DNA of 64,000 nt from Rubripirellula tenax (GCF_007860125.1 NZ_SJPW01000005.1:62001-126000), one strand, 5' to 3'. Positions 1 to 64,000 are shown, counted from the first letter of the stretch. A program made the numbers and translations. The notes: generated by a model from the sequence alone, not told the origin.

Positions 1-107
1 CAATACTCAGCAAAAAAATCAAAACCGACGACCGTGAACCCCCATCACAGCCCTGGCGTCCGAAAGAAGATATTGCTAAATTCCGATCCCGCGAGCAAAA
101 CTCGCCC

Positions 108-181
<74 letters not shown>

Positions 182-467
182 CTCTTTTCAATCTGCGAAC
201 CAAGGCGACCACGCCGGTTCGTTCAGAGTGCCCAAGCTCGTGGCGTCACTTTCGCCGCGAAAAACGCACGTCTTTTGCAGTGCTTCCGCAATCGAAAGAG
301 TCTCGGCTATCTCGATCTCGCCGGCACGGCTGAGCCCTCGAAACCCAAAATGGGCGAATCTCCGCCGAGACTATCGCGCTCTCTCGGTTTCGCCGCGCTC
401 GAAGGTCATTCGCCGGATGCTTCCGACCCACCAAGTAAGACGCGAAACTCGGTGCCTGGGTTAACAG
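182..467 (+). repeat. 286-bp dispersed repeat, copy A
   Basis: Starts right after the tRNA and ends at GGGTTAACAG (458-467). The reverse complement of 52609-52897 matches it over nearly its whole length, with long identical blocks such as the stretch around 262-292. Short open frames across both copies share residues, but no start, ribosome site or known domain supports a protein. Copies A and B face each other and bracket about 52 kb. The stretch 182-596 holds no convincing gene. Confidence 0.85.
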
Positions 468-596
468 CTTTTCACTAACGCAACTGGGACGACGAGTCGC
501 TCCCTTTGGCGAGTCGCAATTGCTACCATGCGGACGGAAGAGTGGATGCAGGATTGACCACATCCAGAGATTGTGAACATTGCCGAGGAGGGATAG

Positions 597-1028
597 ATGT
601 CCGATATCGAAAAAGCTCACGGCGAAAGTGATTTTCCCAAAGACGAGGTCTTCACAGACTTTGCTGGGCGGAAACGACGGTTCCTGCTCATGCAATACCC
701 AACTCCGTTGGGGCATGCTGTACGTGCGTCCGAAGACATAGACGGCGAAGATGGCTATGTCTTTGACGCGTTCTCGACAACGGATCCGTATCAAGCACTC
801 GGCGATCTTCGCAGAAAGATTCGAAAACTACTTTCGGTGCGTCATCTCATCGAGGAAGCCGGAACGTTATCGCTGACTCACGATCGACTGCGAGGGCGAG
901 TTGAGAGCGATGGCGTCGTGGTTGACGGGCGTTTTCTATGCTTCGATCAGTTAGTCGAACTCATTCCGTCCTACGAAGGATTCCAATTTAACTTAAGGTT
1001 CATCGATCCATCGGATGAGATCGAGTAG
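597..1028 (+). CDS. uncharacterised small protein (DUF7713-like?)
   Basis: This 143-residue acidic protein has no signal peptide or membrane segment. The start is supported by a strong GAGGAGG ribosome site ending about 6 bases before the ATG. The C-terminal half (a basic helix around residues 70-80, then a valine/glycine-rich strand region and a YEGFQF motif near residue 130) resembles a small domain family that I know as DUF7713, whose function is unknown. That match is from memory and uncertain. It lies 134 bases before the next gene, on the same strand. Confidence 0.6.
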   Translation: MSDIEKAHGESDFPKDEVFTDFAGRKRRFLLMQYPTPLGHAVRASEDIDGEDGYVFDAFSTTDPYQALGDLRRKIRKLLSVRHLIEEAGTLSLTHDRLRGRVESDGVVVDGRFLCFDQLVELIPSYEGFQFNLRFIDPSDEIE

Positions 1029-1161
1029 TACCCGTTTTGCGTTCACAATCGACGAGAGGTAACAAGCTCATGGAACCAAGATGGTCGCAAAAGGGAGCGA
1101 CGCTGGGCGATAGGTCCGCTCGGAAAGAATGCGGATTGACTCAGCGAAAGGATCAATTGAA

Positions 1162-2301
1162 ATGAATCTGTCACTTGACGAAGGGAAGCTGTTCTACGAC
1201 CTGTCTGCAGCCATACTATCGTTCGTGAACCGAAAGCTGAACGTGGCACCGGAGCAGTTCTCAAGCTCAGCTGAATACATGTCGGTTTCGCCCGAAGAAA
1301 GGCTCGCGATTCGAGACGCACTCTTTGACAAACGTGAATTGATCGACGAGTTCGTTGCCGAGAATCCGGCACAATTGTCGGCCGAGCAATTGAGGATCGT
1401 CAGCACGTGGAAAGACGCCTTGCTCGGTAAATTCTATGTCTTTCGCTATTTGAAGAAACACGCGGTCTTCCTGACCAGTGACAATTCGCCAACGAAAGCT
1501 TACGGGGTCGTCGGTCTAGCAGAACCAATGGAGTTTGTTGTCGGCCCCTCACTGCCCCGGTTGGTGACAACCGTCCTTTTGCCGTTCCAGGGAAAAATCA
1601 TCTACGACGGATTGGTTTCGGGATACAACATCACCTTTGGTGGTGGAATCAAGCGAATGCTTAACGAGGAATACAATCGAGCCAAAGAATCCTCTGGCGT
1701 CATCACTTCGCTTGGGACTCAGTCTGGGACGCTAAAGACGAGTGGACTAAAGAAACGGTCAGCGAAAAGGAAAAAAACGTCTGCTGCTGCCGCTTCGCCT
1801 GCCAACGAGGCCAAGTCAGTTGCTGCAGAAATAACTGAATTGACGGATGGCTTTTGCGAGAAATTCCTCAACGAAGAGTACGCCAAGCTTTGCCGAGAAC
1901 TAGCGTCGGCACTGGCCAGAAAGCGACCTTCGCCTCTTTTACGAGGTAAGCGAGAAACTTGGGCCTGTGGGATCGTAAGAACGATCGGCTGGGTGAACTA
2001 CCTCGATAATCCAGCTCAGAAACCCCACATGAAACTTCCTGTGATCGACCGGGCTTTCGGCGTCGCGGAGAGCACAGGGCAGGGCAAATCAAAATCGATC
2101 CGCACCATGCTAAAGATCGGAAGCTTCGATCCACGCTGGACACTGCCCAGCAAGAAGGAAAGTAACCCGAGAACGTGGATCGTGCAGGTCAACGGGTTCG
2201 CGATCGACGCGCGGTACGCTCCAAGAGACATCCAGGAGGCGGCGTTCAAAAAAGGGCTCATTCCTTACATTCCGACAAATCAAACCACGGAGGAGACGTG
2301 A
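1162..2301 (+). CDS. DUF6398 domain protein
   Basis: 379 residues from the preferred ATG. AAAGGA lies 9 bases upstream of it; an upstream ATG at 1129 would add 11 residues. The N-terminal 200 residues are not recognised. A lysine/alanine-rich linker around residues 190-220 leads into a C-terminal domain of about 150 residues with the features of DUF6398: a KRPSPLLRGK run, a GIVRTIGWVNYL segment and a helix-turn-helix-like stretch ending in a FDPRWTLPS motif. DUF6398 often occurs beside or fused to plasmid pRiA4b ORF-3 domains, and one of those lies at 51.3 kb. The stop codon abuts the next start, so the two are probably co-transcribed. Confidence 0.75.
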   Translation: MNLSLDEGKLFYDLSAAILSFVNRKLNVAPEQFSSSAEYMSVSPEERLAIRDALFDKRELIDEFVAENPAQLSAEQLRIVSTWKDALLGKFYVFRYLKKHAVFLTSDNSPTKAYGVVGLAEPMEFVVGPSLPRLVTTVLLPFQGKIIYDGLVSGYNITFGGGIKRMLNEEYNRAKESSGVITSLGTQSGTLKTSGLKKRSAKRKKTSAAAASPANEAKSVAAEITELTDGFCEKFLNEEYAKLCRELASALARKRPSPLLRGKRETWACGIVRTIGWVNYLDNPAQKPHMKLPVIDRAFGVAESTGQGKSKSIRTMLKIGSFDPRWTLPSKKESNPRTWIVQVNGFAIDARYAPRDIQEAAFKKGLIPYIPTNQTTEET

Positions 2302-3078
2302 ATGGGATGGCGACGAAGATGGCCCGAGCAGACACGAACGCGTCGGCCGGCTGTACGCAAACTGACCGAATCCGAAAAGACGCAGATTGTCGAGACACTC
2401 AACAAAGGCATCGCGAAATCTCCCGTGTTGACCGCGCTGGGCATCCAGGTGCGAGTTGCTCGTGGTCGTTTCTACCTGGAACGGCAAAGTCAGGAGGAAG
2501 GTTCCGAAACGAACACATCGGTTTGGGCGAGGATCACCCCCTTGGACGGCACCAAGCCCGAATTGCTGTTGGAGGTCGGCGATCGCCGAGCTAGCTGGTC
2601 GGAAATCGCCAGAGGCCAGGCCGCGAAACTGATCAAGATCGTAGCAAGTGACAGCCGGGGAACTTTCCATGGTCTAGGCAGGTTGGACGCGAGCCTCCGG
2701 CAATTGAAGAAAGGACAAGATCGGTTGCCGATGAAGATGGATCGCAATCGCGGTTTCAAATACGAGGACGCCGCCGAGAAGGCCAGCGTTCAAGAAGCAC
2801 TGTTTCACTTCTTCGGGTTGCCAATTGACGTGATTGCCGAGCCCTCGGCTTGGTACTCGTATCAGCGGACGCCAATGATCGTCGAAGTAAGCGACGATCA
2901 AACGAGGGTCTTGGTACGATTTATTGCAACGAGCCTGTCCGGTGAGAGCTTTGGCGGTACGTGTTTATACATCCACAAAGATGACGGCTGGGCGGCTTGC
3001 ACCGTCAAGCCCAGCGAAAGCGAAACCATCGCCACGGCTGTGGCTTGGTTGGTCAAGAGGAAGTGGCGGGCTTGGTGA
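2302..3078 (+). CDS. hypothetical protein
   Basis: 258 residues, starting one base after the preceding stop with an AGGAG site overlapping the end of that gene, so translational coupling is likely. It is rich in basic residues at the N terminus, with no signal peptide, no membrane segments and no motif that I recognise. A stretch around residues 100-130 (lysine/arginine with leucine heptads) could be helical. The end overlaps the convergent remnant at 3053-3256 by 26 bases. Confidence 0.6.
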   Translation: MGWRRRWPEQTRTRRPAVRKLTESEKTQIVETLNKGIAKSPVLTALGIQVRVARGRFYLERQSQEEGSETNTSVWARITPLDGTKPELLLEVGDRRASWSEIARGQAAKLIKIVASDSRGTFHGLGRLDASLRQLKKGQDRLPMKMDRNRGFKYEDAAEKASVQEALFHFFGLPIDVIAEPSAWYSYQRTPMIVEVSDDQTRVLVRFIATSLSGESFGGTCLYIHKDDGWAACTVKPSESETIATAVAWLVKRKWRAW

Positions 3079-3256
3079 CATCAACCTGCGATTGTAGCTT
3101 CGTCCACATCTCGCGCTGCTCTCTCCAGTCGTGCGTCTTGGCGATCGGGCGAACATGTTTTTCCAGAATCACGTCTCGGCCTTGGACGGTTCGCGGCAGT
3201 TCGAGAATCGCTTCTTGGATGTCAGGGGCGAGGTGATCGAGCCACATGATTTGGGT
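3053..3256 (-). pseudogene. fragment of serine-recombinase partner gene
   Basis: The minus-strand frame reads IMWLDHLAPDIQE and then LPRTVQGRD, RPIAKTHDWREQ. This matches the C-terminal two thirds of the 145-residue protein at 48342-48779, which follows the serine recombinase. The 5' part is missing: at about 3256 the sequence passes, out of frame, into an IS21 IstB fragment. It is therefore a remnant of a second copy of the recombinase element, in the opposite orientation to the copy at 48 kb. Confidence 0.8.
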
Positions 3257-3470
3257 CGATGCTTCGGTTGAACGAGAAGTCAAAGTCTTCCAGTCGGCGT
3301 ACATCGCGAAAGCCTGCCCGACGGACACCGCGGTCGATCTTGCGATCGTTTCTAACCAGCGATTCATCGGCCAGCACCAGTTCCAAGAACTCCAGGTGAG
3401 TTAGCTTGCTTGCGATGGCTTCTTGAAGGCGAACCTCGAGGGTTTCGGCCATGCCGCCCATTGATTTCAT
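3257..3470 (-). pseudogene. IS21-type istB, N-terminal fragment
   Basis: The frame encodes about 70 residues typical of the N terminus of IstB, the IS21 transposition helper ATPase: a helical start, then LTHLEFLELVLADE and LEDFDFSFNRSID. The ATPase domain with its Walker motifs is absent because the sequence switches to the recombinase-partner fragment. The short frame just upstream (PKNRARALELAKEL, around 3480-3530) may be the tail of the same insertion sequence. It is not functional. Confidence 0.75.
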
Positions 3471-3601
3471 TTAATTCCTTGGCGAGCTCCAATGCTCGAG
3501 CACGATTCTTGGGTGAAATGGCCATCCTAGCCTGGAATGCTCCCCAAAACCTGATCCAGGGGTTATGAAAGTCTAGAGCCAATTCCGGCGAAGGATTTTC
3601 C

Positions 3602-3829
3602 ATGAGCAAGAAACGACGACGACATTCACCCGAACAGATCATCAAGAAGCTACGTGATGCGGATGCCATGCTGGCGGCCGGCAAGAGCGTTGGCGAAGTC
3701 CTCCAAACGCTCGAGGTCAGTGAAGCCACGCTGAGCCGCTGGCGGAGCCAGTACGGCGGCATGAAGAGCGAAGAGGCCAAGCGGCTCAAGGCACTCGAAG
3801 AAGAGAACAACCGACTCAAGAAGATCGTG
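3602..3829 (+). pseudogene. truncated IS3-family transposase OrfA
   Basis: From ATG 3602 about 76 residues match IS3-family OrfA: a basic start, SPEQIIKKLRDAD, a helix-turn-helix ending in SEATLSRWRSQYGG and a leucine-zipper region KALEEENNRLKKIV. After that point the normal continuation is lost and the open frame runs on to 3946 through unrelated sequence. No OrfB follows. It is a different subtype from the intact element at 45.5 kb. Confidence 0.8.
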
Positions 3830-3923
3830 GTTTTTGTTTTGCAACATCAGTGTGACGCGGGACGCCCTTGTTCTGAAACACCAATCCGAGGTTACGCAAT
3901 GCCGCGAAACCGACGCACCTCAA

Positions 3924-4415
3924 TCAACCGTCAAACTGCGCCCTGAAGAGACCACACCCATCATGCTTGGCCATTTCCTCCTGGACACGTTGGCCCTCTT
4001 CGATGGTTCGGCAGAACGGTATCATCAGTTTTAACTTTCGCAGGCCCATGTCCGGTCGCACTTTTTGGACGGCTTTGCACTCCAGTCCGAACGCTTCTTG
4101 AAAGCTGGGGTGATAGAAGCGTGACGCATCGCGGAAGCCGATCATTGGGTTTGCTTCGACCGGTTCGTAGGCTTCGCCACCGATCACGTTGGCGTATTCG
4201 TTCGTCTCGAACTCGCTGAGCCGAACGATGACGTCCTTGGGGTAAAACGCGGCACAGATCATTGCGATGCCTGCGGCCAATTTGTCGACGAAGTAGCTTG
4301 GTTCGTCGTCGTAGGTTTTGGTCACTGATTCGATGGCGGCTTGGGACGCATCATCCAGTTTGCCGAAGTCCAACAGCGCCTGCGGGTGGATTTTGACGTA
4401 GTTGCGTTGCCACAC
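3924..4415 (-). pseudogene. ppsA: phosphoenolpyruvate synthase, internal fragment
   Basis: About 150 residues match the C-terminal PEP-utilising domain of PEP synthase (ATP + pyruvate to PEP + AMP + Pi): YVKIHPQALL, FVDKLAAGIAMICAAFYPK, VIVRLSEFETNEYANVIGG, NPMIGFRDASR and IMIPFCRT. Both ends are gone: no phosphohistidine or nucleotide-binding domain, and the substrate-binding C terminus is cut after EEMAKH. PEP synthase would fit the carbon side of the neighbouring cluster, so this looks like a lost member of it. Confidence 0.85.
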
Positions 4416-4460
4416 TCATCATCAATACTCCGGTGAAAGGTTGGTTGTCGTAGGAATGGG

Positions 4461-4577
4461 TTACCAAAGGCCAACGACGCTTTGCAGCATCGTGAAGAGG
4501 AACACTACCGCGAGAATGCAAGCGATGATCCAGAAGGCGGTTTCCGAGCGGGTTCGCGGCACGCGTTGATCGGACAT
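4461..4577 (-). CDS. 38-residue single-pass membrane protein
   Basis: A small gene from an ATG with GGAG 7 bases upstream. The protein has a basic N terminus (MSDQRVPRTRSE) followed by one hydrophobic helix of about 22 residues (FWIIACILAVVFLFTMLQSVVG) and ends at once, so the N terminus is probably cytoplasmic. A sigma-54-type promoter lies 46 bases upstream of the start, with a palindromic putative activator site beyond it, which supports the gene as real and as a member of the regulon. Function unknown. Confidence 0.65.
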   Translation of the reverse strand: MSDQRVPRTRSETAFWIIACILAVVFLFTMLQSVVGLW

Positions 4578-4622
4578 GATTGGGCTCCGGTTTTGATGGT
4601 GATGTCGATGATAGATCCACCA

Positions 4623-4638
4623 AGCGATTGACGTACCG
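4623..4638 (-). promoter_or_regulatory. sigma-54 (-24/-12) promoter of small membrane gene
   Basis: Minus-strand CGGTACGTCAATCGCT: GG and GC separated by exactly 10 bases, matching TGGCACRNNNNTTGCW except at the C of -12 TCGC and two -24 positions. It lies 46 bases before the ATG at 4577. Confidence 0.55.
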
Positions 4639-4701
4639 CGTGCCATTTCAACCCGATCAAGCTGATGAACGGTCGCACCGTGACGACACGGATCACTTCA
4701 G

Positions 4702-4717
4702 CGTGCAAATGGTCACG
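4702..4717 (-). promoter_or_regulatory. putative activator site (CGTG-N8-CACG)
   Basis: Minus-strand CGTGACCATTTGCACG, one mismatch from the shared CGTGC-N6-GCACR palindrome. It ends 65 bases upstream of the -24 GG of the promoter at 4623-4638. The rest of 4578-4826 shows nothing else that I can name. Confidence 0.5.
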
Positions 4718-4826
4718 GTCGAGACAATTGGCAAGGACATTTGGCGCGGCATGCAGAATGCCATCCTCCGTCGTGGAAGATATCGCCCGAACCGAAAGCG
4801 CAACAATGATGCTGGTCCGTCAATAA

Positions 4827-5123
4827 CTTTCCGACGAACACTCGGCTGATCTGATTCGCGATCGTTTGCAGATTGAAAACAAGCTGGACTACCTCGCCGA
4901 TTTTGTCTGTGTCGCGATCGACGGCACCGTGACGACGTTCGCGGTCGCGTCAGTCTTGGCGGGTGCCGATTTGTCGTCGAGTATCGTGATCATTCGTGGA
5001 GCCGCCGCGTTGTTGGCGTTTTTGGTCGGCATGGCTTGGGGAAGTGTTGTCGGGCAGTCGATCTATTCTGCTTCACGCAGCGATTGGTGGCATCGCACGC
5101 AACTGACGGTCAACTGGTGGTAG
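4827..5123 (+). pseudogene. VIT/CCC1-family transporter, N-terminal fragment
   Basis: From 4827 (just after an in-frame stop) the frame reads DEHSADLIRDRL, then YLADFVCVAIDGTVTTFAV and VLAGADLSSSIVIIRGAAALLAF. This matches the start of VIT1/CCC1 membrane transporters of iron or manganese, which usually begin EHSPEAIRERL and carry DGxVTTFAV in helix 1. Only about 80 of the usual 230 or more residues remain, and the frame runs antisense into the end of the cytochrome gene. No good start codon precedes it. Confidence 0.75.
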
Positions 5124-5494
5124 GCCAGGGTAACGCCATCAATGTTCTCTTGTTTTGCTTGGCGAATCACTTCGTCCGTCACGCGTTCAAATGCGTGCAC
5201 GTGTCCTCGATACTCCGGATTGCGATTTCGCACGAAGCCTTCGATCTTGTTGAGCATTCGCATTTGATTGGCATTGGTCTCAATCAAGTCAAAATCGCTG
5301 AATGCAAGGCCTCGCAGTATTGCGGTTGAATAGTCGAGCTTCTTTTGCATCCAAAAATCGAGCGGTTGCGTGCTCGTTTCGGATGGAACCACATCTTGGG
5401 TTGCGTCGGCAATCTTGGATTGCGTGGTGGGGTCTTGGGAGATCGCAAAGGGTGAGAACGCGAGTGCCAGTGTGATCATGGAAAGTAAACGCAT
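5063..5494 (-). CDS. secreted small c-type cytochrome
   Basis: 143 residues: a signal peptide (residues 1-19, cut near AIS-Q), about 110 mostly helical residues, and a single haem-binding CVRCH at residues 132-136 close to the C terminus. A C-terminal CXXCH in a protein of this size is the layout of class II cytochromes (c'/c556-like four-helix bundles), so it is probably a periplasmic electron or ligand (O2, NO) carrier. The start is fixed by AGGAGCTTGAAAG before the ATG and by a sigma-54 promoter 54 bases upstream. A paralogue lies at 18273-18683 beside stress-protein genes. The end overlaps the VIT fragment. Confidence 0.8.
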   Translation of the reverse strand: MRLLSMITLALAFSPFAISQDPTTQSKIADATQDVVPSETSTQPLDFWMQKKLDYSTAILRGLAFSDFDLIETNANQMRMLNKIEGFVRNRNPEYRGHVHAFERVTDEVIRQAKQENIDGVTLAYHQLTVSCVRCHQSLREAE

Positions 5495-5547
5495 CTTTCA
5501 AGCTCCTGTGGAATCGACATGAATTGAAACGTAGTTCGGTGAGCGTA

Positions 5548-5563
5548 GGCAACCCTCGTGCCG
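5548..5563 (-). promoter_or_regulatory. sigma-54 promoter of cytochrome gene
   Basis: Minus-strand CGGCACGAGGGTTGCC, an almost perfect -24/-12 element (GGCACG, TTGC, correct 10-base spacing), 54 bases before the ATG at 5494. Confidence 0.75.
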
Positions 5564-5596
5564 ATGCCGAATTTCGTCGAATCGGTCCGCCATGCC

Positions 5597-5612
5597 CGTG
5601 CATCAACGCGCG
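5597..5612. promoter_or_regulatory. putative activator site between divergent sigma-54 promoters
   Basis: CGTGCATCAACGCGCG, one mismatch from CGTGC-N6-GCACR. It lies 35 bases from the -24 GG of the cytochrome promoter and 61 bases from that of the hydB operon. A further half-site GTGCAC follows at 5615-5620. Confidence 0.5.
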
Positions 5613-5671
5613 GCGTGCACATTCGCACTGTTTCGTGGGCGAACCTGCGTCCCGAACGCGAGTTTTCCCGG

Positions 5672-5687
5672 TGGTCCAGCGATTGCG
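5672..5687 (+). promoter_or_regulatory. sigma-54 promoter of CNB-hydB-ATPase operon
   Basis: TGGTCCAGCGATTGCG, with GG-N10-GC. It lies 28 bases upstream of the ATG at 5716, so transcripts would start near 5698. That excludes the longer reading frame from 5524. Confidence 0.7.
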
Positions 5688-5715
5688 ATGGATTGGGTCG
5701 GAGGACATTGCTTCG

Positions 5716-6204
5716 ATGAAACCAGATGACACAGACCCATTGAATTCGATTGGCATCGGTGACGGCCTTTGCGGAACCGATCGAACCAGGCTACGTCGTT
5801 TGGCGGTTACGGTGGATTGCGATGCCGCCGATACTATCTTTCGCGAAGGAGAACGGCATCCGTTTGTCTATTGGGTCGTCGAGGGTCAGGTTTCCCTCGA
5901 AATGGCTACCAGCGGAACGAACATGCAACCACTGATCACGCTCGCCACCGGTGATCTGCTGGCTTGGTCGGCGTTGCTGACGAACCGACGCATGAGCGCG
6001 ACGGCCAACACGACCGAGCCGACGCGGTTGCTGCGTTTCCAAACCGATGAACTGCTGGCGTTGTGTTCCGTCAACCATGAGATCGGATACCACGTGATGC
6101 AGCACATCGCCGCTCAGTTGGCCCAGCGACTGTTGGCGACTCGATTGCAAATGCTGGATCTATTTCGGCATCCGACCACTACCAGTGCGGAGCCAATCCA
6201 GTGA
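5716..6204 (+). CDS. cyclic-nucleotide-binding-domain protein
   Basis: 162 residues from ATG 5716, chosen because the sigma-54 promoter ends only 28 bases before it and GGAGG lies at 5699-5703. The body is one Crp-type cNMP-binding beta-roll: FREGERHPFVYWVVEGQVSLEM around residues 40-60, a GDLLAWSAL turn, and a helix with MQHIAAQLAQRL. No DNA-binding helix-turn-helix follows. Such a protein commonly precedes the hydrogenase beta subunit in group 3b operons, so it may sense a ligand for the enzyme rather than act as a transcription factor. Its GTGA overlap with hydB indicates translational coupling. Confidence 0.8.
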   Translation: MKPDDTDPLNSIGIGDGLCGTDRTRLRRLAVTVDCDAADTIFREGERHPFVYWVVEGQVSLEMATSGTNMQPLITLATGDLLAWSALLTNRRMSATANTTEPTRLLRFQTDELLALCSVNHEIGYHVMQHIAAQLAQRLLATRLQMLDLFRHPTTTSAEPIQ

Positions 6205-7307
6205 ACGTGTCCGCTGTCCGCTTTCTCGCTCGTGACGACTTGCAGTCGTTGATCGAATGCTTAGTCGACAGCGGGTACGACGTCATTGGCCCCACCATCG
6301 CTCAACAGGCCATCGTCTATCGCAGTGTTCGCAATGTCACCGAACTGCCGCTTGGCTGGACGGACCATCAAGAACCGGCGGTCTACCGGTTGAACGAAGA
6401 CCCTTCCGAGCGAATGTTTCGATTCAATTCGAGCCCTGATTCATGGAAGCGATTTTTCTTTCCGGCATCATCGGAGATCGGCACCGCAACTTTAACCGAT
6501 GACGGTTGGCAATTTGAAACCCCCACGGCATCAACGCCGCGATACGCATTGCTTGGCGTACGGGCTTGCGATCTGGCGGCGATCGCGGTGCAAGATCGCA
6601 TTTTTCGTGACAATGACTATGTCGACACGGCCTACCGCCGACGGCAAGAAGCCGCCTTCATCGTTGCGGTCAATTGCGGAACGGCCGCAAGCACTTGTTT
6701 CTGCACTTCGATGGGCACCGGCCCGCAGTGCAATGCTGGATACGACCTTTTAATGACCGAGATCAACGACGGCTTTTCGATCGAATCGGGCTCTGATCGC
6801 GGGGCGGAAGTTCTTGAAGGGCTCAACACGATTGAATTGAAGACATCGCAAGCCGAAGAAGCCGCTGCTGAAATCCAGAACGCTCGCGACAGCATCACCA
6901 AACGATTCGATACCGAGGGCGTCCATGATTTGTTGCTCAACAATTTGGAACATGCGAACTGGGCGGCGGTGGCCGAGCGTTGTTTATCGTGTGCGAATTG
7001 CACGATGGTTTGTCCGACGTGTTTTTGTTCGACCGTGGATGAAGTCGCGAACCTTTCGAACACGGAAGTCACCCGCGTTCGGCAATGGGACAGTTGTTTC
7101 AACATCGACTTCAGCCGCACCGCGGGCGGCGTCGTTCGCGACGACACACGTAGTCGATATCGACAATGGCTGACGCACAAGCTGGCGACCTGGAAAGACC
7201 AATTTGACGTCTCCGGGTGCGTGGGCTGCGGTCGCTGCATCACTTGGTGCCCGGTCGGAATTGATCTGACCGCTGAAGTTGCGGCATTGCGGGAATCCAA
7301 ATCATGA
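6201..7307 (+). CDS. hydB: group 3b-like hydrogenase, 4Fe-4S beta subunit
   Basis: 368 residues, GTG start overlapping the previous stop. This is the iron-sulfur electron-transfer subunit of NAD(P)-linked bidirectional hydrogenase/sulfhydrogenase. Two ferredoxin motifs are visible: [12 protein letters not shown] from residue 261 and [12 protein letters not shown] from residue 340. [13 protein letters not shown] segment near residue 170 and VRACDLAAI near 130 are typical of the HydB/anaerobic sulfite reductase A family. Its partners (gamma, delta, alpha) lie 28 kb away at 35.6-38.6 kb on the other strand, whereas the four are usually contiguous. ATGA overlap with the ATPase gene downstream. 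Confidence 0.9.
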
Positions 7308-10030
7308 GTGCAATAACGGATGCCCTATCGAAACCGAAAGCGGATGATCCAGCGGCCGCGCACGCTCAAACCGTTTCGTCGACGCTTGCGAAGTGGGAGA
7401 CCTCAGCCGAGACCGGTTTAAGTAGCAACGAGGTCACGCGACGCCGCGAAACGCATGGTGTTAACACGATTCAAACCAGTGAGACCGTGCGTTGGCATCA
7501 GGTGCTGATGAGGCAGTTCGCCGACGTCTTGATCATCATCTTGGTGGTCGCCGGGTTGGTTTCCGCAGCCGTGGGTGAGGCGACCGATGCGATCGCGATC
7601 TTTGCGATCGTGGTCTTGAACGGGCTGTTGGGGTTTGCCCAGGAATGGAAGGCCGAACGATCGCTCGCTGCTCTGCGCCAAATGCTTGCACCGCGATGTC
7701 GTGTGATTCGTGAGGGCGACGAACGCGAGATCGACGCTGCGGACTTAGTACCCGGTGACCTTGTTCAGATTGAAACCGGCGATCGAGTTCCGGCAGACTT
7801 GCGAATCACGCGTTGCATGAATTTGAAGATGGACGAGTCCGCGTTGACGGGCGAATCAGTCTCGGCGGAAAAATCGAACGAGCCGGTCGACGAAGCAACG
7901 GACCTCGCCGAGCGAACCTGCATGGCTTGGACGGGCACCGCCGCGACGGCTGGCCGCGGGATGGGCGTTGTTATTGCGACGGCATCGAATACGGAGTTCG
8001 GCCGCATCGCCAAGCTGACCGAAACGATTGACCGCGATACCACGCCGCTGCAACAAAAGCTGAGCGTTCTCGGCAAGCAACTTGGCACCGCCGCCGTGGT
8101 CATTTCGATTCTCGTCGCGTTGACCGGTTGGTGGATGGGCAAGCCGCTCATGGAAATGTTCTTCACGGCGGTCTCGTTGGCGGTTGCCGTGGTGCCCGAA
8201 GGCTTACCGGCCGTGGTCACCTTGACGCTGGCATTAGGCGTTCGGGAGATGGTGCGACGCAAAGCACTTCTGCGTCGATTGCGAGCGGCGGAAGGCTTGG
8301 GCTCAGCAACAGTCATCTGCACCGACAAAACCGGAACATTGACGCAGAACCAAATGACGGTCCAGCGAATCTGGTTGGTCGCCGGCGAAGTGACGGTCAC
8401 GGGCGTGGGTTGCGATCCCGCAGGCCATTTTGAAGTCGCGGGCGAAAAGATTGACTACCGCAAGCGTGAAGACCTGCTGGCGTTGCTGCGTTCGGGTTTG
8501 CAGTGCAATCATGCGCGACTGAAGAAGGATGCCGATGGCTGGCAACCGATCGGCGAGCCGACCGAATCGGCGATCGTCGTCGCGGCTCACAAAGCATGGA
8601 TTGATCCAAGCGAGCAACCCCAACCGGACCACGAATTTTCGTTCACGTCGAATCGAAAACGGATGACCGTGATCGCCGATCAAGATGGCGCTTCGATCGC
8701 GCATACGAAGGGTGCCCCCGAGGTTCTGCTGCTACTATGCAACGACATCTTCGATGGCGACGTGGTGCGTCCGCTGACATCCGAAGATCGACAAAACGTC
8801 GCCACGGCGATCGAAGACATGGCTGGTCGAGGATTGCGAACGCTGGCGATCGCGCGTCGTGAAGTGTGTGTCGGCGAGGCCTGTGATGAGCAAAGCGTCG
8901 AATCGAGTCTGACATTGCTGGGCATCATCGGCATGATGGACCCGCCTCGCGTCGAAGTTCCCGAAGCTATCGCGTTGGCCAAGGCGGCGGGCATTCGCGT
9001 CTTCATGATCACGGGTGATTCACCAGTGACGGCCACCGCGATCGCTCGGCAGATCGGGCTGAAGGTGGATCAAGCTATCGTTGGCGCTCAACTTGAAGCG
9101 ATGGATGACAAGACGCTGGAAGACGCACTGGACGGCGATGTTGTTTTCGCACGCACGACGCCCGAGCACAAACTGAGGATTGTCAAACTACTACAGTCTC
9201 AAGGTCACATCGTTGGCATGACCGGCGACGGCGTGAACGATGCACCGGCACTGAAAAAAGCCGACATTGGCATTGCGATGGGCAAACGCGGAACCGATGT
9301 CGCCAAAGGTGCCGCCGACATTGTGCTGACGGATGATAATTTCAGCTCGATCATTGGTGCGGTCGAAGAGGGTCGCCGGCAATACGACAACATTCAAAAA
9401 TTCGTTCGCTATCTTTTGTCGTCCAACACCGGCGAAGTGGTGGCGATCTTCCTGAACATTTTGATGGGCGGACCGCTGCTGTTTTTGCCGGTGCAGATCC
9501 TGTGGATGAACTTGGTCACCGACGGATTGACCGCCGTCGCCCTCGGACTAGAACCTGCTGAAAAGAACACGATGCACCGACCACCTCGACGTCCCGACGA
9601 ACCGGTGTTGACCAAGTCGGGCATGGCGGTGATTGCGGCACTGGGAACTTACGTGGGACTGGCCTCGTTGTGGTTGTTTCACCACTACCTTGACGACGCT
9701 GACCCTGGATCCATCGCGATCGCTCAAACGGTGGCGTTCACGGGAATCATTGTGGTCGAAAAGATCAATGTGTTGAACTTTCGTTCGCTCGCCGCACCCA
9801 TTTGGACGATCGGATTTTGGTCCAATCCGTGGGTATTGTTGGCGATCGCTTCGACAATTTCATTGCAAGTCGCCGCTGTCTATGTGCCCGCGCTGCAGTC
9901 TGTCCTGCACACCGTTCCGCTATCGCTGACAGACTGGATGTTGATCGTCGCAGTCGCGCTTCCGGTCTTTGTTTTGGTGGAGATCATCAAGGCGATCGCG
10001 TGGATTCGACCGCGTCGTGAGACAGCCTGA
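7304..10030 (+). CDS. P-type cation ATPase (Ca2+-ATPase type)
   Basis: 908 residues with the full order of a P2-type ATPase: N-terminal cation-ATPase domain, actuator domain with LTGESV, membrane motif PEGLPAVVT, phosphorylation motif DKTGTLT (Asp341), nucleotide domain, [22 protein letters not shown] hinge, and a C-terminal block of about six membrane segments. It probably exports Ca2+ or Mn2+ at the cost of ATP; the exact ion is inferred. It is the third gene of the operon that starts at 5716, with a 4-base overlap. Similar ATPases occur in the mycobacterial hypoxia regulon (CtpF), which agrees with the stress-cluster context. Confidence 0.9.
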
Positions 10031-10049
10031 ACCATCCAATGGATTCGAT

Positions 10050-10065
10050 CGTGCACCGGTGCACG
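10050..10065. promoter_or_regulatory. perfect 16-bp palindrome, putative activator site
   Basis: CGTGCACCGGTGCACG, fully self-complementary, the best copy of the CGTGC-N6-GCACR motif. It ends 33 bases upstream of the -24 GG of the fbaB promoter. Confidence 0.65.
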
Positions 10066-10096
10066 GTGATGTCAGCATTTTGTTGCCTTGCAGAAG

Positions 10097-10112
10097 TGGA
10101 TCGCAAGTTGCA
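10097..10112 (+). promoter_or_regulatory. sigma-54 promoter of fbaB
   Basis: TGGATCGCAAGTTGCA: TGG, TTGCA and the 10-base spacing are all canonical. It lies 42 bases before the ATG at 10155. Confidence 0.7.
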
Positions 10113-10154
10113 TGGAATGCTTGCTGACAACTATCGCCACCCAGGAATACCAGT

Positions 10155-11207
10155 ATGTCTGCCTCCATCACAGAACTGCTCGGCAATGACGCCGACTATC
10201 TACTCAATCACCAAAGTCAAACCATCCCTCAAGATCGGCTGCACGTTCCCGGTGCAAATTACTTGGAACGTGTTGTCTGTGGAAGCGACCGCAATCAACG
10301 CGTCATCAACAGCCTGTCGAGAATCTTTGGCCATGGGCGATTAGCTGGCACCGGCTATGTTTCCATCCTGCCGGTTGACCAAGGCATCGAACACTCCGCG
10401 GGTGCATCGTTCGCTCCCAACCCCGACTACTTCGATCCAGAAGGCATTGTTCGGTTGGCTATCGAAGGCGGTTGCAACGCGGTTGCATCAACGATCGGAG
10501 TGCTGGGGGCGGTCTCACGGAAGTTCGCTCATCGAATCCCGTTCTTGGTAAAGATCAATCACAACGAACTGCTTAGCTATCCCAATTCGTACGACCAAGT
10601 GATGTTCACCAGCGTCGATCGGGCGTACGACCTGGGTGCCGTTGCGATTGGAGCGACCATCTACTTCGGATCCGAGGAATCACGGCGACAGATCGTCGAA
10701 GTTGCTGCGGCGTTTGAGCGTGCTCACGAGTTGGGCATGGCGACGGTGCTGTGGTGCTACCTTCGCAATCCCGCTTTCAAAAAAGATCAAGACTATCATA
10801 CGTCCGCCGACTTGACCGGCCAAGCGAATCACCTGGGCGTCACGCTGCAAGCCGACATCATCAAGCAGAAACTGCCGACGAACAACGGCGGCTACAACGC
10901 GGTCCAGTTCGGCAAGACATCAACATTGGTTTACGACAGACTCACGACGGATCATCCGATCGACCTGTGTCGCTACCAAGTGGCGAACTGCTACATGGGT
11001 CGCGCGGGACTGATCAATTCCGGCGGCGCGTCGTCAGGTGCGTCGGATCTGGCCGAGGCCGTCAAGACAGCGGTCATCAACAAACGCGCCGGCGGCACCG
11101 GCTTGATCTCCGGTCGCAAGGCATTCCAACGTCCGGTGGCCGAGGGCATCGAACTGCTCAATCGAATCCAGGATGTTTATCTGGATGAGACGATCACGGT
11201 GGCCTAG
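10155..11207 (+). CDS. fbaB: class I fructose-bisphosphate aldolase (DhnA/FbaB type)
   Basis: 350 residues, the same length as the E. coli FbaB family. It cleaves or forms fructose 1,6-bisphosphate through a Schiff-base lysine. Family hallmarks are visible: [24 protein letters not shown] near residue 65 (split here by the 20-residue limit as [15 protein letters not shown] then AGASFAPNP), [12 protein letters not shown], a [11 protein letters not shown] loop and a C-terminal phosphate-binding [12 protein letters not shown]. The start ATG fits the sigma-54 promoter upstream. It sits ahead of a glycogen debranching gene, so both could channel stored glycogen through glycolysis under energy stress. 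Confidence 0.92.
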
Positions 11208-11235
11208 CATCTGTGATCGAAATCCATGCTCGTCC

Positions 11236-11284
11236 TGGCTCCCCTCTCCCCTCTCCCCGCTTCGGGGAGAGGGGTGAGGGGCCG
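11236..11284 (+). repeat. left inverted repeat flanking the DUF559 gene
   Basis: CTGGCTCCCCTC, then a hairpin CTCTCCCCgcttCGGGGAGAG followed by GGGTGAGGGG. Its reverse complement matches 11681-11728, so the two copies face each other around the nuclease-like gene. Confidence 0.85.
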
Positions 11285-11299
11285 TCCTACGGAGACATC

Positions 11300-11749
11300 A
11301 TGACAAACGAACACCCCCGGTCGAAACGCAATCCCGAACGCACGAAGTTCGCACGCGATCAGCGACAACAAGCGAATGAGTTTGCTCGAGACGTTTGGGA
11401 ACTTGTCCGAGGTCGTCGTATCCAGAACGCCAAGTTCCGTCGGGAGCATCCGGTTGGTCCGTATACGCTCGACTTTGTCTGCTTGGAGTTGAAATTGAAC
11501 CTGGAGATTGACGGCAAGGATCACTTTACCGAAGAGGGGCGCTCACGTGATGCGAAACGCGATGCGTACTTGAAGCGACTCGGGTTCGAGGTGCTACGGA
11601 TTAACGGGTATCGCGTCACTCAGGATCGCGGTGCGGTGAGGAACGAGATCGAACAAGTAGTGCTGAGGTTGCGCTCGAGTGCCCCTCACCCCCAGCCCCT
11701 CTCCCCGAAACGGGGAGAGGGGAGCCAGGATGCTGAAAATGACCGCTGA
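11300..11749 (+). CDS. DUF559 (Vsr-like nuclease fold) protein
   Basis: 149 residues from ATG 11300 with GGAG 5 bases upstream. The core is DUF559, a PD-(D/E)XK-type fold related to very-short-patch repair endonucleases: ARDQRQQANEFARDVWELV, FRREHPVGPYTLDFVCLE, then LEIDGKDHFTEE and a YLKRLGFEVLRINGY ending. The final 20 residues are encoded by the right-hand repeat. The gene is a compact unit between two inverted copies of a GC-rich palindrome, placed between fbaB and glgX, and it overlaps the glgX start by 20 bases. It probably arrived with the repeats; activity is unproven. Confidence 0.8.
   Translation: MTNEHPRSKRNPERTKFARDQRQQANEFARDVWELVRGRRIQNAKFRREHPVGPYTLDFVCLELKLNLEIDGKDHFTEEGRSRDAKRDAYLKRLGFEVLRINGYRVTQDRGAVRNEIEQVVLRLRSSAPHPQPLSPKRGEGSQDAENDR
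11681..11728 (-). repeat. right inverted repeat flanking the DUF559 gene
   Basis: Inverted copy of 11236-11284 with the hairpin CTCTCCCCgaaaCGGGGAGAG. It codes for the DUF559 C-terminal tail, and its end supplies the purine-rich stretch GGGGAGAGGGGAGCC directly before the glgX ATG at 11730. Confidence 0.85.
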
Positions 11750-13817
11750 CTCGCCATCTTGGGCCTCCAAGGAAGGTTCGCCGTTCCCGCTGGGCGTATC
11801 GTTTGTCGAGTCGCAAGGGGCATTGAACTTTGCGATCTATTCCAAACATGCACACCGGGTCACGTTGCTGCTGTTTCGCGAGTCAAACCAGGACGAACCG
11901 TCGCTGTGTGTTGAACTCGACTACCTGACCAACAAATCGGGTGCAATTTGGCATTGCCGGGTGGAGGCGGATCGTCTCGCAGACGCTTGCTACTACGGCT
12001 ATCAGATCGACGGGCCTCCGCCGGGGGCGGCGTTTGCATTTCACTGCTTTGATCATGAGAAGTTGCTTCTCGATCCTTACGCCCATTCAGTGCACTTTCC
12101 CGATCGCTTCACCCGTGACGCAGCGCGGCAACCGGGATCCAACATTGGCCGTGCCCCCGTCGGTGTGCTACCACGTACTGAGTGTCAATTCGATTGGGGA
12201 GAAGATGTTCGGCCGCGTTATGATTCGGATCTGGTGATCTATGAATTGCATGTCCGTGGATTCACCCGGCACGAAAGTTCGGCAGTCGGTCCCATGCGTC
12301 GGGGAACGTTCTTGGGGGTTTGCGACAAGATCCCGTACCTGCAACGCCTGGGCGTGACGGCGGTCGAGCTAATGCCGGTCTTTCAGTTTGATCCGGACGA
12401 CGGCAACTACTGGGGATACATGCCGCTTGCTTTATTCGCACCGCATCATGACTACGCCAGCGACAAGCATGGCTGCAAGCAGCGTGACGAATTTCGTACG
12501 ATGGTCCGGCAACTGCACGCCGCTGGCATCGAAGTGTTGTTGGATGTGGTTTACAACCATACGTGCGAAGGAGACCACGCCGGCCCGGTCTACAGCTTCA
12601 AAGGCATTGACAACAGCACGTACTATGTCGCGTCACAAGATTCGCAACGGCCGTATGCCAACTTCAGCGGCACCGGCAACACGTTGCACACTGCCAACCG
12701 ATCCGTCCGGCGATTGATCGTCGACAGCATGCGGTACTGGGTGCAAGAGATGCACGTCGACGGATTTCGATTTGACCTCGCCTCGATCTTCACGCGTGGA
12801 TCCGATGGTGCGATCAACACAGACGATCCTCCAATCGTCGGGCAAATCGGGGCTGAAGACGATCTGGCGGACATCCGCCTGATTGCCGAACCATGGGACG
12901 CGTCGGGAGCGTTCCAACTCGGGCGAGGTTTTCCTGGCATGAGGTGGATGCAGTGGAACGCAAGTTTTCGTGATTGCGTTCAGTGTTTCGTGCGTGGCGA
13001 CGCCGGCATGATTGGCGAGCTGATGACGCGACTGTATGGCAGCTGTGATCTGTTTCCCGACGAGAGGTTCTACGCCTATCGGCCGTTTCAAAGCGTCAAC
13101 TACGTCTCGTCGCACGATGGGCTGACGATGGCGGATCTGATGTCGTTTACCGGCAAGAATAACTGGGCCAACGGGCACGACAACACCGACGGTCCTTCGG
13201 ATGCGAGTTGCAACTGCGGATGGGAAGGCATCGAAGAGGTGCCGGCCGAGGTAATTCAGCGGCGTAAGCAACGTGTGAAAAACTTCTTCGCGCTGCTGAT
13301 GCTCGCGGCGGGGACGCCGATGTTTCGGATGGGCGACGAATTCATGAACACCCAATCCGGCAACAGCAATCCGTACAACCAAGACAACGAAACCAGTTGG
13401 CTGGATTGGTCCCAGGCGAAAACGAACGCCGATGTGTTGCGGTTTGTGAGGATGATGATCGCGTTTCGCCAGCAGCATCCTTCGATCGGTCGCTCGCGTT
13501 TCTGGCGAGACGACGTTGTTTGGTATGGCACCGACCATTTGGTGGATCTGTCGCCCACTTCGACACGTTTGGCCTATTGCCTGCACGGCGTATCGCAGGG
13601 AGACCAAGACCTCTACGTGATGATCAACAACGCAAATGCGCCGGCAAGGTTTGGAATTCAAGAGGGCACGATCGGCGACTGGACACGCATCGTCGATACG
13701 TCGCAGCAGAGTCCAAATGACATTCTCGATGAATCGTCGGGTCACTTGGTTCCCGATGTGTTTTACGAAGTCGCCGCGTCCAGTATTGTCGTCCTGATTC
13801 GCAATTTAAAGTCATAA
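11730..13817 (+). CDS. glgX: glycogen debranching enzyme (GlgX/TreX type)
   Basis: 695 residues. An N-terminal CBM48-like domain (GVSFVESQGALNFAIYSKHA) precedes a GH13 alpha-amylase barrel: DVVYNHTCEGD, GFRFDLAS with the nucleophile Asp349, AEPWD with acid/base Glu387, and SSHDG in place of the usual NHD. It hydrolyses alpha-1,6 branches of glycogen limit dextrins. The start at 11730 is preferred because the 17 codons before it are repeat sequence. Without the inserted DUF559 unit it would follow fbaB closely, so the pair was probably one sigma-54 operon. The fused purine-rich repeat may now act as its ribosome site. Confidence 0.88.
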   Translation: MLKMTADSPSWASKEGSPFPLGVSFVESQGALNFAIYSKHAHRVTLLLFRESNQDEPSLCVELDYLTNKSGAIWHCRVEADRLADACYYGYQIDGPPPGAAFAFHCFDHEKLLLDPYAHSVHFPDRFTRDAARQPGSNIGRAPVGVLPRTECQFDWGEDVRPRYDSDLVIYELHVRGFTRHESSAVGPMRRGTFLGVCDKIPYLQRLGVTAVELMPVFQFDPDDGNYWGYMPLALFAPHHDYASDKHGCKQRDEFRTMVRQLHAAGIEVLLDVVYNHTCEGDHAGPVYSFKGIDNSTYYVASQDSQRPYANFSGTGNTLHTANRSVRRLIVDSMRYWVQEMHVDGFRFDLASIFTRGSDGAINTDDPPIVGQIGAEDDLADIRLIAEPWDASGAFQLGRGFPGMRWMQWNASFRDCVQCFVRGDAGMIGELMTRLYGSCDLFPDERFYAYRPFQSVNYVSSHDGLTMADLMSFTGKNNWANGHDNTDGPSDASCNCGWEGIEEVPAEVIQRRKQRVKNFFALLMLAAGTPMFRMGDEFMNTQSGNSNPYNQDNETSWLDWSQAKTNADVLRFVRMMIAFRQQHPSIGRSRFWRDDVVWYGTDHLVDLSPTSTRLAYCLHGVSQGDQDLYVMINNANAPARFGIQEGTIGDWTRIVDTSQQSPNDILDESSGHLVPDVFYEVAASSIVVLIRNLKS

Positions 13818-13818
13818 A

Positions 13819-13834
13819 TGGCATCCGATGTGCA
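13819..13834 (+). promoter_or_regulatory. sigma-54 promoter of MBL-rhodanese gene
   Basis: TGGCATCCGATGTGCA, with the -24 GG at 13820-13821 and the -12 GC at 13832-13833. The gene starts 164 bases downstream, but 108 of those are an inserted repeat; without it the spacing would be about 56 bases, as at the other promoters. Confidence 0.65.
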
Positions 13835-13856
13835 TGTAATTCAATGGTGAGAAAAC

Positions 13857-13964
13857 GTGACGCAGAGGCGGGGAGACGCAGGGCCGCAGAGAAGACAACG
13901 ACGACGAAAATAAACACACGCACATCCTCTCTGCGGCCCCGCGTCTCCCGCGACTCTGCGTCAA
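13857..13964. repeat. GACGCAGAG-type inverted repeat, copy 1
   Basis: Two arms of about 37 bases, the left starting GACGCAGAGGCGGGGAGACG and the right ending CGCGACTCTGCGTC, around a variable centre of about 30 bases. It lies in the leader between the sigma-54 promoter and the MBL-rhodanese start. Six copies of this family occur in the window. Confidence 0.9.
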
Positions 13965-13997
13965 ATTCCCTCGCTCCCAACTCAAAGGAACTCGCCC

Positions 13998-15395
13998 ATG
14001 TTTATCCAACGTTACTACCTCGAATGTCTTTCGCATGCGTCCTATATGGTCGCCGACGAAACTACTCAGCAAGCGGTGATCATCGACCCGCAACGAGACA
14101 TTGATCACTACGTCCAAGATGCTCAGGATAAAGGCTACACCATCAAGTACGTCATCTTGACTCATTTTCACGCCGACTTCGTTGCCGGCCACATCGAACT
14201 GCGAGATCGCGTTGGTGCCGAGATTGTGATGGGGCGACGTGCCGAAGCCGAGTTTGCTCACAAGGCGATGCGTGATGGTGATGCCATCGAACTAGGACGC
14301 GTGCGTTTGCAAGCGATGGAGACACCAGGACACACACCAGAAGGGATCACCATCCTCGCGTTCGATCTTGACGAAAGCGATTGCGAACCCAAGGCGGCAT
14401 TCACCGGCGACACGTTGTTCATCGGCGATGTCGGGCGGCCTGACCTGCTGGCGTCTATTGGCGTGACGGCGGATGAACTTGCGGTGATGCTCTATGACTC
14501 AACGCATCACAAACTGATGAACTTGCCCGACGAAACGCTGGTCTATCCCGCTCATGGTGCGGGCAGCATGTGCGGAAAAGCACTCAGCGACGAAGCCGTT
14601 TCGACGATCGGGGAACAGAAAAAATACAACTACGCCCTGCAGCCGATGTCGCAGTCGGAGTTCGTCAAGCTGGTGGAAGTGGATCAACCCGAAGCCCCCG
14701 GCTACTTCGTTCATGACGCGGTTTTGAACCGCAAGGAACGGGAGAGTCTGGACCAAACGATGGCGGGGAACTTGACGGCACTGCCGCTGGCGAAGGTATT
14801 GGAGATGCAGTCCAGCGGTGCCCAGGTTGTCGACACCCGCGACTCGATCGACTTTGCCGGTGCCCACTTGAGCGGCGCGATCAACGTTGGCATCGACGGC
14901 AAGTACGCGACTTGGGCCGGCACCGTGCTGAAACAGGATTCGCCAATCATTGTCATCGCCAAAGATGATCGTTTGGCAGAGTCCGTCATGCGTCTCGGCC
15001 GGATCGGATTCGATCATGTCGCCGGATATCTCGATGGGGGAATGACATCGCTCGCCGAGTACCCCGAACATCTCGCTACCGTTCATCGGATCACCGCCCC
15101 GGCCGTTTATGCACTCTACGCTTCACCCACGGTGTTAGATGTTCGCAGTGAAAAGGAATTCGCAACTGGTCACATCCCCCGCAGCGTCAACATTCCGCTG
15201 AATCAACTGCAAGATCGAATTGACGAGGTGCCTACTCAAGGCCCTTTGGTCGTTCATTGCCAGGGCGGATACCGATCGTCGATCGCGTGCAGTTTATTGC
15301 TACGTCATGGTGCGGAAGACGTCCGAGATTTGGTCGGCGGCTACAAGGCGTGGGTGCAATCCAAGTTGCCGGTTGTTGAGCCAGCTCAGATTTAA
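13998..15395 (+). CDS. MBL-fold hydrolase with two rhodanese domains
   Basis: 465 residues. The N-terminal metallo-beta-lactamase domain has THFHADF at residues 55-61, a metal-binding GHTPEG and TGDTLFIGDVGRPDL, all typical of persulfide dioxygenase-like (ETHE1) enzymes. Two rhodanese domains follow. The first, around residues 265-345, has no catalytic cysteine (IIVIAKDD). The second has the active loop HCQGGYRSS with Cys421. A role in sulfane-sulfur oxidation or transfer is likely, which would suit a cluster that also has a sulfhydrogenase-type enzyme. AAAGGA precedes the ATG by 9 bases. Confidence 0.88.
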   Translation: MFIQRYYLECLSHASYMVADETTQQAVIIDPQRDIDHYVQDAQDKGYTIKYVILTHFHADFVAGHIELRDRVGAEIVMGRRAEAEFAHKAMRDGDAIELGRVRLQAMETPGHTPEGITILAFDLDESDCEPKAAFTGDTLFIGDVGRPDLLASIGVTADELAVMLYDSTHHKLMNLPDETLVYPAHGAGSMCGKALSDEAVSTIGEQKKYNYALQPMSQSEFVKLVEVDQPEAPGYFVHDAVLNRKERESLDQTMAGNLTALPLAKVLEMQSSGAQVVDTRDSIDFAGAHLSGAINVGIDGKYATWAGTVLKQDSPIIVIAKDDRLAESVMRLGRIGFDHVAGYLDGGMTSLAEYPEHLATVHRITAPAVYALYASPTVLDVRSEKEFATGHIPRSVNIPLNQLQDRIDEVPTQGPLVVHCQGGYRSSIACSLLLRHGAEDVRDLVGGYKAWVQSKLPVVEPAQI

Positions 15396-15402
15396 AAAGA
15401 AG

Positions 15403-15497
15403 TTGACGCAGAGGCGTAGAGACGCAGGGTCGCAGAGACTCGCGATTTATCTGAATCTCTACTCTGCGTCTCCCCGTCTCCCGCGACTCTGTGTCAC
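15403..15497. repeat. GACGCAGAG-type inverted repeat, copy 2
   Basis: Arms TTGACGCAGAGGCGTAGAGACG and CCCGTCTCCCGCGACTCTGTGTCA around a short centre. It fills the gap between two convergent genes and could form a strong hairpin that ends transcription from both sides. Confidence 0.9.
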
Positions 15498-15513
15498 CTT
15501 CTTCTTGCATCGT

Positions 15514-16563
15514 TCAATCCACCGGATGGCCCCAGCGGTCGGCGTGGAGGGTGGGGGTAGTGACTCGGGTTTCGGTGGCGTCCAGATGAGCGGTGAGGGC
15601 CGTGATGTAGGCGGCTCGTTCTTCATCACTGTTGAACTGTAGCGGCCGGCGAGTTTGCAAGTCGGCGATGGATTGCATGTGATGCGACTCCATGAATCGG
15701 GTCAGCCCGTCCAGCAAGTTACGAATCACGTCCGGGCCTTCGCGGTAGATCGCCGAGGTGACCATCGCGACGTCCGCGCCCACCATCAGGGCTTTGATCA
15801 AGTGGTCAGCATGGCCGATTCCGCCACTGGCCGCCAACGGCATCGCGGGACAGTAGCCGTGAACCTGCATCAGCATGTCCAACGAATCAGGCTCTTCATC
15901 GGCTCGCGTCAATCGCCAACGACTGGCCAGCTTCAATGTGTCCAAGCAAAGGTCAACGCTGGGGGCGCGGCTGTGCAGCACCATGCCCGACGCACCGGAC
16001 AATAACTGCCGGGCGACGTGAGGGATGCTTGTGAAGTTGCGTCCGAGTTTAACGAACAATGGGATCTGGATCGCCGCGTTGATGTCGCGTACCGCATCCA
16101 AGATCGTGGTTTCGATCTCGGCGGAGCTTTCGAAATCGGTTGCTCTGCCTTGATGAGCGTTCAATTCGATCGCCGCCGCACCAGCCTCTTGCAATTCACC
16201 GGCGAAATCCATCCAGCCTCCGGCGGTAAACCCGTTCAGGCTGGCGATGATCGGAATGCCCTGCAACGTGCTCGACCGATTGACCAGTGCAAGATACGAC
16301 TCGGCGGTTGGGCACGCCCAGTTGTGTTTGGTTCGTTGCGACTGAGCCAGGATAGATCGTTCACGGCCAGTGATCGGCCTGCCAGTCTTCAGGCTCCGCT
16401 CGATCACTTGTTCTTCAAACAACGATGGCAGCACAATTGCTCCGGCGCCCGCATTTTGCATCGCCGATCGCGTGTGCTCGTTCATTGACATCGGGCACGC
16501 GCCCACGATGACGGGCGAGGCCAGACGAAGGCCTCCGAAATTCGTGACCAATTGAAAAGACAT
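15514..16563 (-). CDS. dihydroorotate dehydrogenase-like flavoprotein (1)
   Basis: 349 residues from ATG 16563 with GAGGA 8 bases upstream. It has a class 1 DHOD-type TIM barrel: LASPVIVGACPMSMNEHT at the start, PIIASLNG, AGAAAIELNAH, IPLFVKLGRN and LAASGGIGHADHLIKALMVGADVAMVTSA for the FMN phosphate site. Pyrimidine genes are absent from the neighbourhood and a paralogue lies at 22522-23565, so oxidation of another substrate within the stress regulon is more likely than uracil synthesis. It is 34 bases downstream of the APH-AAA gene and co-transcribed with it. Confidence 0.85.
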   Translation of the reverse strand: MSFQLVTNFGGLRLASPVIVGACPMSMNEHTRSAMQNAGAGAIVLPSLFEEQVIERSLKTGRPITGRERSILAQSQRTKHNWACPTAESYLALVNRSSTLQGIPIIASLNGFTAGGWMDFAGELQEAGAAAIELNAHQGRATDFESSAEIETTILDAVRDINAAIQIPLFVKLGRNFTSIPHVARQLLSGASGMVLHSRAPSVDLCLDTLKLASRWRLTRADEEPDSLDMLMQVHGYCPAMPLAASGGIGHADHLIKALMVGADVAMVTSAIYREGPDVIRNLLDGLTRFMESHHMQSIADLQTRRPLQFNSDEERAAYITALTAHLDATETRVTTPTLHADRWGHPVD

Positions 16564-16597
16564 GACCAGGTTCCTCGATCGTATAGAGAAGGGGTGA

Positions 16598-18121
16598 CTA
16601 GAGGTGCTCGGCGATTTGAACCGTGTCGGGAACGTCAACGACGTGCTCGCGTTCGGCATCCGACAACGGGTCTTGGTGTGCGAGTTGGTGTTGCAGCACC
16701 GCCAGGTCCGCGTCCGATGCGTCGTCGCCATGGGCATCCCGATCGGCAACGCGTTGACGCAGCGTTTGTGGGTCGCTGTGGCAATCCAGGATCGCAAACG
16801 AAACGCCGTGGTCCTTAGCGAGTTCATGAAATTGCTGCCGATCGGATCGTTTCAGAAACGTCGCGTCGATGATCACGCTGTAACCGGCTCGCAGAATACC
16901 GGCCGCCAGATCACTCAATCTCCGGTATGTCTTTTCATTGGCATCGTCGCAGTACATCGACGCCACCAGGTCCGCATCCGGCCGGTCGGTGGGCGACAAA
17001 CCGAACAGACGCTTGCGTTCGACGTCGCTGCGAAGTCGGATCGCTTCGTGCCGCTGAACAACGGCTTCGCTGAGCGTGGTCTTGCCGCTGCCACTGACAC
17101 CATGGGTGATCCAAAGCTGCGGTGTTTCTCGCAGCGTGAACCGATAGGCCAAATCAACGTGCGCACGCACGTCGTTCTCGTCCGATCGCATCGACGCCGT
17201 CAGTGCCCGCACCAACGCCCGATAGAACAAAAACAACCGCAGCAAATCCATCGAATCATAATCGCCGGTGTGTTGCAAATATAGGTTCATGAACGAACGA
17301 GACAAATCGAGATGCCCGCGTGCGGCCAGATCCATTGCCAAGAACGCGGCGTCGCTGAGCACGTCGATCCAACGCAAATGATCGTTGAACTCGATGCCAT
17401 CGAACGGCACCAGCTTGTCGCCCCAATGCACAACATTCGCCAGATGCAGGTCACCATGACATTCCCGCACATAGCCCGCGTCGATTCGGCGGGTGAGTGT
17501 ATCTAGATGCTGACCAAAGAAGTCGCTCGACCAGACGCGCAGGACTTTCAACGTCACCGCCACGTTCGGCGATGTCGATTGCTGCAGCGTTTCGATGATC
17601 TGATGAACGTTGCTGACCAAAAAACCGGGCCACTGGCGGGCAATCTCATCGTTACCCCTCGTGGCCGATTGATGAAACATCGCGACCGTTTTAGCCAGCA
17701 AGAACACTTCGTCGGACGTCAACTTTCCTGCGTCGACACGTTCGCTTAAAAGCGTTCCGGCTGGAAACCGCCGCATCTTGACGGCGTACTCAATCGGTTC
17801 GCCGTCGCCTTGAATTGCGACGTTTGCACCCGAAAGCGTGACCGGTACGACGTCGAGATAGAGATCGTCCGCGTATCGACGATCCAGACGCAGTTCTTCG
17901 TGGCAGCAATACTCGCGAAGTCCAAGCGTGCTGTAGTCGAGGAAATCAGTTTTGATCGGCTTCTTGACTTTGTAGGCATACTCACCGGCCAGGAAAACCA
18001 GCGAGATATGCGTTTGGTGAACGACCACGGGTTTGTTGACAGGGTGCGGGTAAGCATCGCGACGTTGAAGACCGGCAATCAGTGTTTCGGTGCAGACGCT
18101 TTCGTCGGTGGGTGTGGCCAT
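16598..18121 (-). CDS. aminoglycoside phosphotransferase-like / AAA kinase fusion
   Basis: 507 residues with two domains. Residues 1-330 are a kinase-like APH fold with KPVVVHQTHISLVFL, YKVKKP, the catalytic HGDLHLANV near residue 220 and FDGIEFND. Residues 335-507 are an AAA_33 P-loop kinase domain with GVSGSGKTT, RSDVERKRLFG and VIIDATFLKRSDR. The substrate is unknown. The same fusion occurs in M. tuberculosis Rv2004c, a DosR-regulon gene, which strengthens the parallel between this cluster and hypoxia regulons. It precedes the DHOD-like gene and is separated from the cytochrome gene by a hairpin. Confidence 0.82.
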   Translation of the reverse strand: MATPTDESVCTETLIAGLQRRDAYPHPVNKPVVVHQTHISLVFLAGEYAYKVKKPIKTDFLDYSTLGLREYCCHEELRLDRRYADDLYLDVVPVTLSGANVAIQGDGEPIEYAVKMRRFPAGTLLSERVDAGKLTSDEVFLLAKTVAMFHQSATRGNDEIARQWPGFLVSNVHQIIETLQQSTSPNVAVTLKVLRVWSSDFFGQHLDTLTRRIDAGYVRECHGDLHLANVVHWGDKLVPFDGIEFNDHLRWIDVLSDAAFLAMDLAARGHLDLSRSFMNLYLQHTGDYDSMDLLRLFLFYRALVRALTASMRSDENDVRAHVDLAYRFTLRETPQLWITHGVSGSGKTTLSEAVVQRHEAIRLRSDVERKRLFGLSPTDRPDADLVASMYCDDANEKTYRRLSDLAAGILRAGYSVIIDATFLKRSDRQQFHELAKDHGVSFAILDCHSDPQTLRQRVADRDAHGDDASDADLAVLQHQLAHQDPLSDAEREHVVDVPDTVQIAEHL

Positions 18122-18146
18122 CGTTCATTCAACGCAAAGAGAAAAT

Positions 18147-18211
18147 GACGCCAGCGGACACGATCGAAATCAAAGGGGCACTTAGATTTCATCGACCGGC
18201 CCGCTGGCGTC
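18147..18211 (-). terminator. 65-base stem-loop between operon genes
   Basis: A perfect 11-bp stem GACGCCAGCGG/CCGCTGGCGTC encloses an inner imperfect stem (CGATCGAAATC with GATTTCATCG). There is no U-run on either side, so it may be a partial terminator, a processing site or an attenuator that lowers expression of the APH-AAA/DHOD genes relative to the stress-protein genes upstream. Confidence 0.5.
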
Positions 18212-18272
18212 GGGGCACGGGTTCCGCAAACCGCTACTCGGCCTGCGATTTCATTAACGCGTTCCGGCGCTT

Positions 18273-18683
18273 TCACATGTACGAATGGCATTCCACGCAT
18301 CGAACCGTCAACGCCACGTAGCCCATCGTGGCTCGATGAATGTCTTTCGCCTCGGCGGCTTCGGCGATCAGGTCGGCTGCACGCTGAAAGTCACGACTCT
18401 GCGATGCATATTCCGCCGTCTGGATTGCGTTCCATCCCGACTCGGTGCTCAACAACCGCAACGACCGAGCGTCTGCGGCGATCTTGCCAAACTCCTCCAG
18501 CGTCAAGCCCTCCAAGATCGCTCTCGACTTGTCCAATTTCATCCGCATAAGCGGGGTCAATTTGGTGGGCGGGTTTTCGACGATCGGCTGTGCGGGAGTC
18601 TGGGCAAACGCAGTAAACGAGACGGCTGCAATGCCGATCGCGGCGAGTAAGATCACGGCGGCAAGGAATTTTTTCCATGGCAT
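18273..18683 (-). CDS. small c-type cytochrome (paralogue)
   Basis: 136 residues: an N-terminal membrane anchor or signal (residues 5-27, ending AFAQ), a helical body and one haem motif CVECH at residues 129-133, only three residues from the C terminus. Same architecture as the gene at 5063-5494, with shared features such as the MRMKLDKSRAILEGLTLEEF helix. It starts 3 bases after the stop of the stress-protein gene upstream, so it is in that operon. A periplasmic class II-like cytochrome role in redox or gas sensing is inferred. Confidence 0.8.
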   Translation of the reverse strand: MPWKKFLAAVILLAAIGIAAVSFTAFAQTPAQPIVENPPTKLTPLMRMKLDKSRAILEGLTLEEFGKIAADARSLRLLSTESGWNAIQTAEYASQSRDFQRAADLIAEAAEAKDIHRATMGYVALTVRCVECHSYM

Positions 18684-18686
18684 TCA

Positions 18687-19661
18687 TCAAATCAAGGGAA
18701 GCGGCTGGTCGTCTTCGATCAAAACCGTGCGTGACATCTCGACGGGCGAAACGAAGCCGTCTGGCTTCAACGCTAACAGCGAACACGTCACGTCGGGGAT
18801 CACCGTTTCGGCTGTGTTGCCGATCAAGAAACCCGCGACGCCGGTGCGGCACACGGTTCCCATCACCATCAAGTCGGCTTCGACTTCATCGGCGACGCTG
18901 CGAATGACCGCGGCGGGTGAACCCTGACGCAGATGCAAGTGAACGTCCGTCGCATCGGCGTAAGGTGCTTGCAACAGCTCGTCGAGAGTCCTGTGGACCT
19001 TGGCGTGATGATCTTGCCGGATCGAATCCACCGCATCATCACCGGCGTGGCGTCGCATCGAATCTTCCATCCACACTTGCCATGCGGCGACGACATGAAG
19101 TTGAGCCTTGTCGCGTTGGGCGATCGAATAGGCCAGTTCAAGAATCTTTCGGTTTAAATCAGCGTGCTTTTTGTCGTCCGACTCGACATCAATCGCGGCG
19201 ACGACTTGATCGAATTTGCCGTGGATCTCCGGTTTGAGCAACCACACCGGGCATGGGCAAAGACGCAGCAACGACTTCGCGACGCTGCCAAACAATCGTC
19301 CGGCGGCAGAGAAACCGTCGGCCGTCTTGACGACCAAATCATGCTGATCGTTGACCACTTGCCGCGTGATCTCGGTCGCCGGATCACCGATCGCGACCAC
19401 CACATCCAGCGGCACGCCGGTGTCGGACAAGTCGCCGGCGATGTCCAGCAATCGACGCCGGCGATCAGCGGCCACAAGCCGTTCGAGTTCCTCGGGTTTG
19501 GCCACATCAGTCATCATACCCAAGGCTTTCGGGATGGGCTTAACGACATCCATCAGTGTCAATTGAGCATGGTTTTCCATCGCCAATTCAGTCGCCCGAG
19601 CCACCGCGAATTCGGGATGCTGCGTTCCCGCGTAAACGAGAATGTGTTTGAACTTTTTCAT
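18687..19661 (-). CDS. tandem-domain universal stress protein (UspE-like)
   Basis: 324 residues with two Usp domains (about 1-145 and 155-305). The second carries a UspE-type signature GTVCRTGVAGFLIGNTAE near residues 265-285; the first lacks a clear ATP-binding glycine motif (KTADGFSAAGRLFGSVAKSL). It is a cytoplasmic stress protein that acts in survival under starvation or hypoxia; the precise action is unknown for the family. It is the second gene of the operon driven by the sigma-54 promoter at 20620-20635, 14 bases after the first stress-protein gene. Confidence 0.88.
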   Translation of the reverse strand: MKKFKHILVYAGTQHPEFAVARATELAMENHAQLTLMDVVKPIPKALGMMTDVAKPEELERLVAADRRRRLLDIAGDLSDTGVPLDVVVAIGDPATEITRQVVNDQHDLVVKTADGFSAAGRLFGSVAKSLLRLCPCPVWLLKPEIHGKFDQVVAAIDVESDDKKHADLNRKILELAYSIAQRDKAQLHVVAAWQVWMEDSMRRHAGDDAVDSIRQDHHAKVHRTLDELLQAPYADATDVHLHLRQGSPAAVIRSVADEVEADLMVMGTVCRTGVAGFLIGNTAETVIPDVTCSLLALKPDGFVSPVEMSRTVLIEDDQPLPLI

Positions 19662-19675
19662 AATGTTTTCTTTCG

Positions 19676-20575
19676 CTAAGAAGTGGCCGTTTGAGTTTGC
19701 GAGACGCTCTTATCGACACCGTGAATCATTCGATTGCGAGTGATCCAAACGCTGCAACGAGCGTGACGCAAGACAAATCGCGTCATGCTGCCCATCAAGA
19801 CACGGCCCAGTCGGGTGCGAGGTGTTTCGCCGACGACAATCAGGTCGATGTCATTGGACTTGATGTAGCGAATCAGCCCCTCGCCGATGTGATCGCTGTG
19901 AATCAGTTCGCCGGTCGCACGTGGAGCCGACGATTGCAATTGCTCGACGGCCGTTTCAATGAACTCCGATGACGGTCCTTCGTAGGGCAAGTCACAGAAA
20001 TCGGGTTGGCACGTCACCGAGACGACTCGCACGTCGGTTTGCCCCGCCCAACCGAACTCGGCAAACTCTTCCAATGCGGCTTGGGCTGGACCGCTTTCTT
20101 CGTATCCGATCGCCACTCGCAACGAGTGCGATTGTTGCAAAGCCTCGGTGGGACGAACGACCAGGACACTGCAAGGTGCGTGCGTGGCAACGTAGTCGCT
20201 GGTGCTGCCCAGTAGGACTCGAGCGACAGCTGAATGCCCCGTGGCCCCGACGACCAGCAGTTCGGGTTGCAATTCGCGAGCGATCGCGACGATTGTTTCA
20301 CTGGGATGGCCTTCGCGAATGACATGCTTCAGCGAAACGTTGGCCCCCTCAAACAGCCTTTGAATGTTGGCGAAGGATTTGTCGGCGGCCTTTCGTTCCT
20401 GAGCCATGCAGGTCTCGATCCAGTCGCCGGCGAGGTACGTCTGATCAGTCCCGGGAACGTACAATACCGAAACGATGGTCAGTTCAATGATTTCGTCATG
20501 AGGCAGATGAGCGAGAAAGCGAGCGGCGTCTTCGGCCACGGTCGAACCGTCGGTGGCGAGTAGAATCTTTTTCAT
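19676..20575 (-). CDS. tandem-domain universal stress protein (ATP-binding type)
   Basis: 299 residues from ATG 20575 with GGGAG 8 bases upstream. Both Usp domains have the ATP-binding pattern G-X2-G-X9-G-S/T or a close form: GATGHSAVARVLLGSTSDYV near residue 135-155 and GETPRTRLGRVLMGSMTRFV near 260-280. It begins MKKILLATDGS as is usual. It is first in an operon with the UspE-like gene, a cytochrome and, beyond a hairpin, the APH-AAA and DHOD-like genes. A longer reading frame upstream is not used because the promoter lies inside it. Confidence 0.9.
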   Translation of the reverse strand: MKKILLATDGSTVAEDAARFLAHLPHDEIIELTIVSVLYVPGTDQTYLAGDWIETCMAQERKAADKSFANIQRLFEGANVSLKHVIREGHPSETIVAIARELQPELLVVGATGHSAVARVLLGSTSDYVATHAPCSVLVVRPTEALQQSHSLRVAIGYEESGPAQAALEEFAEFGWAGQTDVRVVSVTCQPDFCDLPYEGPSSEFIETAVEQLQSSAPRATGELIHSDHIGEGLIRYIKSNDIDLIVVGETPRTRLGRVLMGSMTRFVLRHARCSVWITRNRMIHGVDKSVSQTQTATS

Positions 20576-20619
20576 GTTTGGTCTCCCGGGTTGGTCTCCT
20601 TGCGTGGACCAACAACCAA

Positions 20620-20635
20620 CGCAGCTACGATGCCA
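20620..20635 (-). promoter_or_regulatory. sigma-54 promoter of stress-protein operon
   Basis: Minus-strand TGGCATCGTAGCTGCG, GG-N10-GC, 45 bases before the ATG at 20575. Confidence 0.7.
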
Positions 20636-20677
20636 AGACGAAAACACCATCAAATCGTCTGACACGTCGCCAACAAC

Positions 20678-20693
20678 CGTGCTTCCATGCACA
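20678..20693. promoter_or_regulatory. putative activator site between divergent sigma-54 promoters
   Basis: CGTGCTTCCATGCACA fits CGTGC-N6-GCACR exactly. It is 44 bases from the -24 GG of the minus-strand promoter and 63 bases from that of the plus-strand promoter. Confidence 0.6.
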
Positions 20694-20754
20694 GGTGCGC
20701 GATCAGGATCGCTTTGGATGGTTGTCGGCGATCACGGTGTCGCGAAATGTCAGC

Positions 20755-20770
20755 CGGTACATCCTTTGCG
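20755..20770 (+). promoter_or_regulatory. sigma-54 promoter of the 20.8-kb gene
   Basis: CGGTACATCCTTTGCG, GG-N10-GC with a TTTGC -12 box, 47 bases before the ATG at 20817. Confidence 0.7.
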
Positions 20771-20816
20771 AAACTCGGTGGCAAACATCCGCACCCGTTC
20801 TTGAAGACCCACCGCG

Positions 20817-21398
20817 ATGAACACTACGAAAAAAGGATCCCCATTGGATCGTAAAGCTCAAACCGACAAATTCTTCCAAGACTTGGAAGAACAGATCCTG
20901 CAACGATTGCGAAGCGAAGCCAGCAGCCCGACCGGACGCGAAGAGCTGTTACGTGAGACAGGCATCCGCGATGCACATTTGCTTGACGAACTGGGCAAGC
21001 TAGGCATCACCGCCGATGGCTTGATGGCACTGCGGTTGTTCCCGCTGGTGTTGGTCGCTTGGGCGGAAGAGAACGCCGACGCCCGCGAACGAGATGCGGT
21101 CATGACGCAGGCGGTGCGATTGGCGATTCGCGAGGACACGACCGCGTGGGTGTTGTTGGATCAATGGCTGACTCGGCGGCCGCCGGGATTGGGCGTCGAT
21201 GCGTGGAAACGATACATCCATGAATTGTTTTCGAAGACGTCCGACGTCGCTCAAAAGCGATTGATTGAGTTGACGGAAAAACAGATGACCGAAGTCGCGA
21301 AGGCGTCAGGGGGTCATTTGGGTTTCGGCAAGGTCTCCAAAAAAGAACAAGCGATGATCCATCAAGTGGTCACGTCAATGCGGAATCAGGCCGAATGA
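20817..21398 (+). CDS. hypothetical soluble helical protein
   Basis: 193 residues, no signal peptide or membrane segment, mostly amphipathic helix: charged helices at 10-40 and 60-110 (LFPLVLVAWAEENADARERDAV), then a WLTRRPPGLGVDAWKRYIHELF stretch near 120-140 and a lysine-rich tail. I do not recognise the family. It is divergent from the stress-protein operon and has its own sigma-54 promoter, so its role is probably in the same response. A repeat follows its stop codon directly. Confidence 0.65.
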   Translation: MNTTKKGSPLDRKAQTDKFFQDLEEQILQRLRSEASSPTGREELLRETGIRDAHLLDELGKLGITADGLMALRLFPLVLVAWAEENADARERDAVMTQAVRLAIREDTTAWVLLDQWLTRRPPGLGVDAWKRYIHELFSKTSDVAQKRLIELTEKQMTEVAKASGGHLGFGKVSKKEQAMIHQVVTSMRNQAE

Positions 21399-21399
21399 A

Positions 21400-21509
21400 T
21401 TTGACACAGAGGCGGGGAGCCGCAGTGACGCAGAGAAGTCAGTCTGTACAAGAAAAAGCAACGATTTCTTTCCTCTGCGGCTCCCCGCCTCTCGCGGCTC
21501 TGCGTGACT
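21400..21509. repeat. GACGCAGAG-type inverted repeat, copy 3
   Basis: Arms TTGACACAGAGGCGGGGAGC and GGCTCCCCGCCTCTCGCGGC... ending TGCGTGACTT, with a centre of about 40 bases. It lies between two convergent genes. Confidence 0.88.
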
Positions 21510-21516
21510 TCAATTC

Positions 21517-22509
21517 TCACCCATGCACGCCACGTCGTCCTTCATCCTCATCCCACGAGGATGGAAGTTCCGGATGCGGTGCGTGTCCGGCTTCGCGAAC
21601 ACGCACCGCATTGTGTTGTCGATAATAGCTCTGGCATTCGTCTTCCCGACTGCGGACGATGCGGAGTCCTTTGAGTTTGCCGAACTGTGAGGTGATGATC
21701 GTCCAACGTCCGTGCGCATTGGCATCATCGCGGAAAACGATCACCCAATCATGCGTCGCGTGTTGCTCTTGAGCGTGGACGGTCGTTGAAAACATCGCCG
21801 TATAATGACGTCCCTGACGATCGGTGTGCATGACGGGCAGCCAATCCGTTTGGCTGGCACTGCCTTGCGATGGCTTGATCTTTTCCAGGTCACCTGCCTC
21901 CGCACGTCGTCGATACTCACGGTCGATGTCCAATAATTCGTCGACGGAGATCGCTTCCGTCGTCACGCGATTTTGGCTGTCATCGTGCGGCGAGACACCG
22001 TGTCGTTCCAAACAGCCTTGAATGGCTTCGATTCGCCGGCGTCCCAGGCCCGGAACTTGTAACAACCGACCGTCGCTGGCGGCCTGCTTCAATTCCGCCA
22101 TCGTTTCGATGTGAAGCTGTTCGTAGATCCGATGCGATAATTGCGGCCCGATGCCCGGCAAGGTGGCAAAGTAATGCTCGGCGTTGGATTGGCCACGCAA
22201 GCGATCCAACAACGGTATCCGCCCAACACGAATGGCCGATTCCAACAAACTTGCGATCGAATGTCCGATCTTCGGGAGTCGGATCAAACCATCCGCTCCC
22301 TCGCGATCGAAGACGTCGCGGACGGGCACCGATAGATGGTCCAGCGTCTCGGCCGCCGAACGATAAGCACGAACGCGAAATTCATTCGCTTTCTGTTCTT
22401 CGAGCAGGTCAGCGATCGCACGCAATTGCATTGCAAAGGCTTTGTTTTCATGCACCCCTTCGATCTGCTCGCTGGCATGAATCGGATCGGATGATTGGAT
22501 GACTACCAT
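21517..22509 (-). CDS. helix-hairpin-helix protein, PolX N-terminal-like, no polymerase domain
   Basis: 330 residues. Residues 20-170 resemble the 8-kDa and HhH part of family X DNA polymerases: NKAFAMQLRAIADLLEEQ, FRVRAYRSAAETLDHL, LPKIGHSIASLLESAI, LPGIGPQLSHRIYEQL and VPGLGRRRIEAIQGCL. The palm and PHP nuclease domains are absent. Instead the last 120 residues form an unrelated domain with HATHDWVIVFRDD and WTIITSQFGKLKGLRIVR. It may bind gapped or flapped DNA without synthesis. It is 12 bases downstream of the second DHOD-like gene, in the same sigma-54 operon. Confidence 0.8.
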   Translation of the reverse strand: MVVIQSSDPIHASEQIEGVHENKAFAMQLRAIADLLEEQKANEFRVRAYRSAAETLDHLSVPVRDVFDREGADGLIRLPKIGHSIASLLESAIRVGRIPLLDRLRGQSNAEHYFATLPGIGPQLSHRIYEQLHIETMAELKQAASDGRLLQVPGLGRRRIEAIQGCLERHGVSPHDDSQNRVTTEAISVDELLDIDREYRRRAEAGDLEKIKPSQGSASQTDWLPVMHTDRQGRHYTAMFSTTVHAQEQHATHDWVIVFRDDANAHGRWTIITSQFGKLKGLRIVRSREDECQSYYRQHNAVRVREAGHAPHPELPSSWDEDEGRRGVHG

Positions 22510-22521
22510 GCTCGTCTCCTG

Positions 22522-23565
22522 TTAGTTGCGGTGCCCGAAGGCATCACCGGTTTGTGGACTGACTGTCGGCGTCGGGTCAAAGTACGTGTCGCCGCGAGTC
22601 AGCGGATCGACGTGTTCCAGACGCAGCAAGCGTTCTTCATCAAAATGCTCCTTCGGGCACGCCGCTCGGAACTGTTTCAACGTGGGATAGTGCGTCCGTC
22701 CCAGATGCCGCTCGATGCCGTCGACTATGTTGCGAATGGCGTCGGGGCCTTCGCGGTACACCGCCGACGTGACCATGACCACATCCGCCCCGGCGATCAT
22801 CGCTTTGATCGCATCTTCCGCGGTGGATACGCCGCCGCTGGCCGCGATGGACAATCCTTGATCGGCGGACGATGCACGGACAACGCCTTCCAAAATGCCA
22901 CCGAGTGATCCAACCGGTGACAGTTCCCAATGAATCATCCAGTGCATCCGGTCGGTGCTGACGTCCCAGGCCGGCACATGCGTGAACACTACCAAGCCAG
23001 CGGCACCGGCCTCGTGAAGCTGCCGAGCCATTGACGACACATTGGTGTAACGCTGGCTGATTTTGGCCGCGACGGGAATGCTTAGTCTCGCTTGGACGTC
23101 ATGAACTAATTGGCAAAGCCTCGCCTCGACATCATTGGAGGTTTCCCGGGTATCGAAGATGGCTTGCTGCAAGTTGATTTCCAGGGCGTCCGCGCCGGCC
23201 GATTCAATCTCCATCGCATAGGCCAGCCATGGCCCCGTCGATGAACCACTCAGCGACGCGATGACGGGCACCGGACAGGTTTTCTTCAGCGTCGCGATCG
23301 TTTTCAAATACGCTTCCGTGCCTCCGTTGTACTTGTCTTGCTGAGGTTGGTAGCCACTCTTTTCGATCGCCCCGAGTGGATCATGGGGTTTCATCAATCG
23401 ATGAACGATCTGTTCTTGCATCATGGACGGCAACACCACCGCCCCGACGCCCGCACCCACGAACTGTCGCACGGTTTCCGGTTCCAAGGTCAGCGGACAC
23501 GCACCCACAATGACGGGCGATACCAACTCGATCCCTAGATATTTCGTGGCAAGTTCACCGGACAT
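22522..23565 (-). CDS. dihydroorotate dehydrogenase-like flavoprotein (2)
   Basis: 347 residues from ATG 23565; the longer open frame would run over the sigma-54 promoter. TIM-barrel features parallel those of the paralogue at 15514: LVSPVIVGACPLTLEPETV, VIASLSG, AGADALEINLQ, IPVAAKISQR and IAASGGVSTAEDAIKAMIAGADVVMVTSA. The two copies differ widely, so the duplication is old or the genes came separately. The electron acceptor and substrate are unknown; a redox role under the stress regulon is inferred. It is first in an operon with the HhH gene. Confidence 0.85.
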   Translation of the reverse strand: MSGELATKYLGIELVSPVIVGACPLTLEPETVRQFVGAGVGAVVLPSMMQEQIVHRLMKPHDPLGAIEKSGYQPQQDKYNGGTEAYLKTIATLKKTCPVPVIASLSGSSTGPWLAYAMEIESAGADALEINLQQAIFDTRETSNDVEARLCQLVHDVQARLSIPVAAKISQRYTNVSSMARQLHEAGAAGLVVFTHVPAWDVSTDRMHWMIHWELSPVGSLGGILEGVVRASSADQGLSIAASGGVSTAEDAIKAMIAGADVVMVTSAVYREGPDAIRNIVDGIERHLGRTHYPTLKQFRAACPKEHFDEERLLRLEHVDPLTRGDTYFDPTPTVSPQTGDAFGHRN

Positions 23566-23614
23566 GGTGTGGATCCAAAAAGAGAAGACAAGAAACGTTC
23601 CACATGACCAACAT

Positions 23615-23630
23615 GGCAAACGCTGTTCCC
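23615..23630 (-). promoter_or_regulatory. sigma-54 promoter of DHOD-like/HhH operon
   Basis: Minus-strand GGGAACAGCGTTTGCC, GG-N10-GC, 50 bases before the ATG at 23565. Confidence 0.65.
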
Positions 23631-23660
23631 CAATGATTTGTCGAGCGAAATGGCCCTGAT

Positions 23661-23676
23661 CGCGCGCCGGTGTGAC
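23661..23676. promoter_or_regulatory. degenerate activator site (weak)
   Basis: CGCGCGCCGGTGTGAC differs from CGTGC-N6-GCACR at three positions. Its place is what speaks for it: 32 bases from the minus-strand -24 GG and 66 from the plus-strand one, the same two distances as at the better sites. Confidence 0.35.
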
Positions 23677-23740
23677 AATCAGGACCAACCGGGTGCGCCA
23701 ATGGTGATGCGTCCAACCCAAGTTCGCGGCAAACGGTCAC

Positions 23741-23756
23741 CGGTACGCGGCTTGCC
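23741..23756 (+). promoter_or_regulatory. sigma-54 promoter of coiled-coil gene
   Basis: CGGTACGCGGCTTGCC, GG-N10-GC with a canonical TTGC box, 106 bases before the ATG at 23862. Confidence 0.65.
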
Positions 23757-23861
23757 ATGTTGCTTTGCGGTGCGACGAGAAAAAACGTTTCACGGTATGA
23801 CCACAGCGTCTCGCCATCACCTTGCTGTTCGTCTCAAAGTTTTTGTTCAAGGAACCCCACC

Positions 23862-24128
23862 ATGCCTGCTTCCGCAAGTCGACTGATCTCCAACTTGATC
23901 GACGATCTCAAAGAGGAACGTGACGAACTGACGCTGCAAATGCATCTCGGAAAGCAGGAAGCCAAGAGCGAACTAAAGCGACTTGGGAAGAAACTCGACG
24001 AACTGAATACACGCTATAAACCGCTGAAACACGCGATGGAAGAAACCGGCGAAGACGTTTGGGATGCGTTGCAACTTGTCGGTGACGAGATCAAAGACGG
24101 ATTCCATCGGATTCGGAAATCGCTGTGA
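23862..24128 (+). CDS. small coiled-coil protein
   Basis: 88 residues from ATG 23862 with AAGGA 8 bases upstream. The protein is almost all charged helix with heptad leucines (LISNLIDDLKEERDELTLQM, LKRLGKKLDELNTRYKPLK), followed by EDVWDALQLVGDEIKDGFHRI. No known family is certain. Small helical proteins of this sort recur in such clusters; a second one (DUF4404) lies at 40595-40852. It has its own sigma-54 promoter, divergent from the DHOD-like operon. Confidence 0.75.
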   Translation: MPASASRLISNLIDDLKEERDELTLQMHLGKQEAKSELKRLGKKLDELNTRYKPLKHAMEETGEDVWDALQLVGDEIKDGFHRIRKSL

Positions 24129-24177
24129 AGATTGGAAAGTGGTTGAGCGTGGATAATCGACTCGCCATGAATTGAAG

Positions 24178-24212
24178 TTGACGCAGAGGCGGGGAGACGC
24201 AGGGACGCAGAG
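24178..24212 (+). repeat. GACGCAGAG-type repeat, half copy (4)
   Basis: Only the left arm is present (TTGACGCAGAGGCGGGGAGA onward to CGCAGAG). It lies 69 bases before the GxxExxY gene, which has a complete copy on its other side. Confidence 0.85.
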
Positions 24213-24281
24213 TTGTGGGTTAGGCTTGGGCCCGTTGTTTTGGCCCTAGAGTCCGCAAACGTGTTAAAGTGAGGATCTCCC

Positions 24282-24662
24282 ATGCATGAGAACGATGTCA
24301 GTAAAGTTGTCTTGAACGCTTCGATTGAAGTGCATCGAACATTGGGTGGTCCGGGACTACTTGAGAGCGTCTATGAAGAGGCACTCGCTTGGGAACTGAA
24401 AGAAGCGGGCTTGAACGTCCAGCGGCAGAAAATTGTTCCGATACGATACAAAAACATCGAGCTATCGAGTCCGTTGAAGTTGGACCAACTTGTTGCCGAT
24501 TTGGTGATCGTCGAATGCAAAGCAACATCGAAGTACAACGACATCTTTGCCGCACAGGTGCTGACCTATTTACGGTTGATGAATCTCAAATTGGGTCTGG
24601 TCATCAATTTCGGTGAACGGATGGTCAAGGACGGTTTTCATCGCGTCGTCAATGGCTTGTGA
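24282..24662 (+). CDS. GxxExxY family protein (PD-(D/E)XK-like fold)
   Basis: 126 residues. The name-giving motif GLLESVY is at residues 24-30, preceded by ASIEVHRTLGGP. The fold's predicted nuclease-type core is visible as DQLVADLVIVECKAT (acidic residue, then E-X-K) near residues 68-82, and the protein ends FGERMVKDGFHRVVNGL as the family does. It has no sigma-54 promoter and no operon partner; it is bracketed by repeats of the GACGCAGAG family. It is probably a mobile or repeat-linked nuclease-fold gene, as with DUF559 at 11.3 kb. Confidence 0.88.
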   Translation: MHENDVSKVVLNASIEVHRTLGGPGLLESVYEEALAWELKEAGLNVQRQKIVPIRYKNIELSSPLKLDQLVADLVIVECKATSKYNDIFAAQVLTYLRLMNLKLGLVINFGERMVKDGFHRVVNGL

Positions 24663-24667
24663 AAATT

Positions 24668-24752
24668 TGGACGCAGAGGTGGGGAGACGGAGAGTCGCAG
24701 AGATTTCGCCTCTTCAACTCTGCGTCCCCGCGTCTCCCCGACTCTGCGTCAC
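24668..24752. repeat. GACGCAGAG-type inverted repeat, copy 5
   Basis: Arms GACGCAGAGGTGGGGAGACG...CGCAGAG and CTCTGCGTCCCCGCGTCTCC...CTCTGCGTC around a 15-base centre. It begins 6 bases after the GxxExxY stop and ends 4 bases before the end of the convergent regulator gene. Confidence 0.9.
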
Positions 24753-24755
24753 CTT

Positions 24756-26204
24756 TCAAAGCACCGATTCGCAGGCCGATTCGTCGTCGCTGGATTCCGT
24801 GTCGGCCTTTCCGTTGAAACGATCGAGCAACCGGTACAGTTTGCGACGATGGATTCCCAGCTTGCGAGCCGCACCGGCTTTGTTGCCTTTTTCTTTTTCG
24901 AGCACTTCCAAAACATGAACGCGGGCGATGTCGTCTAGCTTGTACTGAGTATCCCCAAGCATGTCTCGCGGATGCGATGGCTCAGGAACCACAACGGGCG
25001 TACCAACCGGGAGGGCCTCACTTGTCGTCTTGGACGGCACCTGTCCGTAGTCCACGATCTCGGCCGGTAAATCGTCCGGCGTGATGTCGAACTCATCCGC
25101 CAAGATCGTGGCCCGCTCAATCACGTTGATCAGTTGACGAATGTTGCCCGGCCACGGGTACGCGTTCAACGCTTCTCGAGCGGCATCGTCGATGTGATAA
25201 GACCGGGGCAGGAAGTGATCAATCAACCGGTCAATGTCGCCTTCTCGTTCGCGAAGCGGTGGCAGGGTAATCGACAGGACGTTGATCCGATAAAATAAAT
25301 CCTCGCGGAAGTTGCCGTTGTCGACTTCGGTTTGCAGGTCACGATTGGTCGCCGCAATGATTCGGACTTTGACCTTCCGTTGCCGGTGACAACCGACGCG
25401 GCGAAGCGAGCCGTCTTCTAAAACACGCAACAACTTCGGCTGCAGGGAAGGCGGCAGCTCGCCGATTTCATCAATGAACAGGGTTCCGCCGTCGGCGATC
25501 TCGAATAGTCCTGGCTTTTCCGCCGTTGCCCCCGTGAAGGATCCTTTCTGGTGCCCGAACAATTCGCTTTCGACAAGGTTCTCGGGCAGTGCGGCGCAGT
25601 TGACCGTCACAAACGGTTTGTCGGCGACCCGACTGGCTTGTTGGATCGCTTGAGCGACGACCTCTTTGCCGGTACCGCTCTCGCCCTGAATCAGAACGGG
25701 TTTCGTCGTCGGCGCGACCTTGCGAATCAGGTTGGAAACATCAAGAAGCGATTGCGATTCACCGATCAATTTCGCGGCCGGTCGCACGCGGGAGATAACC
25801 GCTTTGAGTTGTTTGTTTTCTTTCTTCAGCTCGTGTCGTTCGCGAGCACGAAAGCAATGATGCTCCAAATCGCCGAGCGCACACGGCTTGCTCAGGAAAT
25901 CGCACGCCCCCATCTTCATTGCCGAGACGGCCGTTTCGACGGTGCCCTGTCCGGTCAGCATGATGACTTCGATGTCGATCTTGTCTTGATGAATGCGTTG
26001 CAGCAGTTCCAGACCCGACATGCCTGGCATGTTCATGTCAAAAATACCGACATCGAACGATTCACGCTCCAGCAAACTCAACGCGTCGGCGGCATTGGAA
26101 ACGTCGGTCACGTCATGTCCCTTGCGAGTCATCCATTTGGCTGACGATCGCCGGGAATCCTCTTCGTCGTCAACGAGCAGAAGTTTGATGGGCGTTTCCG
26201 TCAT
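24756..26204 (-). CDS. NtrC-type sigma-54-dependent response regulator
   Basis: 482 residues. Receiver domain 1-120 with the acidic pocket DDEE and phospho-acceptor Asp56; AAA+ domain about 145-380 with Walker A GESGTGKE (174-181), the sigma-54 contact loop GSFTGA (221-226, a GAFTGA variant), Walker B GGTLFIDEIGELP and R-fingers; a C-terminal Fis-type helix-turn-helix AGAARKLGIHRRKLYRLL near residue 450. It should remodel sigma-54 holoenzyme at -24/-12 promoters. With 15 such promoters around it, it is the obvious activator of the cluster. No cognate kinase gene is adjacent; candidates lie at 42110-43549 and, broken, at 44665. Confidence 0.93.
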   Translation of the reverse strand: MTETPIKLLLVDDEEDSRRSSAKWMTRKGHDVTDVSNAADALSLLERESFDVGIFDMNMPGMSGLELLQRIHQDKIDIEVIMLTGQGTVETAVSAMKMGACDFLSKPCALGDLEHHCFRARERHELKKENKQLKAVISRVRPAAKLIGESQSLLDVSNLIRKVAPTTKPVLIQGESGTGKEVVAQAIQQASRVADKPFVTVNCAALPENLVESELFGHQKGSFTGATAEKPGLFEIADGGTLFIDEIGELPPSLQPKLLRVLEDGSLRRVGCHRQRKVKVRIIAATNRDLQTEVDNGNFREDLFYRINVLSITLPPLREREGDIDRLIDHFLPRSYHIDDAAREALNAYPWPGNIRQLINVIERATILADEFDITPDDLPAEIVDYGQVPSKTTSEALPVGTPVVVPEPSHPRDMLGDTQYKLDDIARVHVLEVLEKEKGNKAGAARKLGIHRRKLYRLLDRFNGKADTESSDDESACESVL

Positions 26205-26290
26205 GGTGAGTTCTCAGATACTATAAATGTTTTGAGGTTTCCATCACACAACCGATGCGAATGACATACCCCGCCGAACCGATGCGATTG

Positions 26291-26312
26291 CGTGTGCACA
26301 TCCGCCCACACG
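26291..26312. promoter_or_regulatory. CGTGTG-N10-CACACG inverted repeat upstream of regulator
   Basis: A dyad with half-sites like those of the CGTGC-N6-GCACR motif but with wider spacing, 87 bases before the response-regulator start. Possibly autoregulatory. A weak GG-N10-GC (GGTATGTCATTCGC, minus strand) lies between it and the gene, but its -12 box is poor. Confidence 0.35.
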
Positions 26313-26330
26313 TGCGATAATTCACTCATT

Positions 26331-26819
26331 TTAGTGCATTTTGTACCCGTCCAATTGTGACCAGGCGGTGCCGCGCATGCGAAAATCTAAAAGTTGATGC
26401 AAAGCCTGATCCTGCTGATCCGGCGGCAAGGCTTTCAAATGGCTCAACAGCGTACCGCACGTGGCGGCGTGATCCAGGCCGTGTTGCAAGCGTTGCTTCA
26501 GGCTCTGCGCCGCCTCGTTACTCAAGTCCGAATCGGCGTCGAGCCCTCGTAACTCAATCAGGGCATCAAGGATTTGGGCGTGCTCGGCGTAGAGTTTTCC
26601 CGTGTAGTCTTCGCCCCGTGACTCGCCGACCTTGGGGTACAAGAACGCTTCTTCAAACGCGATGTGCGGGCCAGCCAATTCATCGAGCCGTCGAGCTTCT
26701 ACGGCCGCCTTGGCAAATTCACCCTCGTCGAGCAAACGGAGCAAACGCAGGTAGCCCTGCGTGAGTGTGCGATGATCTTCAACGAAAGCTCGCTGCAGTT
26801 GTTTCCAAGCATGGGTCAT
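26331..26819 (-). CDS. hemerythrin (HHE) domain protein
   Basis: 162 residues, a four-helix bundle with the metal-ligand pattern of HHE proteins: His16 (EDHRTL), His52 and Glu56 (PHIAFEEAFLYP), His80 (YAEHAQIL) and His117 (GLDHAATC). A di-iron centre that binds O2 or NO is expected; a fifth histidine-like ligand is not obvious. Gas sensing or O2 buffering near the hydrogenase is inferred. The start is supported by AGGAG and by a sigma-54 promoter 30 bases upstream. Divergent from the amidotransferase gene with only 106 bases between. Confidence 0.88.
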   Translation of the reverse strand: MTHAWKQLQRAFVEDHRTLTQGYLRLLRLLDEGEFAKAAVEARRLDELAGPHIAFEEAFLYPKVGESRGEDYTGKLYAEHAQILDALIELRGLDADSDLSNEAAQSLKQRLQHGLDHAATCGTLLSHLKALPPDQQDQALHQLLDFRMRGTAWSQLDGYKMH

Positions 26820-26848
26820 GGAATGTCTCCTGAGTTCAATCCGATTGT

Positions 26849-26864
26849 TGCAAAGATTGTTCCC
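26849..26864 (-). promoter_or_regulatory. sigma-54 promoter of hemerythrin gene
   Basis: Minus-strand GGGAACAATCTTTGCA, GG-N10-GC with TTTGCA, 30 bases before the ATG at 26819. Confidence 0.7.
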
Positions 26865-26895
26865 CTTTCATTTCGACAAGAGGTTTTCATGTTAT

Positions 26896-26911
26896 TGGAA
26901 CATGACGTGCA
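26896..26911 (+). promoter_or_regulatory. sigma-54 promoter of amidotransferase/ATP-grasp operon
   Basis: TGGAACATGACGTGCA, GG-N10-GC. The -12 GC is only 15 bases before the ATG at 26926, so transcripts would have a leader of just a few bases. Confidence 0.6.
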
Positions 26912-26925
26912 TTCTCGCCTCTATC

Positions 26926-27795
26926 ATGTGCCGACTATATGGATTTCGATCGAACGAAGCGACCAAGGTGGAATGCACTCTCGTCCACGCTCAGAATGCG
27001 TTGCTGATCCAAAGCCAGTCGGACGAAATCGGCCGATCGCATTCCGACGGTTGGGGAATTGGATACTACGAAGGGCAAAAGCCACATGTGGAACGCAGCG
27101 CCGCGGCAGCCCATCACGGTTTGCACTTCAGCAACACGGCCGAACGCGTCTATTCGCAAACCGTCATCTCGCATGTTCGGTTAGCGACGGTCGGGACTCC
27201 GGCAATCGAAAACTGCCATCCGTTTCACTGGGGAGGCTGGGTGTTCGCACACAACGGGACCGTTCAGGGCATCGACACGCTGCGACCGGAAATGACGAAT
27301 GAATTATCCGTCACTCATCAAAAGTCCATCGCCGGCAGCACCGACAGTGAACTGCTGTTTCATTGGTTGATGCAACGTTTAGCGAATGAACAAGTCGTCA
27401 GCGAATCGCATTGCAACTCGCTGTCCGATGCAATCGCCGTGGTCGGAAACAGTCTTGCAGAGCTCGACTCCAGGTGTCGCCGAGCAATGCCTGAAAAACT
27501 CGCCAAGCTGAACATCGTTCTGACCGACGGTCGCATGATGATCGCGACACGCTTGCGAAATTCGCTTCATTGGACGCACCGCGACGGCATCCGAGATTGC
27601 GAAATTTGTGGCATCCCCCACGTCGAACATCAGCCCGGATTTCAATACCGGGCGGTTGTGATCGCCTCGGAACCGGTGTCGCATGAGACCTGGGATGCGA
27701 TCCCCGACGCAACGGTCATTGCGATCGACGAAAACATCCAGACACGGTCGACTCCCATCCCCGGCATCGAACCAGCGAGCTTGGAGCTGACATGA
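26926..27795 (+). CDS. class II glutamine amidotransferase (YafJ/EgtC-like)
   Basis: 289 residues from ATG 26926, chosen because class II amidotransferases need Cys at position 2 (MCRLYGFRSNE) as the N-terminal nucleophile. Other family features: SHSDGWGIGYYEG, SHVRLATVG, ENCHPFHWGGWVFAHNGTV and STDSELLFHWLM. It should release ammonia from glutamine or hydrolyse a gamma-glutamyl bond. The ATGA overlap with the ATP-grasp gene implies a two-enzyme pathway that makes or trims an amide/peptide. No ribosome site is seen between promoter and start, which fits a leaderless message. Confidence 0.9.
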   Translation: MCRLYGFRSNEATKVECTLVHAQNALLIQSQSDEIGRSHSDGWGIGYYEGQKPHVERSAAAAHHGLHFSNTAERVYSQTVISHVRLATVGTPAIENCHPFHWGGWVFAHNGTVQGIDTLRPEMTNELSVTHQKSIAGSTDSELLFHWLMQRLANEQVVSESHCNSLSDAIAVVGNSLAELDSRCRRAMPEKLAKLNIVLTDGRMMIATRLRNSLHWTHRDGIRDCEICGIPHVEHQPGFQYRAVVIASEPVSHETWDAIPDATVIAIDENIQTRSTPIPGIEPASLELT

Positions 27796-29294
27796 ACGAC
27801 TGGTTCCCGATTGTCGATCACGCTTGTTGTCACCTGACTAAGGATCAAATCGACTTCGCCGACCGGGTCGCGTCGGAGTTGCTCGCCCGTCACCCGGAGC
27901 TATTTCTAAGTTCACTGTTGTCGCCGTTCAAAGCAACTGAACTGGCTTCCTCTCCGTCGTTGCACTTGGACGATCTCAGCCAGATTCGACGAATCAACGA
28001 TGCCGATCAATCGTTCTTTCAAGAACGTGCCCGCGTCCGTGCGGTCGACGGTGATTTCCTGGCCACGTCGTGGTACGCCGATGAAGCCTACGAAAAATAC
28101 TGTCGCGACCGATTGGGGCTTGGCGACGTGCATCGGATCGCCCCGCGACCCAACGAGGAATTGAAACACAGTAACGGCGTTCATCTTGCCGAAGCATTGT
28201 GGAAAGACCGCCAAACGAGGCGTGAATTGGTGCAAGCGATCAGGCAAAACGACTTACGATACTTGCACCCACACATGGGTTCGCACTCGGTGTGGCATTT
28301 GGCATTGTTGCTACATCAAACCAGCCATCGTCCGCTGCAAGTGATCGGTGCCCCGCCGGAAGTCACCCACTTTGCCAATGACAAGGGCGAATTCATGCGT
28401 TTGGTGCAACGCATGTTTGGCCCATTGGCTACGCCGCCCGGTCATGTCGTGTGGAACACCGCGAATGCGGCGCGTCGGCTTCAAGAACTTAAGGGTGTGG
28501 CTTGTTGCGTGGCGGTGAAACTGCCCAACGCGGCCGGCGGCGAAGGCAACTTGGTGTTTGCGATGCAGCAGATTCGCGACCAATCGTTGACGGAAGTCGA
28601 TCGGATGTTGCGACAACAACTACCACAATTGCGATACGAGGATGGCGATGAATTGCTGGTCACGACGTGGCAGACCGACGTTATCGCTGCTCCGTCGGCG
28701 CAGCTTTGGTTGCCACCTGGTTCCGACCAATTGCCGATTTTGGAAGGCATCTTTGTGCAACGGATGGAAGGCGACCAAGGACGGTTCGCCGGGTTCGGTG
28801 CCGCCGATCTTCCTCACGACCTGCGTGCTCGAATCACTCGACAATGCCTGCAACTGGCTCGCGTCTATCAACGTCTCGGTTATGTCGGGCGTTGCTCGTT
28901 CGACATGGTCCTGATCGGCGACGATTTCGATTCAGCACAGATGCAGTTCATCGAATGCAACGGTCGTTGGGGTGGCACGTCGCTGCCAATGACATTGATG
29001 AACCGCATCTTTGGCGATTGGAAGACGCAACCCTTCGCGACTCGGATGCTGAACGTCCCCGGATCCAATCGACTGTCGTTTCAAGAGGTCTTAGGCGTGA
29101 TCGGTGACGACGCATACGACCACCGCCGCAAGACGGGTGATGTGATTTTGATGAATCCTCGCCGCATGACGCTTCGTGATGAAGTCTCCATCGTCGTGTT
29201 GAAATCCAATTGGGCTGACTGCACCGACGGACGATTCACCGAGCTCACCGATCGCATTGCGAACCTCGCGGTAAAAGATTGTCGCAGCGAATGA
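27792..29294 (+). CDS. ATP-grasp ligase (PGM1-like)
   Basis: 500 residues. The C-terminal two thirds look like an ATP-grasp ligase: KGVACCVAVKLPNAAGGEGN for the nucleotide loop near 230-255, EGIFVQRM, YVGRCSFDMVLIG near 365 and QFIECNGRWGG for the Mg-binding end near 390. The closest type that I recall is the peptide ligase PGM1 and its C-terminal domain; the N-terminal 200 residues have DLRYLHPHMGSHSVW. It probably joins a carboxylate to an amine with ATP. With the overlapping amidotransferase it could build a small redox-active or storage compound. Convergent with hypE, 24 bases apart. Confidence 0.75.
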   Translation: MNDWFPIVDHACCHLTKDQIDFADRVASELLARHPELFLSSLLSPFKATELASSPSLHLDDLSQIRRINDADQSFFQERARVRAVDGDFLATSWYADEAYEKYCRDRLGLGDVHRIAPRPNEELKHSNGVHLAEALWKDRQTRRELVQAIRQNDLRYLHPHMGSHSVWHLALLLHQTSHRPLQVIGAPPEVTHFANDKGEFMRLVQRMFGPLATPPGHVVWNTANAARRLQELKGVACCVAVKLPNAAGGEGNLVFAMQQIRDQSLTEVDRMLRQQLPQLRYEDGDELLVTTWQTDVIAAPSAQLWLPPGSDQLPILEGIFVQRMEGDQGRFAGFGAADLPHDLRARITRQCLQLARVYQRLGYVGRCSFDMVLIGDDFDSAQMQFIECNGRWGGTSLPMTLMNRIFGDWKTQPFATRMLNVPGSNRLSFQEVLGVIGDDAYDHRRKTGDVILMNPRRMTLRDEVSIVVLKSNWADCTDGRFTELTDRIANLAVKDCRSE

Positions 29295-29318
29295 TGCCGG
29301 ATTGTCCTCTTAAGCTAT

Positions 29319-30377
29319 TCAACAAATCCTTGGCAACATCGCGGCAATGGGTTCGTCGAGGGGTTGATCGGCGCCAAGCCCCCGTGCCACCAAGACCGGC
29401 GACAGTTTTCGACGCCGGGCTTGTCCGATAACCGATGGTTCTCCCACGGCTGCGTGCGATCGCAACACGGTGAGTGCATCATCAACTCGATCGGGGGCGA
29501 CGGCGACGACGAAGGTGCCTTCGTTGGCGACAAATAGCGGATCAAGTCCCAGCAACTCGCAAACGCCGCGACTCTCGGGCAGCAACGGCAAGGTGCTTTC
29601 GTCGACCCACATCGCGTGCTCCGATTCCTCGGCCCACTCGTGCAAAACCGCTGCCACACCGCCTCGCGTGGCGTCACGCATGGTTCGAAGATCGTCGCCG
29701 AGCGTTTGCAATAGTTCCGTGGCGACACGATGCAGCGGAGCCGAATCGGAACGCGGCGGCGGAGACAAAGCGATGGATTCACGTGCGGCCAACACGGCCA
29801 AGCCATGTCGAGCAAGCGGGCCGGACACAATCAAACAGTCGTTGGGTTGAATCTGGCACGCCGACATTCGCCGCGTGTGTTGATGCACACCGATGCCGGT
29901 CGTATTGATGAAGATTTGATCGGCGGCTCCCTTGGGCACAACTTTCGTATCGCCGGCAACGATCTTCACGTCGCATTGGCGTGCGGCGCTGGCAATGCTG
30001 TCGATGATACTGTCCAGCGTTTCCACTGACAGACCCTCTTCCAAAATCAATGCCAGCGTCAAGAACAGTGGCCGCGCCCCAGCCATCGCCAAATCGTTCA
30101 CGGTGCCATGCACGGCCAGCGAACCGATGTCGCCACCGGGGAAGAACAACGGTGAAACGACGTAGCTGTCAGTCGTCATCGCGACCTCGCCGACGAGGTT
30201 TCCTAGGCAAGCCGCGTCGCTATGAAGCTGTACATTGCCATCGCCAAACTTCGCGCCGATACGATCGCGAATCAATCGCCGCATCACTCGACCACCCTCA
30301 CCATGCGACAACGTGATCGTATCGGTGGGGGCAACCGGCATTGGGCAGATCATGTTAGGTACGGTTGATTGGTTCAT
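29319..30377 (-). CDS. hypE: hydrogenase maturation protein HypE
   Basis: 352 residues. HypE dehydrates the carbamoyl group on its C-terminal cysteine to the thiocyanate that becomes the CN ligand of the [NiFe] site. Seen: LSHGEGGRVMRRLI near the start, FPGGDIGSLAVHGTVNDLAM, IVAGDTKVV, DATRGGVAAVLHEWA, and the essential C-terminal PRIC. It is the last gene of a 10-kb operon that starts at 39504; the ATG overlaps the hypD stop. Confidence 0.95.
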   Translation of the reverse strand: MNQSTVPNMICPMPVAPTDTITLSHGEGGRVMRRLIRDRIGAKFGDGNVQLHSDAACLGNLVGEVAMTTDSYVVSPLFFPGGDIGSLAVHGTVNDLAMAGARPLFLTLALILEEGLSVETLDSIIDSIASAARQCDVKIVAGDTKVVPKGAADQIFINTTGIGVHQHTRRMSACQIQPNDCLIVSGPLARHGLAVLAARESIALSPPPRSDSAPLHRVATELLQTLGDDLRTMRDATRGGVAAVLHEWAEESEHAMWVDESTLPLLPESRGVCELLGLDPLFVANEGTFVVAVAPDRVDDALTVLRSHAAVGEPSVIGQARRRKLSPVLVARGLGADQPLDEPIAAMLPRIC

Positions 30378-31477
30378 GGGGTCTCGATTGAAACGGGATC
30401 AAATCGGTGGTATGCCGCGCAGGCTCCTTCGCTGGAAACCATCGGTGCGCCCAGCGGCGACTCGGGCGTGCAGGTCGTTCCAAACGCGGGACACTGCTTC
30501 GGTTTGATCCTGCCCGACATCACATCGGCTCCGCGACAGGTTGTTTCCGTCGCTTGCTCGCGTGGAAAGACGTCCGCAAACTTTTCGCAAGCGTCGAATC
30601 GAACGAACGGCGATCGCAACCGATACCCACCGCCGGAAATCGTGCCGAAGCCACGCCAATCGCGATCGTCGATTTCGTAAACACGGTCGATCAACGATTG
30701 AGCGGACACGTTTCCGTTTCGCTGCACACCGCGACCGTAGCAGTTCTCGACCACGGCCTGCGACGTTTCCAGCAACGTCAGGCTCCGCAGGATGCCTTCG
30801 AGCAAATCCATTGGCTCGAACCCCGTGACGACCACGGGCACCTGATGCTTGGACACAAATGGTTCGTAAACGTCGAACCCGGTGATGCTGCAAACATGCC
30901 CGGCGGCCAAGAACCCTTCCACGCGATTGTCGGGCATCGCCATGATGGCCTCCATCGCCGGCAGCACTCGCACATGAGCGGGTACGATCGTGAAATTGGA
31001 TAGATTCAACTCGACCGCTTGGATGACCGCCAATGCCGTTGCCGGTGCGGTGGTTTCAAAACCGACGGCAAAGAACACGACTTCGTGATCAGGATGCGTC
31101 TTGGCGAATTCGATCGCGTCGACGGGCGAATAAACCATCTGCAGATCCCCGCCACGGCTGCGTGCCTGCATCAAGGAGCCGCCAGCACCGGGGACGCGAA
31201 TCATGTCACCGAAACTGGCGACGATCGTCTGCGGCCGCAGTGAAAGAGCAACGGCGAAATCAATCAGTTGCGTGGATGTGACGCAAACCGGGCAACCGGG
31301 TCCGTGAATCAACTCGACCGAGCCGATCAGTTCCTGTTCGATGCCGGAGCGGACCAGGCTATGCGTTTGACCGCCGCAAACATCCATCAAGACCCATGGC
31401 CGCGTTGCTGCTTGGCGAATCCTCTGGATCAACGATCGCGCGGCTTGGATGTCGCGGAACTCATCGAGGTACTTCAT
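30374..31477 (-). CDS. hypD: hydrogenase maturation protein HypD
   Basis: 367 residues from ATG 31477, preferred to ATG 31483 because AGGAG stands 7 bases upstream of it. HypD is the [4Fe-4S] scaffold on which, with HypC, the Fe(CN)2CO unit is assembled. Seen: VCGGQTHSLVRSGIE, ELIHGPGCPVCVTS, VASFGDMIRVPG, FFAVGFETTAPATALA, and the C-terminal cysteines in QCPAFGTTCTPESPLGAPMVSSEGACAAYH (listed as QCPAFGTTC and SSEGACAAYH). It overlaps the end of hypC by 17 bases. Confidence 0.95.
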   Translation of the reverse strand: MKYLDEFRDIQAARSLIQRIRQAATRPWVLMDVCGGQTHSLVRSGIEQELIGSVELIHGPGCPVCVTSTQLIDFAVALSLRPQTIVASFGDMIRVPGAGGSLMQARSRGGDLQMVYSPVDAIEFAKTHPDHEVVFFAVGFETTAPATALAVIQAVELNLSNFTIVPAHVRVLPAMEAIMAMPDNRVEGFLAAGHVCSITGFDVYEPFVSKHQVPVVVTGFEPMDLLEGILRSLTLLETSQAVVENCYGRGVQRNGNVSAQSLIDRVYEIDDRDWRGFGTISGGGYRLRSPFVRFDACEKFADVFPREQATETTCRGADVMSGRIKPKQCPAFGTTCTPESPLGAPMVSSEGACAAYHRFDPVSIETP

Positions 31478-31718
31478 CACCATTCTCCTCGAAGTGCTTC
31501 ATCCGTTCGTACTCCGCCAACGTCTTGGCCGCTTCCGCTTCGTCAACGATGCAAATCGCGATGCCGGCGTGAACGATCACGTACTGCCCTTCATTCGCTT
31601 CGGGGACGCAAGCCATGTGGACTTCGCGAAGGACGCCACCGAACTCGACCTCCGCTTTCGCGAACGTCGGATCGCGGTCGATCCAACGTATGACTTGTCC
31701 GGGGATGCCTAAACACAT
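31461..31718 (-). CDS. hypC: hydrogenase maturation chaperone HypC
   Basis: 85 residues beginning MCLGIPGQV with the essential Cys2, then an OB-fold-like body with VHMACVPEANEGQYVIVHAG and IVDEAEAAKTLAEYER, as in all HypC proteins. It carries the Fe(CN)2CO precursor between HypD and the large subunit. It lies between hypF (10-base overlap) and hypD. Confidence 0.95.
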   Translation of the reverse strand: MCLGIPGQVIRWIDRDPTFAKAEVEFGGVLREVHMACVPEANEGQYVIVHAGIAICIVDEAEAAKTLAEYERMKHFEENGDEVPR

Positions 31719-34060
31719 GATGGGTCTCCTTCGGCAATCAACAATTGACCGATTGCCAATCCGCCATCGTTGACGGGAATTCGTCCGGGTAGGCGGATGT
31801 CCAGCGATCGTTGGCTGGCCGATTTTTGAATCATTTCCAACAGCACCCGATTCTGAAACACGCCCCCGGACAGCACACAGGGAATGCGGTCGTGGCGAGA
31901 CGCCAGCTCGCAGATGAGTTTTGCGACGGCGCGGTGGAATTTGGTCGCGATCCGGTTCGGGGAAAGATGGTGGAGGTCGTCTTGGATGGCGGTCAGGACG
32001 GGTCGCCAGTCCAGCAAGAGAGTGGGCTGTGCAATCACTTCACCCTCCCCCTGGGAGGGTCGCGAGGAATGAGCGGGGAGGGCGAGTGCTGAAGGTACTG
32101 CGCGTTGCCCTCCCCTCGCTTCGCTCGACCCTCCCGGAGGGAGGGTGGACGTGTGGATCACGAACTCGTACGAGGTGGACTCCTTCAAATCACACACCGC
32201 TTCCAATCGCATCGCTGCTTCTCCTTCGTCGTCGACCGATTCAATGCCCAAAACCATCGCGGCAACGCCATCGAACAAACGCCCCATACTGGACGTGATC
32301 GGGCCATGATCCATCGCGTAGCGAAACGCATCGTCAATTGATTCGTCACTTGATTGGCCGAGTTGGAACCGCAGTGACTTTGCGATTCGCCAAGGTTGCT
32401 TGATCGCGGCCTCGCCACCGGGCAAACGAAACGGTCGCAGATGGCCGACCCGTTGGAAATCCGACTGCGTCGCCAGCAACGCTTCGCCGCCCCACACGGT
32501 TCCGTCATTGCAATAGCCAGTCCCATCGAATGCGATGCCCAGCACGGCTTGATCGAGTAGGTCATGTTCCAACATCGCGCCCACAACATGAGCATGATGG
32601 TGCTGGACCGACGTTGTTTCGCATTCGTTCCGCGAAGCCCATGCCGTCGTGAAGTAGTCGGGATGCCAATCGTGAACGACTGCCGATGACTCAACTTGCA
32701 ACAACACTTGCAGCCTGTCCACGTTAGCGGTCAATCGCAAACGCGACGATTCAGATTCCATGTCGCCAATGTGAGGCCCGAGGACGATCGAGTCATTGGT
32801 TTGCAGGGCCACCGCAACCTTTTGATGACCACCCGCTGCGAGCCGAGTGATGTTGGATGCGTGATTGACCGTGATCGGTGCGATCCCTCGAGCGGCACGG
32901 ATCGTCATCGGTGAATCGCAAATGCATTGCACAACGCTGTCGTCGACGGGGTGCGTGATGTCCCGGTCATGATGCAGGAAAACACCGGCGATGGTTGCGA
33001 GTTCAGTTTGGGCCATTTCGTTTTGAAAGATGATCGGCGAACCGTGAGTGTTTCCGCTGGTGACAACCAAAGGACGGCCAACCCGGTCCGCCAAAATCAT
33101 GTGCAACGCGGACGTCGGCAGCATCAAACCGATCGTGCCCAGATGCGGAGAAATCAAATCGGATAAACCCGTGTTCAATCTCGATCGCAGTAAAACGATC
33201 GGACCAGCCGGACTTTGCAACTCGCACGCCTCCGCGTCACTGACCAAGGCCAGTTGTCTCGCCGACGCTAGGTCGCCAACCATCACGGGAAGTGGTTTGT
33301 TGGGGCGGTGTTTGCGGTTTCGCAGTCGCTGCACCGTTTGGTGGTTCGTTGCGTCGCAGATCAATTGATAGCCACCGATCGCTTTCACCGCCACGATGTC
33401 CCCTTCGTCAATACGCTCGGCGATGAATCGCATCGCATCGGTCGAATCAGCAAGCCGTTTGCCAGCTGCATCGGTTACCCAGCATTGCGGTCCGCATGTC
33501 GGGCAGCAGACGGTCTGGGCGTGAAAACGTCGATCCGACGGATCGCGATATTCCGCCTTACATCGCGGGCACATGGGAAACGCATCCATTGTCGTCGAAT
33601 TTCGATCAAACGGCATGCTGCGTAGAATCGAGTAGCGTGGTCCGCAAATGGCACACGTGATGAACGGGTAATCGCTACGCCAATCGGTCGCCGATCGGAC
33701 TTCGGCTGCGCAGTCTCCGCAGATGACTCGATCGAGCGGCACGACGGTCCGCATCGAATCGCCGATCTCGCTGGGTACGATCTCAAACTTTTCTAGTTTC
33801 GATTCGGACAACGTTGTTGAAGACTCCACGGCGAAAGCCGCGTTTGGAAATCTGGTTCGCAGTTTGGTTTCAAAAGCCAACAAATCACTGGGTTTTGCAG
33901 CCGCATGAATTTCAACGCCGCGAGACGAATTGCAAACCGAACCGACAATATGATGCTCGGCCGCAAGCCGCGTGATGGTCGGCCGGACACCCTGGCCTTG
34001 CACCAAACCCTTCATTAGGAAACGAGTCGAAGTGGCCGGCGGGATGGCAGTGATGGTCAT
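31709..34060 (-). CDS. hypF: carbamoyltransferase HypF with repeat-derived insertion
   Basis: 783 residues from ATG 34060 (ATGA overlap with hypB). HypF makes the carbamoyl group for CN. Domains in order: acylphosphatase-like (residues 10-95, GLVQGQGVRP), two zinc-finger pairs (CGDC, CAICGPRY, CPRC, CPTCGPQC), YrdC-like, and a Kae1-like domain with HHHAHVVGAMLEH. About residues 635-680 are foreign: the DNA of 32040-32150 is an intergenic-type palindromic repeat read in frame (STLPPGGSSEARGG..., RPSQGEGE). The frame survives and the final FQNRVLL and NDGGLAIGQ motifs follow, so the protein may still work, with an added surface loop. Confidence 0.92.
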   Translation of the reverse strand: MTITAIPPATSTRFLMKGLVQGQGVRPTITRLAAEHHIVGSVCNSSRGVEIHAAAKPSDLLAFETKLRTRFPNAAFAVESSTTLSESKLEKFEIVPSEIGDSMRTVVPLDRVICGDCAAEVRSATDWRSDYPFITCAICGPRYSILRSMPFDRNSTTMDAFPMCPRCKAEYRDPSDRRFHAQTVCCPTCGPQCWVTDAAGKRLADSTDAMRFIAERIDEGDIVAVKAIGGYQLICDATNHQTVQRLRNRKHRPNKPLPVMVGDLASARQLALVSDAEACELQSPAGPIVLLRSRLNTGLSDLISPHLGTIGLMLPTSALHMILADRVGRPLVVTSGNTHGSPIIFQNEMAQTELATIAGVFLHHDRDITHPVDDSVVQCICDSPMTIRAARGIAPITVNHASNITRLAAGGHQKVAVALQTNDSIVLGPHIGDMESESSRLRLTANVDRLQVLLQVESSAVVHDWHPDYFTTAWASRNECETTSVQHHHAHVVGAMLEHDLLDQAVLGIAFDGTGYCNDGTVWGGEALLATQSDFQRVGHLRPFRLPGGEAAIKQPWRIAKSLRFQLGQSSDESIDDAFRYAMDHGPITSSMGRLFDGVAAMVLGIESVDDEGEAAMRLEAVCDLKESTSYEFVIHTSTLPPGGSSEARGGQRAVPSALALPAHSSRPSQGEGEVIAQPTLLLDWRPVLTAIQDDLHHLSPNRIATKFHRAVAKLICELASRHDRIPCVLSGGVFQNRVLLEMIQKSASQRSLDIRLPGRIPVNDGGLAIGQLLIAEGDPSCV
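32040..32150. repeat. GGGAGGG-type inverted repeat inside hypF
   Basis: Two arms, TCACCCTCCCCCTGGGAGGG...GGGGAGGGCG and CGCCCTCCCCTCG...GGGAGGGTGGA in inverse, each with its own small CCCTCCC/GGGAGGG hairpin. It is an intergenic-type mobile palindrome that lies in frame within hypF and adds about 40 codons. Confidence 0.85.
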
Positions 34061-34734
34061 CGTTGCACCGCTTCGAACAACATAGCTTCGCGGCGTTTTT
34101 TCAATAGATCGCACCAACCAGCGATGCCCTCATCACGGATCGAGCTAACTTCGATCACGTTCATGTCTTCGCGAATTTGGTGGGCATCGCTGACAGCTTG
34201 ATCGACACGGAATGGTACGTGTGGCAACAAGTCGGTCTTGGTGATCACCATGACGTCGCTGGTGCGAAACATCTTCGGGTACTTGCCCGGTTTGTCGTCG
34301 CCTTCGGTGGTGCTGAGCAGCACGACGCGTAGGTGTTCGGCGAGATCATGCGAAGCCGGACAAACGAGATTGCCGATGTTCTCGATGAATAGGAAATCCA
34401 GTGGCGTCGGCGGAAGTTTGGCGAGTCCGCTTTCGACCAATGACAGCTCCAGATGGCAAGCGCCGCCGGTCGTCAGTTGTTCGACCGGCACGTACGGCCG
34501 TAACCGTTCGGCGTCACGATCGGTGGCCAAATCACCCACAAGCACCGCCACGCAGAAGCGATCACCCCAATGGCGGCAGGTTGCTTCCAACAGACTCGTT
34601 TTCCCGGAACCGGGCGAAGACACCAGGTTGATCACGAAAGTGCCCTGCCGCGTGAACCGTCGTCGAAGGGTTTCGGCAGCCGCCTTTTTGTCAGCTTGAA
34701 TGTCTTGATTGATGGGAACGATTCTAGTCGGCAT
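34057..34734 (-). CDS. hypB: hydrogenase nickel-insertion GTPase HypB
   Basis: 225 residues. P-loop SSPGSGKTSLLE at residues 38-49, GDLATDRDAERL, the metal-binding GGACHL (Cys and His near residue 90), ENIGNLVCPA and ITKTDLLPHV for guanine recognition. It drives nickel delivery from HypA to the large subunit by GTP hydrolysis. The N-terminal histidine-rich nickel store found in some HypB proteins is missing. Overlaps hypA and hypF. Confidence 0.95.
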   Translation of the reverse strand: MPTRIVPINQDIQADKKAAAETLRRRFTRQGTFVINLVSSPGSGKTSLLEATCRHWGDRFCVAVLVGDLATDRDAERLRPYVPVEQLTTGGACHLELSLVESGLAKLPPTPLDFLFIENIGNLVCPASHDLAEHLRVVLLSTTEGDDKPGKYPKMFRTSDVMVITKTDLLPHVPFRVDQAVSDAHQIREDMNVIEVSSIRDEGIAGWCDLLKKRREAMLFEAVQR

Positions 34735-35131
34735 GGGGAACTCCTTCGGCTAGGGTCACCGAAAGCAACCGAAACTGGTCGCCAGCGATGACTTTCACCC
34801 GGCCTGAACCGCACTGGTGACAACGAAAGATGAAGGTGTTCAATTCACTTTCTTGATGACATCGCAAACACTCAATCGCGAGTGCACTTTCGATGATCAC
34901 GAGACGCATTTGGGGTGTCGTGGATCTTGTTAAAGATCCGTCCTTGGAAGGATTTTGAACAAGATCCACTACGGAAATGAGTTCATCAAACGCGATTCGT
35001 ACGAGGTCGATCTCGATTCCCGAGAGTGGACCGATCTCGACGGTTACCTCGCTCACCTCTGTCGCACCGTTTTCGGCAGCGATCTGTTCGACTTGTCGTA
35101 GCAAACTCTTAACCAGCGATCGTTCGTGCAT
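34724..35131 (-). CDS. hypA: hydrogenase nickel chaperone HypA with repeat-derived insertion
   Basis: 135 residues from ATG 35131, which gives the family start MHERSLVKSLL with the Ni-binding His2. Zinc site CLRCH...CHQCGSG near residues 95-118. HypA is usually about 113-118 residues; the excess maps to about 17 residues after AFDELI, encoded by the palindrome at 34920-34969 (VDLVQNPSKDGSLTRSTT). The nickel and zinc sites are intact. Overlaps the protease gene by 23 bases. Confidence 0.92.
   Translation of the reverse strand: MHERSLVKSLLRQVEQIAAENGATEVSEVTVEIGPLSGIEIDLVRIAFDELISVVDLVQNPSKDGSLTRSTTPQMRLVIIESALAIECLRCHQESELNTFIFRCHQCGSGRVKVIAGDQFRLLSVTLAEGVPHAD
34920..34969. repeat. GTGGATCTTGTT palindrome inside hypA
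   Basis: GTGGATCTTGTTAAAGATCC at one end and GGATTTTGAACAAGATCCAC at the other form a 24-bp imperfect stem with almost no loop. It is read through in frame by hypA and adds about 17 codons between the N-terminal domain and the zinc domain. Confidence 0.82.
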
Positions 35132-35633
35132 CGCAGACCTCCCGGAAAATCTCGGCGGCACAGCATTTCGCAATCGCGATCAAAGCGGGCGACATGGGAT
35201 CGAGCCGCTCGATGTTTCTCGCATTGCCGACCCAAAGTTCGACATGATCGGTTCGTTTGCCGAGGGATTCTGCCATCCGCAGCGTTTGTTCCAATCCGAT
35301 GTCATGCGTTCCGTGCGAACGAATCTGACCGATGGTCGTGCGATCCTTGGCGTTTGCGAAGCCGAGCATTTGAAAATCAACGTCGCCGGGAAGTCCAACC
35401 GCCGCGTCGATGACGATCACGCGGTCGCTTTCATCGAGCCAGCCGATCAGATCAATCGGGTTGCTGATTTTGCGTCCAACCAATCCATGCGTGTTCTCCA
35501 GTTCTTCCGCGACCACCCAGCCAAACTGGTCGTCGCCGTGTGGACTGCCCACGCCGATGATTGTCGTGGGATAGGCTTCCAGCCTGTCAGGTTGGGCTCG
35601 ACAGGCTGGAAGCCTATCCCACGTTTTATTCAT
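35109..35633 (-). CDS. hydrogenase maturation protease with N-terminal repeat insertion
   Basis: 174 residues from ATG 35633 (ATGA overlap with the large subunit). It removes the short tail of the large subunit after nickel insertion. Family core: IIGVGSPHGDDQFGWVVAEEL with the metal-binding acid, VIVIDAAVG and SHGTHDIGL. Homologues begin almost directly at the IIGVG strand, but here residues 5-23 come from a 57-base palindromic repeat, exactly 19 codons, placed after MNKT. The initial beta strand is intact, so the enzyme may tolerate the extra N-terminal segment. Confidence 0.9.
   Translation of the reverse strand: MNKTWDRLPACRAQPDRLEAYPTTIIGVGSPHGDDQFGWVVAEELENTHGLVGRKISNPIDLIGWLDESDRVIVIDAAVGLPGDVDFQMLGFANAKDRTTIGQIRSHGTHDIGLEQTLRMAESLGKRTDHVELWVGNARNIERLDPMSPALIAIAKCCAAEIFREVCDARTIAG
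35566..35622. repeat. 57-bp perfect palindrome inside protease gene
   Basis: GTGGGATAGGCTTCCAGCCT(GTC) and its exact 23-base complement flank an 11-base loop. It is read as WDRLPACRAQPDRLEAYP by the protease gene. Same family as 36933-36990. Confidence 0.92.
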
Positions 35634-36925
35634 GTTCGCTCCATCGTCAGCGTCAGGAAGTGCGTCGAACAACTGATGCAGGGATCGTAGTTACGGATCA
35701 GCTTCTCGCACTCCGCTGCAACGATTTCGTCAGGCTCGCCAAGCAATTTTGGTAGATACTCACGAAGGTCCGATTCAATCTGCAGTTGATTCTGCGACGT
35801 CGGTGGGACGATCTTCGACGAGGCAACCGTGCCGTCTTCTTTGATTTGGTAATGATGATAAATCATGCCACGAGGAGCCTCCGTCGCCGCGCAGCCGTCA
35901 CTCGCCTTGGGTTGGTACGAAATGAATGGTTGCGGTGGCGGCTCGTAGCTTTCGATGATGTCAATCGCTTCCTCCAATGCATGCACCACCTCGATGCTGC
36001 GAGCGATAATTGAGTGGAAACGGTTTCGCATCGGCAACGGTGGGCAGACGTCTTTGAAGAGCCGCTGAGCATTCGGAAACAGCCGTGCGTGGTTCAATTC
36101 CAAACGTGCCAGCGGTCCCAAAAAGTACGGCGTCTGATGATCACGGCGGACGGACTGCAAAGCCGTGCTGTGCGCCGCATGTTGCTCGCTGAAGTGGTGC
36201 TCGTAATCGTCGACCGAGATTGACGGATAACGCGTCGACGCGATCACGCCTTCGTTCATCGGATACTCGTCGTCGTGTTGCAAAGCGACCAATTCGCAGT
36301 CGATGTTGAACTCGGGAAAATCGAACGTGGCCACCCAACGGGTCATCTCGATTGCCGCTTGCAATGCCCATTTCAAATCAGGAAGGCAAACCGTTAGTTC
36401 ATCGCGAGTGGGCAGCTTGTAAAACCCGCCGACACGAACATTGACCGGATGGATGGCTCGACCGCCCAGAACCTCCAACAACTGGTTTCCGGTCTTTTTG
36501 ATGCGTAAACCATCGTTGATACGATCGGGAAATCGCTCGGCCAGTTCGATGCCGCTGTGGCAATCAAAAAAATCGGGTGCGTTGAGCATAATGATGTGCA
36601 GCACATGACTTTCGATCCATTCGCCACAGTACAACAACCGCCGTAGCGTGCGGATGCCGGGCGATATTTCGATGCCAAGTGCTTTCTCGATCGCGTGAAC
36701 GGAGGTCATTTGGTAGGCGACCGGGCAAATGCCGCAGATCCGAGCGGTGATGTCGGGGACTTCCTCGATCGCTCGACCCCGCAAAAACGATTCAAAGAAG
36801 CGTGGCGATTCATAGATCGACAGCTTCACGCTTTCGACAGCATTGCCGCGAACACGAATATGAAGTGCCCCCTCGCCTTCGACTCGCGTCAACGCATTGA
36901 CCGTGATTTTTCGTTCGTTGGTCAT
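35630..36925 (-). CDS. hydA: [NiFe] hydrogenase large (alpha) subunit, group 3b-like
   Basis: 431 residues from ATG 36925; a TTG at 36931 would add two. It holds the Ni-Fe site: RICGIC (Cys64, Cys67) and DPCISCSTH (Cys416, Cys419, His422), with a 9-residue tail FLTLTMERT for the protease to cut. ITVNALTRVEGEGAL opens the chain. Group 3b assignment rests on the partner set (HydB, FAD/NAD gamma, delta) and on the length. The palindrome at 36933-36990 ends 8 bases before the start, and no ribosome site is visible, so translation may rely on coupling or be weakened. Confidence 0.93.
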   Translation of the reverse strand: MTNERKITVNALTRVEGEGALHIRVRGNAVESVKLSIYESPRFFESFLRGRAIEEVPDITARICGICPVAYQMTSVHAIEKALGIEISPGIRTLRRLLYCGEWIESHVLHIIMLNAPDFFDCHSGIELAERFPDRINDGLRIKKTGNQLLEVLGGRAIHPVNVRVGGFYKLPTRDELTVCLPDLKWALQAAIEMTRWVATFDFPEFNIDCELVALQHDDEYPMNEGVIASTRYPSISVDDYEHHFSEQHAAHSTALQSVRRDHQTPYFLGPLARLELNHARLFPNAQRLFKDVCPPLPMRNRFHSIIARSIEVVHALEEAIDIIESYEPPPQPFISYQPKASDGCAATEAPRGMIYHHYQIKEDGTVASSKIVPPTSQNQLQIESDLREYLPKLLGEPDEIVAAECEKLIRNYDPCISCSTHFLTLTMERT

Positions 36926-36932
36926 GATCAAT

Positions 36933-36990
36933 GTGGGATAGGCTTCCAGCCTGTCGTTGCGATGAATGACAGGCTGGAAGCCTATCCCAC
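36933..36990. repeat. 58-bp palindrome between hydrogenase subunits
   Basis: 23-base perfect arms GTGGGATAGGCTTCCAGCCT(GTC) with a 12-base loop. The TAG inside GTGGGATAGG is the stop codon of the delta subunit, and the other arm ends just before the alpha start. Confidence 0.93.
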
Positions 36991-37761
36991 GTTTCCCTCC
37001 AGTCGATCGCTTTCGATTTGAAACACGTTCGCCGCCGCGTTCATGTTACGCAGTGCGTGAATCATCTGGGTCGCGGTTGTTTCGCCGCTCAAATGATGCT
37101 GTGATAACGCGGGGCAGTTCGCTTGGGCCGCCGGGCCGAAACATCCGTAACACGGCCGATCGTAGGCAGGGCATATCGCACCGCATCCCGCTTGGGTGAT
37201 CGGGCCGAGGCACGGTAAACCCCGAGTGACGACCAAACACACTGTTCCGCGGCGTTTGCATTCCAAACAAACGCTGTGTCGCGGTGTTCGTGGATGGCAA
37301 TCGGCGATCAGGGCCGCCAGAATTTCAAGCAATTGATGCCGGTCGATCGGGCATCCTCGCAATTCAAAATCAACCGCGACGTGGTCCGCGATCGCGGTGC
37401 TGGTGGCAAGCGTTTCAATGTACTCGGGATGTGCATAGACCGAAGCGATGAACTCTTCGTGATCGGCCCAGTTCCGCAGCGCCTGGATACCACCCGCCGT
37501 CGCGCACGCTCCGATCGTGATCAGCGTTTTCGATTGACTGCGGATGTCACGAATGCGTTTCGCATCTGCAGCCGTGGTGATGGAACCTTCGATCAAAGCG
37601 ACATCGAACGGTCCCGGACCGACATGGCTGCTGGCTTCCAAAAAGTGAGCGATTTCAATCTTTCCGGCCAGTTCGATCAGCTCGTCCTCGCATGACAACA
37701 ATGACAACTGGCAACCGTCGCAGGAAGCAAATTTGAAGACGCCGAGCCGTTTCTTGGTCAT
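36982..37761 (-). CDS. hydD: [NiFe] hydrogenase small (delta) subunit
   Basis: 259 residues. It carries the FeS relay to the Ni-Fe site: FASCDGCQLSLLSCE at residues 11-25, ITIGACATAGG, RGCPID, CLECKRRG, CLVVTRGLPCLGPITQAGCG and CPAYDRPCYGCFG. There is no Tat signal, so the enzyme is cytoplasmic, as group 3 enzymes are. The last two residues and the stop (TAG at 36984-36982) lie within the palindrome, so the original C terminus has been replaced. ATGA overlap with the gamma gene. Confidence 0.93.
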   Translation of the reverse strand: MTKKRLGVFKFASCDGCQLSLLSCEDELIELAGKIEIAHFLEASSHVGPGPFDVALIEGSITTAADAKRIRDIRSQSKTLITIGACATAGGIQALRNWADHEEFIASVYAHPEYIETLATSTAIADHVAVDFELRGCPIDRHQLLEILAALIADCHPRTPRHSVCLECKRRGTVCLVVTRGLPCLGPITQAGCGAICPAYDRPCYGCFGPAAQANCPALSQHHLSGETTATQMIHALRNMNAAANVFQIESDRLEGNVG

Positions 37762-38603
37762 AGCGAATCCACCCGCATCAAACGATTGACTTGGTCATAG
37801 CGCAGCACCGGTCCGTCTTTGCAAATGAAGTACGGTCCCAATTGGCAATGACCACAGTGACCGATCGCACAATTCATGTTGCGTTCAAGGGATAGCCAAA
37901 GGTTGTCACGCGGAATACCACGTTCGCGTACCGCACGGATCGCGTACGTCATCATGACATCGGGGCCGCAGCAAAACAGCACCGTACGACTGGGTTGCTC
38001 AATGCTCAAACGATTCAACAGCAATGTGACGACGCCGACGTGGCCGTTCCAGTTCTTTAACGCTCGATCCACCGTCGTTTGCACGTTGATTCCGCAGCTT
38101 GACCACGCGTCGTACTGGTCAGCGTACAGCAAGTCCGCGGGCGTTCGAGCACCGATCAGCAGGCTCACTCGTCCAAACTCGTCCCGATGTTCGGTGACGT
38201 GTTCAATGACGGGGCGCAGCGGTGCGAGGCCGATTCCGCCGGCAACCAGAACCAAATCGTTTCCACGAGCGTCCTCGATCGGCCAATGCGAACCGAACGG
38301 ACCGCGGATTCCGATCGAATCCCCCGGCGTGAGCCTGGCCAGTGACTGCGTCACGTTCCCGACGGCTCGCACTGTGTGAACCAACGGATCTCCCGGAGAC
38401 GCCAGGCGACTGAGCGAGATCGCGGACTCGCCGACGCCCGGCAAATACAACATGTTGAATTGCCCGGGTAGCGACGAGTACGCTTCTCTAGCATCGCTAG
38501 CCGAAAGCTCCATGTAATACGTCGTCACGCCCGGCGTTTCATCGTGCATCTCGACAATCTTCGCCGAAGCGATCGTCCACGGGTCAACTTGCGGCGACAG
38601 CAT
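37758..38603 (-). CDS. hydG: hydrogenase gamma subunit, FAD/NAD(P)-binding
   Basis: 281 residues from ATG 38603. It is a ferredoxin-NADP reductase-like diaphorase: SLPGQFNMLYLPGVGESAIS for FAD, LVLVAGGIGLAPLRPVIEH for NAD(P), FCCGPDVMMTYAIRAV, then the C-terminal [2Fe-2S] cysteines in LERNMNCAIGHCGHCQLG and FICKDGPVL. It passes electrons between NAD(P)H and the beta subunit. It overlaps the stress-protein gene by 20 bases, which ties the hydrogenase to that operon. Confidence 0.93.
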   Translation of the reverse strand: MLSPQVDPWTIASAKIVEMHDETPGVTTYYMELSASDAREAYSSLPGQFNMLYLPGVGESAISLSRLASPGDPLVHTVRAVGNVTQSLARLTPGDSIGIRGPFGSHWPIEDARGNDLVLVAGGIGLAPLRPVIEHVTEHRDEFGRVSLLIGARTPADLLYADQYDAWSSCGINVQTTVDRALKNWNGHVGVVTLLLNRLSIEQPSRTVLFCCGPDVMMTYAIRAVRERGIPRDNLWLSLERNMNCAIGHCGHCQLGPYFICKDGPVLRYDQVNRLMRVDSL

Positions 38604-39504
38604 CAGACACCTCTTCCGCTTCCACGTCCGATGTCCAGTGATGACGCGAAATCCAAACACTGCATGGGGCATGACGCAGCACATACTTCGACGTGCTTCC
38701 CAACATCAACTGGCCCAGCAGACTGTGTCCGGTGTCACCGACGACAATCAATCCCGCGTCGTCGTCCTCAGCGGCTTGCACGATCGCTTCGCCCACGTGA
38801 GCGGCCACGGGCGTCTTGGCGTTTGTATGCGGAAAGTGCTCTGCGATCTGACTGGCCATTCGTTCGGCGGCTTCGTCCAACCGATCGACTTGTTTCGGAT
38901 CAACGGTGATGGGAACACCAATGTAGCCTTCGTCCGCGTAGTCATAGGGCTGCGGCACCACACTGATGACGTCGATTTGGCGATCACGCGGCAGGTTCCA
39001 CTGCGTGAGTTCAGCCACCGCTTCGCGTGATGCAATGGATTGATCGAATCCAAGGACGATGCGTTGGATACCACTGCCGGATTCCGGTTTGGATCGAACC
39101 ACAACGACGGAACACGTCGCGCTGGTGGCGATGCTGTCGGACACGCTGCCCAGCAAAACACGTCGCACGGCGGAGTGCCCCTTCGCACCCAGAACGATCA
39201 AGTCCGGCTTCAGCGACATGGCTTTGTCCAGGATGCAGGGCACCGTTGCGCCGGAGCCGTGGACGAGCGTGACAGATTTGCAAACGTCTTTGAGTGACGT
39301 TTCGGCAGCCTCCAGGATCGCTTTGGTTCGGAGGTTCTCTTGTTCGGTCCATTCGGTAACCCAGGGCTGCATCGAATAATGAGCCGGGTCATACGAAACC
39401 GTCAACACAACAACGTCGATGTCGCGGTTTTGTGCGAGTGTTTTGACAAGGTCGACGGCATCACTGGCGGGCTGCGAGCCATCGGTGGGGAGCAGGATTT
39501 TCAT
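38584..39504 (-). CDS. tandem-domain universal stress protein, first gene of hydrogenase operon
   Basis: 306 residues from ATG 39504 (MKILLPTDGSQPASDAV). Both domains carry the ATP-binding signature: GAKGHSAVRRVLLGSVSDSI near 130-150 and GDTGHSLLGQLMLGSTSKYV near 265-285. It is the promoter-proximal gene of an 11-gene unit that ends with hypE at 29319. A stress protein at the head of a hydrogenase operon, under the same sigma-54 promoter, is direct evidence that the hydrogenase belongs to the stress response. Confidence 0.9.
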   Translation of the reverse strand: MKILLPTDGSQPASDAVDLVKTLAQNRDIDVVVLTVSYDPAHYSMQPWVTEWTEQENLRTKAILEAAETSLKDVCKSVTLVHGSGATVPCILDKAMSLKPDLIVLGAKGHSAVRRVLLGSVSDSIATSATCSVVVVRSKPESGSGIQRIVLGFDQSIASREAVAELTQWNLPRDRQIDVISVVPQPYDYADEGYIGVPITVDPKQVDRLDEAAERMASQIAEHFPHTNAKTPVAAHVGEAIVQAAEDDDAGLIVVGDTGHSLLGQLMLGSTSKYVLRHAPCSVWISRHHWTSDVEAEEVSDAVAAS

Positions 39505-39559
39505 GGTTAGATTTCCCAAATCGGCATCACGCGAAACGTTTGTCTTGGTAGGTGAGAAT

Positions 39560-39575
39560 CGCAGTCGGTGTGCCA
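39560..39575 (-). promoter_or_regulatory. sigma-54 promoter of hydrogenase operon
   Basis: Minus-strand TGGCACACCGACTGCG, with a perfect TGGCAC -24 box and GC at the right distance, 56 bases before the ATG at 39504. Confidence 0.78.
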
Positions 39576-39606
39576 AGTGAGAAATGATGAAAAGGCGACG
39601 GGCAAT

Positions 39607-39622
39607 CGTGCGTGTGTGCACA
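39607..39622. promoter_or_regulatory. putative activator site of hydrogenase operon
   Basis: CGTGCGTGTGTGCACA fits CGTGC-N6-GCACR, 33 bases upstream of the -24 GG, the same distance as at fbaB. Confidence 0.6.
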
Positions 39623-39688
39623 GGTTGTGACGGAGGCGTGCGTCGGTGCGCGAGTGAGAGAGCAAAGAACCTTCACCGAAACACACTG

Positions 39689-39729
39689 GCTCCCTTTCTT
39701 CCCTCGCTTTGCGGGAAAAAAAAGGGAGC
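39689..39729. repeat. GCTCCCTTT palindrome
   Basis: GCTCCCTTTCTTCCCTCGC and GCGGGAAAAAAAAGGGAGC form an imperfect 19-bp stem with a 3-base loop. It may end transcription or be another intergenic repeat. Apart from this and the regulatory sites, 39505-39753 holds nothing that I can support. Confidence 0.75.
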
Positions 39730-39753
39730 TAGTATGAAGTTTGGGACCAATCG

Positions 39754-39911
39754 CTACTCCGACACCACCTTCACACCTGACTGAATCGACTCGGTCGGAT
39801 GCAGCACCAATAAATCGTTGGCATCCAAACCACTGGTGACATCCGTTTCCAATCCGTTGGACCGGCCGATTTTACCGTTGGTGGTCGCGGCGATCGTAAA
39901 GCCCGACCAAC
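39754..39911 (-). pseudogene. HlyD/MacA-type adaptor, C-terminal fragment
   Basis: The minus-strand frame ends NGKIGRSNGLETDVTSGLDA, NDLLVLHPTESIQSGVKVVSE and a TAG stop. This is the usual ending of periplasmic adaptor proteins of ABC or RND efflux systems (T.VTSGL..GD.VV..P). It has no start and only about 50 residues. A deletion joins it to the ABC ATPase fragment upstream. Confidence 0.7.
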
Positions 39912-39960
39912 CGCAATGTTTCGGCCGGGTCCAGCGAATCCTTGGCGATGTCAGCGACTT

Positions 39961-40257
39961 TTAGAACTGAAACACGAACCCGTCATGCTCGCGGCGATAC
40001 TCGGTCAACGCGTCTTCGTCGGCATCGGACAACGATTGATCACGAAACGAAACTTCACACGCACTCGGCCCATCCAACCCGCCAAGGATGTTCAACAGCG
40101 TCGACTTGCCGCTACCCGATGCGCCCAAGATGACCACAAAATCCCCGGCGAACATCTCAACATCAACGGCTCGCAACGCATGAACATCGACTTCGCCCAT
40201 GCGATAGACCTTGGTCACGCCGCGGGTGGTGAAGGCGGTGGTTTGGATGGTGGACAT
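39961..40257 (-). pseudogene. MacB/LolD-type ABC ATPase, N-terminal fragment
   Basis: 98 residues from ATG 40257: [20 protein letters not shown], Walker [19 protein letters not shown], then [15 protein letters not shown] and a stop just at the Q-loop. The signature motif, Walker B and the rest are gone. With the adaptor fragment it marks a former macrolide/peptide efflux operon lost by deletion. Confidence 0.82.
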
Positions 40258-40265
40258 GGAGAGGT

Positions 40266-40382
40266 TTGACGCAGAGTCGGGGAGGCGACGAGACGCGGAG
40301 CTTTGGTGGGACGGTGGCAACGCAGAACAAGATCAGAAACCTTGAATCTTTGCGTCCCCGCGTCTCCCCGCCTCTGCGTCGA
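40266..40382. repeat. GACGCAGAG-type inverted repeat, copy 6
   Basis: Left arm TTGACGCAGAGTCGGGGAGG, right arm CGCGTCTCCCCGCCTCTGCGTC, with a centre of about 50 bases, between the ABC ATPase fragment and the activator site at 40453. Confidence 0.88.
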
Positions 40383-40452
40383 GTTCTCCCCCAACGATGC
40401 ACCGCCGTTACCGCCACGATTCCACGTCAAACCAAAACTCAAACCAACCAAA

Positions 40453-40468
40453 CCGTGCGTCCTTGCAC
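40453..40468. promoter_or_regulatory. putative activator site of DUF4404 operon
   Basis: CGTGCGTCCTTGCACG fits CGTGC-N6-GCACR exactly, 65 bases upstream of the -24 GG. Confidence 0.6.
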
Positions 40469-40531
40469 GCACCCGTGCTTTCAGGACCACATCAAGCAAA
40501 AACAACGCATTCCGATGCATCATCTCGCGAC

Positions 40532-40547
40532 TGGAATACGACGTGCG
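40532..40547 (+). promoter_or_regulatory. sigma-54 promoter of DUF4404/hydrolase operon
   Basis: TGGAATACGACGTGCG, GG-N10-GC, 48 bases before the ATG at 40595. Confidence 0.62.
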
Positions 40548-40594
40548 ACGTTCCAGGATCAGTCACCCCCGTTCCCCGCTTTGAGTCCACCATC

Positions 40595-40852
40595 ATGCAA
40601 GAGTCGCTGCAAACTACACTGCGGAAGCTTCACGACCAGCTCGCCGAACTCGACGGCCTGGATTCCGCCGAGCGTGAACAACTTGAAATCGCGATCCATG
40701 AAATCCAAGACAGCCTGGACCGTTTTGACATCAGGTCATCCGATCTCGCCAAACGGTTCTACCAGTCGACCGAAAAATTCTCCGAGAACCACCCGCACCT
40801 GACCCAAACCGCCGGCCAATTCGCTGACGTGTTATCGCAAATGGGCATTTGA
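40595..40852 (+). CDS. DUF4404 family small helical protein
   Basis: 85 residues, beginning MQESLQTTLRKLHDQLAELD and ending TAGQFADVLSQMGI, as DUF4404 proteins do. All helix, acidic, cytoplasmic; function unknown. The start fits the sigma-54 promoter; the longer open frame upstream spans the promoter and is not used. It lies 31 bases before the hydrolase gene and is probably co-transcribed. Confidence 0.85.
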   Translation: MQESLQTTLRKLHDQLAELDGLDSAEREQLEIAIHEIQDSLDRFDIRSSDLAKRFYQSTEKFSENHPHLTQTAGQFADVLSQMGI

Positions 40853-40883
40853 TTTCGCCGCTATTTTGAAACGGAGTCTTTCG

Positions 40884-41570
40884 ATGAATCATCTCGCTTC
40901 CTCAAAACTCACCAGCCACCGGATTGGACCAAGACGACTCAAAGCGGTGTTGACGGTTCCCGAGCATTCCGCCGAATCGCTTGTCACCGGCCTGGTTGTG
41001 TTCGCTCATGGAAGTGACAGTAGCTGTGTCAGCCCACGGAACGAACACATTGCCAATCGACTGAGACAATCCGGCATGGCAACGCTGTTGTTTGATTTCT
41101 TGACCGAGTCGGAATCTTCCGAACGCGACAATTCTTTCAAGCCCTCGTTGTTGGCCGAACGATTGGGCGAAGCGATCACGTGGGCACAACAACAACCCGA
41201 ACTGCAAGCGTTACCGCTGGGGTTGTTTGGTTCCGGAACCGGCATGTCGGCGGTCATCGTTTACGCAGCGGATCATCCCACCACAGTGCAAACCATCGTC
41301 GGACGAGGCGGGCGAACCGATCTGGCGTCGCCATGGCTGACGCACGTGACGGCACCGGCGTTATTCATCGTCGGCGATTCGGACAGGTCGGTGCTGTCCG
41401 CAAATCAAGCCGCCTGCCGATCCGTTGCTGGTACAAGCCGACTCGAAGTGATTGCCGGTGCGTCTCATTTGTTTTCCGAAACGGGCAAGCTCGATGAAGT
41501 CGCCGAACTGGCCGCCGATTGGTTTGCCAAACGTCTCACACAAGCCGCGACCGAACCGGCAACCGACTGA
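40884..41570 (+). CDS. alpha/beta-hydrolase-fold protein lacking the nucleophile serine
   Basis: 228 residues from ATG 40884 with GGAG 7 bases upstream. It is dienelactone-hydrolase-like: GLVVFAHGSDSSCVSPRNEHIA near the start, DSDRSV with the acid and GASHLF with the histidine. At the nucleophile elbow, where relatives read GASTG, this protein has GSGTG (residues 116-120), so position 118 is glycine and the serine is shifted by one. It may be inactive or use another mechanism. Relatives are often joined to phosphoribosyltransferases in stress clusters. Confidence 0.78.
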   Translation: MNHLASSKLTSHRIGPRRLKAVLTVPEHSAESLVTGLVVFAHGSDSSCVSPRNEHIANRLRQSGMATLLFDFLTESESSERDNSFKPSLLAERLGEAITWAQQQPELQALPLGLFGSGTGMSAVIVYAADHPTTVQTIVGRGGRTDLASPWLTHVTAPALFIVGDSDRSVLSANQAACRSVAGTSRLEVIAGASHLFSETGKLDEVAELAADWFAKRLTQAATEPATD

Positions 41571-41644
41571 CCCTCATCGCAACGCAGCTTGCTTCGTGCT
41601 TCCCACATCCAAAACACGAGCAGCCAACAACTGCACAAAGACCG

Positions 41645-42004
41645 TCAACAGCATACCGATCGGAACAGATGTCCGGTCGTGACGTTGTAATTCACTACGA
41701 TCGTTTCCCAGGGAACACCCACCGCGTAGTGAAAGAACCCAAATTCAAATGCGACGGTGTTGACCACCCAAAGGCATCCGGCCCCCACCAACGGTATCGA
41801 GCCAGTTGGGAACCATCCGCGTTGGAGGAACTGGCAAGCGAGGATCACCCCGGTTGCCAACACCATCGTGATGCCAATCGGCTGAGCAACCATCGCCGAT
41901 AGATGTCGTTCCAATACGAACCACCGAAAGATGCCTTCGAAGATCGCGAAGCCAAACAAAACTAACCAAGACAGAAACGATTGCGAGAACGGGCGGATGC
42001 TCAT
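41645..42004 (-). CDS. multi-pass membrane protein
   Basis: 119 residues from ATG 42004 with three or four hydrophobic helices: FLSWLVLFGFAIFEGIF, VAQPIGITMVLATGVILACQF, SIPLVGAGCLWVVNTVAFEF and a last segment. No family recognised. The end (LFRSVCC) is abrupt and the protein may have lost its C terminus. It is divergent from the histidine kinase gene, with a good sigma-54 promoter for the membrane gene only. Confidence 0.6.
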   Translation of the reverse strand: MSIRPFSQSFLSWLVLFGFAIFEGIFRWFVLERHLSAMVAQPIGITMVLATGVILACQFLQRGWFPTGSIPLVGAGCLWVVNTVAFEFGFFHYAVGVPWETIVVNYNVTTGHLFRSVCC

Positions 42005-42063
42005 GGGATGATCCAATAGCGTGTTCCCTGTCGCGGGGAAGCGAGGTCGGTATGATGGGTAAA

Positions 42064-42079
42064 AGCACACCCAGTACCA
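42064..42079 (-). promoter_or_regulatory. sigma-54 promoter of membrane-protein gene
   Basis: Minus-strand TGGTACTGGGTGTGCT, GG-N10-GC, 60 bases before the ATG at 42004. No clear activator palindrome nearby. Confidence 0.55.
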
Positions 42080-42109
42080 TCCACGCACCCATTTCGCCGG
42101 GGATCAAAA

Positions 42110-43549
42110 ATGAGAGACGAGCTAAACATCTTGCTCGTCGAAGACGATCCCGACGGGCAAGCTAACCTGGTCGACGTTTTGGAATTGGACGGACACCAAG
42201 TGCGGGTCGTCAGCAGCCTGGGCGAAATCCGTGATGCTGGCGTTCGAGATGATGTCGAGCTGGTGATTTTGGATCGCTTGCTGCCGGATGGGAACGTCGA
42301 AGACGCGCTCCCCGAACTCACCGAATGGCTTCCCCAAGCCGAGTTCATTGTTGTGACCGGCTTCGCCGATGTGGAAAGCACGATCAAGGCGTTTCGGTTG
42401 GGTGTGACCGATTACATGCTCAAACCGGTCCATCCGGATGTGATCCGTCAGAGCGTCGCGCGGATCGCCCGCCAAAAACGCATTGAGATGGAGCTTCATC
42501 AACAGCAACAATTTGCCAACCAGATTTTGGATACGGCTGAAGGCTTCATCGTCGTGCTCGACCTGCAAGGACGCGTGGTGCGAGTCAATCAACACTTCAC
42601 CAAGGTCACCGGTTGGCAACAGGAGCAATTGGTGGGCAAAGAATACATCGAGCACTGCATCCCCGAAGTTGAACGCGTTCGTCTTCGCGAAGTCTTTCAT
42701 ACCGCTGTGGATGGCAACCAATGTTCGGGGGTTTGCAACGGAGTCCTGACGACCACCGGCCGCGTTCGGCAGATCCGCTGGTCCAATTCCACTTTGAAAA
42801 ATAGAGACGGCACCATCACCGCCGTGCTGGGGATCGGAGTCGACGTCACCGATGTCATCGAAGCACAAGAAGCCGCCGCGAGGGATCATCGCTTGGCCGC
42901 GATCGGTCAAACGGTCGCCGGTCTGGCTCACGAAAGTCGCAACGCACTGCATCGCATCCAAACCGCCGTCGAAATCCTGCGACTCGATATTCCAATCGAA
43001 TCCGAGTGCCGCGAAGAAGTCGATTCGGTCGCCCGCGCCGCGACGGAACTGAACAATACTTTGGAGGAGGTCAGGCAGTTTGCCGCTCCGATTCACTTGC
43101 ACCGAGAATCCGTCCTACTGCACGAAGTCTGGCAACGCGTTTGGGGTTACCTGTCCAAAGTTCGCGGCAACCGCGACGCACAACTCGTCGACGCCGATTG
43201 TGGGTGTCCGGTGAAGGTGGACGTGTTGCGAATGGAACAAGTGTTTCGCAATCTGTTTGAAAATTCCTTGGCCGCTTGCGAAGATCCGGTTTGCATTCAC
43301 GTTCGCTGCAAGTGCGACGGACCCGAAATGATCTTGGTGGAAATGGAAGACAACGGTCCCGGCTTGGACGCGGAGCAACGCGAGAAACTCTTCGAGCCCT
43401 TCTACACCACGAAGGCCCGCGGCACCGGACTTGGAATGTCCATCGCTCAGCGGGTCGTGGAAGCACACGGTGGCGACATCCAAGTCGGTGATGCTCCTGA
43501 ACAAGGTGCCAAGTTTCTGATCCGGTTGCGAAAAGAATTCTCACGGTGA
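42110..43549 (+). CDS. hybrid REC-PAS histidine kinase
   Basis: 479 residues, cytoplasmic: an N-terminal receiver (pocket EDD, phospho-acceptor Asp55), a PAS domain around 130-250 (ILDTAEGFIVVLDLQGRVV, VTGWQQEQLVGKE), a HisKA segment with LAHESRNALHRI (His274) and a HATPase domain with NLFENSLAAC, DNGPGLD and GTGLGMSIAQ. GGGGAT precedes the ATG. No membrane segment, so it senses an internal cue (redox, ligand or another kinase through its receiver). It is the only complete kinase in the window and the best partner for the NtrC-type regulator, although 16 kb away. Confidence 0.9.
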   Translation: MRDELNILLVEDDPDGQANLVDVLELDGHQVRVVSSLGEIRDAGVRDDVELVILDRLLPDGNVEDALPELTEWLPQAEFIVVTGFADVESTIKAFRLGVTDYMLKPVHPDVIRQSVARIARQKRIEMELHQQQQFANQILDTAEGFIVVLDLQGRVVRVNQHFTKVTGWQQEQLVGKEYIEHCIPEVERVRLREVFHTAVDGNQCSGVCNGVLTTTGRVRQIRWSNSTLKNRDGTITAVLGIGVDVTDVIEAQEAAARDHRLAAIGQTVAGLAHESRNALHRIQTAVEILRLDIPIESECREEVDSVARAATELNNTLEEVRQFAAPIHLHRESVLLHEVWQRVWGYLSKVRGNRDAQLVDADCGCPVKVDVLRMEQVFRNLFENSLAACEDPVCIHVRCKCDGPEMILVEMEDNGPGLDAEQREKLFEPFYTTKARGTGLGMSIAQRVVEAHGGDIQVGDAPEQGAKFLIRLRKEFSR

Positions 43550-44170
43550 CGCATTCGCGTGGACGCTGTATTCGCGTTGCGGCTTGCGTGTGAAGGCGAA
43601 TCGAGGTTGTGGCGTTGGCTCTCGCCGACAACTGTGAATGAACTTAGCGAACTCGCTTGCAAAGTCGTCAACGTTATCCCAATTGGTGAATTCGTAGTCG
43701 CGATTCAGTTCGGTGGGACGCCATGACTTCTCGGCGATCCAGTGCATCAGCCGTTTCTTCAGCCATCCGTATCGAGAGTAGCGAAGGGCTCCGGCGAAAC
43801 AGGCTCGACGCGATGGGGTGAAGTTTTCTTCCTGCAAAAACTCGTCGGCAAGCCGTCTGGCCTCGGCACGATCCTTGAATCTCTTGCTGACGATTCCAAG
43901 GCTCACCGAAAAGAACGCGGCCGGGATATCGGCGAGCAAATCACGGTGTTGACGAATGCACCAAGCGATTCGCGGATCGTGCTGGGCGTAGTGCAACGAC
44001 GATCCCAAGACGACCGCCTCGTACGATTCCACCGCCAACTCGGTGATGTCATGCCGAGTCACGTCAAACGTGTCGGTCGGCACACCGCCGGCGGTCATGC
44101 CTTTGGCGATTCGCTGTGCGATCTGTTCGGTTTGCCCTTCGCAAGTGGCGTAGATGACGATGGCGCGCAT
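43541..44170 (-). CDS. flavodoxin-domain protein (HemG-like)
   Basis: 209 residues from ATG 44170: FMN-phosphate loop YATCEGQTEQIAQRIA near residues 6-21, VVLGSSLHYAQHDPRIAWCI, and FAGALRYSRYGWLKKRLMHWIA. This is the protoporphyrinogen oxidase HemG/flavodoxin_5 pattern, which oxidises protoporphyrinogen IX with electrons to quinone, even without oxygen. Haem supply for the c-type cytochromes would be a fitting role. A 40-residue tail after AKFIHSCRR is extra. In an operon with the BON gene; its end overlaps the kinase gene by 9 bases. Confidence 0.82.
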   Translation of the reverse strand: MRAIVIYATCEGQTEQIAQRIAKGMTAGGVPTDTFDVTRHDITELAVESYEAVVLGSSLHYAQHDPRIAWCIRQHRDLLADIPAAFFSVSLGIVSKRFKDRAEARRLADEFLQEENFTPSRRACFAGALRYSRYGWLKKRLMHWIAEKSWRPTELNRDYEFTNWDNVDDFASEFAKFIHSCRREPTPQPRFAFTRKPQREYSVHANASP

Positions 44171-44199
44171 GGGTTGGATCTCCTGTGGACTTGTTGGAT

Positions 44200-44484
44200 T
44201 CAAAGCTCAACGCGGACGTTGTTTCGGATTTGCAGACCGATCGCAGGCGACCGCACGGCTTCCTGGGCGAGTTGCTTGAGGTAGTACGACTTCACACGAC
44301 CCGACGAAACGATCTCGCCATCTCGCAGCATCACTTCAATACGATCCAACCCGCGGTGGCCCGCTCGTCGAATCGCCTGTTCAAACGCAAGTGTCTTTTC
44401 ATCCGACGCATCTTCAGGCGGTCGCGTGCTCACCTTTGCATGAAAACGAGTCACGACGTGCTCGACCGATTGGACCAATGACAT
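44200..44484 (-). CDS. BON-domain-like protein
   Basis: 94 residues, no signal peptide. Residues 30-94 look like one BON (OsmY-type) alpha/beta module: FEQAIRRAGHRGLDRIEVML, GEIVSSGRVKSYYLKQLAQE and a final strand. BON modules bind lipids or ligands; these appear next to stress genes in several bacteria. It precedes the HemG-like gene by 29 bases. A -24/-12-like match upstream has 11 rather than 10 intervening bases and is not claimed. Confidence 0.65.
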   Translation of the reverse strand: MSLVQSVEHVVTRFHAKVSTRPPEDASDEKTLAFEQAIRRAGHRGLDRIEVMLRDGEIVSSGRVKSYYLKQLAQEAVRSPAIGLQIRNNVRVEL

Positions 44485-44600
44485 AAGCTAGCATTGACGA
44501 GAAGAATGCAAGAGTCGGAACCATCGCGATTCGCAAAATCAATCCAAAGCGAACCCCATGCCGAAAGATGATTCAGTCTTCGGAACCTAAACCCTGTTAG

Positions 44601-44616
44601 CGGCATTGGGTATGCA
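44601..44616 (+). promoter_or_regulatory. sigma-54 promoter of PAS-kinase remnant
   Basis: CGGCATTGGGTATGCA, GG-N10-GC, 49 bases before the ATG at 44665. Confidence 0.55.
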
Positions 44617-44664
44617 CAAACGTATTCCCCGCAACGAAGCGTTCACGATTGCGAGACCCACAGC

Positions 44665-45270
44665 ATGCCGACCCCACCCCATCCCCTGCGTCACAATCGC
44701 CTCGCCAGTTTGCTGCTGGAGGCGGCCAACAGTGCGATACTCCTGGGCAATTCCAAGGGATTGATCGAGGCGGTCAACCCGATCGCCGAACGGACGTTCG
44801 GCTACTCCGAAGCGGAATTGCTTGGCCGGTCGGTCGCCATTGTTTTTCCACAAGCCGCCAACGGTGCGAATGAGTCACACCCCGCGTGCATCCTGGCACA
44901 ACTGAGCGAACCGACCAGCGGTCCGCCGATACACGTAAAAGGTCGCCGCAAAGACGGATCGACGTTCTCCGCCGAAGTCACCATCCACCGCCTCACCGCT
45001 TTGGAACATGAAATACGGGACCATGACAAAGCAGACGGCGACACACGACTGGTCAACGTGATCGAGTTGGCAACCTCCGTCTCGCCGCAGCAAAGACGCA
45101 TCGAAAGCGAACGCATTGCGGCGGTCCTGCAAATGGTCGAAGCAAAGCGACACCTCGACGGCGTCGGCGAGATCCAGATCGCTCGTGCCGGAACCAATCC
45201 GGAGCTGAGTCATCTCACTGGATTCACGCTCTACGGGATCTTCGAGTGTAATTACGATTGTGGCGGATGA
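44665..45270 (+). pseudogene. PAS sensor kinase truncated before the kinase domain
   Basis: The frame codes 201 residues. Residues 10-140 are a PAS domain (LLEAANSAILLGNSKGLIE, FGYSEAELLGRSVAIVFP, KGRRKDGSTFSAEVTIHR). It is followed by RRIESERIAAVLQMVE, which is the linker that normally enters the HisKA helix (compare AGLAHESRNAL in the kinase at 42110). At about 45135-45150 the sequence changes to the antisense of a GspE-type fragment, so the histidine and ATPase domains are lost. It still has a sigma-54 promoter. Confidence 0.8.
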
Positions 45271-45480
45271 GCTTAGTTCTTCAGCCATGCCATACATGAG
45301 CGTCGACTTTCCGCTACCCGTCGGCCCAACCACGACGACCATCCCGTTCGGGCTGTCTAACCACTTCTGAATCTCCGATAGATCCTCTTCGCGTGTGACC
45401 AACGCTGAAAGTTTCGGCTTTGGGATTTCTCCGCTTCGCCCGGCACTCACAGAGTACCAAATCCGACTTCGGACATCGCA
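45145..45480 (-). pseudogene. GspE/PilB-type secretion ATPase fragment
   Basis: The minus-strand frame reads LVTREEDLSEIQKWLDSPNG, then Walker A VVGPTGSGKSTLMYGMAEEL and ITLEDPVERESSEMTQLRI: the central part of a type II secretion/type IV pilus ATPase. The N-terminal domain and everything after the Asp box are missing. It lies between the truncated PAS kinase and the recombinase, and may be a scar of the recombinase element's arrival. Confidence 0.8.
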
Positions 45481-45483
45481 GCG

Positions 45484-45520
45484 ATGCCTAGAAAACCTCT
45501 TCGGACGCACGCGCGTGAGC
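45484..45520 (+). pseudogene. original 5' end of the serine recombinase gene
   Basis: ATG at 45484 followed by codons for PRKPLRTHARE and one base of the next codon. If the IS element and one AGC are removed, this joins in frame to PLNSEKNPKKTVRCAIYTRK of the recombinase, which gives a normal start for that family. Confidence 0.85.
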
Positions 45521-45555
45521 TGAGGTGGTGACCTGATCCCGGGCGCGCCCAGGGC

Positions 45556-46434
45556 TTATTCTCGACCTGGGTGAGTGGATTCAAACTGGTTGGGTGTTTG
45601 GTAGCCAAGACTCGAGTGCTTTCGATCTTGGTTGTAATAGCTGAAGTAACTTCCGAGTTCACGCTCTCCTTCAGATACAGTCTCGTATTCGGTCGTCTCG
45701 AGTTCAGTCTTGATTGTTCCAAAGCAACTTTCCATGAATGCGTTGTCATAACAGTCGCCAGCGCGACTCATGCTCTGTCGAATTGATGAACGCTTAAGGA
45801 TCTGGCGAAAGCGATTGCCAGCGTACTGGCCACCGCGATCGCTGTGATGGATCAAGTCACCCTCGGGCTGTCGAATCATAATCGCATCTTTCAGACTTCC
45901 AACGACAAGTTGCTCGGTCATCGTTACATCGAGTTTCCATCCGATGAGTCGTCGCGAGAAGCGGTCCATGGTCATGGACAAATAAGCGAAGCGACGACCT
46001 GCTATGGGGATGTAAGTGATGTCGGCGACCCACAATCTGTTGACTGCGTTGAGTTCAAAGCGATCCAGAAGTAAGTTTGGACTGTACCCCAGTCGGTGCC
46101 GACTGTCGGTAGTCTTTGGTTGAAACGACTTGGGCTGAATCGCTTTTAAACCCTGCAATTTCATTGATTCCGCAACGGTTCTTCGGCAAGCGACAATGCC
46201 GCGATCAGACAATTCACTGCTGATTCGTCGGGCTCCATAGCGTCGCCGATGCTTCCAAAAGATGTCGATGATCATTGGGGAAAGCTCCTCTGCCCGCGTT
46301 GACTCATCTCGTTCAGTCGCCTCTTGGAATCCATAGAACGAGCTTCGCGAGAGTGAAAGAACCTGACAGACCTCGGTGGCCGATGCTTTCGTCGAATCAA
46401 TGACTTCTGCCGCCGCGACGAATCGATCACTCAA
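45556..46434 (-). CDS. IS3-family transposase OrfB (DDE integrase)
   Basis: 292 residues. An HTH_21-like part (WKHRRRYGARRISSELSDRG) leads into the rve integrase core with the DDE triad: WVADITYIP, HHSDRGGQYAG and ESCFGTIKTE, and a final YNQDRKHSSLGYQTP. Its frame is open upstream to the A-AAA-AAG slippery site, so the working transposase is probably an OrfAB fusion made by a -1 frameshift. The TTG start of the separate OrfB overlaps the orfA stop. Confidence 0.93.
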   Translation of the reverse strand: MSDRFVAAAEVIDSTKASATEVCQVLSLSRSSFYGFQEATERDESTRAEELSPMIIDIFWKHRRRYGARRISSELSDRGIVACRRTVAESMKLQGLKAIQPKSFQPKTTDSRHRLGYSPNLLLDRFELNAVNRLWVADITYIPIAGRRFAYLSMTMDRFSRRLIGWKLDVTMTEQLVVGSLKDAIMIRQPEGDLIHHSDRGGQYAGNRFRQILKRSSIRQSMSRAGDCYDNAFMESCFGTIKTELETTEYETVSEGERELGSYFSYYNQDRKHSSLGYQTPNQFESTHPGRE

Positions 46435-46730
46435 TCGCTTCGGCTGAAAATAGATAATGCTTTTTTCAAAATGTCACGCTCTCGCTCGACTCTCTTCAGC
46501 TCGGCTTCCAATTCTTTGACCCGGCTGTCGAGCGACGAAGCAACGGGGCCACTTTGTCGCAACTGTTCTCGTTTCCATCGGTACAGCAAGTTTGTACCTG
46601 TAAGGCCGAGCCGGTCAACGATTGAACTCGCGGTATGGCCGTCGAGCAGCATCTGAACTGCATCGCTCTTAAATTGATCGGTAAACTGACGCCGTGATTT
46701 GCTGGTGTCTTTGAGGGGCTTCTTGCTCAT
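46431..46730 (-). CDS. IS3-family transposase OrfA
   Basis: 99 residues: helix-turn-helix (FKSDAVQMLLDGHTASSIVD, LGLTGTNLLYRWKREQL) and a leucine zipper ending RVERERDILKKALSIFSRSD. The codons TTG-AAA-AAA-GCA at about 46467-46458 form the -1 frameshift heptamer A-AAA-AAG; after slippage the reading goes SIIYFQPKRLSDRF into OrfB. Confidence 0.93.
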   Translation of the reverse strand: MSKKPLKDTSKSRRQFTDQFKSDAVQMLLDGHTASSIVDRLGLTGTNLLYRWKREQLRQSGPVASSLDSRVKELEAELKRVERERDILKKALSIFSRSD

Positions 46731-48345
46731 TCTGGCAATCTCCTTGAGCGGCCATCCTAAGCCCTGGGCGCGCCCGGGATCAGGTCACCACCTCAAGCCA
46801 CTCAATTCCGAGAAGAACCCAAAGAAGACCGTGCGATGCGCGATCTACACCCGAAAGAGCACCGAAGAGGGACTCGAGCAAGAATACAGTACGCTCGATG
46901 CTCAGCGTGACGCCGCCGAGGCTTACGTCGCTTCGCAAAAGCACGAGGGTTGGGAAGTCATCCCCAAGTCCTACGACGACGGCGGATTCACGGGCAGCAA
47001 CATGGAACGGCCGGCGTTACAGCGATTGCTGGCAGACATCGCGGCCGGCGAGATCGACTGCGTGATCGTTTACAAGGTCGACCGCCTTAGCCGATCGCTG
47101 CTCGACTTCACCAAGATCGTCGAAACGTTCGACCAACACGGCGTCTCGTTCGTCAGCGTCACACAGCAGTTCAACACATCAACGTCGATGGGCCGGCTAG
47201 TGCTCAATGTGCTGTTGTCGTTTGCTCAATTCGAGCGAGAAATGATCAGCGAACGGATTCGTGACAAGGTGGCCGCCTCGCGCCGCCGCGGCAAATGGTC
47301 CGGCGGAATGCCGCTGCTTGGCTACACAGTGAAGAACACAAAATTGCTAGTCGACGAAACCGAAGCCGATCGCGTTCGCCAGATATTCAATCTGTATATC
47401 GAGTATCGCTCACTGTTGCCCGTCGTCAAAGAGCTGAGACAGCGTGGTTGGACAACCAAACAATGGATCACCAAAAAAGGCGATCATCGCGGCGGTCGCA
47501 CGTTCACAAAAAACGCGGTCTATAAACTGCTGACCAACGTCACCTACATCGGCAAGATTCGCTACAAAGACGAAACGCACGAAGGCGAACACGACGGAAT
47601 CGTGCCCACCGATCTCTTCCAGCGAGTCCAAACACAACTGAAGGCCAACGGAAATTCCGGCGGCACCGGTGTTCGCAACAAGCATAACGCGTTGCTAAAG
47701 GGCCTGATCTGGTGCAAAGCTTGCGGCCGACCCATGACGCACTCGTACAGCTGCAAAGGCAACAAGAGGTACCGCTACTACGTTTGTGGCACCGCGATGC
47801 AAAAGGGTTGGTCGGAATGTCCGGCACCGTCCGTGCCCGCCGGTGAGATCGAACGCTTTGTCATTGAGCAAATTCAAACCATCGGCACCGACGAAGACCT
47901 GCTCAATCAAACTATCGGGCAAATCGAATCACGATCCGCATCACTCCACGACAACCTCGAAGCCGAACGCAAATCGCTGCAACGGCAACTCAGAAACGAT
48001 CACGAGAAATTGCGGGCGATCGCCGCCAACGTCTCCAACAACGGCCGAGTCGCTGGGCTACCCGAACTTCAAAAACGGATCGACACAGCCGAAGACCGGC
48101 TCAAAGCCATTGGCACCGAACTCCAATCGCTCAAATCCCAAGCCATCGACACCGCCGACGTCCGGCAACTGCTCGCCGGCTTTGAGGAACTGTGGCAAAC
48201 GATTCAGCCCCGCGAACAGGTCCGTCTCACGTCGCTGCTTGTTGACCGAGTCGACTTCGACGGCGTCGAGGGCAACGTCGGCATCACGTTCCACGAAACC
48301 GGCATGCAAAGCCTGACCGCCGAAAGCATGGAGGTGCCCGCATGA
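46699..48345 (+). CDS. large serine recombinase, 5' end replaced by IS sequence
   Basis: Catalytic domain with AIYTRKSTEEG (nucleophile Ser), STLDAQRDAAEAYV, YKVDRLSRSLLDF and FAQFEREMISERIRDKV; then the recombinase domain (GGMPLLGYTVKNTKLLVDE), a zinc-ribbon (CKACGRPMTH...CPAPSVP) and a C-terminal coiled coil (residues 390-470). The first 11 residues of the original protein lie beyond the IS. The present open frame begins inside the IS end at TTG 46699 (other possible starts: CTG, GTG 46705), so a hybrid protein could still be made. It integrates or excises DNA by serine-mediated recombination. Start coordinate uncertain. Confidence 0.85.
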   Translation: MLVSLRGFLLILAISLSGHPKPWARPGSGHHLKPLNSEKNPKKTVRCAIYTRKSTEEGLEQEYSTLDAQRDAAEAYVASQKHEGWEVIPKSYDDGGFTGSNMERPALQRLLADIAAGEIDCVIVYKVDRLSRSLLDFTKIVETFDQHGVSFVSVTQQFNTSTSMGRLVLNVLLSFAQFEREMISERIRDKVAASRRRGKWSGGMPLLGYTVKNTKLLVDETEADRVRQIFNLYIEYRSLLPVVKELRQRGWTTKQWITKKGDHRGGRTFTKNAVYKLLTNVTYIGKIRYKDETHEGEHDGIVPTDLFQRVQTQLKANGNSGGTGVRNKHNALLKGLIWCKACGRPMTHSYSCKGNKRYRYYVCGTAMQKGWSECPAPSVPAGEIERFVIEQIQTIGTDEDLLNQTIGQIESRSASLHDNLEAERKSLQRQLRNDHEKLRAIAANVSNNGRVAGLPELQKRIDTAEDRLKAIGTELQSLKSQAIDTADVRQLLAGFEELWQTIQPREQVRLTSLLVDRVDFDGVEGNVGITFHETGMQSLTAESMEVPA

Positions 48346-48779
48346 ACGCCAAACTCACAATCAACCGGTCCTTCCACGTTCAAACTCGCCGCAACGGCAG
48401 TAAGTCGCTCGCCAACGGCAAGGCCCCTGACAAGCCGCTCGGCCGAGTCCCACGGATCACGCGGTTGCTCGCCCTTGCCCATCGCTGCCGCGATCTCGTC
48501 CGCGACGGCGTCATCATCAACCAAAGTGAACTAGCCCACTACGGCCAGATCTCAACGACTCGCATGTCCCAAATCATGTGGCTCGACAATCTGGCCCCCG
48601 ACATCCAAGAACAGATCCTCGCCTTGCCACGAACCGTGCAAGGTCGCGACCAGATCCTAGAACGCGAAGTCCGCCCGATCGCCAAAACCCATGACTGGCG
48701 CGAACAACGAAAAATGTGGACAGATCTGACGCAGCGGATCAACGATGATCAGCCTTCGATTTTCGGTAGCGACGCGTGA
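48342..48779 (+). CDS. recombinase-associated protein (partner of serine recombinase)
   Basis: 145 residues, basic, overlapping the recombinase stop by 4 bases. It contains a helix-turn-helix-like region (LAHRCRDLVRDGVIINQSEL, ISTTRMSQIMWLDNLAPDIQ) followed by LPRTVQGRDQILEREVRPIA and KTHDWREQRKMW. It is regularly found after serine recombinases of this kind, probably as a DNA-binding accessory or directionality factor; that role is inferred. A fragment of a second copy lies at 3053-3256. Confidence 0.8.
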   Translation: MNAKLTINRSFHVQTRRNGSKSLANGKAPDKPLGRVPRITRLLALAHRCRDLVRDGVIINQSELAHYGQISTTRMSQIMWLDNLAPDIQEQILALPRTVQGRDQILEREVRPIAKTHDWREQRKMWTDLTQRINDDQPSIFGSDA

Positions 48780-51103
48780 AGCTTGAGATCGTTGTGATAT
48801 TGCTTGAGTGCTCGATCAAACGAACCGCTGGTCTTTCTAAGAACGAGCTTGTGGGGACTGGATGTTTTCTCAACGGCGGTAGTGACGTCAAGTTTCTTGC
48901 TCCGGATCACGTCAACGAGGTGGTGACGTCGATCTTCGCGGGCCGCGATCCGGGTCGTTTCTTGGGTGGGCGACACCAAGAAAGTTTGCATCTCCAAACA
49001 GAATCGGCAATCGCAGTCTGTTTGATTGGGTCGCGAAAAGTCTTGGGGAGGTGTGGGCTCGCAGTTGGTGGCGGCTGTAAGAAATTCGTTGAGTTCATGA
49101 ATCCAACCTCGCAGCGTCGCTGAAATTTCGCCACCAAGCTTATTGCTAAAGCAGTCGATCTCGTTGGCTGCGGCCACTTGGAAAGTTCGTATAGGAAAGC
49201 ATGTCGGCGCGCGCCGCAATAAGTCGAAAAGCTTTGCGAGGGTGTCGTCGTCACGGATCACGATGGCGGCTTGAAACAGTCGCTTCCAAGGTGCCTGTAC
49301 ATCTTCAAACGAACGGTGATACGAACCATGTTCCAGTTTCTCGACGTAAGCAATCAGCCTCGCTGTCGCGATCTCGATCAGTCCGGCCAAGTCGGCAGTC
49401 GCCAACCCGGCATGCTTTTTGTCCGTGGCTAGTTTTTGGATCCAACTGGCATCGCGATCTGCAAGCCCTTCGGCCGCGATTCGTCCATACTGATTCGTTG
49501 GCGGTGGAGATGACAGACACGACTGCAAGATCGGTAGCATTACGTCGGCACCCATCCTGCAACACGACTGGACCACCAACTTGTCCAAGTTAAATGTCCA
49601 ATCCCGACCAGCAAGCGATTGCAAAAAGCGGCCGATCAAATCGGGATCGTCGAACGAGGGCAGCTCATCGGCAAACTTCTTCAGTTCCTTTTGATCTTCT
49701 TTCTCGCCTCGAGCGTGTCGCCACAACCGCTCGGGCCACTTGTCGATGATCGCTTCGGCGAGCGACTGGCATTCGTCGCATGCGGATTCCAAATCGTCGT
49801 CCGGCACCGATTGCAATTCACCACGCTTCGAAAGCAATTGCTCGATCGCATACTCAATACCCATTTGAACGACGATCTGAGCATGGTGTTCGTTTGACCA
49901 AATCACGACCGCAGACTGGTGATACCAGCGATCAAGCGTATTGCCGGCGTTCCCCGTGTAGCCCTCGTAGTCCTGCCGGGTCGGTTTCCATTGTTCGACC
50001 GGCGTGGTGCAAGCCAACATGGTCTCGTCACACGGTAACTCCGCGAGCGAAACGTTCTTTCCCGAGGCATCTTTCCAGCCGTCGATGACGATTTCATCGT
50101 TGTAAGACTCGCCAATGTTCAAGTTGTCGTAGTCGACCGGACCACTCCGATAGCCTCTTCGCTCATACCCAAAACTCCCATCGTCCGCATACTGGCACAG
50201 GTGCCGCGAGACTTGACCGAAGTACAGTCGGCATCCGAGTTGTTCCGATGCCAAGCGGACTTGCTCGGCAATTTCTCGGTCGGCACCCTTCAACAAGTTC
50301 GGCTTCAAACCTGCCGCTGTGTAGTGATGATCGAGCGGGAAGACGATCGGTTTTTGCGGGTGAGCCGCCAGACGATCCGAAAGTGCATCCACAACAACCG
50401 GATCAGCCGCATCGCTGGGCTTGCGTTTGCGTTTTCCGGACGGCTTAACAATCAAGTTGAATGCCAGACAAACGCGGACACCGCTTTCGACTCGCTCGAC
50501 TTCGTGCTCGCAATCGGCGTAGAACGCGACGTACTCGGCGGTTTGCTCCAGCCGCGCTTGGCCAAAATCGAACCGCCGCGGTCGGTCCTTTTCCCAAACA
50601 AGCAGTGAGCCTCGTTTGAATTTGGACGGCAACACCACGATCAGGGATCCGACCATACCTTTGCGCTTTTCGCTGTCACGATGCTTCCTGAATCGACCGC
50701 CGGTGGGATAGATCAGCAACTTGTAAAGTTCCGCTTTTAGCCGTCCCGGGGGCAAGCCGAGGCCACGTTCAATGACTGGCAATTGGTCGTCGATCGCACG
50801 TTGCAACGCTGCCGACAGTTGAACCTTCGCGGAGTCGATTTCTAGTGAATTGCGGACGGCCGCGTCAACGATGGTCTCCGTCCGCTTGCCGTAGGGGGCT
50901 GGTTTCGCGATGTCACCAAGCTCACGAACATGCTTCGCTCGCATTGGCAGTGGAAGCAGGCCCGCATCCGCAATGGTGATCTCGAAGTCATCCGCCTCGA
51001 TCATGCCCGAGCAACAGGCTGCCGACTTACCACACGCACCGATCGCGGCGGCAAGTTTTTCAAGCGTTGATTGGCTGGAAGTCGCCTTTTTCTTGCGAGC
51101 CAT
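48749..51103 (-). CDS. 2OG-Fe(II) oxygenase-like large protein
   Basis: 784 residues. The N-terminal third resembles prolyl-4-hydroxylase-type dioxygenases: ELYKLLIYPTGGRFRKHRDS (His-X-Asp iron ligands near residue 142), VVLPSKFKRGSLLVWEKD and DCEHEVERVESGVRVCLAF for the distal His and the 2-oxoglutarate Arg. The remaining 500 residues are helical and not recognised, with a cysteine cluster DCDCRFCLEM near 690. Cytoplasmic, substrate unknown. Its end overlaps the recombinase partner gene by 31 bases (convergent), so the mobile element is packed tightly against it. Confidence 0.75.
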   Translation of the reverse strand: MARKKKATSSQSTLEKLAAAIGACGKSAACCSGMIEADDFEITIADAGLLPLPMRAKHVRELGDIAKPAPYGKRTETIVDAAVRNSLEIDSAKVQLSAALQRAIDDQLPVIERGLGLPPGRLKAELYKLLIYPTGGRFRKHRDSEKRKGMVGSLIVVLPSKFKRGSLLVWEKDRPRRFDFGQARLEQTAEYVAFYADCEHEVERVESGVRVCLAFNLIVKPSGKRKRKPSDAADPVVVDALSDRLAAHPQKPIVFPLDHHYTAAGLKPNLLKGADREIAEQVRLASEQLGCRLYFGQVSRHLCQYADDGSFGYERRGYRSGPVDYDNLNIGESYNDEIVIDGWKDASGKNVSLAELPCDETMLACTTPVEQWKPTRQDYEGYTGNAGNTLDRWYHQSAVVIWSNEHHAQIVVQMGIEYAIEQLLSKRGELQSVPDDDLESACDECQSLAEAIIDKWPERLWRHARGEKEDQKELKKFADELPSFDDPDLIGRFLQSLAGRDWTFNLDKLVVQSCCRMGADVMLPILQSCLSSPPPTNQYGRIAAEGLADRDASWIQKLATDKKHAGLATADLAGLIEIATARLIAYVEKLEHGSYHRSFEDVQAPWKRLFQAAIVIRDDDTLAKLFDLLRRAPTCFPIRTFQVAAANEIDCFSNKLGGEISATLRGWIHELNEFLTAATNCEPTPPQDFSRPNQTDCDCRFCLEMQTFLVSPTQETTRIAAREDRRHHLVDVIRSKKLDVTTAVEKTSSPHKLVLRKTSGSFDRALKQYHNDLKLHASLPKIEG

Positions 51104-51266
51104 GTTGATTCGCTTCCGCTACGATCGTGGGTTGGGTTTTCAGGCTGCCGACCGACCTGCAAGTCGGCCGGCCCTTGTGAAGAGTGTTCACAGGAATTCT
51201 ATTGTCTCGCTTGATCGAGTCCAATGAGCAGTCACGACGGAACACTTCTCACCAATCAAAATTCCC

Positions 51267-52469
51267 ATGAATGATATCCGGAATCTATTTGGTGCCGAGT
51301 TCTCCCCCGAACACCAAGCCGTGCTTCAGCAAACGAAAATCGACGAACGGTTGCCGGGTCCACTGCTGACGAATATTGAAACGTTGATCAACGTGATTGG
51401 AACGGGAATTCAGACGACGAGCGCCTACTTTGCGTTGCCACAGCGAGTGCTTGCGGAACTGAACGAGACCATGGTCGAACCAATGCCGCATGATTTGAAG
51501 CGTCCACAACTGCGTTCATTCCCGACGCTGATGGGCTTGTTCATGTTGCTACGCGGTGCCAGATTGGCGGTGGGCGAGACCAAACCCAAACGCATCGTCT
51601 TGATTGATCCAGCCATGCTGGAGCAGTGGCAGTCGCTCAATTCCACCGAACGTTTTTTCAATCTGATGGCGTGCTGCTTGTACGATGCATCATGGGATTG
51701 CGTCGGCATGCGAAGCCGTGGGGACAGTGGCTTGGTGAACGAGATCCGAAACGTCTACCTTCGTTTGCAGGAGAAAGTCACCGTGGTGGACGACGATCGC
51801 TTCGGAATCCTCTACGGCGTTGAAAATTCAGTCGCCCTTTGTTTGTTGCACCAATTCGGATGGCTGCGACTGGAATGCGACGCGAAGCCGAAACCCGGAA
51901 AGGCTGCGAACGTGCGTCGGATCGAGCGTACGGGCTTCGGCGATGCAATGTTTGTTGTGACTTGCAACTTAGGCCCTTACGAAAATAAAAAAACCGATTT
52001 CTTGCACGAGAAGCTGCAACCGATCTTTCCCGCATGGGCGAAAACACTCACGCGATCCGAACCAGCGTTTCGCGAAGGCAATCACACTTTTAAAGTATCG
52101 CTTGGAAAAATTTGGCGGCGAATGGTGGCTCCGGCGGACGCTGTTCTCGATGAACTTGCCGATGCGATATTGATGGCTTTCCGTTTTGATTTCGAGCACT
52201 TGTATCAGTTTGAATTGCGAGACGCGGCGGGCAACTCGATCAACGTTGTCGGACCCCATTTGGAAGATGCCAGTCACTTTGCCAATGAGATGCGAATCGG
52301 TGAAGTACCGCTCTCAATCGGTGAAACGATGGTTTTCCACTACGACTTTGGCGACGACTGGCGTTTCAAGGTGACTCTTGAATCCCTTCAGGAAGGCAAG
52401 CTGAGTGCCATCAAGGTCACCGCGAAGTCCGGCCAATCACCGAAGCAGTACAATCGCGACGATTGGTAA
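51267..52469 (+). CDS. plasmid pRiA4b ORF-3-like protein
   Basis: 400 residues. The C-terminal 170 residues are the pRiA4b ORF-3/IS1096 TnpR-like domain: FKVSLGKIWRRMVAPADAVL, LADAILMAFRFDFEHLYQFE, and the typical GETMVFHYDFGDDWRFKVTLE ending (given here as FHYDFGDDWRFKVTLE). The first 220 residues are a separate helical region without a clear match. The family is common on plasmids and islands; its function is not established. It lies directly before the inverted repeat B. Confidence 0.8.
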   Translation: MNDIRNLFGAEFSPEHQAVLQQTKIDERLPGPLLTNIETLINVIGTGIQTTSAYFALPQRVLAELNETMVEPMPHDLKRPQLRSFPTLMGLFMLLRGARLAVGETKPKRIVLIDPAMLEQWQSLNSTERFFNLMACCLYDASWDCVGMRSRGDSGLVNEIRNVYLRLQEKVTVVDDDRFGILYGVENSVALCLLHQFGWLRLECDAKPKPGKAANVRRIERTGFGDAMFVVTCNLGPYENKKTDFLHEKLQPIFPAWAKTLTRSEPAFREGNHTFKVSLGKIWRRMVAPADAVLDELADAILMAFRFDFEHLYQFELRDAAGNSINVVGPHLEDASHFANEMRIGEVPLSIGETMVFHYDFGDDWRFKVTLESLQEGKLSAIKVTAKSGQSPKQYNRDDW

Positions 52470-52608
52470 AAATTCAGATAGGGTAGTGAGCCCAGATGAA
52501 CTGTTCTGCGCTGGCTTCGAAAGTCCACATGCTTGGACGGCCAGCAAGAGGCATTCGCGGAATCCGCCGGATAAAGTCAAAAGCAGAGGCGTTCAAAGAT
52601 GCTCCAAC

Positions 52609-52897
52609 CTGTTAACCCGAACATGGTTTTTCACCGTCCGGCTCGCAGGAGCCGAAGCAAACGGCGAATGAACTTAGAGCGCGGCTGAAAGGTGAGAGCG
52701 AGATAGTCTCGGCGGAGATTCGCCAACTTGGGGTTGTGATGGCTCAGCCGTGCCAGCCGAAGGGAGATAGCCGAGACTCTCTCGATTGCGGAAGCACTGC
52801 AAAAGACGTGCGTTTTTCGCGGCGAAAGTGACGCCGCGAGGTTGGGCACTCTGAACGAACCGGCGTGGTCGCCCTGGTTCGCAAATTGAAAAAAGTA
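52609..52897 (-). repeat. 286-bp dispersed repeat, copy B (inverted)
   Basis: Reverse complement of 182-467, from CTGTTAACCC at 52609 to the TACTTTTTT-like end near 52897. Small differences are scattered, so the copies are old. The surrounding 52470-53040 has no supported gene. Confidence 0.85.
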
Positions 52898-53044
52898 CAG
52901 CGGAAGCAACAGTCTTCGTGAAGAGTCTCGAGTAGACGAGAACTGAAAACGGTTTCGAGACAAAATGCATGATACGTTACGATTCCCCCCAAGCGAACGC
53001 AACGTTTTTGACACTGCAAATTCATTGCAGCGGAGTGCATTGCG

Positions 53045-53424
53045 ATGAGCCACGCCTACGAACCCGATGAGCCACCGTATCGTTCGTTCCACCCGGCAAC
53101 GAACCGCCGTACGAACCCGAAGAGGAAGACGATGGACCATACGTGTTCCCACCGTTGCCCGAACCCGAACCTCCGGTCTGGCCCGACGACTATCCGGCGG
53201 GCACCCCCGATCCCGGCCCACGACTGCCATGGTGGCCCGGTGATCTCTTCTGGCCACCGGAACCCAAACCGCCGGTGAGCATTGAGAATCAGTTGCCACC
53301 ACACATCTGGCCCCGGCTCCCGCCCGACCATTCGTACCACTTGCCACCGGGACACTGGTATCCCGACAGCCTCCCGCCCGGTCACCCTGGTTCGGCCTAT
53401 CCCGGCATGCCCGACCAGCCTGCC
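53045..53424 (+). pseudogene. proline-rich coding remnant
   Basis: Two overlapping frames give a low-complexity sequence: EPPYEPEEEDDGPYVFPPLP, PEPEPPVWPDDYPAGTPDPG and LPPGHWYPDSLPPGHPGS. The first part needs a frameshift near 53100. No start or domain is visible, and the sequence turns into antisense DUF1501 near 53425. It is probably the tail of a broken surface or structural protein. Confidence 0.4.
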
Positions 53425-53781
53425 CTACGCCAGAATTTGCTTCACCACGCTGGCTGGCTCGACGCCGGTCAATTTGAAGTCCAGCCCCTGATGATGATAC
53501 GTGAAACGTTCATGATCGATGCCACAGAGGTGTAGGAGTGTCGCTTGCAGATCACGGACATGGACGGGGTCTTCGGCAACGTGGAACGCGAACTCGTCGC
53601 TGCTGCCATGGATGTGTCCCGGTTTGACACCGCCACCGGCCATCCACATCGTGAACGCACGCGTGTGGTGATCGCGTCCGTGGGCTTTGCGATTGGTGAT
53701 GTCGCCTTGAACGAACGGAGTCCGTCCGAACTCGCCGCCCCAAATCACGAGTGTATCATCGAGTAATCCGTGTGCCTTCAA
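53425..53781 (-). pseudogene. DUF1501 protein, C-terminal fragment
   Basis: 118 residues matching the end of DUF1501 (sulfatase-like superfamily) proteins: [60 protein letters not shown] and [20 protein letters not shown]. About 300 N-terminal residues are missing. DUF1501 genes are abundant in planctomycetes, usually after a DUF1549/DUF1553 cytochrome gene, none of which is left here. 53782-53957 shows no gene. Confidence 0.85.
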
Positions 53782-53957
53782 ATCCTTAACTAACGCAGCG
53801 TTGGGTTGATCGGTTCCAGGCGACTACGCATCGCCCATCCGTACCATCCATCAAAGAAGCAAGTCACATCGATTTGCGAAAGGGAGGAATCCACTGGCTT
53901 ATAGTAAATTAATAGCTGAACCGCGGCTTTCTGTGGGTTGGGAGTGGTGAGATCGAA

Positions 53958-54749
53958 CTAGCCTTCAACGCGCACTGTCGCAAGCTTGCCAAACTGATCG
54001 CATTGTACCTCGATGAGTTCGCCGACCGTCACTCGAAAAAGTGGCAATGGGGAGCCTGTCAGAACGATTTGGCCGCGAAGCAAGCGGCGGCCGTATTTTT
54101 CAAGGTGTTCCGCCAACTTAACGACACTGGCCATCGGCCCACCCTCAAGCTCATCTCCCGAAGCTTCTCCAAGAAGCTCGCCGTTTCGCAAGACGCGAAA
54201 GGTTGCAGAGGACAGAGCTTCTGAGTTCTCAAGCGGCGTCTCCTCGACGGGAAGCACAACTCCAGCGTGAATCGCATTGTTGGAAATCAATTCGGCCGCA
54301 CGTCGATCGGGTGATCCACGAAAGACATAGTTATGAAGCTCGATGACAATGAAGCCCGCCGCGAGAACCTCGGCATTTCGTCGTAACCATTGAGCAGACG
54401 GCACGTCGTCCGCCAGTCGCACCGCGAACTCACCTTCGATCGCCAGTCCATCAAACTTGGCCGCGTGGAGCACGCTACCAGACGCGTGCAGTTCAGACTG
54501 CCAAACGTGACCAAAAACTGGACGGTCAAGGCCGAGTTGTCTTTGCATCGTGCGACTGATGCAGCCGATCTTGTAGCCAGCCACTTGTTCACCGCGCTGC
54601 TGGCGGAGCAACGCTACCTGGAACTGCAACGCGTAAGCCTGTTCAACAGAGAGCAAAGATTCCGGGCTCGCGAAGGAACTGCCGGGGCGTTGCCGGTCGA
54701 AGTCTTTAAGTTGCTTGGCGGCAAAGTGATCCAAATTCATGACAACCAT
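53958..54749 (-). CDS. fumarylacetoacetase/2-keto-4-pentenoate hydratase-like enzyme
   Basis: 263 residues. MhpD-like features: LSVEQAYALQFQVALLRQQR, VAGYKIGCISRTMQRQLGLD, FGHVWQSEL, the metal-binding GLAIEGEFAVRLADDVP with E-X-E, and LRRGQIVLTGSPLPLF-like LLRGQIVLTGSP. It acts on 2-oxo-acid breakdown products. It ends the minus-strand polysaccharide locus, 13 bases after the beta-helix gene, so it may process a keto-sugar acid released by it; that is inference. ATG 54740 is an alternative start three codons in. Confidence 0.82.
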   Translation of the reverse strand: MVVMNLDHFAAKQLKDFDRQRPGSSFASPESLLSVEQAYALQFQVALLRQQRGEQVAGYKIGCISRTMQRQLGLDRPVFGHVWQSELHASGSVLHAAKFDGLAIEGEFAVRLADDVPSAQWLRRNAEVLAAGFIVIELHNYVFRGSPDRRAAELISNNAIHAGVVLPVEETPLENSEALSSATFRVLRNGELLGEASGDELEGGPMASVVKLAEHLEKYGRRLLRGQIVLTGSPLPLFRVTVGELIEVQCDQFGKLATVRVEG

Positions 54750-54762
54750 TCATTAAGTCGCG

Positions 54763-57282
54763 TTATTGCTCTGTCCCAGAGTTAAATTTGAACTGATGCA
54801 TTTGCTGGCCGCGCCAGACGATGGCCTGATGCGCGCCGCTTTTCAATCGTCGCATGGTACTTGCGAAGTTTCTGGCAGACGCCTTTTTGCCATCAATTTC
54901 CAACACGACATCATCGCTCTTAAAACCGCAGTCGGCCATTGGACTGGACGCCGGCACATTGACCAACAAGATACCCCGTGCGGAATCCATTCCGGTGGCC
55001 GTCAGTTCGGCTTCCGTCGTTAATGCCTTGTACTCCGCCTCCAGCACCTTGAGTTTCTGCGCTTTTGCCACTTCGTTGGGTTCTACTTTCCCGGGCAAGA
55101 CGATCGCGGGTTCCTCAGCCATCGCCTCTAAGCGGGCGGAGAAAACACCGAATCCTTCCATGGGGAAATTCTTGAAACCAAGTGCCAGCACAGGAGAACT
55201 ATCAGCCACTCGAAAGTCGCCAGCGACTGGATCCACAAACTGCGCATTGCCATAAAGACTGTCCGCATCGTCTTGGGTTTTGCTCTGGGCCGCGACCCAG
55301 GGTGCTGCGCCTTCACTGGCGGGGTTGTGCATGAAGGCTCGATTTCTAACACCGCCCCAAAGCAACGGGTTGGAAGCCGAATAGCCACCGCCCCACAGAA
55401 CATTGGATTCAAAGAGATCCTGAGTCGGTTTCGGATACGGCACGTTGCAGGTGTAGCCTCCTGCTAGAACGACGTTGTTTCTGACGATCCGTTTGTATCC
55501 TTCCCGTGTCTTCAAGCCCCCGGACAAACACAGGTTGTGATAGATCTGGTAGTTGGTGGAGCCATCGTCCAAGTCGATGTCCCAACCGTGATCGCATTGC
55601 ATACGGTTGTTGCGAAGAATGGTGGTCTGATAGGCATCCCAGAACGGCGAGTTCGGATCGTCTTCCATCCAAACGCTAATCAGAGGTTTACCGCGATCGT
55701 CTCGATGTCGGGGTCCGGACGGCCCGGCCTGGTGCCAATAGCGGTCACGCCCCCAGGAATTAAACGCTCCGTGATCATGCGTTTCCAGCACGGTGTCGAA
55801 ACAATCGTTCCATTCGATCAAGTGACCGCCCCATGTGCCGTCGCAGACATTGATCGCCGCGCGCGGCGTATCGAAAACCGTATTGTGGCGCACCGTGATC
55901 CGGGACGACATCGAGAGGTTGATGCCGGAACACTGTTTTTCAATCCGACCGCAGCGGGTGATGAGATTGTTTTCGACCAGGCAGTCCGCCGGATATTCTT
56001 CCGTCTTTGGACCGATTTCCCGATCGACGCTGTCAAGCGGATGTGGCATGGTCAAATAGCTGAATCGGGGCGAACGCACCGCAGCAAACGAGCCAACAAA
56101 ACTGACGTCGCTCGCACCATTATTTCTAAACAGGTTCCCGCGTATGACGGCGTGCCGGTTATAGCCATCAACGAACACCGCGTTGCCGCCCAACTCTTCA
56201 AAATCGCAGTCTTCGATCGCGACGTGTTCCGTTCCACGCAAATGGACGGCTCCCCCGCGATAGACGGTCCAGTCGCTTTGAAGCAAAGGTTCGCGGGTAT
56301 CTAAAAACGTGCGTCGGGATCCCGCGAAACGCAAACCCTGAAACTGAATCCGTTGGACTGCCTTCACCGTCTCTGGGGTTTCCAACGTCAGATCGGCGAT
56401 CGCATTGCCGGGATCCGGAATCTTCATGGTGGCGACCGGTTGCTTCTGATCTCCGTGGATCTCAACCAAATGACGCAATCGCACCACTTCGACCTTCGCG
56501 GCATCCAAATCGAAACCTGCGACAGGCTTGTAGTACAGCGTGTTCGAGTCGGCATCATGAAACCACTCCTCCGGCGCATCCAGTTCTTCGAAGATGTTTT
56601 CCACCATTCGCTGGCTTTCGTGCATGCCCATTTGGCGGTTGTTTTGCCAACCGCCTTCATAGGTGACGTCGCCGTTTTCATCTTTCCCGGTAATGCGATA
56701 GTGATAGCCGCCCCAGCGAGCACGGTGCATCGCGTGGATATAACCGCCCGACGGATCGGCCCACTTTGCAGCACGCTGTTTGGAAAAGGCATCTGCCGCA
56801 AAGCCTTGATAGGCGTCCGTCTTTTTGGTTGCATCATAATTCGGATACCTCGCCATCCGCTGTTGCTTGCCATCCATGAACAGTTGGTCGATATCCAATC
56901 CGGCCGGGGTTTTCGCTTGGAAAAGACCGTTCTTCCATGGTTGCCAATCCAGCGCCAGCTTTAAGCCACCGCTCAGCACTGCGCCGCCTCGGTTCTGGGC
57001 GCGGTAGATCACGGGATGTTCGTCCGAGCCCGAATCCTCCGGCGTCAGAACCAGTGTTTCGGGCAAGTAATAAACCCCGTCAGCCAAGATGACTGAGCAC
57101 GGTTCTTTGCCCAGGTTTTGTGACGCACGCAAAGCATCCCGGGCGGCAGCGATCGTGGCCAGCGGCGCGTCAATCGCACCCGAATTGGTATCCGACCCCG
57201 CCGGACTGACATGAATTTCAACGGCGTGAGCCGTGATCGACAAGCACAACGCAACGAGAACAGTTAATACAAATCTCATCAC
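54763..57282 (-). CDS. secreted right-handed beta-helix protein with C-terminal PDZ
   Basis: 839 residues. Signal peptide 1-20 (ending AHA). Residues 21-700 form a parallel beta-helix of the GH141/pectate-lyase type: IHVSPAGSDTNSGAIDAPLA at the start, then repeated N-rich turns such as VENNLITRCGRIEKQCSGIN, ITVRHNTVFDTPRAAINVCD and ILRNNRMQCDHGWDIDLDDG. Residues about 755-835 are a PDZ domain (RGILLVNVPASSPMADCGFK, DDVVLEIDGKKASARNFAS). It probably cleaves a glycosidic bond in a sulfated or fucosylated polysaccharide. The PDZ tail is unusual for a glycoside hydrolase. The start overlaps the sulfatase stop by 4 bases. Confidence 0.82.
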   Translation of the reverse strand: MMRFVLTVLVALCLSITAHAVEIHVSPAGSDTNSGAIDAPLATIAAARDALRASQNLGKEPCSVILADGVYYLPETLVLTPEDSGSDEHPVIYRAQNRGGAVLSGGLKLALDWQPWKNGLFQAKTPAGLDIDQLFMDGKQQRMARYPNYDATKKTDAYQGFAADAFSKQRAAKWADPSGGYIHAMHRARWGGYHYRITGKDENGDVTYEGGWQNNRQMGMHESQRMVENIFEELDAPEEWFHDADSNTLYYKPVAGFDLDAAKVEVVRLRHLVEIHGDQKQPVATMKIPDPGNAIADLTLETPETVKAVQRIQFQGLRFAGSRRTFLDTREPLLQSDWTVYRGGAVHLRGTEHVAIEDCDFEELGGNAVFVDGYNRHAVIRGNLFRNNGASDVSFVGSFAAVRSPRFSYLTMPHPLDSVDREIGPKTEEYPADCLVENNLITRCGRIEKQCSGINLSMSSRITVRHNTVFDTPRAAINVCDGTWGGHLIEWNDCFDTVLETHDHGAFNSWGRDRYWHQAGPSGPRHRDDRGKPLISVWMEDDPNSPFWDAYQTTILRNNRMQCDHGWDIDLDDGSTNYQIYHNLCLSGGLKTREGYKRIVRNNVVLAGGYTCNVPYPKPTQDLFESNVLWGGGYSASNPLLWGGVRNRAFMHNPASEGAAPWVAAQSKTQDDADSLYGNAQFVDPVAGDFRVADSSPVLALGFKNFPMEGFGVFSARLEAMAEEPAIVLPGKVEPNEVAKAQKLKVLEAEYKALTTEAELTATGMDSARGILLVNVPASSPMADCGFKSDDVVLEIDGKKASARNFASTMRRLKSGAHQAIVWRGQQMHQFKFNSGTEQ

Positions 57283-59099
57283 TCACCGCCTTTGTTTTCA
57301 ATGAATTCCACCTCGGTAAAGTAGGCACCACCGGCTTCGCCCTTTTTGTCATATAGGTACGTCACCAGTTCCGTCGGACCAGCGGGGAGATCGAGTTCCA
57401 TCACAACTCCCATGCTCTTGTCCAAAACAGGCACCTCTTTTTCCATTCCCGCGATTTCGATTTTCGCTCGAACGGCCACTACTGGTTTGTTCGCCTCTTC
57501 GGGCCACTGCCGCAACGTCAAGCGATAACGCCCAGGTTCTTTTACATCCACCATCCACGGCGCGACCACACGTGGCAGCCGTTTGATTTGTCCGAAGCTA
57601 AACGGCGGATAACCTTTCTCCATCACCCAATCCTGCGAACACAGTTCGGTTGGATTCTGATCCGGGTTGCCCAAATCGATTCGGCTAACGCGATCAAGCA
57701 GGACGGGGGAAACCGATTCCCAGAACGGCTGATAGAGTGATTTCAATTGCTTGACCAATTCAGGATGATCACTGGAAACATCGTTGGCCTGAGAGAAGTC
57801 TTGCTCCATGTCGTAGAGTTTAAAGTTGTGACGAGGCGTCTCACGCCAGGAATTCACCAACCTCCATTTTTCAGTCAGAACAGCTGTGTCCGCCAAAGGT
57901 TCATCCAGCGGTGAAGAAAAAGATCGGCCGCCATGATGCTGAATCACAAGATGATCGCGCGTCCAACGGTCCTGCTGTCCCTTCAGCAGCGGCGTCAACG
58001 ACAGACCGTCCAGATCGTATTCGTCAGGAACCTGCACGCCGCACATTTCGGCCAGCGTTGGAAGCACGTCCAAATGCGCCGCCAGTGTGTCAATGTCCTT
58101 TCCACCGGTCAGGTCGCCTTTAGGCCAGTGAATAAAGAAGGGAACCCGTTGCCCACCTTCGTAGATCGAAGATTTCTTGCCACGCATCCCTGCGTTGTAA
58201 CCGGCCAAGACCTGAGAATCCTGGCCTTTGAACTTTCCACCACCGGAGGTTCCATTGTCCGTCATGAAAATCAGAATGGTGTTTTCCGCCAAGCCCATCT
58301 CATCAAGACGCTTGCGAAAAACGCCCATGTTCCAGTCGATGTTCGCGATCATGCCGTAGAACGCAGAGTTGACGATTTCTTTGTTGTCTTTGTAGGGCTG
58401 TTCCCATTCCGGCGGCACGCGATACGGCCCGTGCGGAGCATTCAAGGCGAGATAGAGAAAGAACGGCTTCTCTTTGTTTTGATCCACAAACCGAATCGCT
58501 TCCCGGAAGAACACATCGGTGCAGTAGCCTTCAAATTCTTCAAACTTCCCGATTCGACTGCCCGGCGTGACGCGTTCAAACGTGTCATCGAAATAGTCGT
58601 TGCCCCAATGGTCCGAACTCTGCCCGATCCCACCACAGCGGTGCCAAACCACATCCTGGAATCCTTTGTCCTGGGGACGTTGGGGAGCGTTGTCGCCAAG
58701 GTGCCATTTGCCGATCATGCCCGTCGCGTAGCCATTGTCCGCAAAGAGGTTGGCGATCGTTTTCTTTTCAGGAAACAGAATCGAGAGGCCCCCGGTTGTC
58801 CGATAGGCTCCCGTGCGACCGGCATGCTGACCTGTCATCAGCGAGGCTCGAGTCGGCGTGCAGAACGGACTGACATGGAAATCGGTGAACCGAATCGATT
58901 CACGATACAGTTTATCAATCTCCGGTGTCTTCAAGTTCGGGTTGCCGTGGCATCCGAGATCGCCATAGCCCTGATCATCGGTCATCACCAAAATCACATT
59001 GGGCCGTTCAGCTGCATTCACTGCTGCAGCGAAGCTGAGCCCGAGCAGAAGCGTATTCAATAAGTGTTTCACTATCTCTTTCTCAAGTTGGAATGCCAT
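57279..59099 (-). CDS. secreted sulfatase (1)
   Basis: 606 residues, type I sulfatase. Metal-binding VILVMTDDQGYGDLGCHGN, the active-site Cys80 in SPFCTPTRASLMTG that is oxidised to formylglycine, GMIGKWHLGD, and NGTSGGGK near residue 285. The last 80 residues form an extra beta domain. A GTG at 59072 after GAGAAAGAGATA would give a cleaner signal peptide (VKHLLNTLLLGLSFAAAVNA) than the ATG used here. It removes sulfate esters from a polysaccharide in the periplasm or outside. Tight operon with the beta-helix gene. Confidence 0.92.
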   Translation of the reverse strand: MAFQLEKEIVKHLLNTLLLGLSFAAAVNAAERPNVILVMTDDQGYGDLGCHGNPNLKTPEIDKLYRESIRFTDFHVSPFCTPTRASLMTGQHAGRTGAYRTTGGLSILFPEKKTIANLFADNGYATGMIGKWHLGDNAPQRPQDKGFQDVVWHRCGGIGQSSDHWGNDYFDDTFERVTPGSRIGKFEEFEGYCTDVFFREAIRFVDQNKEKPFFLYLALNAPHGPYRVPPEWEQPYKDNKEIVNSAFYGMIANIDWNMGVFRKRLDEMGLAENTILIFMTDNGTSGGGKFKGQDSQVLAGYNAGMRGKKSSIYEGGQRVPFFIHWPKGDLTGGKDIDTLAAHLDVLPTLAEMCGVQVPDEYDLDGLSLTPLLKGQQDRWTRDHLVIQHHGGRSFSSPLDEPLADTAVLTEKWRLVNSWRETPRHNFKLYDMEQDFSQANDVSSDHPELVKQLKSLYQPFWESVSPVLLDRVSRIDLGNPDQNPTELCSQDWVMEKGYPPFSFGQIKRLPRVVAPWMVDVKEPGRYRLTLRQWPEEANKPVVAVRAKIEIAGMEKEVPVLDKSMGVVMELDLPAGPTELVTYLYDKKGEAGGAYFTEVEFIENKGGE

Positions 59100-59118
59100 T
59101 GGAACCTAATCTGTCGTT

Positions 59119-60645
59119 TCATCGTTCTCTACGTTCTTTCTTTTGATTCCGATGCGTTTTCATGATGTCGATCTCCGCATCATTTGTCTGAGCCGCACCA
59201 GGGGTGCTTCGACCCTCGGCGACATAGTCCCTCAGCAACGCGACGAGTGCTTCCACTTTTTGCGGATACTTCGCGACGAGATTCGTGTTCTCGCTGACGT
59301 CGTCCTTCATGTTGTAAAGCTGCATTTCCGGTAGTCCCTGGCGGATTGCCTGAGAATCGGTCGGGGCGGTTGCTCCTCCGGATCCGGGTGCGAGCAAGAG
59401 TTTCCAATCGCCCTGACGAACTGCGAAACGACCACTCGACGAGTGATGCACGATCGCTTGACGCGGGTTCGGATCTTCCTTGCCATCAAGCCCTGACAAA
59501 AAGCTGATGCTGTCCTCCGCCGTGTCGTCGTCGAGTTCCACCTCGAACAACTCGGCGAAAGTCGCGATCACATCGGAGACAGAAATCATCTGATTGAACT
59601 CGGATTTTGGCTGCACTCGTGCGGGCCATCGCAGGATGAACGGCACTCGGTGACCGCCATCCCAGATCGCGGTTTTTTCGCCGCGGAAGTGAGCACTGGA
59701 ATAATGCCCCTGTCTTTTCAGGTCCTCAATATTCGATGCTGGCCCCGACGTCCCGTTGTCTGAACTAAAGACAAGGATTGTGTTTTCGGTTAGCCCATTA
59801 CGTTCCAGAGCCTTGATGATGTCGCCAACCGAGGCGTCGGTCTGCATCACGAAATCGCCATGATCGCCGAGGCCGCTCTTCCCCTGCCAATCCTTGGACG
59901 GCACCACGGGTGAGTGTGGTGAACTCATTGGGAAGTAGACGAAGAATGGTTTGCCGGCTTTGGCATCCGCGGCCTTCGCATCGATGTAATCCGTCACGGA
60001 CTGGGTGAGTTCGGGGAGCACATCGATGATTTCGATTTCCTTGGTGATCCTGTCATCCTCAACAAAGCTGCTCATCGACCGACCGTGGTGATAACCGAAG
60101 AAGTGATCAAACCCGCGCGTCAACGGACCATCGACTACGCGTGTACCGATCGGTTTACCCGAAAGGTAGAGTGTTTTAGATTTTTTTCTGACGGTTGCTC
60201 CCTTGGGAGCGGTTGAGGTGTCATATTGATAATCCAAATGCCACTTCCCGAAGATCGCGGTGTGATAGCCCTGACCTTGAAACAGGTGTCCCAACGTCAT
60301 CCGATCCGGAGCGATCAGACACGGATTGCCGCCTTTGGCGACGCCTGATTGCAATCGCGTTCGCCAGGCATACCGGCCGGTGAGTAATCCGTATCGAGAC
60401 GGGGTGCAGACGGCGGATGTGGTGTGGGCGTCGGTAAACACCATGCCTTCCTCCGTCAACTGATCAAGATGGGGTGTAGGAATCAGCCCACGCTCTGGAT
60501 TGAGCGCCTGCACTTCGCCGTAGCCCAAGTCATCCGCGAATACAAAGACCACATTGGGCTTGGTGTTGTTGGCACTCGCCAGCGGAACGAAAATCGTCAG
60601 CAGTAAATGGGTGGCTGCGACTGGTTTAAGTAACTTGATAAGCAT
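59119..60645 (-). CDS. secreted sulfatase (2)
   Basis: 508 residues. Signal peptide 1-25, FVFADDLGYGEVQALNPERG, the formylglycine motif CTPSR with Cys80, FGKWHLDYQYD and SSDNGTSGPA. It is of the same subfamily as the sulfatase at 62349 (both have GYGxVQxLNPE and SGLGDxxDFVMQTDA) and distinct from the one at 57279. It lies 19 bases before that gene and 3 bases after the propeller gene. CTPSR is an accepted variant for the maturation enzyme. Confidence 0.93.
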   Translation of the reverse strand: MLIKLLKPVAATHLLLTIFVPLASANNTKPNVVFVFADDLGYGEVQALNPERGLIPTPHLDQLTEEGMVFTDAHTTSAVCTPSRYGLLTGRYAWRTRLQSGVAKGGNPCLIAPDRMTLGHLFQGQGYHTAIFGKWHLDYQYDTSTAPKGATVRKKSKTLYLSGKPIGTRVVDGPLTRGFDHFFGYHHGRSMSSFVEDDRITKEIEIIDVLPELTQSVTDYIDAKAADAKAGKPFFVYFPMSSPHSPVVPSKDWQGKSGLGDHGDFVMQTDASVGDIIKALERNGLTENTILVFSSDNGTSGPASNIEDLKRQGHYSSAHFRGEKTAIWDGGHRVPFILRWPARVQPKSEFNQMISVSDVIATFAELFEVELDDDTAEDSISFLSGLDGKEDPNPRQAIVHHSSSGRFAVRQGDWKLLLAPGSGGATAPTDSQAIRQGLPEMQLYNMKDDVSENTNLVAKYPQKVEALVALLRDYVAEGRSTPGAAQTNDAEIDIMKTHRNQKKERRER

Positions 60646-60648
60646 GAT

Positions 60649-62280
60649 CTACTCGGTTCCTCCTTTGCCAAAAGACAACTCGATTTTGTCCAAAAGTGGT
60701 TTTGATTTGTTCGGGGTCGTATCCGTCATTTTGACTTCAAACCGAAAACCAAATCCTTGGGGCAAGCTGGAAAGATCCATGGAGGCGGAGGTCCTTTGGA
60801 TCTGTTTGGCGAACCCTGGCGTGTAGTCGTATGCTTCCTTCACGGCTTGCCAATCGGTCCACTGGTCGATCTTGGCATCGTCGTCGACGTCGACTCCGAC
60901 GCGGACTTCAACGGTCTCAACCCAGGGTCCAGGGCTGGTGAAATCAGAGTCCTGTTGCGTTGCCAAATAGAATCGCCCCTCGGCGAAACAAATGTCTGGG
61001 TCAGGGTGCCCTTTGCCAATGTTGCCGCAAAATGTGAATTGCTTGTCCAGACTGGACGAAGTGAACCAGGCCACGCTCATCGCTTCTTTTCCGTGGGAAC
61101 CCGCTGGATCGAAATCACCAAACAGGTAGTATTGCCCGCCAATCGAAATGGCGGCCCAATCTCCGAACGCATTCTGCTCGGGTTCGTGAATTTCGTATTC
61201 GGCCTGGTTTGTCGTATAGTTCTTTGGATCCTCTCGCTGCCAATGCGGGTGAGAGAAGGATCCCATCTTCCCGGTCGGCTTTGTGCGTTCGTCCACGGGT
61301 GGGGCCAGGATCTTAAAATCCTTGATTCCGTCTGCACTGACGACATGCGTCGCCAGCGGTGAATCCCAGGAGTGCGTCCTCGCGTTGATGGGACTCCAAT
61401 CTTCAGCGATGACATGAAACGCACCTTCCAGATCACGAATGAAGGCGCAGTCAGACCCATGACTAGGATCCTTGAATGTGATGCCCATGTTCTGGCCCGG
61501 CACACCGTCGGTGAGATCTTCGTCCACATAGACATGTGGGTCCTGATCGTTGGGGAAGTCGTAGTAGATGTAGACTTTCCCATCGGCGTACTCAGCAGTG
61601 GTCACCCATTTGGCAAATTCCTCCGTGATGGGTCCGTGGTGAACCCAGTTGAGCATGTCGCGGCTTTGCCATGCGTGGTATCCGCCAAGACCCTTCTTAA
61701 GTCCTCCGGGTGCATTGAATTGGTTCGGCAGCGGTGTCGTCAGTAACGGAATATCGAAGCCTTCCAGGGTTGCGGTTTTTGCCTCGAACGCTGACGCAGG
61801 CTCAGCTTGCTTGACGATTTCCTTTTCCCTCTTCGCCGTCTCTACCCTCTTGTTCTTCTTGGCTTTCTTAGCCTCCTTGATTTTCTTCGTTGGAGTCGCC
61901 GTTGGGTTGAGGGGATCGAGATACTTCGCAAACATCCAGTAATTGTTTTGCCCGAGACTCAGCAAGACCGGTGCATTGTCCATACTGTCCGTACCGATAT
62001 TCTTAGTCCTCTCCCAGTTCTCCCAGATGGGCGATTGCGCAAAGGTAATCGACTCCGCCGAACGCTTCTCGCGGAATCTCTTCAGCGTGCTTTGAATCGA
62101 CGCCGTTTCAGCCGTGGGCGACGCGATGCCGTCTTTCAATTCGACATCGCGACTGGTCGCCGTCGCCTGCTCCCACTCGGCTTGGGTATCAACGGTCCAC
62201 GACTCCGCTGCGGAGGCCTCCGTCAGGATCAAGGCAACCAACCATAACATCGTGGTAACAGTCATTCTTTTCAAAAGCAT
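60649..62280 (-). CDS. secreted beta-propeller protein, glycosidase-like
   Basis: 543 residues from ATG 62280 (the longer frame overlaps the next sulfatase gene). Signal peptide up to SAA-E near residue 25. The rest has the look of a five-bladed propeller hydrolase (GH43/GH117 type): WMFAKYLDP, GGYHAWQSRDMLNWVHHGPI, EDWSPINARTHSWDSPLATH and SIGGQYYLFGDFD. A lysine-rich spacer near residues 125-155 (KKIKEAKKAKKNKRVETAKR) is inserted in the first blade and is unlike the rest. The exact substrate is unknown. It lies between two sulfatase genes and is co-oriented. Confidence 0.75.
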   Translation of the reverse strand: MLLKRMTVTTMLWLVALILTEASAAESWTVDTQAEWEQATATSRDVELKDGIASPTAETASIQSTLKRFREKRSAESITFAQSPIWENWERTKNIGTDSMDNAPVLLSLGQNNYWMFAKYLDPLNPTATPTKKIKEAKKAKKNKRVETAKREKEIVKQAEPASAFEAKTATLEGFDIPLLTTPLPNQFNAPGGLKKGLGGYHAWQSRDMLNWVHHGPITEEFAKWVTTAEYADGKVYIYYDFPNDQDPHVYVDEDLTDGVPGQNMGITFKDPSHGSDCAFIRDLEGAFHVIAEDWSPINARTHSWDSPLATHVVSADGIKDFKILAPPVDERTKPTGKMGSFSHPHWQREDPKNYTTNQAEYEIHEPEQNAFGDWAAISIGGQYYLFGDFDPAGSHGKEAMSVAWFTSSSLDKQFTFCGNIGKGHPDPDICFAEGRFYLATQQDSDFTSPGPWVETVEVRVGVDVDDDAKIDQWTDWQAVKEAYDYTPGFAKQIQRTSASMDLSSLPQGFGFRFEVKMTDTTPNKSKPLLDKIELSFGKGGTE

Positions 62281-62348
62281 CAATTTAAAGATCCGGATAA
62301 TGGTGTTTTTTGATTTGTAACTTCTGGTCACTGCCCTGGGTCGATGGC

Positions 62349-63863
62349 CTACCTCTTGCTCTTCCATAGCTTGATGTCATCGGCGTCATTCTTGGATTCC
62401 AGCCCCTCGGTACTGCGTCCTCGTGTGACGTCGGCTTCCAGTTTCGCGAGCAAGCGTTCCGCCACTTCAGGATGAGATTCGTAAAGGTTCGTGGTTTCCG
62501 CCGGATCGCTTTCCATGTCATAAAGTTGAGCGATCGGGCTGCTACTGTCGGCCTGCCGTTCCGTGGGAGAGGTCCAACCACCCGAAGCCTTTGCCAACAG
62601 CAGTTTCCATTTTCCCTGTCGATATCCAAAGTGCCCGCTGATTGAGTGGTGAATCACGCCTTCACGCTTCGAAACAATCGATTTTCCGCTGAGGGCTGGC
62701 AGAAAGCTAACGCTGTCTTCGGCGCTGCCTGCGGGCAACGGTGCACCGGTCAGTTCCGAAACGGTGGCAAAGAAGTCGGTTAAGCAGATGGTCTGTTCAC
62801 AGGTTGAGCCTGCGTCCACCATTCCAGGCCAACGCACAACGAACGGAACGCGATGCCCGCCGTCCCACAAATCGGATTTGGACCCGCGATAACCGGCGCT
62901 GACAACGTGCCCCTGTTCTGCGAGCTGAGGAATACCTGCGACTTTGGAACATCCATTGTCACTGCTGAAGATGACCAGCGTATTTTCGGCAAGGCCATGC
63001 CTGTCCAACGCCGCAGTGATTTCTCCGACTCCCGCATCGGTTTGCATGACGAAGTCCGCATAATCTCCCAAGCCGCTACGCCCCTGCCACTGCTTGGTGG
63101 GAAGAATCGGAGAGTGTGGGGAGCCGTAGGGCACGTAGAGAAAGAAAGGCGATTCATCGGCATCGGTGCCGCGTGCTTCGATGTACTTCACTGACTCACG
63201 GGTCAGGCGGGGCAACATGTTGATCTCCGCGTCATGTTTAATCACCGTGCCGTTCTCGATCACGCCCTTCATGTCTCCTGCATGATGAAACCCGTGAAAG
63301 AAATCAAAACCGCGATGGACCGGGCCATCAGGAATCACACTCCCGACCGGAGCAAGCGCACGTTTGCGTCCGCGACTCTTTTGATCATTGGTGTTCTCGG
63401 TGCCTTTCTTCTTTGCCCCCCTGCCCAGCAATTTTCCGGTATGGGGGTCCTGATACTGAAAGTTAAGATGCCACTTGCCGATGATCCCGGTGTGGTAGCC
63501 CTGGGACTTCAGGAAACTGGCGACGGTCGGACGATCTTCCGCAATCAGATCGGGCGCGAACCCTTGAACGACACCACTTTGATGTTTCGTCCGCCAACTG
63601 TATCGCCCCGTCATCAAGCCGTATCGCGTCGGAGTGCAGACCGATGATCCAGAGTGTGCGTCGGTAAAGACCATGCCATCAGCAGCCAGCTTGTCCACCG
63701 ATGGCGTTAAAATCTTTCCATGCTCGGGGTTCAAACATTGCACGTCGCCGTAACCGAGATCATCACAAAGGATGAAAACGATGTTCGGTTTGGCGGCCGA
63801 TGCATCGGCAATGTGCCAAAACGCCAGAAGGCTCAGTACCGTGGTAGTGATGATTCGGTTCAT
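62349..63863 (-). CDS. secreted sulfatase (3)
   Basis: 504 residues. Signal peptide 1-23 (ASA-A), IVFILCDDLGYGDVQCLNPE, CTPTR with Cys76, IGKWHLNFQYQDPHTG, and SSDNGCSKVAG. It is the first gene of the minus-strand locus in this window, followed after 68 bases by the propeller gene. An internal basic stretch AKKKGTENTNDQKSRGRKR near residue 150 looks like an inserted loop. The 137 bases up to the window end contain only the presumed leader and upstream region. Confidence 0.93.
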   Translation of the reverse strand: MNRIITTTVLSLLAFWHIADASAAKPNIVFILCDDLGYGDVQCLNPEHGKILTPSVDKLAADGMVFTDAHSGSSVCTPTRYGLMTGRYSWRTKHQSGVVQGFAPDLIAEDRPTVASFLKSQGYHTGIIGKWHLNFQYQDPHTGKLLGRGAKKKGTENTNDQKSRGRKRALAPVGSVIPDGPVHRGFDFFHGFHHAGDMKGVIENGTVIKHDAEINMLPRLTRESVKYIEARGTDADESPFFLYVPYGSPHSPILPTKQWQGRSGLGDYADFVMQTDAGVGEITAALDRHGLAENTLVIFSSDNGCSKVAGIPQLAEQGHVVSAGYRGSKSDLWDGGHRVPFVVRWPGMVDAGSTCEQTICLTDFFATVSELTGAPLPAGSAEDSVSFLPALSGKSIVSKREGVIHHSISGHFGYRQGKWKLLLAKASGGWTSPTERQADSSSPIAQLYDMESDPAETTNLYESHPEVAERLLAKLEADVTRGRSTEGLESKNDADDIKLWKSKR

Positions 63864-64000
63864 GGTTCAGCTCTTGTTGTTTTCATTGTTCCGTTCAGAT
63901 AGCCCAGCGTGGTTAGGAATGCGCAGCACTTCTGCATCCCTTGCTCGTAAACTGATGTGTCTTTAATTTTGGGCCGGAAGAAAGTCGAATTGAAGAATCC

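Follow-up and report, generated by a model that had tools for sequence, protein, structure and literature searches.

Comparison with described systems

The closest described counterpart, NmpRSTU of Myxococcus xanthus, is a hypoxia-responsive NtrC/sigma-54 regulon; its targets include Usp, hemerythrin and P-type ATPase, the NmpR sites are palindromic, come in pairs and precede both the target genes and the operon of NmpR itself, and NmpU senses through a protoglobin (PMC11841059). The word hydrogenase is absent from that paper. The DosR (DevR) regulon of mycobacteria appears to share an AAA_33 protein and a P-type cation ATPase, besides several Usp genes, with the cluster studied here; DosR is of the NarL type, whereas the regulator among the window ORFs scanned is of the NtrC type with a sigma-54 activator domain. 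HoxA, HupR and FhlA are NtrC-family activators of hydrogenase genes of other hydrogenase types; here, a sulfhydrogenase-like hydrogenase lies inside a predicted stress-gene regulon. Sigma-54 regulons of Planctomycetia were reportedly predicted by Studholme and Dixon in 2004. In Planctomycetia, Usp (COG0589) and NtrC-type regulator (COG2204) genes are enriched among predicted sigma-54 targets, and the available parts of that study tie no enhancer motif or hydrogenase cluster to the regulator in planctomycetes (PMC12316311).

We analyzed a stretch of 64,000 nucleotides of Rubripirellula tenax DNA (the window). The common ground of NmpRSTU with the cluster is an NtrC-like regulator with sigma-54, paired palindromes above target promoters and above the regulator's own gene, and Usp, hemerythrin and P-type ATPase targets, and the planctomycete system shares with it a receiver-kinase hybrid among the kinases and a receiver-only protein. 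An NmpRSTU-like set at one locus (regulator, receiver-kinase hybrid and sensor kinase), alike by architecture, occurs in the window, where the sensor kinase is truncated, and at G000:C8. The centre-to-centre spacing of about 30 bp reported for NmpR sites is also found at Usp3 promoters here. The NmpR consensus GCGCA-N5-TGCGC is not enriched (1 of 36 segments at no more than one mismatch, 0.55 in shuffles); GTGCG-N4-CGCAC, a motif derived from the same segments, occurs in 12 of the 36 versus 0.4 in shuffles. The sensor kinase described for NmpRSTU carries a protoglobin, whereas the kinases here have PAS domains. A regulon of this kind is thus not entirely without precedent: NmpRSTU resembles it, and bulk predictions had already placed sigma-54 sites before planctomycete stress-protein genes. 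The original prediction of a new regulatory solution was therefore too strong, given what the available portions of these two reports describe (NmpRSTU, PMC11841059; Usp targets of Planctomycetia, PMC12316311).

Regulator, kinases and hydrogenase

The cluster is very probably the core of one NtrC-family/sigma-54 regulon, switched on by the regulator encoded at 24756-26204. The genes concerned are as follows:

24756..26204, minus strand: NtrC-type response regulator with receiver, AAA+ and Fis-type HTH domains (Pfam, translation)
29319..39504, minus strand: Usp3-hydrogenase-hyp operon, with the same order of tested genes in G011C6
42110..43549, plus strand: receiver-PAS-histidine kinase hybrid of NmpS-like architecture, without a sigma-54 site
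44665..45270, plus strand: N-terminal piece of a PAS sensor kinase, with homology as far as 45153

The regulator matches PF00158 at 239 bits, its sigma-54 activator loop reads GSFTGA, and the genome has one rpoN (a single Sigma54_DBD match, 212.5 bits). Together with its domains and a matching palindrome, this bears out the predicted sigma-54 regulon with an NtrC-type activator. The claim of a single activator holds among the window ORFs scanned, in which it is the only DNA-binding response regulator, and fails for the genome, which contains two close paralogues (84% and 67% identical); the sigma-54 activator domain is matched 22 times in the genome, in some cases weakly. At an identity of at least 60%, 25 regulator loci were found, with planctomycetes named in 24 titles and only 'bacterium' in one; the recognition-helix region is nearly invariant in the seven orthologues and paralogues printed to the C terminus. 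The cluster of the 84%-identical paralogue has the same HTH and palindrome and brings its regulator together with kinases and a stand-alone receiver. It probably cross-talks with the window cluster, which is made likelier by the truncation of the local PAS sensor-kinase gene; an IS3-type transposase follows after about 0.4 kb.

The operon at 29319..39504 encodes the gamma (37758-38684), small (36982-37761) and large (35630-36931) hydrogenase subunits, an ORF read as the maturation protease (35109-35672, no Pfam match), and HypA, HypB, HypF, HypC (31461-31718, named by eye), HypD and HypE. The beta subunit lies 30 kb away from the others. The best NCBIfam matches, all below curated cut-offs, are ShyA for alpha, HydB for beta, and AsrB (sulfite reductase) ahead of ShyC/HydG for gamma; the best PDB match of alpha is the cytosolic NiFe hydrogenase 5yxy / sulfhydrogenase 1, and delta is recognized by Pfam only. 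By these matches, the enzyme appears sulfhydrogenase-like, a kind that we take to be group 3b.

The signal is probably low oxygen or energy stress. A hydrogenase, as is generally known, suits low oxygen, and Usp, hemerythrin and P-type ATPase match in kind the hypoxia regulon of NmpR in its available description. It is possible, if rather doubtful, that the signal is instead redox state, starvation or metal, and that the likeness to DosR and NmpR lies only in the kinds of genes. The sensors are PAS kinases in which no globin domain was recognized (window kinases and five further kinases examined), the genome has no protoglobin above the family cut-off (one sub-threshold match), and such planctomycete regulators are called ZraR-like in the available text of a bulk study (PMC12316311).

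Promoter elements and putative enhancers

We observed in the cluster a sigma-54 footprint, a palindrome, their joint placement and their conservation. The three elements quoted in the original prediction were exactly placed (5548, minus; 39560, minus; 10097, plus); further candidates were reconstructed by scanning with a matrix derived from the general sigma-54 consensus. The supported elements (5548, 5672, 10097, 20620, 20755, 23615, 26256, 26849, 26896, 39560 and 44601; weakly 40532) are given with the palindromes and genes, where d is the distance of the sigma-54 element from the gene start:

5063..5494, minus strand: small CXXCH-containing protein gene (translation)
5548..5563, minus strand: sigma-54 element CGGCACGAGGGTTGCC of the CXXCH protein gene, d=53
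5597-5612 and 5614-5629, no strand: paired putative enhancer palindromes in a divergent gap, hold-out p 0.02
5672..5687, plus strand: sigma-54 element TGGTCCAGCGATTGCG of the cNMP-binding/hydrogenase-beta/P-type ATPase operon, score 8.4, d=28
5716..10030, plus strand: operon of cNMP-binding protein, hydrogenase beta and P-type ATPase
6201-7307, plus strand: sulfhydrogenase-type beta subunit
7304-10030, plus strand: P-type ATPase, Ca-ATPase-like
10050..10065, no strand: putative enhancer palindrome CGTGCACCGGTGCACG, genome-wide pattern match, hold-out p 0.18
10097..10112, plus strand: sigma-54 element TGGATCGCAAGTTGCA of the class I fructose-bisphosphate aldolase operon, d=42
10155..13817, plus strand: class I aldolase (10155-11207), DUF559 protein and isoamylase-like GH13 protein (11679-13817) genes
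18687..20575, minus strand: two tandem-Usp-domain proteins (first 18687-19661, second start 20575)
20620..20635, minus strand: sigma-54 element of the Usp2-Usp1-h136 genes, d=44
20678..20711, no strand: imperfect putative enhancer palindromes in the divergent gap between Usp2 and the 20817 gene
20755..20770, plus strand: sigma-54 element of the conserved unknown gene 20817-21398
23615..23630, minus strand: sigma-54 element of a dihydroorotate-dehydrogenase-like (DHODH-like) gene (start 23565)
26256..26271, minus strand: sigma-54 element GGGTATGTCATTCGCA of the regulator gene, score 8.7
26293-26308 and 26311-26326, no strand: two adjacent putative enhancer palindromes above the regulator gene, hold-out p 0.01
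26849..26864, minus strand: sigma-54 element of the hemerythrin gene 26331-26819, d=29-30 in G002 and L125
26896..26911, plus strand: sigma-54 element of a class II glutamine amidotransferase gene (start near 26929)
39560..39575, minus strand: sigma-54 element TGGCACACCGACTGCG of the Usp3-hydrogenase-hyp operon, d=55
39607-39622 and 39637-39652, no strand: paired putative enhancer palindromes, genome-wide match, hold-out p 0.02
40454..40469, no strand: putative enhancer palindrome between two divergent genes, also kept in G002 and G000C8
40532..40547, plus strand: weak sigma-54 element of the DUF4404 gene, score 7.0
44601..44616, plus strand: sigma-54 element of the PAS sensor kinase gene, score 10.3, d=48

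As predicted, the sites stand in both orientations and in divergent gaps, and the hydrogenase, stress-protein, hemerythrin and aldolase operons are covered. The proposed 40-kb regulon stands as a sigma-54 regulon and not as uniform control of all genes, because the genes for AAA_33, the DHODH-like protein at 15.5-16.6 kb and the receiver-PAS kinase have no site in the preceding 200 bp, and the rhodanese gene has none in the preceding 130 bp. The label of central carbon metabolism is overstated and rests mainly on the class I aldolase operon, whose genes are probably co-transcribed because they overlap. The overall interpretation in the original prediction was partly supported.

The element at 5548 recurs at d=53, 55, 54 and 52 in G002, G000C8, L126 and L127 (4/4 rows). 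Its protein, without a Pfam match, is an apparent homologue of that encoded at 18273-18683, linked through a G002 gene matching both. The palindrome pair at 5597..5629 is also among the genome-wide pattern matches, and its geometry (-65/-66, -48 to -50) is repeated in G002 and G000C8. Counterparts of the 5672 element score 12.0 at d=26 in L126 and 9.2 in G002, where it lies above the ATPase gene; the distances differ for the sites of G034 and L140. The only orthologue of the 10097 element is TGGATCAAAAATTGCA in G002 (d=43). Aligned counterparts of the 20620 element were found in G002 (two genes), L125 and G000C8 at d=30-34, and none in G011C6 or G034. The neighbouring palindromes at 20678..20711 have hold-out p values of 0.15-0.16 in the window and 0.03-0.04 in G000C8. 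The 20755 element is at equal distance in G002 (score 14.9), L125 (score 11.1) and G000C8 (score 12.9), with no site in L126 or L127, and the 23615 element, whose promoter has no clear enhancer, is at equal distance in G002, L125 and G011C6 and at 60 in G034. Elements like that at 26256 occur in G002, L125, G011C6 and G000C8 and at other distances in L126, L127, L128, G034 and L140, with GG/GC aligned in 3/10 rows; the regulator-gene promoter has no sigma-54 site in G032, G018 and the C7 paralogue and a weak one in G027. The 26896 element has d=13-17 in G002 and L125. At 39560, d is 49-58 in five of six loci and 66 in the sixth, and GG/GC aligned in 6/6. The gap holding the 40454 palindrome is flanked by a truncated ABC ATPase (39961-40320, minus) and the DUF4404 gene (40595-40852, plus); the 40532 site is also present in G002 (score 9.0). 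Outside the window, sites scoring 10.5-15.3 at d=41-66 precede 8 of 21 matched kinases. The remaining kinases are mostly more distant ones.

Beyond the original prediction, we found a palindrome with the consensus CGTGCGA-N2-TCGCACG, which in the window lies 37-77 bp above the -24 element and often occurs as a pair; it is probably the binding site of the NtrC-type activator. In the de novo search, it reached a log-likelihood of 117 at a width of 18, whereas four sets of shuffled sequence gave 43-44. A motif trained on 20 promoters of other genomes was recovered in 11 of 19 own-genome promoters (p<0.05, Fisher 5e-9), which are not all independent because divergent partners share gaps. The joint palindrome/sigma-54 score before the regulator gene beat shuffles in 18/25 orthologues, whose relatedness makes these tests not independent, versus 3/47 control NtrC genes. 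Eight of these 18 have a weak -24/-12 match, the palindrome carrying the score, and another, L147, is without the palindrome; G032 and G018 had no joint matches. The palindrome with the sigma-54 core has 22 matches in the 8-Mb genome, six in the window (binomial 2e-8) and six in the paralogous cluster. By itself, the palindrome shows no enrichment in the window, with 6 occurrences at >=11 bits where shuffles give 10.6, and genomes with the regulator are not told apart from those without it by the strict joint pattern (joint versus control counts: G011 3 versus 2, G034 5 versus 14, G029 15 versus 5).

We propose that the phosphorylated regulator would bind the paired palindromes above the -24/-12 element, contact sigma-54 via its GSFTGA loop and drive the divergent operons for Usp proteins, the CXXCH protein, hydrogenase, Hyp maturation proteins, P-type ATPase and aldolase. 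The palindromes at 26293..26326 suggest that it may also switch on its own gene, and a phosphorelay could run, as in NmpRSTU, from the PAS kinase through the receiver-PAS kinase to the regulator; most likely, the regulon is autoregulated and fed by PAS and receiver kinases.

Conserved sigma-54 elements stand before the hemerythrin, amidotransferase and PAS-kinase genes, but no palindrome was found in the stretch of at most 150 bp scanned above these elements; either weak sites or a second activator must therefore be invoked there. At least two activators may be at work, the 24756 regulator with its 84% paralogue on palindrome promoters and another sigma-54 activator on the hemerythrin, amidotransferase, DHODH-like and PAS-kinase genes, making the cluster a sigma-54 neighbourhood and not one regulon. 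The numerous activator domains and the paralogues in the genome would allow this arrangement; however, the hemerythrin, amidotransferase and DHODH-like genes adjoin the regulator in G002 and L125 too, and weak or distant sites, which the scan would miss, can serve activators. We consider such a division unlikely and retain a single regulon under the 24756 regulator.

On a wider scale, we regard it as an evenly balanced proposition that Pirellulaceae-type planctomycetes share a clade-wide low-oxygen/dormancy regulon with an NtrC-family regulator, sigma-54, a private palindrome code of two paralogous regulators and a PAS/receiver-kinase relay, which would do the job of DosR with unrelated regulators and couple a split-operon hydrogenase to stress proteins. 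Such a conserved switch would resemble the low-oxygen/dormancy switches of other bacteria, built from different regulatory parts.

Frequency and conservation of the sigma-54 elements

The sigma-54 sites of the cluster are real. At a score of at least 8.4, a cut-off set after the data were seen, 12 of 19 curated operon heads (counting the head of a PEP-enzyme fragment) have a site in the 130 bp above the start, versus a mean of 1.06 (maximum 5) in 500 sets of dinucleotide shuffles and 6/86 control heads elsewhere in the genome, in agreement with the prediction that the sites exceed chance. At >=10, the counts are 8/19, 0.32 in shuffles and 2/86. With naive ORF heads, only 5/15 have a site at >=8.4 and 3/15 at >=10.

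Several candidates were set aside: 19753 was rejected since it encodes the RHAPC end of a Usp protein, 6134 lies within the cNMP gene, 35278 lies within the ORF read as hydrogenase protease, the gene at 4517 and 4623 is truncated, and 13819, also unsupported, has no orthologue for comparison. It is extremely improbable that the GG-N10-GC elements arise by chance or from coding sequence in this GC-rich genome, with the genes driven by sigma-70-type or ECF promoters: 103 windows in the 64 kb score at least 8, mostly not above a listed gene start, and some matches, such as the RHAPC codons in Usp genes, are plainly coding, but the shuffles, the control heads, the coupling to the palindrome, the same-distance conservation and the -24/-12 footprint against flank identity of about 40% all oppose this.

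The distance of the site from the start agrees to within +-6 in 25 of 51 window/orthologue pairs, where 2.5 would be expected; two of the 25 (Usp1 and the Fer4 gene) are coding matches. In an alignment of 11 promoters made without a motif model, all four GG/GC bases were kept in 28 of 44 orthologue pairs and unaligned in 16, some of which have a sigma-54 site at a different distance; in others no site was found, for example at the 20817 gene in L126 and L127. Mean identity was 76% at the GG/GC bases versus 40% in the spacer and 39-42% in the flanks; these figures take in all 44 pairs, whereas an earlier alignment used 28 pairs, mostly selected for having a site. In the two closest relatives, G002 and L125, 15 of 16 pairs keep all four bases.

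Gene content of the window

The genome of Rubripirellula tenax comprises 8.0 Mb in 42 contigs, and the window genes were named from Pfam and NCBIfam profile matches:

5063-5494, small CXXCH protein, without a Pfam match
5716-10030, cNMP-binding protein, sulfhydrogenase-type beta subunit and P-type ATPase resembling Ca-ATPases
10155-13817, class I aldolase, DUF559 protein and isoamylase-like GH13 protein
20817-21398, conserved regulon protein of 193 amino acids
24756-26204, minus strand, NtrC-type regulator
Elsewhere in the window, tandem-Usp proteins, a helix-hairpin-helix protein and DHODH-like proteins
Elsewhere in the window, hemerythrin and class II amidotransferase
Elsewhere in the window, operon of Usp3, hydrogenase gamma, small and large subunits, and HypA/B/F/C/D/E (HypC by eye)

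The hydrogenase matches in NCBIfam were all under the cut-offs, and the nearest PDB match of the large subunit was a cytosolic NiFe hydrogenase/sulfhydrogenase 1. The protein at 20817-21398 gave zero matches in Pfam or NCBIfam; sigma-54 sites precede several of its homologues, and the one on contig C8 of the same genome (32% identical) has an upstream site with a full matrix score of 18.1. The order of the tested genes was identical in G011C6, a contig of a relative in the same genus.

Sigma-54 promoters and their conservation

We scored GG-N10-GC elements with a matrix built from the general sigma-54 consensus. The compared regions came from three genomes of the same genus (G002, G011 and G018), three of the same family (G034, G032 and G027), the paralogous cluster on C8 and contig C7. 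These comparisons demonstrate sigma-54 promoters in the window and their conservation in relatives. The original prediction of a sigma-54 regulon depended on shuffled sequence giving fewer matches, and this was borne out: 12 of 19 curated operon heads carried a site, where shuffles averaged 1.06 and control heads reached 6 of 86; with naive heads the figure was 5 of 15.

The distance from site to gene start was also retained. The CXXCH gene site lies at 53 bases in the window and at 53, 55, 54 and 52 in all four loci compared, the aldolase site at 42 against 43 in a relative, and the hemerythrin sites at 29, 30 and 29. For the gene at 20817, the distance is 46 in the window and 47, 43 and 46 in three of five loci; for Usp3, it is 55, with 49-58 in five of six loci. 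Sites at the same distance (within 6 bases) occurred in 25 of 51 window/orthologue pairs against 2.5 expected, two of the 25 being coding matches.

As a matrix-free footprint, upstream regions were aligned with MAFFT, giving 44 orthologue pairs for 11 promoters (rows with at least 45% identity, plus DUF4404). Mean identity was 0.76 at the GG/GC bases, 0.40 in the spacer, and 0.39 and 0.42 in the flanks, and all four GG/GC bases were conserved in 28 of the 44 pairs. For the two closest relatives (G002 and locus L125), the values were 0.95, 0.47 and 0.41/0.41, with all four bases conserved in 15 of 16 pairs, a subset that omits two G002 paralogue rows. A smaller alignment of 28 pairs was mostly chosen for having a site; the version with all 44 was weaker yet clear.

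Several candidates were not supported as promoters: 19753 lies within apparent codons for RHAPC at the end of a Usp protein, with like matches in G002, G011C6 and G034; 6134 lies inside the cNMP gene; 35278 lies inside an ORF read as a protease; 13819 had no orthologue for comparison; and 4517/4623 precede a PEP-utilising-enzyme fragment. For three genes, encoding the receiver-PAS kinase, AAA_33 and DHODH-like (15.5-16.6 kb) proteins, the 200 bp upstream contained no site.

A probable enhancer palindrome upstream of the promoters

We searched without supervision 36 segments above hand-picked sites, dropping one partner per shared divergent gap. The search yielded CGTGCGA-N2-TCGCACG, with a log-likelihood of 108 at width 16 and 117 at width 18, versus 43-44 in four shuffled sets (width 18). 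At 8.5 bits or more, the palindrome was present in 25 of the 36 segments and occurred at least twice in 11, pairs being mostly 17-18 or about 30 bp apart. A motif trained solely on 20 promoters of other genomes was tried on 19 promoters of this genome and recovered in 11 of them with p<0.05 (p values from 300 shuffles; Fisher 5e-9). The palindrome and its geometry with the promoters are thereby demonstrated. It was looked for and absent in the hemerythrin, amidotransferase and PAS-kinase promoters. Alone, the palindrome showed no enrichment in the window (6, against 10.6 in shuffles): it carries information only in combination with position. A shorter first candidate, TGCAC-N2-GTGCA, was dropped as it occurs in few promoters, and its high count in one flanking stretch was probably an artefact of N bases scored as matches.

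In the 8-Mb genome, GTGC-N6-GCAC with a sigma-54 core downstream matched 22 times, versus 21 in the reversed control. The window alone held six of the 22 (binomial 2e-8), and the 27-kb paralogous cluster another six. This pattern was partly built from window sites, yet other genomes alone gave the same consensus. In the window match at 40399-40468, one of the six, the palindrome is conserved and the sigma-54 part is weak. As a negative control, a variant with one extra base between GG and TGC matched 11 times, and its reversed control 13 times. Among the matches listed, a stricter joint pattern did not generally separate the genomes of 60 relatives; this genome had 13 versus 8 in the control, and G002 had 10 versus 4.

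The regulator and its own promoter

Among its nearest named relatives, the regulator is 88% identical to that of SV_7m_r, 78% to Rhodopirellula rubra, 76% to Aporhodopirellula, 74% to R. sallentina and 70% to Stieleria, all planctomycetes. For 18 of the 25 orthologues compared (L125-L149), the joint palindrome/sigma-54 score above the regulator gene exceeded shuffles at p<0.05; among other NtrC-family genes, 3 of 47 did so. Eight of the 18 have a weak -24/-12 match, and L147 has no palindrome. The 47 controls come from 55 loci (L150-L204), three being too short upstream and five omitted without a reason given. For independence from the training set, two slices of 400 bases per locus were compared at 22 of the 25 loci (all except L136, L145 and L149), with zero matches. 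Upstream of the regulator gene in G032, G018 and the C7 paralogue, zero sites were seen.

The window protein, its paralogues on C8 and C7, G002, G011, G034 and L132 share the recognition-helix region ARKLGIHRRKLYRLL unchanged or almost unchanged. We infer that the window regulator binds the palindrome and controls its own gene.

Sensors, paralogous cluster and known systems

The paralogous cluster (G000:C8:95-125 kb; L063 and L064) has a regulator 84% identical, shares the palindrome with the window, and includes Usp and ABC-exporter genes of its own. Its signalling genes encode a receiver-PAS kinase, a PAS kinase, a stand-alone receiver domain, a second PAS kinase and the regulator. The receiver-PAS kinase is intact in the window; homology to the second PAS kinase (44665 on) stops at 45153, approximately 0.4 kb from an IS3-type transposase. 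The window cluster has probably lost its own sensor, with an intact homologue in the paralogous cluster. The transposase spans 45556-46434 and is followed by a serine recombinase at 46699. Of 21 matching kinases elsewhere, 8 had a counterpart of the PAS-kinase promoter site; most of the remaining 13 are more distant kinases. A phosphorelay would run through the PAS/receiver kinases to the regulator, and low oxygen is the presumed signal.

NmpRSTU of Myxococcus is described in PMC11841059 as NtrC-like, sigma-54-dependent and autoregulated, with paired palindromes; the targets it describes are Usp, hemerythrin, P-type ATPase and cbb3 oxidase, with hypoxia induction shown for one promoter. The likeness to our cluster is functional. 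We do not claim membership because the NmpR consensus sites, tested together with classical NtrC sites, were not enriched and no protoglobin sensor scored over the cut-off. Predicted sigma-54 targets in Planctomycetia are described as enriched for Usp and NtrC-type genes (PMC12316311, which cites Studholme and Dixon 2004). Our searches of an open-licence library turned up no paper on a comparable planctomycete regulon.

Planctomycetes are a large group whose regulatory biology is little known, and they gain a concrete, testable regulon, supplied as a regulator, a probable DNA code, promoters and sensors. If oxygen is the signal, low-oxygen programmes of the Usp/hydrogenase type would stand under unrelated regulators across phyla, i.e., NarL-type in mycobacteria and NtrC-type in Myxococcus and the window. 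Common control is a possible reason for joint production of the hydrogenase beta and other subunits, encoded 30 kb apart.

Gene remnants, repeats and the cluster edge

An ABC-transporter ATPase gene remnant lies at 39961-40320; in the C8 counterpart, an ATPase, FtsX and HlyD operon precedes Usp. Two ORFs here, 39916-40269 and 40266-40802, are probably spurious: conservation is highest in the frames of the ABC ATPase (minus strand) and DUF4404 (plus strand). The GC-rich interspersed repeat GACGCAGAGGCGGGGAGACGCAG occurs at 13859, 15405, 21403, 24180, 24670, 24728, 40268 and 40358, mostly between genes (8 matches with no more than 3 mismatches, where 0.01 would be expected). Its copy at 40268-40380 sits between the ATPase remnant and the conserved enhancer, and may have caused the loss of the sigma-54 element there. 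Perfect inverted repeats GTGGGATAGGCTTCCAGCCTGTC were found at 35566-35622 and 36933-36990, within or between hydrogenase-operon genes. At the left cluster edge (3079-4623), we observed an apparent transposase fragment (by eye) and a partial PEP-utilising-enzyme match; L126 and L127 carry a homologue of the fragment close to their CXXCH gene.
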